DNA from: Glaciozyma antarctica PI12
Lineage: Eukaryota > Basidiomycota > Microbotryomycetes > Kriegeriales > Camptobasidiaceae
DNA length: 64,000 bases
Reading direction: 5' to 3'
NCBI GenBank assembly: GCA_002917775.1
Contig: KZ627151.1
Span: forward strand, 818,607-882,606
In this document: one piece after another, positions 1 through 64,000 of the stretch
How positions within the stretch are numbered: the stretch's first letter is position 1
Layout of the letters: each line of letters opens with the position of its first letter
Position numbers and translations under genes: made by a program
The notes under the pieces: generated by a model
Told to the model about the DNA's origin: nothing
The model's database searches: none
The model's input: only the letters and a program-made list of their open reading frames with translations

Positions 1-532
1 CTCGGGCACGGACAACCACATCGTCCTCTGGGATCTCCGCCCTCTCGGCCTCACCGGCTCCAAGATTGAGAAGATCTGCGACCTCTCCTACATCACTCTC
101 AACAAGAACGCCGTCCAGGGTGACAAGAGCGCTACCGTCCCTGGTGGAGTTCGTGTCGGCACCAACTCCCTCACGAGTCGTAGCATGAAGGAGCCCGAGA
201 TGGAGAAGGTCGCCGACTTCCTTCACCGTGCCGTTCAGATCGCTGTGCGTTCCTTTTTCCCTCCCTACTCGCTCAGCACGTACTGATACCGTATGCGCAG
301 CTCCTCGCGCAGGATGAGGCAGGATCGAAGAAGCTCGTCGATTTCGTCAAGGCGGTTACGGAGGGCCAGGGACCCGCTCGCAAGGCGCTCGATCAGCTCG
401 CTCAGGACGTTCAGGACTTTGCGATGAAGTTCCCCCTCCCCGGTGTGCCTGTACGTTCCTTCCTCTCTTTCTGCTATGGGTGGGGCTGATGAGGATGCGC
501 AGGACTCGTCGACGATCAAGCACGTCGAGTAG
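1..532 (+). CDS. SHM: Serine hydroxymethyltransferase, C-terminal part
   Basis: This is the 3' end of a glycine/serine hydroxymethyltransferase, the PLP enzyme that interconverts serine and glycine while charging tetrahydrofolate. The window opens inside the protein at [19 protein letters not shown], typical of the region after the PLP lysine. It continues with [11 protein letters not shown] and [14 protein letters not shown], which are family hallmarks. Exons are 1-244, 301-450 and 503-532, with introns at 245-300 (GTGCGT donor, CAG acceptor) and 451-502. The last exon encodes only DSSTIKHVE and the TAG stop. The N-terminus is outside the window, so cytosolic and mitochondrial isoforms cannot be told apart. 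Confidence 0.95.
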
Positions 533-788
533 ATTTCTCGCAGCGGAGCGATGGATGTCGGGGCTGGTTTTTTCATTCAACTGGACAGGGATATGTTCCA
601 TTAATTGGAAGGTGAACTGCAAGCCCTCGACGAGGTTTTTTTTTAATGTTCGTCACGTCGTCGTCGCCGAAGGGTGGCTCTACTTCTTCTCGCTCTGCTC
701 TGCGGCAAGAATCTGCGCGTTACGATCGGTATAAAACTGTGTGTGCTGGGGAAGTATGACTGGGGATATCTGCTCTACTCTGCTCTGA
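533..788. other. Convergent intergenic region
   Basis: About 250 bases lie between the end of the hydroxymethyltransferase and the end of the opposite-strand wall-protein gene. It holds T-rich stretches fitting 3' untranslated regions of both genes. No coding signal was seen. Confidence 0.5.
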
Positions 789-1697
789 TCAAACCAACGC
801 CACACCCACCAACATCCCTCCCCCCACCACAACCCAGCTCCACCCCCTCCTCCCCGCACCAGACTTTTCAACAACCGTACTCCCAACCGTCCCACCAGCC
901 GTGGTAGCCGGCCCCGCGGTCGTCGAGAACGTCACCAATGGTCCCGAGGCGGAGGTCCAGGTGGGTCGGGTGGAGGTGGCGAGGTCTTGTGAGATGGAGG
1001 GGAGGTCGGTGCCGGAGTCGTTATTCCTGTTTTCGTACCTCAGCGCATGAAGATGGGGGGATGGTGAATGGAGGGAGGGAGGGGGAGGGACGCACCAGAT
1101 TGAGGTGATGACTTGCGAGGCTTCGAGAGCGACGGAGGAGAGGGTAGCGCTGGGGAATGCGGAGGTGGGGTTCGCGGCGCTGGCGGCGGAGGCTAGGGCG
1201 CAGAATTTGTCGGCTGTGCGCGAGTTAGTATTGAGAGGGAGGAGGGAGGAGGGGAGGACGGACCGGCGGTTTGCATGGGGAGCCATTCGCGGCAGTAAGT
1301 TCCTTGAGCCCAGCAGCTCGCTAGGACTGAGTAGTAGTTGCAGTAGAATGTCGCTTGAGTCGAGGCGGTATCGGTGGGTTGCGCGACGGGTGGGATGGAG
1401 CTGTACGCGCGGGTTAGTGGGGGAGGAGAGCAGGAGGGAAAGACGAACGCGTAGGACCCGAGGCAGGCCATGAGCGCTGAGTCCGGAATCATGTCGCAGC
1501 CTGTGTCGGCGAGGACGGTGGAGAGGAAAGGAGATGAAGAGGAGAGGAATGGAGGAGGTCGTGAGCTTCATCTTACGAAGTTCGAGTCGGTGTTCTGAAG
1601 TTGAGAGATTCGGTGCGAGTTGAAAGTGGAAGGGAGGAAGGAGAGAGACAAGAGTACGACTGAACACCAGGACAAGGAACAACTTGGACAGCGTCAT
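789..1697 (-). CDS. Secreted Cys-rich protein with GPI-anchor-like tail
   Basis: This is a predicted cell-surface protein of no named family. The proposed start at 1697 gives MTLSKLFLVLVFSRTLVS, a signal-peptide-like stretch; a second possible start is MKLTTSSIPLLFISF near 1571. After splicing, the middle is a short Cys-rich segment with residues around CDMIPDSALMAC, FYCNYYSVLASCWAQGTYC and KFCALAS. A Ser/Thr-rich spacer follows, then a hydrophobic C-terminus (WSWVVVGGGMLVGVALV) as in GPI-anchored fungal wall proteins. Introns with CTAAC branch sites fall near 1420, 1250 and 1060. The exact 5' exon is uncertain because the Cys-rich part is in another frame from both candidate starts. Exon joins were inferred by eye. 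Confidence 0.6.
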   Translation of the reverse strand: MTLSKLFLVLVFSRTLVSLLPPFHFQLAPNLSTSEHRLELRKMKLTTSSIPLLFISFPLHRPRRHRLRHDSGLSAHGLPRVLRVRLSLLLSSPTNPRVQLHPTRRATHRYRLDSSDILLQLLLSPSELLGSRNLLPRMAPHANRRSVLPSSLLPLNTNSRTADKFCALASAASAANPTSAFPSATLSSVALEASQVITSIWCVPPPPSLHSPSPHLHALRYENRNNDSGTDLPSISQDLATSTRPTWTSASGPLVTFSTTAGPATTAGGTVGSTVVEKSGAGRRGWSWVVVGGGMLVGVALV

Positions 1698-2659
1698 GGA
1701 CAAGGCGGGGAGAGAAGAAGGTCGCGCTCAGAACGCGTCGTCATTATTTACCTACTGTTCTTTTTGTTTATCAACTCTCTTTTCAATCCTCGCTGTACCG
1801 ACGGACAAGGCCGTAGAACGGAGGCCGAGGGAGAGGCAGCCAGGAATTAAAGACCTCGATTCCTGCAGCGCCGTTGCGATCCACCGCCCCGAACGCCGTC
1901 CGAAGCAATTCGACCGGGAGCAGAGACCGCGACTGGTTCAGGGCGTGAAGATGGAGCTGGTAAGGCTTAGAGAAGGCAGAATGGTGTCGTAGCACGTTGT
2001 GAGGGGAGCGGTGTCAACCTTGAACTCGCGAAGCGAGGTGAGCGAGTCGGTGAGCGAGTCGCTCTCGAAGAGTTGGCGTCCTCGACTGAGTTACGAAGGC
2101 GGGAGAGCTTCAAGAATATCGAATATCCCTCCTGCTTGCGCGTTTGCTTCCATCAAGCGAATTATCGTAGAAGTCGTGGCAAAGGTGCAAAGCGAAGGCG
2201 TTTGAAGTGATGGCGACCAGCCCAACCCGTCCAGGACTCGCTCCAGTTGCTGTCTCGCGGAAATTGAGATCTTTCGGGACTCGTCCTCGAGCACGATCGA
2301 GCGCAGGAGCGTGGAGATGGGCCACCCTCCCCCCCCCCCCCCCCCCCCCCNNNNNNNNNNNNNNNNNNNNNNNNNNNNNNNNNNNNNNNNNNNNNNNNNN
2401 NNNNNNNNNNNNNNNNNNNNNNNNNNNNNNNNNNNNNNNNNNNNNNNNNNNNNNNNNNNNNNNNCCCCCCCCGGAACTCGGAGGCGAGAACAGGAAGCAG
2501 TCTCGTTCTTCAAGGCGCGAAGGGGGAGGAAGAGAGAGAGCGCCGAGTTAATAACTCAAGTACATGGCAGCCTGAATTTAATTAAGAGGTTTAATCGCGT
2601 TCTTCCCGCCGCTGCTCTTCCTCCTCCCCCCGACCTCAAAACGAATCTCTTACGCGGCG
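1698..2659. other. Intergenic region with a sequencing gap
   Basis: Almost 1 kb separates the wall-protein gene from MCM4, which is divergent to it. Open frames here have skewed composition, no splice logic and no recognisable motifs. The stretch contains a poly-C-flanked N gap and probably the MCM4 promoter. I see no supported gene. Confidence 0.5.
2351..2464. other. N gap bounded by poly-C
   Basis: The unknown bases are entered and left through runs of C, so the assembly stopped inside a long C/G homopolymer. The gap length may be arbitrary. Confidence 0.95.
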
Positions 2660-6402
<3,743 letters not shown>

Positions 6403-6673
6403 GGCTGAGAGAGACCTTTGGCGGGTGTGTCTCCGCCCAAGTTTTGGACGTCTTCGCGAAATCTTCTTTGCCCTCGTCTCTTGACTCCCTTCTCCCCCCC
6501 TCCCCGCCGCGCCCTCCCAGCACTCCCCCGACTACCCCAGACTCTCTCCACGACCTCCATCGACACTTAAGGAACACCCAAACTCGACCCAGGCCGACCC
6601 GTCTTCGACCCGCCACTCCACGTCACCCCCCTCCCCTCTCCAACACCTCTCGCCTCTCCAAGTCGACCCAACG

Positions 6674-7825
6674 ATGAGCGGCCTCGTTTTCCCCAAAGCC
6701 GGTGGACCTTCCAAGGGCACTCCTCTCTCCCTCCCCTCCAAGGCGGCAGCAGCGGCGGCAGCGAACGGACCGGCGGCGGGCGCGGAGTCATCGGGGCCAC
6801 AGGGCGGGGCGGACGCGAAGGGCAAGGGAGTAGCGGCGCCTGGTGCGGCGGCGGGGGCAGCGGCGGGGGCAGCGGCGGCGTCTGAGGCGAACGCAGTCAT
6901 TCCGGGGGTGCATGGGATCGTTCCTACGCTCCAGTGAGTCTACCCTCTCCCCCCCTCGGCACCCGTTCTACGTTAGAACGAGGTGTTGACGCGTTCTATT
7001 AGAAACATCGTCGCGACAGTCAACCTCGATTGCCGACTTGATCTCAAGACGATTGCGCTGCACGCTAGGAACGCAGAGTACAACCCCAAGGTACGTTTCG
7101 AGTCACCTGGGGCGTCGCGTGATGGGATCGAGGGAGCTGACTTGGGACGCGTCCTTCTCTCAGCGATTCGCAGCAGTCATCATGCGTATTCGTGAGCCCA
7201 AGACCACCGCCCTCGTCTTTGCGTCGGGCAAGGTCGTCGTCACGGGTGCCAAGTCGGAGGACGATTCGCGACTCGCTTCGAGGAAGTACGCGCGTATCAT
7301 TCAGAAGCTCGGCTTCGAGGCCAAGTTCCAGGACTTCAAGATCCAGAACATGGTCGGCTCGGTACGTCCCCTTGTCGCCGTCGCTGGTATGTGAGCTTAC
7401 CTAGCTTTGTTCGCGCAGTGCGATGTCAAGTTCCCCATTCGCTTGGAGGGTTTGGCGTACAGTCACGGAGTGCGTTCCCTTCCTCCCCGTTTGTCGAGAG
7501 AATTCTTGCTAACGGTCGTCTCCCTCGCAGCACTTCAGCTCTTACGAGCCCGAGGTTAGTCGCGTCGAGAGCGATCGCTTCGCGACGCTATGCTGACCCC
7601 ACTCCTCACCGCAGCTCTTCCCTGGCCTCATTTACCGCATGGTCAAGCCCAAGGTCGTGCTCCTCATCTTCGTCTCGGGCAAGATCGTGCTCACGGGAGC
7701 CAAGGTGCGTTCTTCCTCGTTCGCGTCGTGAACATCGACTGACTTGCCTCTCGCAGTTCCGCGAAGAGATCTACGCCGCCTTCGCTGCGATCTACCCCGT
7801 TCTCTCCGAGTTCCGCAAGCCGTAA
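6674..7825 (+). CDS. SPT15: TATA-binding protein (TBP)
   Basis: TBP is the DNA-bending core of TFIID, SAGA-recruited and TFIIIB complexes. The C-terminal 180-residue saddle is complete, with two imperfect repeats: [38 protein letters not shown] and the later [36 protein letters not shown]. The variable N-terminal tail is Ala/Gly-rich. Exons are 6674-6933, 7003-7090, 7164-7361, 7419-7469, 7531-7554, 7615-7704 and 7757-7825; the fifth is only 24 bases. All junctions preserve the conserved reading frame. The start is the ATG of [11 protein letters not shown]. The protein ends FRKP, as usual a few residues after the second repeat. Confidence 0.97.
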
Positions 7826-9050
7826 TCGGCGCCCAACCTCTTCGACTTCCCTTTTACGACCTTATAAAAACAAACCATAACGCCGCATCACCAAACCAAC
7901 AACCACACCAGCTCAGTCATCTCCGCCGTCTCTATACATTCAACGACGGTTCTCTTCGAACTACGAACACCCCCAGCTCTCTCCCCATCCCACCACTCTC
8001 AACCAGCTACCTCGCCGACACCCACTTCGACCCTTCCTTCCCCCTTCCTCCCTGCCCACTCGAAATGGACCCGTACGGCCCCCAAGGCGATGACGCCCCC
8101 CCTTCCTCTTGCATTCCCCTTCCTCCACCCTTGTTTTTTTTCCGTCGCGAGGGCTCTTAGGCGTCGACGAAAGTCGTTCGGCGCTGTTGGGCTTGGCGAT
8201 TCACTCTTGCTAGTAGTCCTTGTGTAAGAGGTGAAATTGAGATGAGTCGCGAGACATGGACGAGACTTGGGATAGAGAGAGCAGTGGGAGCGAGAAAGGA
8301 CTTGTGGAGCGACGGGAGATGAGGTTGGAATCGGGCGCGTTCCTGGCGAGGGAGGACTTCGGAGAGCTTGCTACAACACTTCGCTTGCTTCTGCTCAGCG
8401 GTTGGGAGGGAGGAGACGGAGAGGAGGACTGGGAGACCGGAGCTGGGAGCTTTGCGCTGATCGAGCTTGGTTTGCCTCTCTCTTCGCTGGGAACGCTCGA
8501 GAAATCACGAGCCATCTTGAAGAATGCTCTCATCTTCCGCCAGCCAGACAAGAGGCGAGCGAAGTGGGGAGGACGGCGAGCTACGTCGCTTCGCAAGGCG
8601 TCTGTCTGGAACGAGGCTGCAGCAGCTCCTTGAGTGATTATTCCACTCAAGCGGGAGAGATCTGGCTACGAGCATACGATTCTGCTTGAGAAGTGCGATG
8701 GGAGCGATACTGGGATCCTTGCGAGAGGGAGAAGCGCGACCTCGTTAACCTCGCTCACGGACGACGCTTCGATCTCGTTCATCTCATCGATGCGCCAGTC
8801 CACACTTGCTTGTAGCTCTTGAGTAACTGACTGCGTGCGCAACGAGCAACAGCGCTGGTGGAAACGACGAAACTCGACACGTTACAGCAACAAGCACAGG
8901 AGAACGCGAAACACAAAAGGGGGGTGCTCGATGCTGAACGGCGAGGGGTGTACAAGCGAAAGAGAAAGGATAGACAAGCGAGGCTACTGCGATGAGAGGC
9001 GTCAGCTGACGGCGCGTGGTAGAAGCTGAATCGGACGAACGTTGGATCAT
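7826..9050. other. Intergenic region without supported genes
   Basis: About 1.2 kb separates TBP from the convergent small Cys-rich gene. Overlapping open frames exist on both strands near 8210-8650, but none has a domain, a splice pattern or composition like the neighbours. Nothing can be assigned. Confidence 0.45.
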
Positions 9051-9631
9051 TCAGACAAAGTTGGACGTAGAGCCCTTGACCTTGGACTTGGCCTTCTTCG
9101 CAGCCAGGTTTCCCTATTCAATATGTTAGTCAGTCAAAGCTCTGGAAGGTGAAAGCGAGGCCTTCGTACCTTGATGATCTGCTTCTTGAAGCCGTACTGC
9201 GTCGCACGAACGAACCATCAGCCACACACTCCTCCCCTGTGATTCGAACGGCGAAGACTCACGCAGTTGTTGCACATAGTAGCTTTGTGCTTCTTGCACT
9301 GCGGGACACCGTCCTTGTTGAACGTAAACTCCACCGAGATGGGTTCGCGCTCTCCGAGGATGTCGACGCCGGCTGGCGAATCCAACAGGGTTAGCGGACT
9401 CGGCAGGGAGTGGAAGGCGATCACGTACCAGTGAAGCAGTTGTCTTCACGGTGGTCGATCTGGCACATATCGCATTTCTCCATCCCGTGGCCGCAGAACC
9501 TGAGTGGGGGGAGGGTCAGCTGGTGTACCTCGACGACGGTCTTTCTCGCTCCCTCGACCAAGTCGGACTCACAGGTAATCCCCGATCTCGAGTTCGGAAG
9601 AGGTCGAGGACTGAGGCGAGAGCGATTCCAT
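9051..9631 (-). CDS. Small Cys/His-rich (putative zinc-binding) protein
   Basis: This is a short spliced gene of unknown function. The start gives MESLSPQSSTSSELEIGDYL, then an intron, then LFCGHGMEKCDMCQIDHREDNCFTG. After another intron comes GVDILGEREPISVEFTFNKDGVPQCKKHKATMCNNC, and the last exon is basic (NLAAKKAKSKVKGSTSNFV). The clustered FCGHG, CDMCQIDH, CKKH and CNNC pairs look like a compact zinc-binding module, superficially MYND-like. The basic tail could be a nuclear or nucleic-acid-binding tail. All junctions use GTGAG- or GTACG-type donors and CAG acceptors. I do not recognise the family. Confidence 0.65.
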
Positions 9632-10023
9632 CTTGAACTTGAGAGCTTGTTGAGCGGGTTGAGAAGAGTGCGGGGAAGGTGGCGAGCTAGGGCGGAGGGC
9701 TGTGGACAGAGTGAGGGCTGAGTTAATGTGGGCTGGGAAGTCACTGTAGTCGTTAACTCCCCTTGGTGAGTGGATCTCGACACGAGCGAGTGGTAGAAGA
9801 CTAAGAGAGGTTAGGCGAGGGGAGGAACCAGGTGACTCTCACCAAGTTCCCACGGAGTCTGTGACTATCTTCCTCCGTCTCATCCGGCGCTCTCTCTAGC
9901 GGCGTCCGTCGAGCGAGATCACCGTGGCCGGGCAAGCAGGGGAGAACGACGCAGAGAGCAGAGAAAAACGAATTCAGCCAACTCTGACTCGAAAAGATGC
10001 AAACAGCGAGAGATTCCATTCCT
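9632..10023. other. Intergenic region
   Basis: Nearly 400 bases lie between the start of the small Cys-rich gene and the end of CFD1, both on the minus strand. It should contain the promoter of the former and the 3' UTR of the latter. No other feature was seen. Confidence 0.4.
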
Positions 10024-11188
10024 CTACAGCCCAAGAGCGACCCTCTCAGCTCCCTCCTTCACCTCCTGCTCATCAATCATCTCGACCACCTTGCGAGTAA
10101 TCTCCTGCACAATCGGGAACGACGGTATTGTCGAATACCGCTCCACCAGCGTCCTCGGTCTTGACTCTGCTGCCTCCACCCGCGTCGACGCACCGCCCAA
10201 TGCCTCCTCCGCCGAAACGACCCGCACGTCCGCTGCTCCATCCAGTAGGGAAACGAGGTCCCGATCGATCGGGATCCGGCCTAGGAACCCGCATCCTCCT
10301 CCTTCGCCCTCGACCTTGCTGTCCTTGCGCTCCTCCTCGCGACGACAAAAGTCCTCTCCACCGCCTTGCCCAAAGACGCCTACGACGTCGGAGCAATGAG
10401 GGCAGACGTAGCCCGACATGTTTTCGATCAGGCCGAGGAGGGGAAGTTGGGTTCGTCGGACGAAGGAGAGCTCCTTCGAGACGTCAAGGAGAGCGACGGC
10501 TTGGGGGGTGGAAACGAGGAGGGAGGAGAGGGTCGGGAGGAAGGGTTCGGCGGGTCGGGGGATAAGGAGAGGTCGGAGGTTCTCGAGGAGGGAAATGTGT
10601 TCGTCGGAAGTGCCTGCGAAGAGGGAAGAGTCAGCATTGCGTCTACCGCGCAGACGGCCAGCAAGGACGCACCTGGAGGCGTATCGACGATCAGGTAGTC
10701 CAGTTCTCCCCACCGCACCTCAGCCAAGAACTGCTTGATCATAGCGTTCTTCTTCGGGCCCCTCCACACGACGCTCTCCCGACTGTTCTTGAGCAAGAAC
10801 CCAATGCTCATGCACGCCAGCACGCCTCCTTCCCCGCTGTTTGGCCCTCGCGCGTCGAGATACACTGGCACCCATCCCTCCTCGCTCATATGCACGTCCT
10901 TTCCCTCTAGCCCGAGCATTCGAGGGAGGGAAGGTCCTGTGAGGTCGACGTCGAGGACGCCGATTTTCGCCTTGGGGTTGAGCGCGAGGAGGGAGAGGGC
11001 TAGTTGGACTGAGACAGAAGACTTGCCAACACCCCCTTTGCCTGTGAGAATGCGCTGGATTAGCTTGGGAGGGAGAGGGAGCGTGGAGAGCTGCGCTTAC
11101 CTGAGAGGACGAGGAGGACATGTCGGATTTGGCGTAGGCGGGAGAAGAGCTTGGCGTCAGAGTCTACGCCTGGGTTGAAGCCGCTCAT
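10024..11188 (-). CDS. CFD1: Cytosolic Fe-S cluster assembly scaffold CFD1 (NUBP2 type)
   Basis: This is a P-loop NTPase of the Mrp/NBP35 family that with NBP35 assembles [4Fe-4S] clusters for cytosolic and nuclear proteins. The protein starts [20 protein letters not shown], and an intron splits the deviant Walker A motif SGKGGVGKS. Downstream are [39 protein letters not shown] and [13 protein letters not shown]. The bridging cluster-binding pair appears as YVCPHC. It lacks the N-terminal four-cysteine ferredoxin-like motif of NBP35, so CFD1 is preferred. An insert between the CPHC motif and [10 protein letters not shown] is charged and longer than usual. Its start lies 140 bases from the divergent UMP1 gene. 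Confidence 0.93.
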
Positions 11189-11328
11189 TGTCAGCTGCGT
11201 TTGGCGGGATAAGGTGAAGAGGAGGAAGCAAAGCAGCGAGAGCGAGTACTCGAGCAAGACGAGTACGCGGCTTCGCTGCGGCTCTCCCTCTCCCAACTCG
11301 CTCCGTCCACGAACCACTACCTGCAGTT
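11189..11328. promoter_or_regulatory. Shared divergent promoter of CFD1 and UMP1
   Basis: Only 140 bases separate the two start codons, so both promoters must lie here. No TATA box or other known site is evident. Confidence 0.5.
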
Positions 11329-11992
11329 ATGGTAAGCACTCGCAGGTGACCAGCAGACCCAGGCACACGCGCTAACCAAGCCCCTCTGCCCTCCCACAGG
11401 AACCTTCACTCGCAATCGTCCCCTCCTCCCACGGCGGCAGCGCCATCACCATCGCCGACACGGCCAACGGACTCGGTCTCCACGACGCCATGCGCTTTGG
11501 TACTCGCAGCCTTGCCGCCGACGTTGCGCCCAAACATCCTCTCGAGTCGAGGCTCGGACAGGTGCGTCGTCATCTCCTGCGCTTTGGGTCCTCTCTCCCG
11601 ACAGGGAATGGTGGAGCTGGGCAGGAAGGATTGGAGCTGATACGTGTGTGTGGCTGCAGTGGGAGGAGACGCAGGAGAACCTTCACCTCACGCTCCAGCG
11701 CAACATGTACGGCCTTCACGCGCCCATCCGCCAGCTCATGGAACGCCAAATCTTCTCCCAGGTACGTTCTCTCCCCTCTTCCCACACGCATAGCCTGTAC
11801 TGATTCACGCACGCGCAGACCCCCATCCCTACCGCCTTTGGAGGATTCTCCCGACCATCCAACCTCCAGCTCGACATCCTCCTCGGGCGGGACGAGACGA
11901 TTAACATCGCCGACGTGTTGACGGACGGCGTTGTGACGGCGGAACTGGGGGATTTCCACTCGGCGATGGAGAAGAAGCTACGCATGCTATGA
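11329..11992 (+). CDS. UMP1: Proteasome maturation factor UMP1 (POMP)
   Basis: UMP1 is the chaperone that joins half-proteasomes and is then the first substrate of the new 20S core. The spliced product reads MEPSLAIVPSSHGGSAIT, then HPLESRLGQWEETQENLHLTLQRNMYGLHAPIRQLMERQ and RPSNLQLDILLGRDETINIADVLT. These match the family's HPLE, RN-GL-AP and LD-L-G-DE-I signatures. Exons are 11329-11331, 11400-11561, 11660-11761 and 11819-11992. The first exon contains only the initiator ATG. Total length is about 145 residues, typical of the family. It is divergent from CFD1. Confidence 0.93.
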
Positions 11993-12157
11993 GGGGCAGG
12001 GTCGTTCATGTAAAGTCGGTTTGAGGCGTGAGGACGGGAGGGGTGGAGTGCTGTGTGGACTCTCTGCTCTCACTTGCTCTGCTTCAATCTGCTCGTCTAT
12101 ATGCGTTGCGCGCTGGGGTATATGGTATGCGTCCGACAGACTCCTTCCCCGTTCCCA

Positions 12158-12866
12158 TCAAGCTCCTTCGACCTTGCTCTTCCGCTCGTGCTCCCGCTGC
12201 TTCTTCTTCATCTTCTGCTCCATCTCCAAGAAGGCCCTGGCGCACGGATCACTGTCAGCTCCTCCCCTTCCTCTTCACACCGTGAACGAGCTCACCTGGT
12301 CGAAGGATCGAGTAACGCGATGGACGCCTCAACCTCTTTCTCCGCCGCCTCCTTTGCGTTCACTCCCTCGGTATACATCTCCCCAAGCTCCTTGGGCCAG
12401 TCCTTGAGATTGATGTGGACTCTTGTGTCGCGCAGAGCTGCCCGTGCTTCGGCGACTTGGTCGTGATGGAGCTCGATGTCCTCCATGTAGAGATCGTAGA
12501 CGCAGTGAGCGCAGCCGCTCATGCAGCAATCTAGTAGCCAACGTTAGCTTGCTCCCCCTCCGCTCAAGGTCTGCACGCAAGCTTACCTCCATCTTTTGGC
12601 GGAGTCGGCCGCTCGGGGATCGTGACACCATGAAACGACTTCTTCGGCTTGGGGGCCGCTCGGAGCTCGGTGGGGACGAGCGAGGCGTTGAGAGTGCCGG
12701 TGCGTGGGGCTGGAGAGTCGACTGGAGCTTGGAGAGAGGTGGAGACGGGAGTTGTGGCGAGAGTGTCGGAGGTCGGAGTCGGAGGATGTTGGTAGAGCTG
12801 GAGAGGACGCGTGGCTCTGATCCACTTGCCTCCTTTTAGGATGAGTGGGAAGGGTCGGAGAGGCAT
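12158..12866 (-). CDS. Oxidoreductase-like domain protein (OXLD1-like)
   Basis: The C-terminal half carries the short oxidoreductase-like domain: PTPPKDGDCCMSGCAHCVYDLYMEDIE with a CCxxGCxxCxxD core, probably metal-binding. It is followed by helical sequence and a basic Lys/Glu tail. Relatives are small, often mitochondrial proteins of poorly defined function. An intron separates PPKDG from the Cys motif and another precedes the tail (AFLEMEQKMKKKQREHERKSKVEGA). The start at 12866 gives MPLRPFPLILKGGKWIRATR, a basic amphipathic stretch fitting a mitochondrial presequence. An upstream exon cannot be excluded because the frame stays open for about 110 bases upstream. Confidence 0.75.
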
Positions 12867-13023
12867 ACGGGCATCCTGCTTGACTCTGAACCGTGTAACG
12901 AGGTCGTTGGTGGAAGGGGGGGCTGTGTCGGCGCCGTCTCGAAGAAAACAACGGCGGCGTCTCTTCTTCCTCGTCCACAACAGCCCGACTCTAAGCTGTA
13001 GCTCTGATGCGATTCGGCGAGAA

Positions 13024-15137
13024 ATGCCAGCTAGTTTGAATCAGGTAAGAGCTCACTCACTCGAGCTCAGTCGAACGGACGCTGACTCCTTGCTCCCGTC
13101 GACGCAGCAGTCCTCCTCCTCGACTTCTCCCTCCGGCAGCAAACACTGGCGAACAGTCAGACCCTGGTTACCTCCTCCTATAACAACAGACACCTCGTCG
13201 TCAGCATCAGGCTCAGGCTCCACTTCTCCCTCGACCTCTCGCCTCCCCGTGATGGACGACGACACCCCAACCCGCACTAGCTCCCAGCTCCGACTCGAAG
13301 TCCTAGACGTAACCTCGACAGCCGTCACTCTGTCCGTCTTCACTCCCTACTCTCTCCCCTCCTCCTCCGACGCCGCCTCTCCCACCACCGACTCCGGCTC
13401 AACTTCCACCCCTCCTCGCCGCTCGAAACCGCCCCTCATCTCGATCCAGCTTGACCGCAGGCCGTGGCCGCACGTTGCTCATGCTGGGTCCATCTCGACG
13501 GAAGCTTTGGTGCCGGGAGGGAAAAGGGGAGCGGAGACGACGGTCATCATCTGGGGACTCGACCCTGGGCGCGACTATGAGATCAGCTTGGGCGTCGTAG
13601 GAGGGGAGGACCGCGAGAGCGAGTCCATGGTCGTGGATGTAGAGACAGCCTTGGAGGGTACGTGCTTTCTGCTGCAGGCTTACGTGCGGAGCTAACGCGT
13701 GACGACCGCAGAAGACACCTCGCGCGCCAGCATCGACCTCGACGCCTCCCTCCCCGACTCTGCCGACTTCTCCCCCGCTCCCTCTCCCCACCCCATCGTT
13801 CCCGAAGGTCCGCCTCCTCCCTACTCTCCGACTCTTCCCCCTCTTCCACCCGACGAAGCCCAGCTTCGCGCCCTCCTCAAAAAGATTCGCACCTCGTCCA
13901 AGCGCACCGAAACCGTCTTGCAGGCCTCCATCTCTGCGCTCAAGAAGAGCGTAGAGAAGAGCGTCAAGGAGGACCAGCGTGCGAGGACGAGGATCGTTGG
14001 GCTTGAGGAGGCGATTCGGAAAGCGCGCGAAGGGGAGAACGACATGCGGACGACGGAGAAGGAGGCGTGCGAAGGGTCGATCCTCGAATTGCTGCAGTTG
14101 GAGCAGGAGGTTATGGAGGAGCTGGAGAGGCGGAAGGAGGGGAAGCAGGTGGCTACGACGACGGTTCAGCAGGAGGTGTCGGTTGCGGACGACGCGGGAG
14201 AGGAGGAGGAGAGTCCCGAGACGGGGATTGGAGAGCTGGCGAAGGAGCTGGAGATGTTGCATAAGCGAATCGAAGAGGCGGAGAAGGAGAGGCGCAAGAA
14301 GGCCAAGGAGACGCTGCGAGCGCTAGAGGTCGAGTTGGGACAGCTTGAAGGAGAGCTCATCCAGTGCGTCGTTTCTTCTTTTTTTGAGGACTGCAGGGCA
14401 TTAGCTGATGCATATAGTACTGCAGGATGGACCGCGAAGAAGCTCATCGCTACAACATGGCCGCCGCCGCCCACCGCTCGTCCGACTCGCTCGGCAGCTT
14501 CGACTCGGGCATGGGACCTCAACCTCCTCTCCAACCTCCTCACACCAATTCGGGCTTCAACCTTCGCTGGCGTCGTCAACCCAACCAGCAGCAGCAACAG
14601 CAGCCGCAGCATTATCTGCAACAACAGCCGCAGCAGCCCGATCCTCGTTCATTCGGCCGTTTCTTCCGCCGCAACGCGCACGAAACCGTCACCGCCCCCG
14701 TCAGCTCCGCCTCCTCCCCCAACGCCAGCGTCGTCGACTTCCACGCTCCGAGCGACCGCTTCCAAGCGCACGCCTTTGCGCAGGAGCAGCAAGGCCTCTG
14801 GGCTCCTCCGAATGCGACGCTCGCTGCGCTTGCGGGCAAGCCAAGTGCGGGCACGTCGTCGGCGCGCGCGTTCGCCAACGCTGCGACGAGGAGGAGAAGT
14901 GGCTCTCTCAACTCGCCCTTGTCGACGAATGCAGAGCAGGGGACGCAGCGGATCGCGTCGGCGCCGATTGCGTTGAAGAAGAATGGGAAGGAGGAGAGGC
15001 CGTCGACGTCGGGATCGGGATCGAGCGGGGGGACGATGGGGGCGAGCTGGGGGAAGCCGGGGACGTGGAGCCAGGTGGTGGTGAGGAACAAGGCGCCTGC
15101 GAAGGTGGCGGCAGCGACTGAGGAGGAGAACGAGTGA
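13024..15137 (+). CDS. FN3-like and coiled-coil protein, function unknown
   Basis: The first exon encodes only MPASLNQ (13024-13044). Exon 2 contains a fibronectin type III-like sandwich: LRLEVLDVTSTAVTLSVFTPY, then PPLISIQLDRRPW and TTVIIWGLDPGRDYEISLGVV. Next come a Pro-rich linker (EGPPPPYSPTLPPLPPDEAQ) and a coiled coil of about 200 residues with RIEEAEKERRKKAKETLRALE. After an intron near 14364-14425 a long low-complexity tail includes Gln-rich and Ser-rich tracts. The FN3 plus coiled-coil layout resembles large uncharacterised fungal signalling proteins, including those named AcrB-like, but I cannot assign it. It is divergent from the OXLD1-like gene, about 157 bases away. Confidence 0.75.
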
Positions 15138-15187
15138 GGGAGGGAGCTGTGTATGCCTTGTTCATTATGCATTTGAGACCAGCTCGT

Positions 15188-16159
15188 TTATTGCGACCCT
15201 TGCCCCTCCTGCTCCTTCTTCAACCTCCTTCCTTCCGCTCGCCATTCCTTGAACGGCACCGGAGGAGGGTAGATGCCCAACTCGGTCCGGAGCTCCTTGA
15301 TGTCCTTCTCCCACTGCTTCTCCCACTCGACCCCGATCAAGCACTCGGCACTCCCACCGCACTTGAGCGCCCAAGCGCCGTACGTCGTCATCAACCGTCT
15401 TCGCTCGGACGTTTCCATCCGCAAGGGACCAAAGACGCCCGAGAGGAGTGCGACGGGGAGGTTGAAGTTGGCGAGCTCGAACCATTTGACGACGAGTTCG
15501 GCGGGGAGGGAAACGCCAAAGCCTAGTAGGACGTGGTAGAAGTCGTGCGATTCGCGATACCGCTGCATGATGTAGGCCAGCTCGGGATCGTCGATGTACC
15601 GGACCTGTCCTCGCGTCGTTAGCTGGAGGAAACGCGGCGAGCAACGAAAGAGGGACTTACGGGATCTCGAGTATCTGGAGTGACTTTGTTGCGCTTCAAC
15701 CAAGAGACGTACGCGCGTCCAAGGGAGCCCTCTGGCATCTCGGCGAGTTTGGCCAGGTCGACGCTCTCCTCGGTGATGCGGGGTCGTTCGCGGAGGATGC
15801 TTCGACCGGAGGGAGTGGTGCGCATCTTGTTGCGGAGGGAGGAGAGGAAGGGGCCGGCGGTGGTTTCAGAAAGGACGGCGATCATGTCTGCGAAGGAGGG
15901 AGGTGAGCGGGTGCGCCGAGATGGTGAGCTCTGGGGGCGGACCATGGCGGTTAGGATCGATGAGAGAGGCGAAAGCGCTCCCTACGGCGAGTAGAGTTTG
16001 TTGGAAGGCGTTGGTGGGGACATGGCCTGGGTAGGAAGACGGTGCGTTGGAGCTGGATGGGCGGGATTGGGTAGGGGAAGTGGGGAGAAGGCGAGAAGTG
16101 CTGGCGATTGGGGCGACCAGTCGTCGGGCTGTCGTTGATGCCGAATGTCTGATTGACAT
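15188..16159 (-). CDS. COQ4: COQ4, ubiquinone biosynthesis protein
   Basis: COQ4 acts in the mitochondrial CoQ synthome on the matrix face of the inner membrane. The diagnostic metal motif HDxxH-x11-E is intact in SHDFYHVLLGFGVSLPAELV. The conserved C-terminal part continues with FELANFNLPVALLSGVFGPLR and ends with a charged tail. The start at 16159 gives MSIRHSASTTARRLVAPIAS, a basic Ser/Ala-rich mitochondrial presequence. Middle exons carry SGRSILRERPRITEESVDL and GSLGRAYVSWLKRNKVTPDTR. There are three exons with short introns near 15610-15660 and 15890-15945. Its stop is only about 50 bases from that of the convergent FN3/coiled-coil gene. Confidence 0.95.
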
Positions 16160-16295
16160 GCTTGAGAGAGTGCTGGGGTTTGGGAGGAGGGAGAGGAGCA
16201 GGAGGGCGGAGGCGTGCTCTTTGAGGCGAACGACGAGCGCGTTGGTCTTTCTTCCTTCTCCCCTTCTCCTTCGACCGCAAACACCTTTTAATATC
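16160..16295. promoter_or_regulatory. Shared divergent promoter of COQ4 and GDP-fucose synthase
   Basis: The two start codons are 136 bases apart, so the promoters must overlap or abut. No known site was recognised. Confidence 0.45.
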
Positions 16296-18133
<1,838 letters not shown>

Positions 18134-20775
18134 TTATGCGGCAGTGACGGTGGCGAGCTCAGTCGCGACTTGATCTGCGCACGTCGGAGGAATCAGCGAA
18201 AGCCGCAACGATGGAAGAAAGAGAGTACGCACCCAGCTCCGCGACCTTCTGAATCGGCGCCTCCTCCCCCGCCTGCGACCCCGTACTAACCGTCGTCGGC
18301 GCCGTCCCCTCCTCATCATCCTCCGAGGAATGACCATGCGAAGCCGCTCCCTCCTCTCCGTTCTTCCCAGGCGACGCCGGCTGCTCGCCTCCCAACGTCG
18401 TCACCGCCGCCGCCTCCGCTACGGCCTTGGCATCGACGCGCGAGGGAAGGGCGTTGGGGAGGACCCATTCGGGCCAGTGAGCGCGAACGCGGACGAAATC
18501 GCCAAAGACTTCGAGGATGGGAGTGAGGCCCATTGTCTCGCGTACGATGGCGTGGTCGCTCGTGAGGTTCTTGATGCGGTTGAAGTTGGCGATGACGGAG
18601 ATTTCGATCCAGCCTTGGTCGTCCATCTGCGTTTCGCGAGGTCGTCAGTTTTAGTTTCCGCGGAAAGAAATCGAGGAGACGGACCTTGGTGCGAAGGAAC
18701 ATGTCACGGCAGAGGTTATCGACCGACATGTACCACTCAAGCTGACCGAGGAGCCAGTAGCGCGTAGGATCCAGCGTGTAGGGGTCGAGGAGAGGCGGAG
18801 CGACGGACTGGGCAGGGAAGGTAGGGACGCCAGATTGGGCAGGGTAGAAGGCGGCCGCAGCGAGGTCGGGAGTGTACGAGGCGTAAGGGACGACGGTGTC
18901 GACGACGTGCGTGCGGACAGGGTACGCAGCGCGGTTGTTGACGCCTCGACCGCGGACGGATCCTCCGCGACCTCCGCGAGGTGCGGCGGCACGGAAAGCG
19001 TTGGGCGCAAAGTCGCGGGCGGGTTGAGTGGGCGTGGCGGCGGTGGGGTCGACGAGGTCGGACCGTTTGCTGGGGTTGGGAGGAGTGGGGCCGGATTGAC
19101 GAGGTTCGCTGGTGCCGGGGACGTTGGGGGTACGATTGCTGAAGGGACGGAGGACGGCACCAGGGGCGCTGTTGGTTCCGTTGCTGAGGAGGGGAGGGTT
19201 GACGAGAGACGCAGGGAGAGTCGAAGTGGAGGGTTTTTGAGGGAAGTCGGCGGGAAGAGGCCTGCGGGAGTCGGTCGAAGGGCCAGTCGGAGGAGAAGGG
19301 CGAGTAGCGGGGGTCGACTTCTTGCCGTTCGCGACAGGTGCAGTCGTCGCAGCACCGGCAGCAGCTGAAGCTCCGTTCGCCGCCTTGGTCGTCGCCTTGG
19401 TATCTCCAGCACCCGTAGACGTTGCTCCTACGGCTCCTCCGGCTTTGGGCGCGTCGACGGCACCATCTCGTCGCGGAGCCTTGACGCGCTTCTCTCCTGC
19501 AGCAGGGGCAGCGCGAGTCGAGGGAGTTCCAGCATGGCGAATGTCGACCTTGATCGCGATCCACTTCGTCTTGTCGCCTCGAGGAACGGAAAGAACAGTC
19601 AGCTTGTAGTAGGGGCGAGGAAAAAAGATGCGGAAACCGAACGCACCCTTCTTCTTCGGCGCGGCCTCCTCGAGTCCCTGCTCAGCAGCCTTCGCCGCCG
19701 CAGCCTTGGCCTTCTTCGACTTTTCCTTGACGACAGGCACCTCCTCGTTCGGTGCAGGCCAGCTCTCACGGTCGCCGACGGGCGCCGCACCGCTCGCTAG
19801 CTCCCGCAGGCCACTCCCACTCCATCCATCACCGCGTCTGGGAGCCGGGGAAGGGGCGGAACCTGTTCGTGCGGCGTTGGGGAGAGGGTCGAGAGAGGCG
19901 AGAGGGGAAGGAGTGGAAGAGGTTGGGGCGTGGGCGGAAGGGGTGGGAGCTGGGGAGGCGGAGGACGAGGCAGACGACTTGGCCGAGTTAGTAGCGTTCC
20001 TTTTGGCGGCCGATCCTTTGCTCGACGTGTTGGTGTGCGAGTTCTCCTTGGCGGCGCGCTTCTCCTTGTGAGGAGCAGCAGAGGTGGGGACGGTGGACGA
20101 AGGAGCGGCGGGGACAGGCGTAGCGGCGGCAGCTAGCTGATCCTTGCGAACGCTCCAGACGTTGACCTTGGGGAGAGGGGCGGGAAGTTTTTCCTTGAGC
20201 GGAGGAGGAGGGAGAGAGTCGATAGCGGGGAGGGTGGAAGTGGAGGGAGCTTCGGAGAGGCCAGAGCCGGAGATGGGTTCGGTGGACGAGGTCGAGTCGG
20301 AGGGAGTGTTGAGAGAGGGGATCAAGTCGTCTACTGGGAGAGTGCTGGAGGAGTCGGTAGGGTTGGAGGAGGATGCAGTGGTCGAGAGGTCGACGGGAGC
20401 GAAAGTCGGAGAGGGGAGAGCGTCGGTCGGATCCGCTGCGGCCCAGCTCGTGCTCGTGCTCTCCACCACCTTCTTCGCCTGCGTGGTCGTGCCGCTGCTG
20501 GACGAGGACTGGTGGTGCCGTCGTTGAGTGGACTCCCTCGGGGTTGCCGACAGACTGGGTCGGCGTCCTTTTTTCTCCTTCTTCTCCTCCTTGATCCACC
20601 CGCCCGTGGAAGGTACTCCGCGAGAGCTCCCAGCCCTCCAGTTGTCGGAGCTGCTCGCCTTGGAAATGGGAGCTGGTGCGTTTGATTGAGGAGTTTGACG
20701 AGCCGGAGGAGGAGGAGGAGTCGAGTCGTCGAGAGCTGCCGTCTTTGCTCGCTGAGCCCAAGTTTGAGAGGCCAT
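18134..20775 (-). CDS. La-motif RNA-binding protein (LARP1/Slf1-Sro9 type)
   Basis: This large, mostly disordered protein has a C-terminal La motif: YWLLGQLEWYMSVDNLCRDM, then an intron, then MDDQGWIEISVIANFNRIKN and DHAIVRETM. These are the aromatic and basic RNA-contact segments of the LARP winged helix. The long N-terminal part is Ser/Thr/Pro/Ala-rich with basic clusters. An RG-rich patch (RGGRGGSVRGRGVNNR) sits just before the La motif. The absence of a following RRM and the Ser-rich lead-in fit yeast Sro9/Slf1 and LARP1 relatives, which bind mRNA and ribosomes. Start is MASQTWAQRAKTA. One intron near 19580-19650 splits KKKG and DKTKW, and two others lie near 18640 and 18200. Confidence 0.88.
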
Positions 20776-21094
20776 CTTGCTGGAGAATGAGTTCGAGTGA
20801 GCTGATAGAGCGCAAGTTGAGCTAGGCGAGTTGAAAAGGGACAAAGGTTGAGGAGGGAACAAAAAAGAGAAAGGGACAAGAATCAAAGGAGTTAAGCAAT
20901 TTACTTGACTCTAATTGCAGAGTAAGTAAATTACTTACTCGAATTAGCCCGAGGTACTCGCGCCAACTCTCTCTCCTCCTTACTCTTATTAGAGTTGACT
21001 ACGACAACCAAACGCGCTGGACGCCCATTCCCTTTACACACGACAATCACGAATCGCCCTACTCAACTCTCAAAGCAACTCGTCGACCGTCTTA
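20776..21094. promoter_or_regulatory. Divergent promoter region (LARP-like / DUF4048-like)
   Basis: The 319 bases between the two starts contain an AT-rich island unlike the surrounding GC-rich DNA, including a near-perfect inverted repeat (20898-20932). Confidence 0.45.
20898..20932. repeat. AT-rich inverted repeat (hairpin or dimer-binding site)
   Basis: The left arm AATTTACTTGACTCT (20898-20912) and right arm AGAGTAAGTAAATT (20919-20932) are reverse complements except for one unpaired base, around a six-base loop. A related TTACTTACTC copy follows immediately. It lies about 120 bases upstream of the LARP-like start and 160 upstream of the DUF4048-like start. Confidence 0.7.
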
Positions 21095-23336
21095 ATGGAG
21101 GACCTTCCTCCTCTCGCCTCAGCAACCAGCGCACCTTCATCAACTCCACGACATTTAAAGCGACTAAGTCTATCAGTATCATCACTCGGCTCTCCAGGCT
21201 CACCATCCCCTGTACGACTCAACTCGCTCAGCTCTCCCCGGTCACAATCACCCCGGATCCAGCGACTCGGTACAGGCGGTTCAGCAGACGGTAGCCCAGC
21301 CTCCGCACCCCCAAACGGCACCACTTCCTTTCCCCTCGCCTCTCCCAACCTCCAGTCCAACCCCTCCTCCCCGACGTACGGCGGGACGCGCTCCCCGGGC
21401 GCGCCGTGGTCATACCCTCGCGCCTCAGCCTCTCCCGTAACGCCTGGAGGAGGAGGGCCGCGAGGTGGACACTCGAGGAGGATGTCGAGCATCTCGTACA
21501 GCTCTTCGCGCGAGGTCGACTCTTCGCCTAGAGGTACGCCCGTCTACGGCAGCGGCGGCGGCGCATTGGGCTCCTCCTCCTCCCCGATCCCCTCTCCCTC
21601 TCCTTCCTCCTACCTCGCGCGCTCAAGAGCGGAAGGAGGTCATCCCGATTCGCTAGGCCGGTCGCGTCGATCAGAGGATTCGGTGAACGGGAGCAGGAGC
21701 TTGAACGAAGTGGAGGAAGAGGAGGATGGAGACGATGGGGAGTCGGCGAGGGATGAGAGTGGTCAGGCGAGCTTCCTGAGTCCAGCGCGATCAGTAGTGA
21801 GCATGGGAGCGCAACCGACGTTGACAGAGGTGAACAGCGACCTGCTGAGCTTCATTGCGAAGAAGGAGCGCAAGGTGTTGGAGCTTCGCGAAGGTGAGTT
21901 TAGATGATGCGGCGTCCAACGCAGAGTGCCGAGCTGACGCCTTGAGCTATCCGCAGAGCTAAAACGACACGACGAGGAGCTCAAGAACCTCAAGAAAAAG
22001 TGGGAGTCCATCGTCGCCCGTTCCCTCGCCTCCTCGAACCCTCCCACAACCACCTCGATGCCCCGACCTCCCACCACGGCCGAAAACAGCCGACGCATCT
22101 TTTCCCGCTCCTCGACTCTCGCCTCCTCTCCCTCCGTCTCCACAATTCCCACCTCCCCTCGCTCAACCGTCAACCGTCGACGTCGTCTCCTCCCCTTTCG
22201 ATGGTCCCTCGCTCGACGCGAACCTCGGCCCTACTCCCGATATCGAAATTGTCGAGAGCGTTCAAGCCGCCAAAGCCTGGATGGGCGGCGTCTTTGGCAA
22301 GGTCCTCGAAGCCGTCGGCGGAATGGACGACGCGCAGGATGGGGTCGGAGGACGTCTTCGTCCGCTCGAGGAGGAGGAAGAGCCCGAGGAAGGCGCTCCC
22401 GACCCGTCGTCCCCTCCGCGCAAAGCGCCCACCTCTCCTTCGACCTCGCACCGCATTTCGAGTTCGGCGTCCGCTTCGTCCGTTGACGAATGGCGCGCGC
22501 ATCGAACGACGAGCGTCGCATCGACTTCGACGAGCAGCACGAGCTCGTTCGGGTTCGGAGGCATGGTGCGCCCGCCTTCGGATTCAGGCGCGAGCGAAGT
22601 GACGATCCAACCCGTCGTCGCCCCCGTCGAAGCCGTCTCCGAGAAATCCCTCCCTCCTCGACCTCGCGTCAACGCCCTTAGCGAAGGAGGACACAATAGG
22701 CGACGAAGCACGTTCGACATGCTCGGGAGCGCAGCGGGGAGTTTGGGCAAGCGATGGGGTGCCATCTCCTCGTCCGAGACGTTCAAGTCGGGTCGAGCGG
22801 CGGCTCTCAATGCGGTCGATACGTTCGAGCGTCGGTTGACCGAGACGCTAGGACCACTCGACGCGCCCGGCTCCGACGCTCCCTGCTCCGACTCCTCGCC
22901 CGAAACGACCAAGGACGCTCCCGCCCTGAAAGGCTCCGCGACGCTGCCGAGCGGAGCGGGAGTCTTTTCGTCGTGGAAGAGTGCGGCACCGGCGTCGGCG
23001 GCGGCGAAGGAGCGAGCGGGGGAGCAGCCAAAGGTCGCCAAACCGAAGAAGGGGGATTGGGATTGGTCGGCCTTCCTCGAGGGGCCCACGGAGGCGGCGA
23101 ACGGGGGAGGATACCGTCGACCGTCTCTCACGCCCAAGGCTTCGTCCTCGCCCAACCTCTTTGACGACGTCGTCCCGAGTACGACGGCGTTGGGCCCACC
23201 TCTCGACCCTTCCTTCCCTACGCCGTACAAGTCCCGTCGAACACTCTCCTCCGTCCCATCCCCTCAACAACGAACGACTTCACCTCGAGCCTCGATGGCG
23301 CCGGCGATCAAGGAGGCGGACGAGTGGGGTTGGTGA
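21095..23336 (+). CDS. DUF4048-like Ser-rich protein, frame broken by a 7-bp duplication
   Basis: This is a basidiomycete protein of unknown function with features I associate with DUF4048. They are an HLKRLSLSVSS-type N-terminal motif, then LLSFIAKKERKVLELREELKRHDEELKNLKKKWES (split by an intron near 21893-21956), and a C-terminal KPKKGDWDWSAFLEG followed by EADEWGW at the very end. The rest is Ser/Pro-rich and probably disordered. The frame up to about 22163 and the frame from about 22178 differ by one, with no plausible intron between. The junction is an exact tandem CAACCGT duplication (22164-22177). Removing one copy would join PRSTVDVVSSPFDG in frame. It may be an assembly error, an allele or a true null. 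Confidence 0.75.
22164..22177 (+). repeat. 7-bp tandem duplication in the DUF4048-like gene
   Basis: CAACCGT occurs twice in direct succession at the exact place where the reading frame changes. Confidence 0.9.
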
Positions 23337-23464
23337 TTTGGCGAGGTTGATGAAGGGGAGCGGTTTCGTTTGTCGTAATGCATTATTTCGTACGCCTGCA
23401 CGAACGAGGATTCACAGAACAGAGTCGTGGTTTGCAAAGTTGCGAAAGCTGCGATCGGGACTCC

Positions 23465-25424
23465 CTAGTCCTCCCCCTCCCAATCGACCGTCATGTCGAT
23501 ATCCTCCAACTGCCCCGTCCCTCCCATCGGCTGCGCCGTACTCGCCGCGGAATTGTACGCCTGCATCAAAGGAGTCAGCCACCAAGGTCGAAAACCGAAC
23601 TCGTTCGAGCGAGACGCACCTTCTGAACGAAATCCTTGCTGGCGCCAATGACCCAGCCCCTCTGAACCAGTTCCGCATCGAAATTGGCGGCAAAGTTGAT
23701 CGCTCGAGTCACCCGAGCGACCGTCGCGTGAGTGTTGAACGGCTCGGGGTCGTCGGTGAAAGTGACAGTGACGCCGAACCAGTCTCCTCCAGCCGGGTGG
23801 GCGATCGAGCCATGAACTTCTCCCGCGGTGATCTGTGCGGGCGTCAGGGTGGTCGCCCCTCGATGGAGCTCGAAGAGAGATGGACTGACCATGCGGAGAA
23901 CCTCCTGCTCGGCCTCCCTGAGACCCGCTTCGTCCAGCGAAAGGTCGACAGCTTGAGCGATGTCGGAAAGCGAGAGGGTGATGTAGGTCTCGGTAAGCCT
24001 TTGGATCGTGCGCCTTCGGAACGCTCGAGCGCACTGGCGGAGGAGGCCGAGGTTGTAGTCCTGCATCGCGGTTCAGGCGACGCTCGTGGAGGGAGTACGC
24101 GGAAGCTCACCTTGGCGAACGTCTCCTGATGCTTCTCGAGGACTGCTTGGATCTTCTGCTTGTCGTGAGAGGTGTACGCGGTTGCATAGTCGGTGTAGGC
24201 CCCGCAGTGGTTCTTCGCGGCCGTAGTGACAGCGGCGGAGGTGTATTTTGGAAGCGCATGAGTCTGCGGGCCGAAAGATAAGCGGGTGTGCTGCAAAAGT
24301 CACGAGGAAAGCTCACTTTTCCATTCGCGAGAAGCTGGATGAGGATGAGCTTCTTGAACGCGTCGAGCTGCATGGCGCTGACTCCGGCACCCGGCGCGCT
24401 GACGCACTGCAAAGTTCCCCATCAGCTCCAGCTCTCGCGCCAATAAAGAGACGAGCGCGCACAGCATTCAGCATGTCTGCCGCCATCGTGTGATCCTGCA
24501 GAAGCGCTGCGATTACGCCTCCGAGGTAGTGGTAGAGCAGATGATCCTGGTAGCGCACAGGGAAAATCTGGTTGCGAGGAGCGTTAATGGCATACCGCTG
24601 ACGGATAGCGTCTTCCTTACCGTGGTGTCCACGTCAGTGATAGGCTGCGCGAGGACGGTGCGAGCGTGTTCGTAGCGTCGCGAGCTCAGGACGGCCTACT
24701 CCACCTGTCAGCCACATTCACAGATAGCGGAACGAAAGTACGCACCTGGAGAAAGATGGGATGGAGGTTGGTGAGGTAGCCAGCGTACCCGATGCGTTGT
24801 ACCAGGTTCTTGAGAGGCAAGACGGCAAGGCCGGGCTGAAGCAAATCGTCAGCTACTGTGAGCTCGAGAGGGGGACCAGAGCGTCCGTACGCTTCGTGCA
24901 ACATTGGCAAGGTGGATGAGCTGTTTGGCGAAGAAGGTAGCTGTCCTCGACGCCGTCAGCGCGTACTCGAGCCCCCTCCACGCTCGTGCTCACCTTGCTC
25001 GGGGACAAGTCGCAGCTGCTGAGGATCGAAGCGCTCCGTGAAGCTCAAGATGAAGGGCAACAGCACTGCAAGGTCTGGCTGCGTAGCGGAGCAACGAGCG
25101 TTGCTGTTCCATCGCGCCTGTCAGCTCGCCTTGTCCCTCCACCCCCGAGTCCGAAACGCACAGGATGAACAGGTAGCCGACCGCTGCCGTCTCTGGCAGA
25201 AGGCGTTCCAGCGGATCCGATCCATCCTTGAGAGTTCCCTCGAGTACTCCAGGCTGGCTGGCAGCTGTTCTGCTCGTGCTGGACTTGTCGACCTTCCTCA
25301 AGGCGGGGATCACTGCGTCGTCGCCCAGAGTCAGCTCGTCGTGATGGCGCTGGGGATAGCTGGGGCGCGTACCATCTTTCGCCTCTCCTCCTATGATAAG
25401 AGCGCAGATATCGTCGAGATCCAT
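23465..25424 (-). CDS. CSN3: COP9 signalosome subunit 3 (PCI protein)
   Basis: CSN3 is a scaffold subunit of the COP9 signalosome, which removes Nedd8 from cullins. The start gives MDLDDICALIIGG. The middle has TPR-like helical repeats with VRYQDHLLYHYLGGVIAALL, QDHTMAADMLNAV and MQLDAFKKLILIQLL, which corresponds to the family's KK-LI-LI segment. The PCI winged helix follows, with YITLSLSDIAQAVDLSLDEA and the two strands ITAGEVHGSIAHPAGG. The acidic tail ends DIDMTVDWEGED. There are about ten introns. Assignment rests on the PCI pattern and the CSN3-like helices; the main alternative is another PCI subunit (eIF3 or proteasome lid), which I consider less likely. Confidence 0.82.
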
Positions 25425-25894
25425 CGCGTGAGGTGGAGAGTAACGCGCGCGGAGGAGCCGAGTCGGGACGCGAAGGCTGTGAAAGTTAAAATTAAGAGTG
25501 AAATACTCGCGAGTTATTTTTTTGCTCCTATTCTTCCTTATCTCTTCGCAATCGTTTCTTCCGTTTGAGGCTGCTGAGAAGGGATTAGAGGAAGTCGAGG
25601 CGTTCTGTGCAACTGGCAGCGAGAACAAGGAACGCTGAGCTGGAATCTGAGCTCGTGCGTCCCGCTTGAACTCTCCTCGCTGGACCGTCGCTCCCCTGAA
25701 GAGGACGGCTCCGTCAGCTCTGCCACGTCGCGAGATTCGTAAGTCGTGTTCAATTTCGCAAGATAAAACGGGGAGGGGGTATTAAAGAAATGGCACTGAT
25801 TGGAAAGGAGCGAGGCGAGACTGAAGAGGAATAGCGAAAGGCGTCAGGTCTTTGAGAAGGGCAACGGCGTAGAGTACGAGCTCACCCAAGAGAT

Positions 25895-26440
25895 TTACGG
25901 CTGAACCGTAGAGGTCAGCACGACCTTCATGTTTAGGACGGCGGCATGAAGCTGCGAAGACTCGTTAGTACGCGCGTCTACACGATATCGAGCCTATCGC
26001 TTGCGTTTGCGGGCTTACTGCGTAGCGAAGGAGGTCAGCTTCAGCAGGTACAGAAAGAAGCTCGAGAACGCACGCATTGATCTCCTTGTAACCTTCAAGG
26101 CGAGAGGGCTCCTGCTGCTTCGTGCGCAGGACGTCGCTCACCTCCTGAACCTCGATGCGAAGGAGAGCGACTAACCAAGCTAAAGTCAGCTCTCCGTTGC
26201 GAACCAGAAAGCTGAAGCAACTCACCAGACTTGGGCGACGAAGGCCGCCGAACTCGAGCGGCCGCTTCGCCCGCAGGATGCCAGAAGATCCTCTGCTCTT
26301 GCTGCTGTGTTCCGCACTTCCGCTCTGTCAGTCCTGAGGCTCTCACTCTCCGGCCAAAAAACAGCTTTCCACAAAGCGGTGACTTCCGCAAAGAGCCTCA
26401 ATGAGAAGACGCAACGAGTCAATCTGAGCGTTCGAGTTGG
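25895..26440 (-). CDS. Unidentified spliced reading frame, possibly a gene remnant
   Basis: Two or three exons can be read. One reads QQEQRIFWHPAGEAAARV to RRPSSPKS. After an intron (CTGAC branch, 26168-26225) comes VALLRIEVQEVSDVLRTKQQ, then LEGYKEINACVLELLSVP and AEADLLRYA. A second intron with an ACTAAC branch joins LHAAVLNMKVVLTSTVQP and a TAA at 25895. The helical character and proper introns suggest a real or formerly real gene. The 5' part runs toward degenerate repeat units near 26470, and no start codon is convincing. No family was recognised, and coordinates are approximate. Confidence 0.35.
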
Positions 26441-26459
26441 CAATACGGTACGAGAGAAA

Positions 26460-26660
26460 GGAATGATGCAGATATCGCAGTTTCCAGCTCACAGTCTGTC
26501 AAGCGCACCTACTTGTGTGTAGATTAGGCGCGACAGCGTTTACAGACCCGATCTGCTCTGTCCAGAGCGCCAGCGGATCCCAACCCAACCCAATCTCGCT
26601 GCCACGGGTTCGTGAATGCAGATATCGCAATTTCCAGCGGCGCGCAGTCTTTCCTAGTGG
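26460..26660. repeat. Two degenerate copies of the 140-bp repeat
   Basis: Segments anchored at GATATCGCA (26471 and 26621) share long matches with the main array. These include the CACAGTCTGTCAAGCGCAC, ACAGACCCGAT, CTCTGTCCAGAGCG and GCGGATCC blocks. Their spacing is 150 rather than 140 bases, and divergence is much higher than inside the array. Confidence 0.75.
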
Positions 26661-26680
26661 CACTGCACCCAAATCCTCAG

Positions 26681-26777
26681 CGACCCGAAGGTCGTGCCTC
26701 ACACAGTCACCAACACCGGGCGCTTTCCGAGGTACCACGAGGAGCTCAAGGCGAGGCTCAAGGCGCGAGGGAAGTAG
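26681..26777 (+). pseudogene. Isolated terminal exon, parent gene unknown
   Basis: After a perfect acceptor (TCCTCAG) an open frame reads DPKVVPHTVTNTGRFPRY then HEELKARLKARGK and a TAG. Composition and codon use look like a genuine protein C-terminus. However, the DNA upstream is repeat sequence with no matching 5' exons, so this is probably a gene 3' end stranded in the repeat island. I do not recognise the family. Confidence 0.4.
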
Positions 26778-27122
26778 GCGCGGAAGAGTAAGGGCTGAGC
26801 AGGGAGGCGCCAGTCCAGGAGTAGTACATTGGGGGGAGGGTACTGGGGGGGGGGGGGTAGTGGGATGGGCATTGGATTGGAGGGACGAGGATGGACGGAG
26901 GGAGCGAGGACGGTTGGAGATGAGCGCGGCGGCGCTGGGACGGGGCTAGGAGCCGGCGGTGTGACGGGGGGAGGCACTTCTGTTTACATTACATTGCGTT
27001 TCAAGTAGCTGGACACTATAGGACTCGCTCCACACCCCGTACTCCCCCCTCTCCTTGCCTTCGGGCTCTCCCACATACTGGTGGTCTACATGGGCATAGC
27101 TTGACATAACTAGAAATTAAGA
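26778..27122. other. Intergenic, G-rich, no gene seen
   Basis: This stretch contains a G homopolymer near 26851-26864 and purine-biased DNA, then an AT-richer stretch leading into a TATC microsatellite. No gene is supported. Confidence 0.4.
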
Positions 27123-27142
27123 TATCTATCTATCTATCTATC
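27123..27142. repeat. TATC microsatellite, five units
   Basis: Five consecutive TATC units mark the left edge of the repeat island. Confidence 0.9.
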
Positions 27143-27162
27143 GGAATCCGCGCCTCTGGGCC

Positions 27163-27422
27163 GATCTTGCGGAGCTGCTCCCCGACCTAGGTCGAGGCTG
27201 TTCGTCGCGTAAAGCTCGTCGATCACGACCGCATACGCAGGAAACATGCTGCCAGAACAGCGTAGCAAGGGCGGAACTTGGGGGACCAGAGGAACCGGGA
27301 TCAGCGCGCGCCAGCTCGGAATCAGCGAATCCGTGCTGATCTTGCGGAGCTGCTGCCCCACCTAAGTCGAGGCTTTCCCTCGCGTGAAGCTCGTCTATTA
27401 TGACCGCATACGCAGGGAACAG
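27163..27422. repeat. Direct repeat pair of about 85 bp, 175 bp apart
   Basis: GATCTTGCGGAGCTGCT starts at 27163 and again at 27338. Similarity continues through CTAGGTCGAGGCT/CTAAGTCGAGGCT, AAGCTCGTC and GACCGCATACGCAG to about 27245 and 27422. On the minus strand both copies can be read as FPAYAVxIDEL-like peptide, but no gene could be built from them. Confidence 0.75.
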
Positions 27423-28262
27423 CGTGAGCGTATCCTGATCTCGCTGGTACGGGCTCGCGAACGAATGTATCGCAATTCCCGGCGCACAGTCTGTCAAGCG
27501 CACGTACCTCTGCGTATCATGGGCGCAACAGCTCTTGCAGACCCGATTTACTCTGTCCAGAGCGTGAGCGGATCCTGATATCCCTGGTACGAGCTCGAAA
27601 ACGAAGATATCGCGATGCCCGGCGCACAGGCTGTCGAGCGCACGTCCTACTGCGTAGTTTCGGCGCGACAGCTCTTGCAGACCCGATTTGCTCTGTCCAG
27701 AGCGCGAGCGGATCCTGATCTCGCTGGTACGGGCTCGAAAACGATCATATCGCAATTCCCGGCGCACAGTCTGTCGAACGCACGTATTTCTGCGTAATTT
27801 CGGCGCGACAGCTCTCGCAGACCCGATTTCCTCTGTNNNGNNNNNNNNNNNNNNNNNNNNNNNNNNNNNNNNNNNNNNNNNNNNNNNNNNNNNNNNNNNN
27901 NNNNNNNNNNNNNNNNNNNNNNNNNNNNNNNNNNNNNNNNNNNNNNNNNNNNNNNNNNNNNNNNNNNNNNNNNNNNNNNNNNNNNNNNNNNNNNNNNNNN
28001 NNNNNNNNNNNNNNNNNNNNNNNNNNNNNNNATATCGCAATGCTCGGCGCAGAGTCTGTCGAGCGCACGTCCTTCTGCGTAATTTCGGCGCGACAGCTCT
28101 CGCAGACCCGATTTCCTCTGTCCAGAGCGTGAGCGGATCCTGATCTCGCTGGAACGGGCTCGAAAACAATGATATCACAATGCCCGGCGCACAGTCTGTC
28201 GAGCGCACGTCCTTCTGCGTAGTTTCGGCGCGACAGCTCTCGCAGATTGACCCAATCTGTTC
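27423..28262. repeat. Tandem array with a 140-bp period
   Basis: An anchor TATCGCA or a close variant occurs at 27468, 27608, 27748, 28033 and 28173: exactly 140 apart on each side of an N gap. Each unit contains GAGCGTGAGCGGATCCTGAT, CGCTGGTACGGGCTCGAAAA, CGGCGCACAGTCTGTCGAGC, GGCGCGACAGCTCT and GCAGACCCGATTT blocks. Because 140 is not a multiple of three, the array cannot encode a repeated protein domain; the open frames crossing it change frame from unit to unit. At least five units are visible and about six would fill the span if the gap size is right. Confidence 0.93.
27837..28031. other. N gap inside the tandem array
   Basis: Unknown bases interrupt the array. The units on either side are out of register by five bases, so the gap size is an estimate and copies may be collapsed. 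Confidence 0.95.
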
Positions 28263-28265
28263 TGT

Positions 28266-28484
28266 CCGAGTGACAATCATCGTCCAAGCGCCCACCTACC
28301 AACGGCTTGCACCCTGGCACCCCCGGCGACCGAAGCAAGGCCAACCTGCTCGGCTTCTATGACTGTGCGATGGGCAGAAGCAGGGACCGAGGTGTGGTAC
28401 TTATTCAGCGGGCTTCAGCACGAGCTGGAGGGGGACAACTTGGCGGCGGTGGCGGCCCCTTTGCGAGCGCACCTGGTGGAATGA
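28266..28484 (+). pseudogene. Duplicated 3' end of the DNAJC11 gene
   Basis: This stretch matches the last exon of the intact DNAJC11-like gene at 40.73-40.95 kb, in opposite orientation. Shared peptide includes RSKANLLGFYDCAM, and the final 39 bases up to the TGA are essentially identical. Before that the copy has many substitutions and small indels. The protein frame is lost between NLLGFYDCAMG and AAVAAPLRAHLVE, and the upstream exons are absent, so it is a non-functional fragment. It directly abuts the right end of the 140-bp array and is followed by a tRNA-Glu, as at the parent locus. Confidence 0.88.
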
Positions 28485-28583
28485 ACGACTACTCCTCATC
28501 CCAATGCCCATCGTCCCCCGTGAGGAGCAGCTAGTGGCAATAAGAAAGAACGACATCGATTCCAAAAAAAATGTGAACTCTTT

Positions 28584-28654
28584 TCCCTGCCGGGGAGTCG
28601 AACCCCGTTCGCGGCTGTGAGAGAGCCGAATCATGACCGGTAGACCAGCAAGGA
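28584..28654 (-). tRNA. tRNA-Glu (CUC)
   Basis: The cloverleaf folds on the minus strand. The acceptor stem pairs TCCTTGC with GCAGGGA (one G-U pair). The anticodon arm is CGGCT-CTCTCAC-AGCCG with anticodon CTC. The T arm is CGGGG-TTCGACT-CCCCG. A T-run follows downstream as a Pol III terminator. The 71 bases are identical to the copy at 40548-40618. Confidence 0.95.
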
Positions 28655-28869
28655 TCTGAATGAATTTGCGTTCTAGCTGTGACGTTCTCATCCACCGGAC
28701 GGCTTTCTGCCCTCGCTCACCGAAGCCGCTGAGCTTCCTCGGGGCTGGGTGGCGCCGGAGGAGCCTAGATGCGACAGCCAGTAATACCCCGCGAACTGAT
28801 CGAGCCAAACTCGTCAAAAATTGGCTGACGCTGGGCTAGGTTTCCTCTCGCTGAACCAGAGAGCCTCCC

Positions 28870-30176
28870 TCAAGTTGCAACATCAGAACCCTGCGACGGT
28901 TGCCGGGGCGTGAGGACCATGGCTTCATCCAGCCACTGGCGCATCGACTTCCCCTCTTGTGGTGTTGTCCTCCATGGACCTGCAAGCTTCTCCCTCGCTT
29001 CCTGCACCGCAGGATCCGCGCGCGCAATGTCGCCTTCCCGCTCATGTTCCTCCCAGTACGCCATCGTCTGCCAACCAGGCATCAGCTCGCTTCTTTGTGG
29101 CGATACGGCAAAAAGAAACGCACCTTGTCGCGAGTAGGCTTGTTGGCCATGACAGTGATGCGCTCAACGTGGGCTGCCCGTAGACGCGTGAGGGCTGCTT
29201 CGGACTGCTGAGAGATGGCGTTGAGAGCGGGGGCAATAATGGCGATTGACGAGGTCGAGGGAGGGGTATAGGTCGCAGGAAGGAGGTACATCGCCAGGGT
29301 GAGGAAGGCAAAGAAGATGTGTCGAACGACGTGCATTTGAGCATGGAGCTGGGGAGAGACCGAATGTGAGCTCGTGTTGTGCGTGAGGACTACGTTCCAA
29401 CGTACCATGACCACTTGTCCTCCTCCCCGACTCCCCTGCCAGCTCAATCGCATCCATGCCTCCACCACGACGGCCCCGGCGATCAAATAAACGGCCAGCT
29501 TCCTCCAGCGCGTCCTCCCTCCTCCTGCTAGTATCCCTACGCACGCCAGTAACGACAGGTACGACAGTGTCACTGACGGCAGGTTGTGGAGCGCAAAGTC
29601 GGTCGCGTAGTTCCCGTCTGCGTCTTCCCCCGTCGGACTCCTGCACCAACTGCAGCTCATGAGCGGCCCCACGCCATAACCAGCGTACGCCACTCGCGCA
29701 TCAAGAGTCTGCAGTCGGCTGAGAAGCTCCAACTGCTCGTCGGCGAGCTCCCGTCCACTTTGTCGCGTCCAGCGCGCCGTAAGCTCTGTCGTCGGGGTTC
29801 TGATGTCGAGAGGTGCGCGAAGGATGGGAAAGGCGCGCTGCGCAAAAGATTGTGGTGGAGAGAGGGAGAGGAAGATATTTTGTGGAGGAAGGAGGGCGGT
29901 GAAGAGGGAGAGGGAGAGGCCAAGGGAGAGGAGGAGGAGGCGGAGGTAGGCGACGCTTGCTGGTTGTGGAGGTGCCGGAGGGGGTATGGGACAGCGAGGC
30001 TGGGATCGAGTTCCTGCTGGTGGTGGTGCGATGTAGTTCTGAACTACAGCGATGACCTTGGGGAGGATGTAGGAGAGGAGGAAGGGCGATGCGATGACCT
30101 GGACGGGAGTGCGTTAGTCTGAGCTTGGTTCGCTGAAGCGTTCACTCACTGCTAAGCTAGAGACAGGGCTGTTCAT
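28870..30176 (-). CDS. Multipass membrane protein, unknown function
   Basis: The start gives MNSPVSSLA, an intron, then VIASPFLLSYILPKVIAVVQ, a first membrane segment. Later hydrophobic helices are LRLLLLSLGLSLSLFTALL, LPSVTLSYLSLLACVGILA, LAVYLIAGAVVVEAWMRLSW and HIFFAFLTLAMYLLPATY. Between helices two and three lies AYAGYGVGPLMSCSWCRSP with a CSWC pair, then GNYATDFALHNLP. The C-terminal third is soluble and helical. Layout and the Cys pair look conserved rather than random, suggesting a fungal organellar membrane protein, but I recognise no named family. Introns have clear CTAAC or CTGAC branch sites. Confidence 0.75.
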
Positions 30177-30290
30177 TCTATAAGGCTGAGAGCGAGCAGC
30201 TGGAGGAGGAGGAAGAGCAGAGACGTCGTCGCGCTCGTCGACTTGCGTCTCTCTGACCACGACCTCTTCCCACTCATCTCGCAACTGGAG

Positions 30291-31570
30291 ATGGCTTCAA
30301 AGCAGGCAGCAAAGCGGCTCACCAAGGAGTACCAGGTGCGTCCTCTCATCGCCCGCTCTCCACACCGCTCCTAACTCGTTCCTCGACGACCAGGCGATTC
30401 AGAAGGAGCCTCCTCCCTTTGTCTTTGCCAGACCCAAGTAGGGACTGCGTTCGCCCTATCCTCCAATCCAAGCTGACTATCTGCTGTGTGTGCAGCGAGT
30501 CCAAGTGAGCTTGCGCCGCCCCACCACCGCTTCAGCCGACTCGCCAGCTAACGTCCCTCCCAGCGTTCTCGAGTGGCACTTTATCCTTCGTGGACCTCCT
30601 GATACGCCTTATTTTGGAGGAGAGTACTACGGTGTGATCCTGTTCCCGTCCGATTACCCGTTCGCGCCTCCCGGGATCAAGGTGAGCTCACGTTCGAGCC
30701 ATCTCCGATAGGGGGAATGGGGAGCTAATGGGGGCGGAACGCGCAGGTCAACACTCCCAGTGGTCGGTTCTCGCCAGGTGCAGGTACGTTGACGTGTTAC
30801 CGCTGCTGTGCTGCGTGGGCTGACCGTTTGCTTCTACTTCTCCAGCAATCTGCACGAGCATGTCCAACTTCCACCCAGGTGGGTAGCGCCTCTGTTCCTC
30901 TTGAGTCTCGCTAGCTAACCCAGATACACTCTCCCAGGATCCTGGTACGTTTTTCTCCACTCCGCAGGCACTCAAACTCAGCTCACTCGCGTTCGTTCTT
31001 CAGGAACCCCGCCTGGTCCGTTCAGACCATCTTGACTGGCCTTCTTTCCTTTATGCTCGCCGAAGAAATCACCACGGGTGCGGTTTCTGTACCAGATTTT
31101 CTCGTCCCTCCACTAACGTCGTTTTTCTCATCGCAGGAAGCATACGAGCTACTGAGGTTGAACGCAAGCTGCTCGCTGTGACATCTCACACCTGGAACAT
31201 GTGCGCCTTTCGCTCTCAATTTCGTTTAAATCGCACTCACTCGCGTTTGCCTTCTGCAGCTTCTGCAGCGCCCAGCCCAAATTTCGCTCCATCTTCCCCG
31301 AATACGCTCAACTCGCCATGAAGGACTTGCCCGACATGGGGGTCCCCGAAACCCTCCTCCTCCTCCTCCACCGATTCGACTTCGGCTCCTACAACTGTAC
31401 CCCTTGTTCCTCCCACCGTCAATCCCTTTGCGCCCCTGACGCGTGGCTCGACAGGGGAAGTAGCGCGACGACCTGATCGTCCGCCTAGAGGAATGAGTGC
31501 TCGGAGGTGGATTGGCTGGGCGGTCTTGCTGTTGGCGGTCTCGTGGGCTACGGTCAAGCTGTTGAATTAA
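30291..31570 (+). CDS. UBC6: Ubiquitin-conjugating enzyme E2, tail-anchored (UBC6)
   Basis: UBC6 is the ER-membrane E2 that works with Doa10/Hrd1-type ligases in ERAD. The start is MASKQAAKRLTKEYQAIQKE. The catalytic region is TPSGRFSPGAAICTSMSNFHPD, with the active-site Cys in the UBC6-type C-x-S-M-S-x-x-H-P setting. It is followed by SWNPAWSVQTILTGLLSFML. A final intron (donor GTACCC near 31396, CTGAC branch, acceptor GACAG) joins FGSYN to WEVARRPDRPPRGMSARR. The C-terminal anchor is WIGWAVLLLAVSWATVKLLN, ending at 31570. About ten introns are present, several exons being under 30 bases. Confidence 0.95.
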
Positions 31571-31716
31571 TCGCTGTGTCAAGTCCTTCGCAAGTTGGCA
31601 GCGAGGAGAGAAAGTAGTAACGAGGCAGAGTAGTACCTCCCTCAGCCCAGCTCTCTCGCCCAAGTTTGCCCGGACCCCACCTACTCCCCTCCCCCACCGC
31701 CTCCACTTCCGCCGCC

Positions 31717-32208
31717 ATGTCCTAGTGAGTACCGCGTCCCAGCTGCCATGATCAGGAGGACGAGTCAAGCCAGGGCGAGCGAAGATGGCAAGGAGGAGGA
31801 ACTAAACGTCTCCGCCTTCTCTCACCGCGATTCCTGCCCCTCGAGATGGACACGCTAACCCGTCGTCCCACCTTGCAGCACCATCCTCGGAAAGAAGATC
31901 CTCAACGAGTACATCGCGATCGGAGTCTACTCCGCCGTGAGCCCCCTTCTCTAGCAGCAGGAACCCACTCGCAGGAGCTGATCCCCCGCGCACCAGGTCG
32001 GACTCGGTGTCTTCGCCGCCACTCGCGGTGGATCCGAGGCCAAGGTCACCAAGCTTCCTGAGGCTAGCAGCAGCTCGTGCGTTTCCTTTCTTCTCCTGGT
32101 ACGCGCGGAGGAGAAGCTGATGGGGGTTCTAGTGACGACGAGGCCGCCTTCATCCGCAACTTTATCGCCAACCTTGAGCGTGAGGACGCAGCGGCCGCAA
32201 AGCACTAG
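31717..32208 (+). CDS. ATP19: F1Fo-ATP synthase subunit k (ATP19-like)
   Basis: This small protein of the ATP synthase dimer interface in the mitochondrial inner membrane has about 69 residues. Exon 1 is only ATGTCCTA (31717-31724). Exons at 31879-31936, 31997-32076 and 32133-32208 give MSYTILGKKILNEYIAIG, VYSAVGLGVFAATRGG and AAFIRNFIANLEREDA. One membrane helix, a positive segment and an acidic tail with F-I-x-N-F-I resemble yeast Atp19. Assignment is by size, layout and the tail motif. Confidence 0.78.
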
Positions 32209-32522
32209 ATCAGAGGAGGAGGAGGAAAGCGCAATCGAAAGACGTATTGAGCGAGCATGGCAGCGGAGTACGTGCGTGCAGCGCAACGGGTGGGACTGGG
32301 CGAGCACGGCGTGGGCCCCGAAGGCGTATACGGCGCTTCACTGCTCTTCCGACAACCTTGGGCGGGACAGACTGCGGTCTGGGACATGGTGCAGCAGTTT
32401 GGGCTGGCTCGCTGGGGAGGATCGACCGAGGGAGGAGGACCTGCTCGCGTTGAATTCGCCTCTGCTCTCGCGTTCTGCTGAACCACTGCTTCACAAACGG
32501 AGTCTGTACTGGTTCACTTGCA

Positions 32523-35500
32523 TCACTTGGTATCCATCTTATCATCCTCCTTCTCGAACCCCTTGTTCTTGCTCAACACGCAGTCTGTTCACGCCCCAAA
32601 GCCTCGTCAGCAAATACGCTCTCGACGACGCGCACGAAACGAAAGACTCACAGCCCTCCAGCACGTGCGAGTACGACATGTACTCCTCGGTTGCGAGTTC
32701 GGCACGCTCCATCTGACCGAGCCGCACGGGAGTCTGGTGCGTCTGGAAGCCAGAGATCGTTCGAGGCTTTCCAGCTTGTCCGACGACGTCGACGGCCTGC
32801 GCGAGAGTGTGAACATGAGCGGGAGTACGTTGTAGCTTAGGTTCGAGCGCACCTGTCCGACGCGAACGGTAACGGGGAGAAGGTTGCCCTCCTCGTCGAA
32901 AGTGATGAGGAAGCGCTGGAGGAATGGAGAGGTCAGCACGTGTCGAAAGCGAGGAGACGATGGAACGCACGGGGTACATGGCCATGACGATGAAGTACAG
33001 CATCCAGTGAGACTTGTCAAGGATGACTGGACGAAGACGGGTCAGCAGAGACCGAGAGAGCTCGAACGATGCGACTCACGAGCACCAGAATCCGTGAAGG
33101 CGACGATCGTGGCGAGGAGACCAGCGACAGCGACGGGAGACATGAGAGATCGGTCCGTGTGGAAAGGGTTGATTCCGATCGTGCCCTTTCCCATGTGGAC
33201 GAGACCCTGCGCGACCGAGCAGCGTCAGCACCTTCGCGCGAACTGAAGCCATCAAAGACGGGACGAACCTGAGCGATGCGAACCATGAACAAGCAGTCGG
33301 CCTCCTTGCTGTAGTAGCTCGCCAACTGGCGAAGCATCTGCGCAAGGCGCGCGTTGTTCGTTCCGGCACCGACGAGACCCATCGCAAAGATGGCGTTGAT
33401 GGCGACTTGAAGATCGTTGTCGTGCGAGTAGCGAGAGAGGGTGTCCATGATCGTGAGGACGGGGTTGGACGCGCTGAGGATACCGAGGGCGAGGGGAACT
33501 GTTCTTCGAACCACGGGCTCGCCGTAGTGCATCTGCGGAGGAAGGTGTCAGCAGCTATCGATGCACGCACGAATCAAACTGCACGCACAAGGTGGTTGAA
33601 CTGGCGAATCGCCATGTCCGTTCCAACGTCCTCTCCCATCGAGATGAGCGCGATTCCGATGACAGCCAGGGCCTGGTGAAGGTCGAGGTCGTTCTCAGGA
33701 TCGAGGTGGTCGTGGCAGTGGTTGAGCATGCCCTGAATCTTGAGCACGTTGCCAGTGCCTGCGAACGAGCACACGTCGACGAGGACGAGCGCCTGCTTTC
33801 CAATGGGCGCCTCGACCGCCTTGAGCGTCTCGATCGTCGCGTCCGAGGCATCTTGCCGTCCTGAGCACACAAGGCAGCATCAGCGTCGTCCTCCCACCCG
33901 TCCAGGAACGTAGCGCACCAAGGTACAGCAATCCGAGACCGAGACTCATGAACCGACCCCACTTCTCCTTTAGCTCCGCCTCCTCTCGCTCCATCATCGT
34001 CTGCAGAATCGCCATCGTCACGTCGCCATCGCACGACCCGACGAAGATGAAGCCCAGAGCGAGCGCCGACATGGCAGCAATCTCCATCGAGACGGTCGTG
34101 TCGCCAACTGCGGGAAGGAGGAGCTCGCGAATGTCCTCGCGATGAGTTCCAGCGTATGCGATTCCGATACTGGTTGGACGCGAGATCAGTACCGATCGCC
34201 AGTAAACGGGAAAGCGAAACGAACCCGATGATGGCGGCGACGCGAAGGGGGACGCTCTTGCTCTCGACGTGGTCGGACAAGAGCGCGAGAGCGACGTCCA
34301 TCTCTGTCCGGATGCCCGAGTGAATGAGTCCGTTGGCGAGCATCGCTCCGGCCTGTGTTGAGTCGAGTTAGAACGCAAACTCGAGAAGCTGACGCCGATA
34401 CACGCACCTTGATGTGATCCTCCGTGGCGTACGCGTACTTGTCAATCTGACTCAGTCCCTCGTCGGTGTCCCATAGCAGACTAACTCCGAGCGACGCAGC
34501 GGCGCTGAACATGCCTGGAGAACGCCGTTAGCTCCTCCCCACTCCGTCGGTCGATCCAGCGAACTCACCATGCTCCTTGTTCTTGTAAATCCAGCTCTGT
34601 AGCTCTGTCCGCTTCAACCATCAGCTTGTCGTTCCCGAATCCAGCGTTCACGAAGGCGTTGACAAAAGTTCCAGCGAGGTTCTGACGAGCCGAGTCGACG
34701 TTGGCAGGGGCTCCAGATCCTGTAGATGAGAACGTCAGGACACGCACGGCGGGAGAGAAGAGCAGCACGCACGGGTGTTCTCCATGTGCGACTTGTAGAT
34801 GTCCTCCAAGCTCTTGGGCTCCGTCACGTTGAGCTCGGCGCCGAAGCGCTTGAAGTTCTCCGAAAGCTTGGTGTTGTTGAGGATCTCAGTGAGCGCTTCG
34901 TCCTCCGTCTCGACGTTGACTTGCTGCCGCGCGAGGATGTACGCAAGCTGTCGGCGCATGTGCCTGCGCGTCGACTCAGTCAGCTGCGCGTCCCTTACGA
35001 TTCACCACGTCGACAACGCACGGATTACTAGGCGCCTCAAAGTCCTCCTTGATCAACTCGGGGTCCTGAAGCTTGAGCGCAAGCGTCAAGCTCTCCGTAA
35101 ACTTGCCGTGCTTGCGGTAGATCTCCCTCGCCGTCTTGAGGAACTCGCGATCGTCGGGCGGGGGGAGGAGGCTGACGCAGCTGACCATGTAGAGGCAGAC
35201 GCGAGCGAAAGTGTTGTCGTCGACGTGGGGAATGATGGAAGAGATGGATTCGAGTTCGAGGAGGAGGTCGACGGCATCGGCTTCGCCGTTGTGGGTGAGG
35301 AGGAAAGGGATGAGGCGGAGGCCGAGCTCGAGGAGGTCGGCAGTCGATTCGGCGGCGGTCTGGCGTACCAGGAACTCCTCACCCAGCTCAGCGGCAAGGT
35401 GTCTGCGTGCCTCAGCTGGTCAGCTCCCCCGCTCGAGATCCACCACGCGACCAGCCAACGCACCGGACGTATTCGTGACCCCACAAGCCCGGGTCCTCCT

Positions 35501-36292
35501 CACTCCCTCCCTTCAGCCGGTACGAGAGAGTCTCCCGCTTGCCCGTATCCGAGTAGGTCATGGCGAGAACGGAGAGAATGTCGGCAAAGAGGCTCTTGTC
35601 CGAGACGATCGGCTCCTTTGCTCCCAGCCCTATCGCTGAAGCAACGCTTTCCACAATGGTAGTTGAAGGGGTGGACGGCCACGAGTCCTGGATGGTCGAG
35701 AGATCGGCGTAGTGAGGTCGGAGGCTGAGCGGGGGGTGTCATCAGCGTTTGTTCCTCTAGGGCGCCGCGCCTGCTGCAGAGTCTCGATACGCACAATTTG
35801 AGAGGTTTGGGAACTGCAGTCATTGAGGAAGTGGAGGTGCGAATGAGGGTGCGGAGAGTCTCGAGGGCAGGTCGGTAGAGGGTCGTGTCGGGTTCCTGCA
35901 AGCAACGCTGTCAGCTCCAGTCCTGCGACCCCAATTGCCCCAATGCTGCTCCAGCGACCTCCCGACCGTAGAGAGATCGGTCGCCCCAGTCCCGCCTCCT
36001 GCTCAAACACGCCACTCACCTTGAGGCGTTCGACGAGCATCTCGAGTTCCCCCTTGAGCGCGGCGTCCTCCTCAGACTGCGAGTGTACAAGCGTGTAAGT
36101 CTAGGCCACCTTGAACGGCAGTCTAAGCGAGCGTACGAGCTCATCCGCTCCTTCCTTGAGCTCTGCCTTCGCGGCGGCCTTGAGCTCCTCGTCACCTTTG
36201 GGAGGAAACTTGGCCAAGGGCTTCTCCTCCTTGGGCGGGTCCTCTGCTGGGACAGAGACGGTCCAGGCGACTCCGTTGGGATCGTCTGACAT
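32523..36292 (-). CDS. RPN1: 26S proteasome regulatory subunit RPN1 (PSMD2)
   Basis: RPN1 is the largest base subunit of the 19S particle and binds ubiquitin-like shuttle factors and Ubp6. The start is [21 protein letters not shown] charged N-terminal region leads to [19 protein letters not shown]. Proteasome/cyclosome repeats follow, for example [36 protein letters not shown] and [13 protein letters not shown]. The C-terminal domain has [18 protein letters not shown] and [16 protein letters not shown], ending [14 protein letters not shown]. About 15 introns are present. The reading frame continues open upstream of the ATG to about 36467 without another ATG, which I take as chance. Confidence 0.96.
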
Positions 36293-37115
36293 GCTGAGTG
36301 TTGGAGAGAAGGCGTGTGGAAGGTGGAAGAGCGAAGAGCTGACCTGAATCGCTTGCGCGTCTCGTTCGCGCTGGAGAGCCTCTCTCTTCGTTTCGTTCCA
36401 CTGCTTCGATCGAGCGGACAACCTGGGACTGCTTAGTTCATCATCTGCTTTGTTCCTTTTAGCCGTCAAACGATCGTAGCGCTTGCGATCTCGTCACGAC
36501 ACTGCTACACGCTGAAACGAGCTCGCCAGCGTGCGTGGGAGCCAGATCTGCGCCGGCAGCTTCAAGCACGCCTGTGCGAGGTCTGAAATCAAGCGAGCAG
36601 TGAGCATGGTGAATAACTCTCGCTCAGCTTGGCTCGATTCCAGGCGTGTTCTCCCTCTTGCGCACCGCCGTCTCCCAGTCTTCCTACTCTTCCACCCAGC
36701 TCAACTCGCTTAGCTTCATCCAGGACCTTGCTCGAATCTTCGACAAGAGAAGGTACGAGCTTCGGGACTGCCACGCTCAGGACAGCTGGCTCCTGTTTCT
36801 TTCCCTTTCTCAACATTCGCTCCTTCGCACGAAGCGCGTCGCAATGCTGAAGCGTTCGCAACTCCTGATCTCTTGAGATCGAGTCTTGGAGAGCAGTGTC
36901 TTCCTTTTCTCTCTCTCTCCATTTCGTTCACGAAAGTACCGAGCGGAGCCGCGAGGAACGGTCTCCGAGCAGAGCTGTCGCCTGCCGGGAAGCCAGAAGG
37001 GGTGGAGCTTACTCCTCTGAAAGATGCGATGACACCGTTGTAGAGAAAGCTACAGAACAGCTGCTTGAGGAACAGTGGGAGGCGGGACGAGGACAAAGGG
37101 AACCGACCAGCGTAT
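36293..37115. other. Intergenic region with weak coding signals
   Basis: This 820-base stretch holds the RPN1 promoter. Around 36646-36876 a plus-strand frame reads FSLLRTAVSQSSYSSTQLNS, which looks like a mitochondrial presequence, and then LSFIQDLARIFDKRR, but no convincing exon continues it. A small gene is possible but unsupported. Confidence 0.35.
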
Positions 37116-37501
37116 TCATTCGTCGTACCAACCCACTGGCATGTAGTTATCCTTCCAGTCGAACGTTCGCTGTGCTGCGTGCTCTGCAGTAATCTCCTTC
37201 CCACGCAGTAGGTACCTGTGCAAATATTGGTCAATCCCGTCCTGCCAGCGCTCGACGAGGAGACTCACACTGGAGTCCCCACTTGCGGAGGCGAGCCCTT
37301 GGGAGGGATCTCGTAGAGCGATCCCTTTGAAGTCTCGATGAACGTTCGGAGGAAAGCCGTGCACGTAACGATGTACGAAGCTTCGTTGTAGACGCAGCGG
37401 TACTGAGGGAGCTGAGGAGCAGCTGGTTGAGCGAGGTCGCGCGCGTTGGGGAGAGAACGCACCTGGTGGTAGACTGGAGACTCGTCTCGTTTGGCAGTCA
37501 T
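37116..37501 (-). CDS. Small conserved-looking protein, unknown
   Basis: Three exons encode about 95 residues. They read MTAKRDESPVYHQ, then LPQYRCVYNEASYIVTCTAF with LRTFIETSKGSLYEIPPKG, then YLLRGKEITAEHAAQRTFDW and KDNYMPVGWYDE. The introns have GTGCG/GTGAG donors and CAG acceptors. The compact size, the short hydrophobic stretch YIVTCTAFL and the aromatic tail (WKDNYMPVGWY) suggest a small subunit of a larger complex, perhaps mitochondrial, but I do not recognise the family. It is divergent from the adenosylhomocysteinase gene, about 210 bases away. Confidence 0.6.
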
Positions 37502-37712
37502 CGTTGAAGCAGAAGTCGCCTCCTGCTGCTGTCTGCAGTGGTCTGGGAGCGCGTAGAGGAACGTGCAGCGCCGCCGCTGAAAGCTCAAGCCCGGATCGTG
37601 CCGGGTGAGATCCGAGAGAGGCTGAACTTGGCTCGAAAAAACAGAGCCTCCCCTTCTCTCCTTCCCACCACTCTTTCCCTTCTTCTTTCCATCCTCCTTT
37701 CACTCTAAAAAC

Positions 37713-40065
<2,353 letters not shown>

Positions 40066-40547
40066 GCGGATCGCCCCCCGGCTTTCTCTCCGTCTCCTAC
40101 GTTTGTTTACCACCTCCCCTCGTCCCCATCATCTGTCGTGTGCTGTCTGGCCGCCTAGCCCCCCTCGTCCCTTCATCAACGACCATCAACTGGTTTTAGC
40201 AGCATCTCGATACCCGCATCCAAAATAAACCTACGTTCACCCGTAACATCCTCGCTCGAGAGCTATGAGAGCGCCTTCGCCTTCTGAAAGAGATAAGAGG
40301 AGCAGCAGAAGCAGACGAAGACCAACGCGCCGAGTGAGGGAGACCGGTCCTCGTCGTTTCGCCTCGTCGCACCGGGTACCGTCTGGCAAGTGTCTCCTGC
40401 AGATTCTGCTTCAGACCCATTCAAGGCTTTCACTCCAGGCTGTTCCGGCGCCACCCAGGGATGAGAGAGCTGAGCCGCTTTGGCGAGCGAGGGCAGAGAG
40501 TATCGTGCTATTTCCGTATGTTAAAATCAGTGACCTCATCATTCAAA
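40066..40547. other. Intergenic region before tRNA-Glu
   Basis: About 480 bases hold the 3' UTR of the hydrolase and the 5' flank of the tRNA. Nothing else was recognised. Confidence 0.45.
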
Positions 40548-40618
40548 TCCTTGCTGGTCTACCGGTCATGATTCGGCTCTCTCACAGCCGCGAACGGGGT
40601 TCGACTCCCCGGCAGGGA
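40548..40618 (+). tRNA. tRNA-Glu (CUC)
   Basis: The same 71-base cloverleaf as at 28584-28654, on the opposite strand. The anticodon is CTC in the loop CTCTCAC, and the acceptor TCCTTGC pairs with GCAGGGA. A short T-rich stretch follows. The parent DNAJC11 gene ends 115 bases downstream on the other strand. Confidence 0.95.
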
Positions 40619-40732
40619 AAGGATCTTTATTTTGCTCGTCGGTTCGCCACGTCGTTCATTTTTTGCCGCGTCCTCCCTTGCAGAGGGTGGGTGGAGGAGG
40701 GATACGGTGCACGAGATGAGAGAAGTGTTTGT

Positions 40733-43170
40733 TCATTCCACCAGGTGCGCTCGCAAAGGGGCCGCCACCGCTGCCAAGTCGTCCACCTCGAGCTCGTGTT
40801 GACGCCCCTTGAATAAATACCGCACCCGCAGGCGCTTTTTCTCGCCCATCGCGCAGTCGTAGAACCCGAGCAAGTTGGCCTTGCTTCGCTTGCCGGGGAT
40901 GCCGAGTTGCGAGTTGTTGACGAGCGCTTGGACGGCGACTGTTGATGGAGATGTCAGCGTCGACCTCGCTTCGTGCGAACGAGAAACGAACCTGTAACGT
41001 CAAACACGCGCGACTCGGCGGCCTCCACTGTCCGATCAGCGTCCAAGACGCCGTACAGAGCTTCCTCAATCACCAATCCTGGCGAGAAGGCGCATCAGCT
41101 TTATCCTCCCCCCCACGAATCGGCACACTCACCACCTGTTCGTCGCTCGTCCTCCGTCTTCCGCTTGACGTGCTCCGCAAGCAATCGCACTGCCTCATCA
41201 GCACTTCATTCCGCTTCTCAGCGATGTACTCGGCGTTCTCCTTGCGTAGCTCCGATATCCGTCTGCGGCGGGGAATGAGCGGCGCACAGAGGATCGCCGT
41301 GAAGGATAGACGCACGATGAGACTCTCCGGCGCTTGCGAGGCGAGAGAACGAATTGGTTGAGCACGACGAAGGATACCGCGGGGAGGATGACAACGGAAG
41401 CTGCGAGGGTCGAGTTGAAGGACGACGCGATGATTACGGGGAAGGTGAGCTTCTGTCCTAGTCGCATGAACCTGTATCGCTCAAAGATTAGCGTGCTCAA
41501 AGAACACCTCACGAGAAAGCGGCTGACCGAAGCTTGACCGTCATCACGCCGTTCGCTCCCAGATCCAGCGTCAACCCCGCCTTCGTATTCTCCGTAACCT
41601 TCCTATCTCCCGTCACATACGTCGACATCATCCCCTGCGTCGTTACCGCTCCTCCGACACGAACTTTGACGCCGCCGAGGACGGTCCTCCCCCAATCGGC
41701 ACTGACTTGCCCCGCCATGAGCCCCGTAGACGCTTCGACCGACCAGCCTGAGCTGTTGATGAGGCCGAACGAGATCGTCGAGGAGGAGATGGGTTCGAGA
41801 AAGGAGCGGCCGAACGAACCGAGGGCGTAGATGCCAGAGCTGATCGTAAAGGTCTGCGAGGCGCGTTAGTAACCCTGCGAGGGAGAGAAAGAGGGATGAC
41901 TGACGGCGGTGATGTCTTCGAATATCCGACGGCCGACAACAATGGAGAAGGGAGGAGGGTGGTCGGTGTTCTTGACAGGGCAGTCGAACGTGACGAAGCT
42001 GTGGGGCCGAGGCGTTAGCTATTGGAGGCCAGAACGAGGTCGGTAAAGCGGCTCACGTATCAGAATCGGGCGTGTACGTCGTCTTGAAAGTCACGGAGCG
42101 AGGGCGGAGAAGAGTGGTGCCGATCTGGGCAAGGGGTGAGCAGCGAACGCGAGCGAGAGAACGACCGAACGCACCTCGAGATTCCATTTTGACGACGGGC
42201 GATGCAGCATCTTGACGATGAGGTTGCCTGCACCAACGCCTTGTCGTGCGAGAAGCTGACTGGTGAGCACGACCGAGGTAGCTGCAGTAACGGGGGGTCT
42301 GAAGCACCGTCAGCTGCAATCACGTCGCGAAGAGGAACGACGCACTGTAAAACTGTGCTTGAGGAACAGCTGCTTGCTCGTCACTGTTGAAAGCTTGTCC
42401 CTGAGGCTCATCTGAAGAGGTCCACCCATGGCTCGTCGTTCGTCGTCGGGAAGGAAGAGGACGCGGGCGTCGGTGATGCAGGTCAGCTCTCCCTGCTCAA
42501 AAGGTCAGCTCCCGCTCCTCTTTTCCCGTACAGCGCAGGGACTGACCCTTGACTTGACCAAGTTCTCCACGTTCGCTTCCAGCTGCTTTCGACCTAACCG
42601 CTCGAACTCCGCACGCATCTGTCCACCCCGAGGTCCATCAGCTCCCGATCTCCGCCCGCCAGCGAACGCGCCATACCTCCTCCGCCGTCTGATGCTTCTG
42701 TCCGACCTCCCAAGACGTCTTCAAACCCTCCTCTCCCAGCAGGTCATACACCGCGCGCTGCTTTGGGTCGGAGAGGACGCCGTACGCGCGATTGAGTGCC
42801 TGGACCGAGGTAGCTTAGCGGGCGCACTAGAACGTAGCCAAGCCAGGGAAAGGATTACCTGAAACCGAGAGTCTGCTGCCTCCTTGAGCTCAGCTGGTTG
42901 TCGGTCGGGATGGAGAAGCGCGCTGAAAGGGAGCTAGCTCAGCGGGGCACAACGACAGGTGCCACTTCCGAGAGAGAGAGCTTACGCCAGTCGCTTGTAC
43001 GCCTTGTGAATGTCTCCCTCTGAGCACTCGCGAGGCAGGTTGAGGACGGCGTAGAGCTCGTCGTGGCCGACCTCCTCCCGATGGTCCTCCTCGGCTGGTT
43101 CAGAGCTCCAGAGCGGTTCTTCTTCGTTGGACGGCCCAGCTGATGCGTTGGCATCAAAGGGAGAGCTCAT
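40733..43170 (-). CDS. DNAJC11: DNAJC11-like J-domain protein of the mitochondrial outer membrane
   Basis: A J-domain sits at the N-terminus: DELYAVLNLPRECSEGDIHKAY, then LLHPDRQPAELKEAADSRFQ with an intact HPD, then ALNRAYGVLSDPKQRAVYDL. A long beta-rich middle follows, with DTTYTPDSDTFVTFDCPVKN, SGIYALGSFGRSFLEPISSS and LTLDLGANGVMTVKL. A membrane-like segment is FPVIIASSFNSTLAASVVIL. The DUF3395-type C-terminus has VAVQALVNNSQLGIPGKRSK, LLGFYDCAMGEKKRLRVRY and AAVAAPLRAHLVE. This is the layout of DNAJC11, which in animals associates with SAM50 and MICOS. About nine introns are present. It is head-to-head with SAM50, 152 bases between starts. Confidence 0.9.
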
Positions 43171-43322
43171 CGGCGTCTCGTTCAGTGTTCAACTTGAGTG
43201 AGATAAGTGCAGGAGGAGAAGCAGCGCAGGCGGACTCGACGCGAAAGACTTCGGCAGCGACGGCTCTCCCTCTCTCCAATCGCTCCCAGGCTTCCGATAC
43301 AGCAAGAGTTACAGGAGCCAGC
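43171..43322. promoter_or_regulatory. Shared divergent promoter of DNAJC11 and SAM50
   Basis: A 152-base interval separates the start codons of two mitochondrial outer-membrane genes, so they very likely share control elements. No TATA box is obvious. Confidence 0.55.
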
Positions 43323-45537
43323 ATGCCGTCCGAGGTAAGCTGTTCAGCTAGCGGCGCCACAGCAGTTCTAACCTCCCCTCCTTGCGCAGGCTCCCTCTCG
43401 CGCAAGCCAGCACACCGCCCAACCCTTCCTCCCCGAGGACGTCCCCGTTCCTCCTCCACCTATCCGTGGTCCTCTGATTGACACCTCCGCATCCGACGAG
43501 CCCTGGCGCGCTCCAGCTCCAGCTCCTACGCCCGTGTCACCAGAAATCCCAGGAGTGCCAGTCGAGGTGCCTGTCGTCGAGATGGTGCTGGAGGAGGACC
43601 AGATTGCGGATGGGATGAAGTGGAACGAGGAGAGAATCGAGCGGCGGCTGAGGGGGGAGTACGAGCGGGCGGGACGGCAGCTGCATGAGCTGGTGAGCTC
43701 CTCTCTTCCCCGCTTGCGCGTCTGGGTGGGCCAGCGACAGAGCTAACTGGAGTTGGTTACAGGTGAGCGACAACCTCGAGGCTCCCCTCCGCCTCAACGC
43801 GATCCGCATCGTCGGCGCACGAACAACTCGCTCCTCCTTCCTCTCCAACCTCGTCGCCCCCTACCTCCCTACTCTCCCTCCAGCATCCTACCTTTCCACC
43901 GAACGGCTGCCTCCTGGTCCTCCGCAGAACCTCCGATCCGTGCTCGGCACCGCACGCGAAGTCAGCGGACTGTTCTCCAAGTTCGACATCTTCAGGGAGG
44001 TCGACGCGAGCTTGGAAGCGAGCCCGAGTGTGCTAGCAGAGGCAGAAGATGTGGACATCGTCATCAGGGTCAAGGAGGCTCCACGTTTCTTCTTGCGGAC
44101 GGCAACCGATATTGGAGATGGAGAAGGAAGTGCTGTGAGTTTCGCAGCTGCTTTATGTGCGCGGGAGGGAGCTGATGCTGTGCGCCGCTTTACAGACGGG
44201 AACAGCACGGATACGTAATGCCTTTGGGGGTGCTGAGATGGTCGAGGGGAACGTCGCTTTCGGAACTCGCACGAAATCCGCCTTCCAGGTTCGTCCCCTC
44301 GCTGCCTGACCGTCTACCTCGATCTGACCCTCCCGACGCCCAGCTCAAACTGGATACGCCTGTGAATGGCTCACCCATCACCAAAGCGGACTTCTCAGTC
44401 TTTGCGGCTCAGCGAGACCTCAACTACTACGCTAGTTGCAGCGAGCGGACTCGAGGACTGCAGGCTCGACTACGGGTGCGTCCTCTCACCCTTCAGAAGC
44501 TGTAGCTGACTAAAGATCACGGGCGACAGACATCAACCCTATTTGGCTACCACGAGATCGCCTACGACGCGGTTTTGCGCCAGATTGCCGGTTTTTCGCC
44601 GGCAGCCTCGATGTCGTGAGTAGCTTCATCGCCGCTGGCTGATAATCAGCCGCGTACTTATCTACTGAACAGGATCCGTGACGCCGCTGGAGAGACTGTC
44701 AAGTCGTCCATCTCGCACACCTTTATCCACGACACCCGGGACGACCCCTTCATTGCGACCAAGGGATCGTATCTCAAGCTGCGACAGGTTAGTTTATCCC
44801 GCTCACCTTTCTAGCAAGTCCGCTAAAATTGCGAGCGCCCAGGAATACGCCGGACTTGGAGGCGACTCGAACTTCATCAAGACCGAGAGTGAATCTTCGA
44901 TATCTCGCTCGCTCGCTCCTGGCTACGTGCGCTCTCCTAAAACCCTCTGTCAATGCTGGGACTGATTCCGACCCTCCGCAGATTTTGTCTCTCGGCCTAC
45001 GAACCGGCTTCCTCTTCGCACTCGGCGGCAAGCCCTCGCACTTCTTGGACCGCTACAACCTCGGCGGGCCTACGAGCGTCCGCATGTTCCGTCCCAACTC
45101 CATGGGTCCGAAAGACAATGGTGCGTCCCTTCGCCTTTCTCCAGATCCCAGCTAATTCTGTTTCCAGGCGACTTCATCGGCGGCGACCTACATTGGGCCG
45201 CAGGGATCTCGCTCGTCACTCCTCTCCCCAAACGTCCCGAATGGCCTCTCAAGCCTCACTTCTTCATTAACGCCGGTCGCCTTGCTTCCGTCGATCCCAG
45301 TGCGTCTTGCTCGGTCTCCCTCTCGTCCCTGACACTGATGAGCCTCGCGCAGCCAAACCTCTCACAGCAAACCTCTCCTACTTCGTTTCCCAGCCTTCTC
45401 TCACAGCAGGATTTGGACTTATGTACCGGCATTCGCTCGTGCGCGTTGAGGCGAACGTGGGAGTGCCGTTGGCGATGGGAGAGCGAGAGGGAGCGATTAA
45501 AGGGTTGCAGTTTGGCCTTGGGATGAGCTTCTTGTGA
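43323..45537 (+). CDS. SAM50: SAM50/TOB55, outer-membrane beta-barrel assembly protein
   Basis: SAM50 is the core channel of the mitochondrial sorting and assembly machinery (BamA superfamily). Exon 1 encodes MPSE. A Pro-rich lead-in is followed by a POTRA-like domain (APLRLNAIRIVGARTTRSSF) and VREAPRFFLRTATDIGDGEG-type strand entries. The 16-strand barrel includes SSISHTFIHDTRDDPFIATK, FLDRYNLGGPTSVRMFRPNS and PHFFINAGRLASVDP. The last strand GAIKGLQFGLGMSFL ends in the Phe-x beta-signal. About eleven introns. The family's conserved RGF-like loop corresponds to VRMFRPNSMGP. Confidence 0.93.
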
Positions 45538-45742
45538 TTCTCGCACTTGCAAGCATAGATAGTCCCCACACCTTTTTGTTCCCGAATCTTGCAAGATCCG
45601 ACTCGGGTACGGTGAGGAGAGAAGAGGTCGAGTAAACATCGCAAGGCGCGAAGCCGACGCGGCCCTCCCTCTCTCCCTCTCGCCACCTCCCCGACTTGCT
45701 CGCCGACAGCAACACAACTCCGGCCAACGCCTGCTGTCCCCA

Positions 45743-48295
45743 ATGCCAGGCACGAAGCCTAGGATCCTACCGCCGCCGTCCTCCCCGCCCTCCCTCTCCT
45801 CCCCCGCTTCGGCATCCAGCTCGTCCGACCTCAATCTCGCGACCGACGTCCTCGAAGACTGGCAGGTCGTGCTGAGGAATGAGCGCAAGGTACGCTGGCA
45901 CTCTGTTAGCTGCGTGTGGGGTGTGAACTGAGCATGAGCGGCAGGTGGTCCTGTACCACCCCGAGAGCAATGCTCTGCGAGTGACGGCGCTGGGAGGTCG
46001 ATGGAGGGGCAGCGGACACTCGGAAGAGGAGGAGGACTACGATAGTGATTCACCGGCGTTCGCAGAGGAGGAGCTCGAGGTCATCTCTCAGGCCGACGAC
46101 GAGTCAACACCGCGTCCCTCCCCACCTCTCGACATCTGCCCTCTCTGCCTCCGTACGCTGCCCAAGAACCACCACAAGCAGCCTTCGCCTCAGCCACGCC
46201 GACTACCCATCTCCAAGAACGCCTCTTACTTCAACCTTCTTTCCGAAGCCAACTCGCGCGCCAACAGCCCTCGAACGACGCGGACCTCTCCAGCGCCTTC
46301 GACGAGCGGAACGCCGCTGGATAAGGCGACGCTTAACTCAGGATACTTTGCTTCGTTCTTTATCAAGGTCAAGCAACTGGGCAAGGGGGGGAATGGGGTC
46401 GTAGAGCTTGTGCAGCACGTCCTGAACGGGGAGAAGCTGGGTCTCTACGCGTGCAAGAAGAGTGAGTCGCGTGGCTGGTATCGAGACGGAGAGTAGCTGA
46501 CTTGTTCGACTGCAGTCGCTGTTGGAGACTCCTCGCCAACACTGTGCGCGTTCGTCGCCCATTTCCACTCCCTCGCTAACCTTGCACCTTCGCAGTCTTC
46601 GAATCCTCCGCGAAGTTCACCTCCTCGAAGCGCTCCAGCATCCCAATATCATCAACTATCACCATGCCTGGATGGAATCGACTCAACTCACCTCTTTCGG
46701 TCCTCCCGTCCCGACCCTGCACGTCCTCATGGCCTATGCAAACGGAGGCTCTCTTTCGGACTACGTCAGTCGACGGAAAGGAGGAGTCGAGGGCGACCCC
46801 AATGCGCCGGGATTGAGCAAGGTGGAGCGAGTGAGGGCGTTCAAGATGCGGAAGCAGGAAGCTGGTCCACCTTCTCCGGCTAGACGAGATCATCTCCATC
46901 TTCGAGGACGTTTGCGAGGGTCTCGCCTTCCTCCACAATCGCAACATCTTGCATCTGGATCTCAAGGTGCGTTCTGCCCAGTATCTTGGAGGCATTCGGC
47001 CAGCTGAGCAGCCGACTTCGCAGGCTGAGAACGTCCTTTTGCACTGGGACGATCCCGATGACTTGGTGTGCGTCGCTCCGCTTCGTTCCTATATTCAGTA
47101 CTGACCATGTTTCTCTCGCAGGCCCTGCGCCAAGCTCAGCGACTTCGGGTCTTCCGACTTTACGCACGACGCTTCTCGCCACGAGCGCAGTGCGTCGCTC
47201 CCCTCAAGGTTACGCGGTTTCTAACGCTCCCCTCGCAGTTGGTGCCTCGGGAACTCTCGACTGGACTCCTCCCGAGCTCTTCGAGACAAGCTCGATGTCG
47301 GGGAAGAAGATTGCGCCAGATCGCTCGACGGATCAGTGGGCCTTGGGTGCGTCCCCGTCTCGCGCGCCGAGCTCAGAGCTGACTCCGCCCTCCCGTCCAC
47401 AGGACTCATCCTCCACCTCCTCAGCTACTTTACTCTCCCGTACCAGAACGACGTCGATATCGTCGCTCTCGAGTCGGAGATCCGCGCGTATCCAGGGTCC
47501 GTCCTCCTCTCCACCGCGAAGGCTCTTCCTGACCGAACTTGGCGGCAGGTTCTTCCCCGCCGATTCTCAGTCTCTCAACCACGGCATCCGCCACGACCTC
47601 CCCGGCAGCCTTTTACGGATCATGGCGCTTCTCATCCACCACAACCCGCAGAAGCGGCCTTCGTGCGAGGAGGTCCTCGTCCTCTTGCGGCGTGTTAAAG
47701 TCGAATCCCTCAGCGTTTGTTCTTGTCTCCTTTCTAAATGCCAGGCAGCTGACGGATCCCTCCTCGCAGCCTTCAGCCTCGCTCCCACCCGAGGCCTCCG
47801 CACTCGTCAAGCAGCGTTCTCCCTCTCCCTCGACCGCAGCTCCTCTCGTACGTCCTTCTCCCCAGTCGCTACATATCTGACACCCGTCTCGCAGCCGTCT
47901 CAAACTCGCCGGCACTCCATCCCTCTCGCAACCGAGAAGATCCCCCTCCTGTCCTCCGCACTCCCACCCGCCCGTCTCCGTCTCCCCTCTACTCGCCTCC
48001 GGCTTTCTCGAGCGTACCAGAACCGCCTCACCGCCGCTTTTCTCGCGCTAATCAAGGTACGCCACTTCCCTCCCTTCCTCGCACATCGAATAACGCGTCG
48101 CAGGCCGTCTCTCTACAGCGTGCCTGCCGACATACCGCGCTCTCGAGCGTGGGGATGTACGCGCTGCTCCTGCCGACGCTGATCGATTTCGGCGTGTCGG
48201 ATCTGAGGGTATCGGTGCTTTTAATGGGGCTGCACGTACTAGGGATGGTGTGGGGAGGGAGAGGAGCGGCATGCTTTCTTAGGAATGTAGATTAG
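45743..48295 (+). CDS. IKS1: IKS1-type protein kinase, frame broken by a 7-bp duplication
   Basis: This Ser/Thr kinase of the fungal IKS1 family has a CPLCLR-type Cys pair in the N-terminal region. The glycine loop is VKQLGKGGNGVVELVQHV and the ATP lysine lies in LYACKKIAVG. The catalytic loop is NILHLDLKAENVLLHW, the DFG motif is in KLSDFGSSDF, and the activation segment is SGTLDWTPPELF. Then come EIRAYPG and, after an intron, FFPADSQSLNHG. The C-terminus is hydrophobic (MYALLLPTLIDFGVSDLRVS, LLMGLHVLGMVWGG), fitting a membrane-associated tail, and ends at 48295. Between MRK and LVHLLRLDEIISIFEDV the frame shifts by one at a tandem GGAAGCA/GGAAGCT (46850-46863). Deleting seven bases restores it; no intron fits. 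Confidence 0.88.
46850..46863 (+). repeat. 7-bp tandem duplication in the IKS1 kinase gene
   Basis: GGAAGCA is followed directly by GGAAGCT exactly where the kinase frame slips by one. Confidence 0.88.
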
Positions 48296-48515
48296 GCTCG
48301 CTAGGAATGCAGACTCTGCAATATCGCACTCGTGCGCTCTTCGAGGCGCGCTGTGGCTTCTGTTCAACCTCCACTCTCCTCGCCGCACCCGGCGATTGCG
48401 AGCTCTCGCTCTTTTGCGCAGGTTGGGATGGGAGACGGGCTTGAGATTTCGCAACAGCGCGACGAGACTGACAATGCAAGAGTGGGATAATCCGTAAAGC
48501 TAGAGGTGAGGGTAT

Positions 48516-51500
48516 CTATAGGAAGACATGGTATATGGTGGAGGCGAGGAAGCGAACTCCCGTATCTGAGAGAGGATCAGCGAACGACGCAAGTCCGAGG
48601 AGAAGGAAGACGCTCACAGATGGCGATGTACGCGAGAACCCAGGTAACGTCTGCGGTAGTAATTAGCGACAGGTGTGAGAGGCCGAGGACAGTACCCACA
48701 GGTTGAGGCGAGTCCCGAGGTCTCGACGACGTGGAAGACACGCGTCTGCGTGAGCGCGGTTAGCAACACCCTAGATCAAGAGCATCAGGGAGCACGCACG
48801 TTGGCTACGAGCCAGACGGTGTAAGTGAAGGTGCCGGCGACCTTGTCTCAGCCCTCTCTCGCCTTCTCCTCAGGGCTCGCAGATCCTCCGATCTTCGCCT
48901 GGCGCTCATGCCTCTTGGTGCCCCAACTGCAACGGTAGATAATCAGCGGACTTGCGTTTCTCGAGACAGACAAGAGGACGTACCCCATATCCCACGCGTT
49001 ACGGAAGCTGAAAATGGGAAGGAGAACGACGAGACGAAGGAAAACAGCAAGAACTGCATAGTTGAACTAACTGCGGTAGGGAGAAGAAGAAGAAAACGTC
49101 AGTACATCCTTCGCAGTTTCGGCAGCGAGCTTGCCGAGGTGCGAGGGGTCGAGGGCGAGAAAGCTGGCAACGATGTAGCAGCCGACTAGAGAAGAATTCA
49201 CTTAGCTCCAAGCAGTCTGGGAGGCAGTGAAAGACTCGCCGTTGGCCAAAAGGGGGACGAAAAACTTCGCATGGCTCTTCCAATCCGTCGAATAGCGGCA
49301 GAAATCAACCGCGTGAAAGATGGCGGCGAAGCCCATATAACCCATTGCGAGAACCATTCCAATGGAAAGAAGCGTGTGCGGCCATCCCGCCCTGCGAAAG
49401 CCGCCCATTAGCGAGATTGCGAAAGGATAGCAGCAAAACGTACTCGTCTGGCGGAATCGTGGCGGCGGCGATAGACGTAAGGAGTACGATGGTGGCGACT
49501 CCGAGATGTACCCAGTCGTTGCCAACCTCGATGTGAGCGAGAAAGTGGTAGTGCTGGAGGTCCTCGAGCGCCGACGTGAGGGCCTGGAAGGGAGTCAGCA
49601 CGAACACGCGGGCAGGAACGAGGAGCGCACCTTGAAGATCAATTAGGCCGAAAGTGCACTGCGGGAAATCAGCGACGAGCGAGCCAGGATGAGTGGAATC
49701 GACAGACCCGAAGAAGTTGAAAACGAGATGGATGAAGTTGATGACAACGAGCGACGCCAGCGCCACTTTCCTCGTGCGAGAGTGCGAAGTGTACCAACGT
49801 CTCCAGACGGTAAAGAAGGTGAAGAGAGTTGCGAAGAAGGCGCCCTTGTTCCAGCTATCACCCACAACAGCGTCAGCGAGCCCGAAGCTTTGGTGCTGGA
49901 AGCGACATACCGACGACGTTGAGGGATGAACTCCGGGAAGGACTTGGGAACGTCGGTCTTTCCATAGACTTCCTGGTGGTTAGATGCGGAAAGTCAGCGG
50001 GCCTTCGCAGCATCTCAAAAAAGCGATTGAACGAACCTTGACTTGTCCCAGGACCCACTTGCTGTCCTTAAGCGTAAGAACCTCCCAGCCAAGAGCGCGA
50101 TACTCCTGTAGAACAGGCTAGTTCAGCAAAGCCACAAAAACGGAACCAAACCTGACGAACAGCGAGGAACCTCGACCTCGTCTGTGGGCAAGCGCGGGCG
50201 AAGCCAGCGCAAAGTTCGCACAGGCTCAAGCGACGCCTTTCGACGTACGAAAGATCCAGCGTCGCTTCCCGCTCGGTCAACCTCGAAGTAACGAGCGCAC
50301 GCCTCGCCCATGAGCGCCTCCCAGCGGAACGCGCAGAACGCTCCAACTGCAGCGGGGAAAAGAAGGCGTCAGGAACTCTCCAGCAGCGGAAAAGCAAGGA
50401 TTGACGCTTACTGACGACAGAAAGAAAGCCGATAAGGGACTCCGCAGGCTTGTCGAGGATGCCTGCGTCGAGAGTCAGCTACGGCTCTGCGAGGGAGGAC
50501 CGAGAAATCGCAGCGTACTCGACATCTTGTACTCCTAAGCTCGCACACATCACCTCGCAATCGATGGACGAAAGTAAGGAGAGGACAACGCACAAAGTTC
50601 TGAGACGCGATGAGGGGGTTGAGAAGGCTGCGCTTGCATAGCCCTTTCGAGACGACAATCTCGCCGCACGCGCCACCCAGGTTCTCGTTCTCGAACGCTC
50701 TCCAAAGCTTGTAGATATACAGTGGCGCTGGCTTCGTACCTGCATCGAGGAGAATACTGAAGAATGATCAATGGGAGCGCTGCAGAGAGCGAGGAGGGAC
50801 GTACACGATGCGGGGGTTGAGCTGTCGGGCGAACGCCTCGAAAGCCCAGCGATGAGAATTGAGCTTGTGCTGGCTGGAATCAAACAAGATCAGCAGCTGC
50901 GATGAAGACGGAAAACGCTAGAGAGACTTACTTCTGTTGACGGAGGTGCGCGAACGCGAACAGATAGTCAGAAAGCTTCGCAGGATGAACAAGTTGACGC
51001 CTACCTTTTCCTTGACGCAGAAGATGACCTGAGCCTGCGTTTAGATACGTTAGCGAACAAGTACGCGAGAATTTGTCGATCGAAGAGGAGGAATAACGCA
51101 CCGGAGCGATGTCGTTCTCCGGCCCTTGAGCGAAGCGGCGAGGGGTGATGGAGAACGGCGTCGTCCCCTCGACGACGTGAGCAATGACCGGGGAGTTTCC
51201 GAGGCTGCTGTAGAGGACGTCCTCGTTGTAAAGGCCGAGCTTGGTGAGGCTGCGAAGGGCGGTCAGCGACTCTGCGAGCAGGAGTCCGGAGAGGAATGCG
51301 CACGCGGCGAGGATGTCGGGATTGATATAATTGCGGCCGTCAGCGACAATGAGTATGACTAAGCCTGCATAGAACGGAGAGTTAGAACAGTGCGGAGAAG
51401 CGGTGAACGAGGAGCGCACGCTTCCAGCCGTGCTCGCCCCAAAGCTCGGAATCGCGCCGCATGCAGAGCGCCGAAAGGTTCTCTGCGAGATGAGTGGTAA

Positions 51501-52300
51501 GTCCTGGCTTCGAGTGATCTCGAGTAGAGGTACTTACGCCTCAGCTTGTGCCGCCAGCTTTGCAGAAAAAAGCTCCAAGTCCTCGTTCTACAGCGTCATC
51601 ACGGCAAGGATCTCGGTCTCGCGGCCGTAGAGGGTTTGCCTCAGAGAGATACCAGTGTCGGCAAAGCTCTCGGGCTAGGAATCCGGTGAATCAGCACATT
51701 GGCAAGGTCAGGAATGGAGAAAGACGCACCTGCAAAGTGAGGGCGGTGCACTGCGAACGTACGAACGCCGCGTCGCCCTGGTTTGCCCTCGGAATCAAGC
51801 GCTGTGCGTCGCCAGATCAGCTTGCTTACAGCCCTTTGCGATACGCGAAAACGCACCAGAAGGTCGGCAGGCAAGTCGTAGTACCCAGAGAGCGCATGCG
51901 GAGGATGCCACACGCCCGCCAGTACGCTCTGCTCGCGCCACGACATCAGCTTCCACAGATCTACTCTCGCGAGCGAGGAAGCGAAAGAACTCACCCTCTC
52001 CCCCCTAACTCCATTCCTCGCGTCCTCAAACACGTGCTTCCAAGACACGCCAACGTTGTCCCCCGCCTCAGGCTTCCCCCCATCCTCGCTCCTGTTCTGC
52101 TCTCGTCGCTCTAGGTCCGCGTTGCGTCCTACTCGAAGTGGGTGGTGAAGGAGCTGTTCTTCCGGCTCAGTCGAAGTGCTGGGCTGACCTCCTGTCGCAG
52201 AGGGGCCTGCCTCGAGCGCGCAGGGCCTCCCGCGGAGAGATGTTTCGGCCAGAGGCGTGCAGGGGCCTGTCGTCGTTGTGCAGCCCGGCGTGCTTCTGCG
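48516..52300 (-). pseudogene. Chitin synthase, apparently recently inactivated
   Basis: A nearly complete chitin synthase can be read through about a dozen orderly introns. Segments are [145 protein letters not shown] (catalytic QRRRW) and the C-terminal membrane segments to STIYHVFL. Three departures stand out. The invariant Tyr of the MTxYNED segment is TAG (near 51590). The catalytic EDR motif reads EYR (near 50105). An in-frame TGA precedes DKVAGTFTYTVWLVAN (near 48850). The 5' frame stays open beyond 52.1 kb, so the start is uncertain. A linking exon near 50930 would be two bases long, or marks another indel. Confidence 0.85.
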
Positions 52301-53992
52301 GCATCGTTGAGATTTGGTGGGGTTTGGGGAGAAGGAGAGAGAGAGAGAGCGAGGCGAAACTCCAACTTGCGTCGAAAGAGGAGGCGAACCTTGTTGATCC
52401 TCGACACGCGAGTCGATCTTTTCGGGTCGTTGCAGTCAAAGCCAGTCGCAGTGGAGCAAGATGGTATGGAGAGACGCTGCAGCGGAGCGAGCGGAAGGTG
52501 TATCTGGAACGAGAGATGGCGGACCTGCCGCAGCGCTTCCTCCGCGGACGCGAGTCGAAGTCAACGCAAACGCTCCTCGCTTTTCGGCACTGAAAGTTTT
52601 TCAGCTTCGAGCTACATAGCTGAGGCATGAGTGACTGTGGAGAGTTGATGGAAAGCAAAGCAAAGTCGGCTACGAAGCTGCGAAGAGCTCTTTGGAACCG
52701 GGCTCAGGGAGCCGCCTCCTCTCCACTGGCCCGCTCGACTGTCGCGATCTTTACGCGGTTTGAAGAAAGCGCAGTCTCTTCTCCTTCGACAGCTCACCGA
52801 GAAAAGGTTGGTCGCGAGCATCTGGCGACGCAGGTCTCGGTAGCGAGGTCAACGCTGCATTCCTTGGGACCCAACTTTGCCCAGCTTTCCAGATCTCGCG
52901 CGTAAGCGGAGAGAGGGAGACTGGATGTTATCTGTTGTGCGGTGTGTATGAGGAACCAGAGGTATCCGGGGCGCGGAGGGATCGCAGTCGGGAGCTCTAG
53001 CGAAACTGAGACGAGACCCACTTTTTCGGCGAGAGCACGACGACACGGTGTCGACACCTCCACCAACCTTTGGCTCTCTTTTCTCTCTTCCGCGACTGCT
53101 TCACTCGATTTGCCAGCTCAGCTGCTGCGCGAACACCGAAAAAGGTCGGAGAACTAAGGGGGTGCTAGCGAGGATGCCAAAGGAGGTGCTGCGAACGGCC
53201 TTGCGAAGGTGCGAGGGGACGATCGTCGAGGGCTGATGCCAGACGACTCTGGAACCGACAGGAGCCGATGAGCTGAGACAATAGAGCGCAAGGATTTGGA
53301 GCTTGGGGATGAGGATGTGTTTGGGAGAGCTCGGGAGCGAGAAGCAGACGGTCGGTTGCGATGGACCTATCTCAGGTGCCGAGTAGTCAGGTGTCGAGTA
53401 GACACGGGCTGAGAAGCTTTTTAAGAGAGATTAAGGAGGATGAAGAGCGGCAGAGAGAGCTTGCGAGGAGGATTAAACGGCCTTTCGCAAGAGGAGCCAT
53501 AAGCCGAATTGATCGTTCCTCGCTCATCTCAGTCCGAATATCAACTAAGCTCAGATAAACACTCTGTACTACCCCTTTTTCTACTAGGCGTAACTCTGAG
53601 GACTTGCTCGCTAAGTCGAAAGTCGAGAAACCGCCGCTTGCGAAGCTCTCGCTTATTCCTCGCTCCCTTCATCCTTCTCTCCCGTGCGTCTCTACTCTCG
53701 CTCCTAATCTCCTGCTTACATTTCGTGGTGCTTACTGCGCTCGGTCAAATCTGCGCCTACAGTCTCAAACTGGAAGAAAGACTCGGCCAGCGAGCATTTC
53801 ACAATTGATTTGATTAAAATGTCACTTCTCTCTCAGTTTGGCCCTGAGCTCGCTCGCTGCCCTCACTCTGCCCAAACAACTCCCTCGCCTCTCCAACTAG
53901 AACTCAGCACTCGCTACCGTCCTCCGACCTCCTCACACCCCGCGCCTCCCTCTCCCTCCGCCTCCTCCCGACTCTCCCGCCTTTCGCCCAGC
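52301..53992. other. Long intergenic region, no gene supported
   Basis: About 1.7 kb between the chitin synthase 5' end and SmD1 shows short mixed-frame openings without motifs. It may include the former chitin synthase promoter and N-terminus and the SmD1 promoter. Composition becomes more AT-rich near 53.5-53.8 kb. Confidence 0.45.
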
Positions 53993-54967
53993 ATGAAGTT
54001 GGTCCGGTAAGCCTTTCTTCCCTCGAGGCCGTTCATCGTGCAGTGCCGACGCGGCGAGGGGCGGACGAGCCAAGGAAGCTGTTGGGTAGAAGGGGAGGAG
54101 GAGGCGGTGAAGAGATGGAGGCGGGAAGGGTACTGGGGCGACTGGGAGGAGCGAGAAACAGGGCGGCTGGAACGCGAGGCGTGAGGGAGAGCTCGCCGTG
54201 CTGGGACTGCAGGCTGGAGGGGGAACAGAGGCAAGGGGAGTAGAGAGGACGTGAAGCTGACCAGGCTCCTTCTGTGCAGGTTCCTCGTAAGTTGATGGCG
54301 GAGGGTGGAGTCACGCGTTGGTGGAGCTGACGAGTGCGTTCGTGCCAACAGATGAAGCTCAACAACGAGACGGTCACGGTCGAGCTCAAGAACGGCACAG
54401 TCGTGCACGGCACCATCACCGGTACGTCCCTCTCCCTCTTGCTCCCACCCCAGCAACACCCCTCCTCCAACCCCAGCTAACCTCTCTCTCACTACGACGA
54501 AACAGGCGTCGACATGTCTATGAACACGCACCTCAAAACGGTCAAGATGACGGTCCGGAACCGCGAGCCTCAGACGCTCGACAGCCTCAGCATTAGGGGC
54601 AACAACGTTCGCTACTTCATCCTTCCCGACTCACTGCCTCTCGATACGCTCTTGATTGACGACGCGCCCAAGCCGAGGAAGAAGAAGGATGTGCGTATTC
54701 ATTCTCCTTGCTCCCGTGCCTTCTCGTACCTGCTCCTCGCTCGACTCGACCTCCCTCGAGCCCTCCACACCATCCCGCTCTCACACCCACCTCTCCCCCT
54801 CTCCTCCCTCCCTCCTTCCCTCCGCGTTCAACTAAGAACCAAGCTAATGCTCCTAACGCAGGGTATCCCCGGACGTGGACGCGGAAGTCGAGCGATGGAG
54901 CGAGGAGGAGGAGGACGCGGACGCGGGCGCGGAGGACGTGGAGGAGGACGCGGCAGGGGGAGTCTGA
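53993..54967 (+). CDS. SMD1: Small nuclear ribonucleoprotein SmD1
   Basis: SmD1 is a core subunit of the Sm ring on spliceosomal snRNAs. Exon 1 gives MKLVR. A 7-base exon (54280-54286, GTTCCTC) adds FL. Then come [40 protein letters not shown] and [20 protein letters not shown]: the Sm1 and Sm2 motifs, complete. The C-terminal RG tail follows a 171-base intron (54691-54861), with [20 protein letters not shown] and further RG repeats. The frame does not stop where expected. A TGA at 54965-54967 lies one base out of phase just after a five-G run, and the actual frame stays open to 55338, into the next gene. The end given here is therefore provisional. Confidence 0.88.
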
Positions 54968-55141
54968 TCTATTCTCTTCTCTCTCTCTCTCTCTCTCTGT
55001 CGGGGGGTTGCTTTGAAAATGGAAGAAGGCTGGGGCGAGGAGAGCCTAGTTTGTACGATGCCGTCGGATCGCGAGGTCGTGTGCACGAGGTCGTTTTGAG
55101 AGAACGCCGCTTGTCCCCCCACTCTCTGCTCGAACCGGTGC

Positions 55142-57846
55142 ATGCCCCTACGCCCTCTCAGTCGAACCCTACCACGCGGCCGTCCCTTCTCCACCACCCC
55201 CGTCCCCCGCACCCTCTCCACGCCCCACCTCTTCGCCCCTTTCCTCCCTCCCACCATGGTCGACACTCACGACCGCCTCGCGCGCCTCCGCTCCCAGATG
55301 GCCGTAGCGGGGGTACAGGCTTACCTCGTCCCTTCTGAGGATTCGCATGGGTCGGAGTATATCGGTGATGCTGATGCGCGGAGGGTGCGTCCCGCTCTCT
55401 CTCTCTTTTGTGCGGAGGGGCTGATGAGCGCAGGCTTGGATATCGGGATTCAGTGGGAGTGCTGGTACGTTCCTGCTTTGATGGGAGGATGGGGGAGCTG
55501 ATGCGGTTGTGAACAGGGACGGCGGTGGTGCTGGAGACTGAGGCGCACTTGTGGACGGATGGGAGGTATCACCAGGTCCGCTCCTCCTCTCTCTCTCCTT
55601 GTACGGCACTGATACGTCCTCTCACAGCAAGCTGCGAAAGAGTTGAGCTCAGACTGGACGCTGCATCGACACGGACTCCCCCGTTCGTCCCTCCCCCTCC
55701 CATCGCACGAGAGCTAACCCAAGCGATCGCAGAGGTGAAATCCTGGCAAGAGTTCCTCGCCACCCTCCCCCCTTCCACGACCCTCGGCCTCGACCCCACC
55801 CTCCTCTCCATCACAGACCACTCCACCCTCCTCCCCACTCTCCGCGCGCCTCTCCTCCCCCTCGCAGCGAACCTCGTCGATCAAGCATGGAGCGATAGGC
55901 CACCGAGGCCGGCGGAGAAGGTGTTCTTGCAGGGGGTGCAGTGGGCCGCAGAGGGGGCGGGGGAGAAAGTCGGGAGAGAAAGTAAGGAGAGTGAGGATGA
56001 GGAATGGGAGAGCTTGGGGTGTGGTGGTTAGTGCGCTGGATGAGGTGGCTTGTGAGTCGCTCTCTTTCCCTTTTTGGAGCGAGGCTGATGAGGTGCAGGG
56101 ATGCTCAACCTCCGCGGAGGGGATATCGCGTACAATCCTGTCTTTGCGGCGTACCTCGTTGTTCCCGTGGCGAGCGCGCCGACGCTCTTCGTCGAGATTG
56201 AGCAGTTGCCGCAGGACGTTTATGATCATCTCCAGCGAGTGGGGATCTTGATCGAGCCTTACGATAGCGTCGTTTCGTATCTCTCTACCGTCGGGGCTTC
56301 GCTACAAGAAGGCGTACGTTCGTCCTTTTCTTCGAGCGAAGGAAGAGCTGATGAAGAACGCAGGAAACCGTCATCTTCCCTTCGAAAGCCAACCTCGCTC
56401 TCGCATCAGCTATCGGTCTCTCCAAACTCGACATCTACCGTGGTCCTGTCGGAGATCTCAAAGCCATCAAGAACGCCGGTCCGTCCTCACCTCCCCACCC
56501 TGCTCTCCCTTCTCCCCGGCTCACGCGTTCGCCCGCAGTGGAGATCGAGGGATTCAGGCAGTGCCACATCCGCGATGGCCTAGCCCTCACGCGGTACTTC
56601 TCCTGGCTCGAACGACAGCTCAATGCCGGCGTCCAGCTCAGCGAGAGGCAAGCTGCCGACCACCTCGAGTCCCTCCGGCAGTACGTGCTGCCCCATCCGT
56701 CCCGTGCGATCGCTAATAAATCGGCGCAGGGAGCTCCCGCTGTTCAAAGGCCTTTCGTTCCCCACTATCTCCTCGACGGGAGCCAATGCTTCGGTGATTC
56801 ATTACCAGCCTGATCCTGTCAACTCGGCGACGATCGCGAGGGACGAGATCTACCTCTGCGATTCGGGCGCGCACTTCTCGGACGGGACGACCGAGTGAGT
56901 TCCTCTCGCTCCCTTCCGCCGAGACGAGCGCTGAATAGCGTAGCACGACTCGGACGCTTCATTTCGGGGAACCGACGAAGCAGGAAGTGAGAGCGTTCAC
57001 GAGGGTTCTGCAAGGTGCGTCTTTCGTCGCTAGCCGCGAGGGCGAAGCTGATGAGCGCAGGACATATCGCGATCGATACGATGGTGTTTCCCAAGGGAAC
57101 GACGGGGTACTTGCTCGATGCGTTTGCGCGAAGACCGCTTTGGGAGGACGGGCTGGGTACGTCGTCGTCGTCGTCTCGCCGGCGAGAGGGGAGGAGCTGA
57201 TCGATCTTTCGCGCAGATTATCGGTGCGCTAGTTCTGAGAACGCCGTGAGCTTAATAGCTAACTTTTCGCAGGCATGGAACCGGACACGGAGTCGGCAGC
57301 TTCCTGAACGTGCGTCAATTTCGCGTTCGCTCGAAGAACGGGCTGACCCCTCGCTCGCAGGTACATGAAGGACCTCAAGGCGTTGGGACTCGGATAGCGT
57401 ACAACGACTGCAAGCTTCAAGCGGGCATGACGCTCTCCAACGAGCCGGGGTACTACGAGGACGGCAAGTTTGGCATCAGGATCGAGAACATCGTGATCGT
57501 TCAGCCGTGAGTTCGCTTCCTTTCCCTTTTCGTGGGGCTCGCTGATGAGGAGGATAGTGCGACGACGCCGAACAACTTTGGCGATACGGGGTTTCTCAAG
57601 TTTGAGAACGTGACGATGGTACGTCCCTCGAACGAAGGAGGGAGAGCGAGTTGCTGACCCCCGCGAACAAAGGTACCGATCCAAACCAAGCTCGTCAATG
57701 TGACGCTGCTCAGTCCCAAGGAGCTTGCGTGGCTTAACGCTTACCATGCCGAGGTGCTGGAGAAGCTCAAGGGCCCGATGGAGAGGTCGGGAGATGTTGA
57801 GGCGCTCAAGTGGTTGGAGGAGGCGACGAGGCCGGTGGTGCTGTAG
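55142..57846 (+). CDS. Xaa-Pro aminopeptidase (M24B), frame broken by a 13-bp duplication
   Basis: This di-metal peptidase removes N-terminal residues before proline. The N-terminal creatinase-like domain starts [20 protein letters not shown] and [13 protein letters not shown], with [17 protein letters not shown]. The catalytic pita-bread fold has the ligands [16 protein letters not shown] (two Asp), [19 protein letters not shown] (His), [19 protein letters not shown] (two Glu). A 7-base exon (57216-57222) precedes HGTGHG. The first ATG adds a basic Ser/Arg/Pro stretch that could target mitochondria; [11 protein letters not shown] at about 55257 would make a cytosolic form. Between [11 protein letters not shown] and [20 protein letters not shown] the frame shifts by one at an imperfect 13-bp tandem duplication (55963-55988). 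Confidence 0.9.
55963..55988 (+). repeat. 13-bp imperfect tandem duplication in the aminopeptidase gene
   Basis: GAGAAAGTCGGGA (55963-55975) is followed by GAGAAAGTAAGGA (55976-55988). Both encode Glu-Lys-Val, in the frames before and after the slip. Confidence 0.85.
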
Positions 57847-58178
57847 GCTCCTTAACTCTCTTATAGAGTGTTCTGCAACGAGCTCTACTCGTATTCACAC
57901 CGAGAGAAAGGAAGAACAAAGATGAAGTCGATTCGGCGCCCACGTTTCGGCAAGGGGCTGCCTGCCCACGACTGAGGCTGCCCTTGGGTTTCTGGGGGCC
58001 CCGGTCCTCTGCCCCAGCCTCTCTTTGACTCTCCATCCTCCCGCTCCACTCGACAGCAAACACAGCACGCTTGCCAGCAGCAGCATCGCCACAGTCAGCA
58101 GCCTCAGCTACTCCATCGCCCCGCCCTTCTTCCCCCAACGCCCCCGCCTGCCGCTAAGAGCTTCGACTCGGCCGCCCA
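57847..58178. other. Intergenic region
   Basis: About 330 bases lie between the aminopeptidase stop and the bHLH gene on the same strand. This is the presumed promoter of the latter. It is Pro/Ser-codon-like but without support as coding. Confidence 0.4.
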
Positions 58179-59944
58179 ATGTCCAACGCCGCGCCCATCA
58201 AGCTAGAGGGCTTCGACATCCCCTCCTCAAGAGGGCAAACGGGAGGAGGATACGTGGACCCTTCGATGCTCCTCTCCCACTTTGCCAATCGCCAGAACGC
58301 CTCGTCGTTTTCGTCGACCGCCAACGGGAATGGTGGCGGTGGTGGTGGGTTCTCGGACCTCGACTTCGAGGAGACGCTCGCCTACCTCATTCCCCAATCG
58401 ACCTACAGCCCCGGCCTTCAGCACAACGCGTTCGGCGGCGCAGGGAGCAACGGGTACCTAGGGAGTTCGAACGGCGCCGCCTTTGATCCGTTTGGATTCC
58501 AGCATGCCAACAGGGCGAACGGCGTAGGAGGCGACTTTGGCGCAGGAACGCTCGACAAGCCCTTCACCAGCCAGGCCGCCGGTTCCCTGCCCCACTACCT
58601 CTCGCAAGCCACGACGGCGAGTCGACCTTCTCCCCCCATCTCCGCCTTCGCCGCCTCCTCCCCTCACGACACGCACACGCGGGGCGCGACCGACATGTTT
58701 GGCAACTCCCTCAGCCCGCACCACGAGAGCTCCAACGATCTCTACGGATCCTACACCTCCCTCGGCGATTCCCTCCCCTCCCCTCCCCCAGCTAGCACCA
58801 CGTCGTCAGCATCGACGACCAAGCGTCGGCCCAGCCCTCCGGACCGCTCCCGTTCGACAGGCGTAGGCAAGGCGCCCACGTCGACTGCGCGATCTCGTTC
58901 AGCTCGAAGGGCTTCGACGGCAGGAGCGACGGGAGCGTACCAGGCGCTCGGAGGAGCAGCTACGACGGCGCATCACGGCGCTTCGGCGATCGTCATCCCC
59001 TCGTCGACCACGTCCACCAGTACTCCCGCGCACCAGATCGCGATGAGCATGCCGGCGTACCCGACCGCCAACGGAGGAGCGTCGTCGTGGTTCGCTTCGG
59101 CGCAGGCGATCGCGTATGCTCATGCTCAGACGCCTGAAGAGCCGATGGATGCGAATGGATGGAGGCCGCAGAATGGGCCGACGTTCGTGCCGGCGAGCGC
59201 GCCGGCGTTGGGAGGGTCGAAGAAGGGAGGATCAAAGGGGCTCGACGACGTTCTCGAGGATCCTTCGCAGAAGCAGTGCGTTCTCGTTTCGACGTATTGC
59301 TGAGGACATAGCTGACTCTCGTACTCACTTTTAGGGCCGCCATCCTCACCGAGAAGCGACGGAAACGCCGCGAATCGCACAACGCCGTCGAGCGCCGCCG
59401 TCGAGACAACATCAACGACCGGATCACCGAACTCGCCTCCCTCCTCCCCGAATGCCTCCTCGACCAAGTCAACAACGGCAACGACGACACGCCCGGCTCG
59501 CCCGGCACTCCCATGTCAGCGATGCTCTCCCCCGCCCCCTCGATGATCCCCCTCCCCCTCCTCGGTACCTCCCCCGCTACCACCTCCCTCTCCGTCTCCG
59601 CCGCCGCCGCCGCCGCCAAGCCCAACAAGGGAATCATCCTCTCGAAATCAGTCGAGTACATCCGGTACCTCCAGCAACAGCAATCGCTGCACACGCAGCG
59701 CACCACCGAGCTCGAACGTATCGTCGCCGAGCTTCGACACGATCGTGGAAGTAGCGGGACGAGCGGGAGTCAGAGCGAGCAGAGCCCCGAGTGCGTGCAG
59801 TTGAACAAGGTCGTCGGGAGCCAGATTGGGGACCCGGGCTTCAACGACAAGTTCTTGAACGCTGCAGCGAGCGGGGCGTTTGTGGGAGCGTGGGGAGGGA
59901 TGAGGATCAAGGAGGATGAGATGGATGATGAGATGGAGGGTTGA
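58179..59944 (+). CDS. bHLH transcription factor (USF/RTG3-like)
   Basis: A long disordered, Ser/Gly/Ala-rich N-terminal region starts MSNAAPIKLEGFDIPSSRGQ and includes an acidic patch (FSDLDFEETLAYLIP) that could activate transcription. A single intron (59278-59335) leads to the basic region EKRRKRRESHNAVERRRRDN, whose H-N-x-V-E-x-R-R-R pattern predicts E-box (CANNTG) binding. Helix 1 is INDRITELASLLPE. The loop is long and low-complexity (about 60 residues). Helix 2 is KGIILSKSVEYIRYLQQQQ, running into a short coiled coil (TTELERIVAELR). This resembles fungal RTG3/USF-type factors. The acidic tail ends DEMDDEMEG. Confidence 0.9.
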
Positions 59945-60237
59945 GCGCGCGCGTCGGCGCGGTGTATTTGGTTCGTTCGTCGTGTCTCCTTCCCCCAATT
60001 CCTCCCTTTTTTTGGTGATTTAGTCCTTCTCCTTAATTCTCTAGCCCATATTTGAGCGTCGTCCCTCCTTTTGCGTACCCCCCCTCCCACACTCTCAGCC
60101 TTAGCAATGTAAAAGTATCGAACTGTCCTTGTAGGAAGTAGCGAGAGAGCGAGCGGGCGATCGATTCCCCGCGAGCTGAACAATAACACGAATGGTATTG
60201 GCGCAACAGATATAGACACGGTACCTCAACCTCGACC
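59945..60237. other. Convergent intergenic region
   Basis: About 290 bases with T-rich runs separate the ends of the bHLH and F-box genes. They are presumably two 3' UTRs. Confidence 0.4.
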
Positions 60238-61749
60238 TTAAAAGACGGCCACATTCCTCGTAACGACCTCCCCCGTCAACAGCGTATCACTCCTCAAGCA
60301 AGCCTTCCTCGCCCTCTCCATCGCCTCCTCAGACCACTTCATCCTGCGTCGCTCATCAGCCTCGTCCCGAACACACAGTCCTGGAAACGACGACGCACCT
60401 CTTGCCGACGATCAAGCTCTCCCACCGCCCAGGTACCATCCCCGCCCTCTCGAGATCCTCCGGTCCTATCCTCGGGACGGCAAAATCCAGCGTCAAGGAT
60501 GCCAGGGGCAGTAAAGCGAGGTGCGAGAGAATCTCGCTCGAAGCCAGAGCGTCTGAAGCGAGGACGAGGTGTTGAAGGAATGGGCAGGAGGAGGGGAGGG
60601 AGTCGAGGGGGTACGAAATGTCGTTTGGAGTGGGGTAGAGGAAGGTGAGGGAGGTGAGGGAGAGGGAGAGGAGACCTGATAGGGAGGTGAGAAGAGCTAA
60701 GAGGGTGGGGCGGGAGAGGGAGGTGGAATGGAGGGAGAAGTGTCGAAGGGTGGGCTGGAGAGAGGCGAGGAGGGAGAGGAGGAGAGGTGTGGGAAGGGTG
60801 GGAGAGGTGAGAGATAGGGAGTGGAGGGAGAGGGCGAAGGGGAGGAGTGGAGGCGAGGGAGAGGGAGAGCGCGGAGGGGGTTCCTGGGGAGGAGCGGGCA
60901 TCCAGGAGACCACGTTCGACGGAGCGAGTGCAGAGACTCCGAAGCGAGGTGGTCGAAGAAGTGGGTTTAGGAGATGCGAGGGAAGGCCAGGGCGGTGCCG
61001 GCGTGCGAGAAGGGGGCCGAGGACGAGAAGTGAGCTGTTGAATCCTGCGTCCGAGCTGGCGTCCGATCCTCCAGGTGAGCCTTGATCTGCACCAGGCACT
61101 TCAAGCCCAGGCTTTCCCTCCTCCTCCTTGTCCTCGTAGAGTCCCGTGAGAGTCACCGCAACCAGCTTGGGCGTCCTCTCCACCAACCGCACAAAGTCGT
61201 CCCACCGCACCGCACAAGGACCCGAGATGGTCAGCTGCTCGAGATGTTCCAACGCCTTAGACTCCTCCACAGCTCTCAGCGCCGTCTCCAGCCCGTCGTC
61301 GCATCTCAACGTCAACTCGCGTAGGTTGAGCAACAGCGAGAGGAGGGTGAACGCCTGTGCTCCAGTCGCTGCGTCCGAGAGAGATTGGGCCGAGGGGTAG
61401 TTGGTGCTGTAACTGAGCGTGAAGCGGCGAGTAGCTCGAGCGAGAGAGGCGGGCTCAGCGAGGAGGGCGGCCAGGAGGCTGGTAGCGGAGCCGAACGTGG
61501 GGAGCACGACGTCCCTGTGCAGGAGTTGGCGCGCTGGGCCTGTAGGAGTTGGTCGACGTGGTTAGTGAGGGTCCAGGCCGAGAACGATCCTCGGGAGACG
61601 GGCGTACCCGTCCAGGAGCGATGGACGAGGGACAGCTGGCGATAAGCTTCGCGGCGGTTGCCCGAGGGTGCTGAGGACTGGAGGATGAGGAGGATGAGCT
61701 CGGTCGGCAAGCGGTGGATTCCAATCGTGGCGGCGAGGGACGAGTCCAT
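60238..61749 (-). CDS. F-box-like protein with leucine-rich C-terminus
   Basis: The start MDSSLAATIGIHRLPTELIL opens a short F-box (LPTELILLILQSS, then REAYRQLSLVHRSW). An intron (GTACGC donor, CACTAAC branch, CTACAG acceptor) joins RSWTGPARQLL to HRDVVLPTFGSATSLLAALL. The rest carries leucine-rich repeats: LLLNLRELTLRCDDGLETAL, HLEQLTISG, LVAVTLTGL, LLSLSLTSLTFL and LQHLVLASDALAS. A last intron joins ESLIVGKR to MKWSEEAMERARKACLRSDT. The product would be a substrate adaptor for an SCF ubiquitin ligase. Specific target unknown; many such proteins are species-specific. Confidence 0.8.
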
Positions 61750-61915
61750 CGGCGAGAGGTTGGTGGAGGAAGAGCGTCAAAGAGCGAACCGAACAGCTGA
61801 TCACTTCGCCTGGCCCCCCCTCTCAAGGATCGACGACGACGACGACGACGACGACGTAAACAGATGTATTCAGAGTCGTATCAAGCGATTAACAAGCCTC
61901 CTCGACTCAAGCGCC

Positions 61916-64000
61916 TCAGAGGAACCACATCGGCGGCAGCGAATGCGTGCCCTGCGTCCTATCGAGCTGCTTCTGAATCCAGTCCTTCTTGTCGGCATCT
62001 GCGCGAGAGCGAGGGTCAGCGAGAACCTCGCCGAGGGGAGAAGAGACGCACAGTAGGCAACGGGCACGAGAGAGACAGAGCGAGTGGCACGGGCAAAGCC
62101 GTAGCAGAGAGAACTGCGATAGAAGAAGGAGTCGGCGCGAAATAGGGAGGGGAGGCTGCGAGAAAGGACGCACTTGACGAGCTTCTCCATAGTGTCACTC
62201 GTGAAGCCCATCTCATTCAGCAGGCAGATGTACCTCGTGGGCTTCGAATCAAACCAAATTAGCCTGGAAGTTGGCAGAGAAGCTGTAGTGCTCACTCGGG
62301 CCGTGCCAACCAACCCCGCGTGCGCCTGGAGGTAGAAATCTGCTCGTCGAGGTTCGTCAGTCGAGTCCTGCAGAAAGACCAAGCGAGGACGTACCCCAAA
62401 GGTAGGGATGCGTGATTGCCGTGTCGACGATAGTTCCAGGAGCTGAAGATCGAAGCGAGTCAGAACCTGCGAAGCTCGGGCGCGAAGACGAAATGCACGC
62501 AGGTTCCCCGTCCTGTCGACGTCCCTCGAGTCCTGAGCGAAGAAGCGAATAAGGTGGCTGCAGAAGAAGACATCAAAAGGAATCACGGAAGCGAAGCAAA
62601 GTGGGCTAACCGCTTCGCGCAGACGATGTAGGTGAGCTTCGCTTGCCACCTCGGATCAATCTTCCTGCACGCCGCTGTATCGACCAGATCATCAGCTTTC
62701 TGCAACCTCTCCCATTTACACGCGCACTCACCCTTGATCGCCGAGACCTCGGCATCAACCACGGGACCGAACTGTCCTTCGCCGACGCCATCGCGGAAAA
62801 AGAGGATGTTCTCGGGCTTGACGTTCTTCGACCCAGCGATCCACGTCCTCAGCTGGCGCTCGACCATTTCTGCGATGTAAGCAGAGATCAGTCTCGCGCG
62901 GGTGGTAAAAACACAGAAAACAGCTCACCCTCCAGATCCGCAATAATCTCCTGCCTCCCCGTCTGCTCGCACACCTGAGCTCCGTACGTACGACCAGTCG
63001 AATCAATCGTGGCGACGACAGCAGAGATCGAGGAAGGCAAGTCGGCAGGATCGGTTCCGGCGCGCATCGCAGGCGGGTGACTGGAAACGACGAGGTCAGC
63101 GACGATTCGAGCGAGAGGGGGGAAGGACGGACGTTACGTCGGCGCCGAACATGACGGTCTTGGAGGTGAACTGAGGTAGGGCGGCAGCGCCTACGGTCCA
63201 ATTCGCGCCGAAGAGCTTGAGGTTGACCTTCATCGATGCTGTGAGAGGAAGAGGTCAGTGAGGGACCGAGGCGAGAAGTCGCGAGGCCTCACCGTTGCCA
63301 CAGTACTGTGAAGCGAGATTTCAGCGTCTCGCGAGCGAGGAATGTGAAACAATAGACGCACCTGGTCGACACGACGATATTCCCCGAGGAGGTTCTTGCC
63401 GAGAAGGACTTGCGAAGCGACAGGGACAGGGAGTTTGCAGCTGCATTGGCGTCAGTCGATGCTCAGCGCGAAACGAGGAGGGACTCACGCGACCTGCTTC
63501 TTAAGGCCGTTGTACATCTTGGGATCCTGAAGGATGAAGACGAGAAGTTGCGGTGGAAGCTTGGTTGGGTTGGTGGGCTGCGAAAGCCTGGCGTCAGCGA
63601 GGCGACGGCGTGCTTGAAGCGAAGAAGACGTACAGCCAAATTGATCGGGTTGCAAGCGGTCTTGATGGACTGAAGCGTGTTACCAGCGTCGCCGAGATGG
63701 ATCTTGGGCTGCTTGTTCGTGATCTGCATGCCTGCGTTCAAAGTAGTCGTCAACATGCCGCTCGCTCGCCGAGGCGAAAAAAACCTACCGCGAGAGCTCG
63801 CCTGCGCGACGAGCTTGCGGATGAACCACTCGATGCGAGGCACTGGTACGTTCGAGAACGAGATGACGGCCCAGCGCTCGAGCGCCTTACCAGGCTGGAT
63901 GTACTTGACGTCGACGAGGTTCCAAGATCTGCCGTGGGCATCAGCTCCGACCTGCACACCTTAAGGAATCGACGCACCCGGCGTTGACGTTCGGCTGCTT
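61916..64000 (-). CDS. AGO1: Argonaute, MID-PIWI part (5' end outside window)
   Basis: This is the small-RNA effector of RNA interference. The window holds the end of the linker and the complete MID-PIWI lobe. Segments include RIEWFIRKLVAQAS, PPQLLVFILQDPKMYNGLKK, the first catalytic Asp in KTVMFGADVTHP, the glutamate finger RQEIIADLEEM, the second Asp in ILFFRDGVGEGQF, then HPYLWDFYLQAHAGLVGTAR. The fourth position falls in VPVAYYADKKDW, giving a D-E-D-D tetrad. The C-terminus is THSLPPMWFL, with the hydrophobic end typical of Argonautes. About eleven introns lie in this part. The gene runs off the right edge. Confidence 0.96.

Follow-up and report, generated by a model that had tools for sequence, protein, structure and literature searches.

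Frame breaks beside short direct repeats in a draft genome of Glaciozyma antarctica are probably consensus errors

The 64,000-nucleotide stretch of the Glaciozyma antarctica PI12 assembly analysed here (hereafter the window) contains three genes with broken reading frames near short direct repeats, which raises the question of whether small duplications disable genes in a hypermutable, switching lineage or whether the draft sequence itself is at fault. The initial annotation proposed reversible microhomology-mediated tandem duplications of the kind reportedly described in fission yeast by Dan et al. 2021, and named an assembly artefact as its alternative. The three frame breaks are present in the printed sequence. 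Specifically, the letters quoted for the repeats read as given at all three coordinates, a +1-class frame change is demanded by coding statistics at each site, and scoring of introns of 36-149 nt revealed no convincing intron that would bridge any break and spare conserved sequence, in agreement with the original statement that no intron fits.

Only the first site carries an exact tandem copy. Two copies of CAACCGT (7/7 identity) lie there within a 16-nt period-7 run (22163..22178, forward strand), and the run of nine at lag 7 corresponds to a 2-bp overlap beyond the two copies. The host gene (model 21726..23333, forward strand, start uncertain) encodes a serine-rich protein. Changing frame gains 317 and 77 nats of log-likelihood over keeping either frame, the 3-nat interval of the break spans 22137-22181 (best point 22174), and the best frame-bridging intron of 36-149 nt scores below every called intron. 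No significant Pfam family was found for the protein, and the DUF4048 label first attached to the gene is unsupported, as the pieces searched gave no match to DUF4048 at E up to 0.01 or up to 10 (HMMER filters drop many weak matches).

At the other two sites the copies are imperfect. The second gene (45743..48287, forward strand) is confirmed by homology as a protein kinase, with Pkinase matched in two pieces (1.3e-11 and 5.6e-23); IKS1 is the name given by the initial annotation. Its GGAAGCA/GGAAGCT pair (46850..46863, forward strand, 6/7 identity) lies at the edge of the break interval (46855-46884; gains of 21 and 124 nats). The third gene (55256..57843, forward strand), likewise confirmed by homology, is Xaa-Pro aminopeptidase 1. 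It aligns with human 3ctz at 1.7e-53, and a search of the same genome at E up to 0.001 returned no second copy. The imperfect period-13 repeat of this gene (55958..55991, forward strand) lies in a purine-rich tract and shows 11/13 identity in the register first quoted (55963-55988) and 12/13 in that from 55958; the break interval is 55967-56028 (gains of 104 and 85 nats). Tandem duplication as the common lesion is therefore unconfirmed, with an exact copy at the first site and inexact ones at the other two. At the second and third sites the best points of the break (46881 and 56012) fall outside the quoted repeats, though the intervals extend into them. In the aminopeptidase gene model the break is avoided by a weak 70-nt 'intron' (55941..56010, forward strand), which has a splice score at the 5th percentile of the 1,050 introns called and would remove part of a stretch whose length is conserved among homologues. 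The best bridging introns (36-149 nt) at these two sites score near the 20th percentile and would delete a conserved catalytic-loop stretch of the kinase and the conserved ALDE stretch of the aminopeptidase. In 47 of 58 homologues of the aminopeptidase (55 from genome contigs and three from solved structures), 20 residues separate the aligned K from the aligned L(DE); the printed sequence would yield 18 residues if the net surplus were 13 bases, 22 if it were 1 and 20 if it were 7, so the spacing favours neither 13 nor 1.

Frame breaks are general in this draft assembly. A wider search over ~331 kb of non-N sequence kept nine, about one per 37 kb and six of them of the +1 class; they also occur in other stretches, and the window does not stand out in density. 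Six fall in a 124-kb stretch around the window and three in 207 kb of other tiles, an unfair contrast in that three came from the initial annotation and tile edges reduce sensitivity. A strict penalty (-13) produced nine calls in 304 kb and two new ones in a further 40 kb, where the call in an ILV3-like gene recurs. Three of these 11 were dropped and eight kept, and the third site was added from homology because its gene model hid the break in the weak intron. A permissive penalty (-8) produced 27 calls in the 304 kb and seven in the further 40 kb that were not already among the 27; an HTD2-like break was kept from the further 40 kb, and other permissive calls, one of them 39 nt from an N gap (tile L003), were uncounted. 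The dropped strict calls were located at window position 17018, in what we take to be a GDP-fucose-synthase-like gene, where an intron (donor GTGCGT, acceptor CCAG) preserves the frame; at an intron boundary (L005, 8495); and at a protease start to which the model had fused upstream noncoding sequence (L086, 7270). A weak break in a presumably TPR-type gene (L011, 4685; gains of 9.5 and 3.4 nats), whose 7-bp pair is consistent with one base added to a native 6-bp repeat, was also uncounted. A DEAD-box search of the organism's own genome, intended to sample conserved genes, returned 39 matches, and its table alone could not separate introns from frame breaks. A GAPDH primer of Rhodotorula mucilaginosa JGTA-S1 given in PMC6476726 matches at all but 2 of its 25 bases.

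Six of the eight model-called broken genes carry a single lesion at the permissive penalty, a count that may miss lesions hidden in weak introns; a second call in the ILV3-like gene lies apparently beyond the gene end, and three calls fall in a cyclin gene, one of them at an in-frame stop. Coding signal is retained on both sides of each break, most weakly for the Argonaute-like gene (10.7 nats) and the gene in L010 (11.9 nats). The ILV3-like gene encodes a dihydroxyacid dehydratase with a 60% identical second copy, and the cyclin has relatives. For ILV3, the length of homologues agrees with a net change of one base rather than seven, and the lengths of human UBR2 and UBR1 fit a change of about 1 base better than one of 22 in a UBR1-like gene (weak alignment); judged from these lengths, a net change near one base would be a better fit than an extra copy in both genes.

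Short repeats are themselves frequent. Exons carry a near-tandem pair with a period of 1 modulo 3 roughly every 0.7 kb (233 in 165.6 kb versus 182.5 simulated), and noncoding DNA contains 36 exact short tandem pairs of non-3n period versus 8.6 simulated. For exon intervals of matching width placed at random, the probability of overlap with an equally good class-1 repeat is 0.019, 0.215 and 0.006 for the three sites in order; under a null of random one-base indels it is 0.035, 0.272 and 0.0053, with a joint Fisher P of 0.003 before allowing for sites chosen because of their repeats. At the six breaks outside the initial picks, matched-phase direct repeats are also enriched (Fisher P 0.0022), and the opposite-phase control gives P 0.73 (seven of nine breaks, with the aminopeptidase and the HTD2-like gene left out). 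A statistical association of frame breaks with matched-phase direct repeats is thus supported, which favours the initial annotation, with P values from small samples, and its extension to breaks outside those picks suggests that some are more than plain random base errors. The breaks also favour purine/pyrimidine tracts (P 0.002 for the nine, 0.011 for the six). At the HTD2-like break there is an 8-bp pair with exact copies. A crude run-length test, later replaced by localised break intervals, found matched-phase runs of at least 9 at three of the nine strict calls (expectation 0.11; none in opposite phase) and at three of the 27 permissive ones (expectation 0.32; one in opposite phase), and runs of at least 6 at 4 of 9 strict (1.6 expected) and 8 of 27 permissive calls (4.8 expected).

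Overall, the breaks are probably indels introduced in error when the draft genome was assembled or its consensus called, a better reading than switching. Such errors would tend toward purine or pyrimidine tracts of low complexity that hold short direct repeats. Part of them may be of duplication type, with an overlap written twice, and others may alter the length by a net amount of about one base next to a near-repeat that is native. In the organism itself the genes are probably intact, and we infer the breaks to be absent from its DNA. Nine breaks in ~331 kb would correspond to several hundred genome-wide, more young knock-outs at one time than a free-living yeast could be expected to carry. 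The mostly single lesions with coding signal on either side, the lean toward purine/pyrimidine tracts, the ILV3 and UBR1-like lengths and the alignment of the aminopeptidase with human 3ctz all point the same way, and imperfect copies in genes without other visible decay ill suit recent exact duplications. The scaffolds carry N gaps (three runs in the window), although each of the three sites lies >5 kb from the closest gap. Conversely, the pairs at the first site and the HTD2-like break are exact, and the exact duplication of the first site is of the kind that slippage in living cells produces; repeats are enriched even outside the initial picks; essentiality is established for none of the nine genes; ILV3 has its second copy and the cyclin its relatives; and weak introns in a gene model may conceal additional lesions, as happened at the third site.

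The exact pairs, the noncoding excess of short tandem pairs and the matched-phase enrichment would also suit small indels that are real and young in this strain, with slippage duplications and one-base changes of ordinary mechanism, fixed or subclonal, in dispensable genes, as the kinase and the aminopeptidase probably are. This possibility is unlikely given that about one break per 37 kb occurs in genes with an otherwise undecayed appearance, that the copies are imperfect at two of three sites and that an ILV3-like gene is among those broken, even with its second copy. One-base errors or mutations that adjoin native repeats by chance are improbable: near pairs of the right period are common in exons and the L011 pair fits this picture, but that break is weak and uncounted, and the joint P is 0.002 to 0.003, albeit on small samples. 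We give slightly less credence still to short, often imperfect repeat-filler-repeat insertions, of the error-prone end-joining or template-switching type, that would really break about one gene per 40 kb, with numerous young and possibly reversible knock-outs as the result. Microhomology-mediated tandem duplications have joining microhomology of about 4 bp or more. Here, two exact head-to-tail copies occur at one of three sites, with a 2-bp overlap, and the other two sites lack two full exact units that microhomology could flank. A reversible switch in a hypermutable lineage is thus very doubtful despite the above-chance repeats and the one exact pair: the inexact pairs lie in gene models with no further visible decay, extra copies are not favoured by the ILV3 and UBR1-like lengths, the third-site spacing favours neither 13 nor 1, and the general density is against it. 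The +1 class of six of the nine breaks would suit unrecognised introns or programmed +1 frameshifting, but we regard both as barely credible in view of the poor bridging introns, their cost in conserved sequence at the second and third sites and the lack of a common motif on inspection by eye.

If the breaks were real, this would be a yeast in which small duplications disable many genes simultaneously. If they are consensus errors, the likelier case, gene models and claims of pseudogenes or gene loss drawn from this assembly need read checks first. Compared with the fission yeast microhomology-mediated tandem duplications, as presented in the review PMC13207564, the breaks share short repeated coding stretches with a frame shift but differ in that two of three copies are imperfect and the exact one has a 2-bp overlap. 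The exact 7-bp pair of the first site resembles ordinary replication-slippage insertions, whereas the second and third sites are inexact. Relative to consensus and join errors of draft fungal assemblies, part of the breaks differ in carrying matched-phase direct repeats, and their status as errors is something we infer; like such errors, they occur assembly-wide, mostly one per gene and often in low-complexity tracts, on scaffolds with gaps.

Across the genome assembly (19.98 Mb in 18 contigs; the window lies on contig C6, 818607-882606), we scanned about 331 kb of non-N sequence with a gene model containing frame-shift states, which was trained on the window and on 24 ten-kilobase tiles, of which 20 were spaced at set positions over 16 contigs and 4 adjoined the window, before 40 kb were added. 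Recovered introns are compact (median 57 nt), mostly with GT[GA][CA]GT donors and GCAG acceptors. The window contains three runs of N (2351-2464, 27837-27839 and 27841-28031). At 27421-27836, a tandem array of a 140-bp unit, roughly three copies long, ends exactly at the gap starting at 27837 and is probably collapsed or unfinished. Two tRNA-Glu genes, both with anticodon CTC, lie at 28583-28654 (minus strand) and 40548-40619 (plus strand).

A change of frame is strongly required in every one of the three exons where the initial annotation had placed one, within 22137-22181 (site 1), 46855-46884 (site 2) and 55967-56028 (site 3). The model called sites 1 and 2 at its strictest setting, and at site 3 it substituted a 70-nt intron (55941-56010) for the break. 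Both splice sites of that intron are poor (5th percentile among 1,050 called introns), and splicing there would cut into a stretch of fixed length in 47 of 58 homologues; we therefore prefer a frame break. When frame-keeping introns of 36-149 nt were sought as bridges, the best at site 1 scored lower than all called introns, and the best others at sites 2 and 3 reached about the 20th percentile yet removed conserved sequence; within this length range none is convincing, in line with the earlier view that no intron fits. The site-3 gene encodes Xaa-Pro aminopeptidase 1 (human 3ctz, 1.7e-53; Creatinase_N and Creatinase_N_2), of which no second copy was found in the genome. The site-2 gene encodes a protein kinase with a Pkinase match on either side of the break, its kinase relatives elsewhere in the genome all being distant. 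The pieces searched of the site-1 gene gave no significant Pfam match, leaving its DUF4048 label without support.

The three breaks had been attributed to a shared lesion, short tandem duplication, yet exact copies stand at site 1 alone, the pairs being imperfect at sites 2 (6/7 identical) and 3 (11/13, or 12/13 in a better register). In 165.6 kb of predicted exons (periods 6-30, 1 or 2 modulo 3, simple units excluded), exact pairs numbered 24 (1 modulo 3) and 7 (2 modulo 3) versus 13.5 and 2.6 simulated, and pairs of at least 84% identity 233 and 74 versus 182.5 and 56.1. Given these counts, out-of-phase near-repeats are ordinary in exons here and alone mark no lesion. Under a null of random one-base indels, an equally good repeat has P = 0.035, 0.27 and 0.005 at sites 1 to 3; the joint P of 0.003 is too strong, because the sites had been selected for their repeats. 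In 71.3 kb of sampled noncoding DNA, exact short tandem pairs were about fourfold more frequent than simulated (36 non-3n versus 8.6); either short tandem duplication is common there or noncoding composition is badly modelled.

Nine breaks were kept in the 331 kb, six of them outside the earlier selection. Tested for matched-phase repeats (direct repeats whose spacing fits the frame change), these lie in an ILV3-like dihydroxyacid dehydratase gene (window coordinate -12644, tile L025 about 7356; P = 0.44), an Argonaute-like gene just outside the window (64174, L024 174; P = 0.30), a UBR1-like gene (L020 9585; P = 0.005), an unnamed gene (L010 9020; P = 0.02), a B-type cyclin gene (N-terminal region, L012 3309; P = 0.54) and a gene we take to be HTD2-like (L084 1494; P = 0.03), whose short upstream piece has no Pfam match. 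Their combined P of 0.0022, from a small sample, bears out the association of frame breaks with matched-phase repeats in this assembly, a point in favour of what the initial annotation had noticed; the opposite-phase control, on seven of the nine breaks, gave P = 0.73. Breaks also lean towards purine/pyrimidine tracts (P = 0.011 for the six, 0.002 for all nine; small samples), and repeats arise easily in such tracts. The ILV3-like break is confined to 9 nt, and a second copy, 60% identical, lies on contig C15. The Argonaute-like gene has a possible frame break of the other class between PAZ and linker 2. Within L020 9568-9611, the UBR1-like break adjoins a perfect 6-bp inverted repeat with a 3-nt loop, seen by eye, and a direct repeat with 22-nt spacing. 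The cyclin break falls at a five-A run, with an in-frame stop downstream (3656).

Protein length could be judged against homologues in the ILV3-like and UBR1-like genes, and in neither does it favour a surplus repeat copy. A net change of one base makes the ILV3-like protein equal in length to the two homologues compared, and seven leaves it two residues short. Against human UBR2 and UBR1, in a weak alignment with gaps falling in the loop before the break, one base gives about 1 residue more and 22 about 6 fewer. At site 3, where 20 residues are usual, net changes of 13 and 1 (18 and 22 residues) are equally far off and leave the choice undecided.

Coding signal is present on either side of the breaks, and of the eight broken genes that the model itself called, six have just one call each, though the model may hide more in weak introns; the exceptions are ILV3, whose second call apparently lies past the gene end, and the cyclin, with three calls. 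Extrapolated, nine breaks in 331 kb would imply several hundred genome-wide. Real young indels, the main rival, seem unlikely, since so many simultaneous knock-outs are less plausible than errors. The imperfect copies point the same way, as exact copies would be expected of a young duplication and a decayed gene around an older one. A reversible switch by tandem duplication, as initially proposed, could draw on the exact 7-bp pair at site 1 and the general break-repeat association, neither in itself a sign of reversibility, and we regard it as very improbable. Break density and imperfect copies favour instead the artefact that the initial annotation had offered as its alternative: the three breaks would most likely be consensus or join errors of a gapped draft assembly, a reading we hold with moderate confidence.
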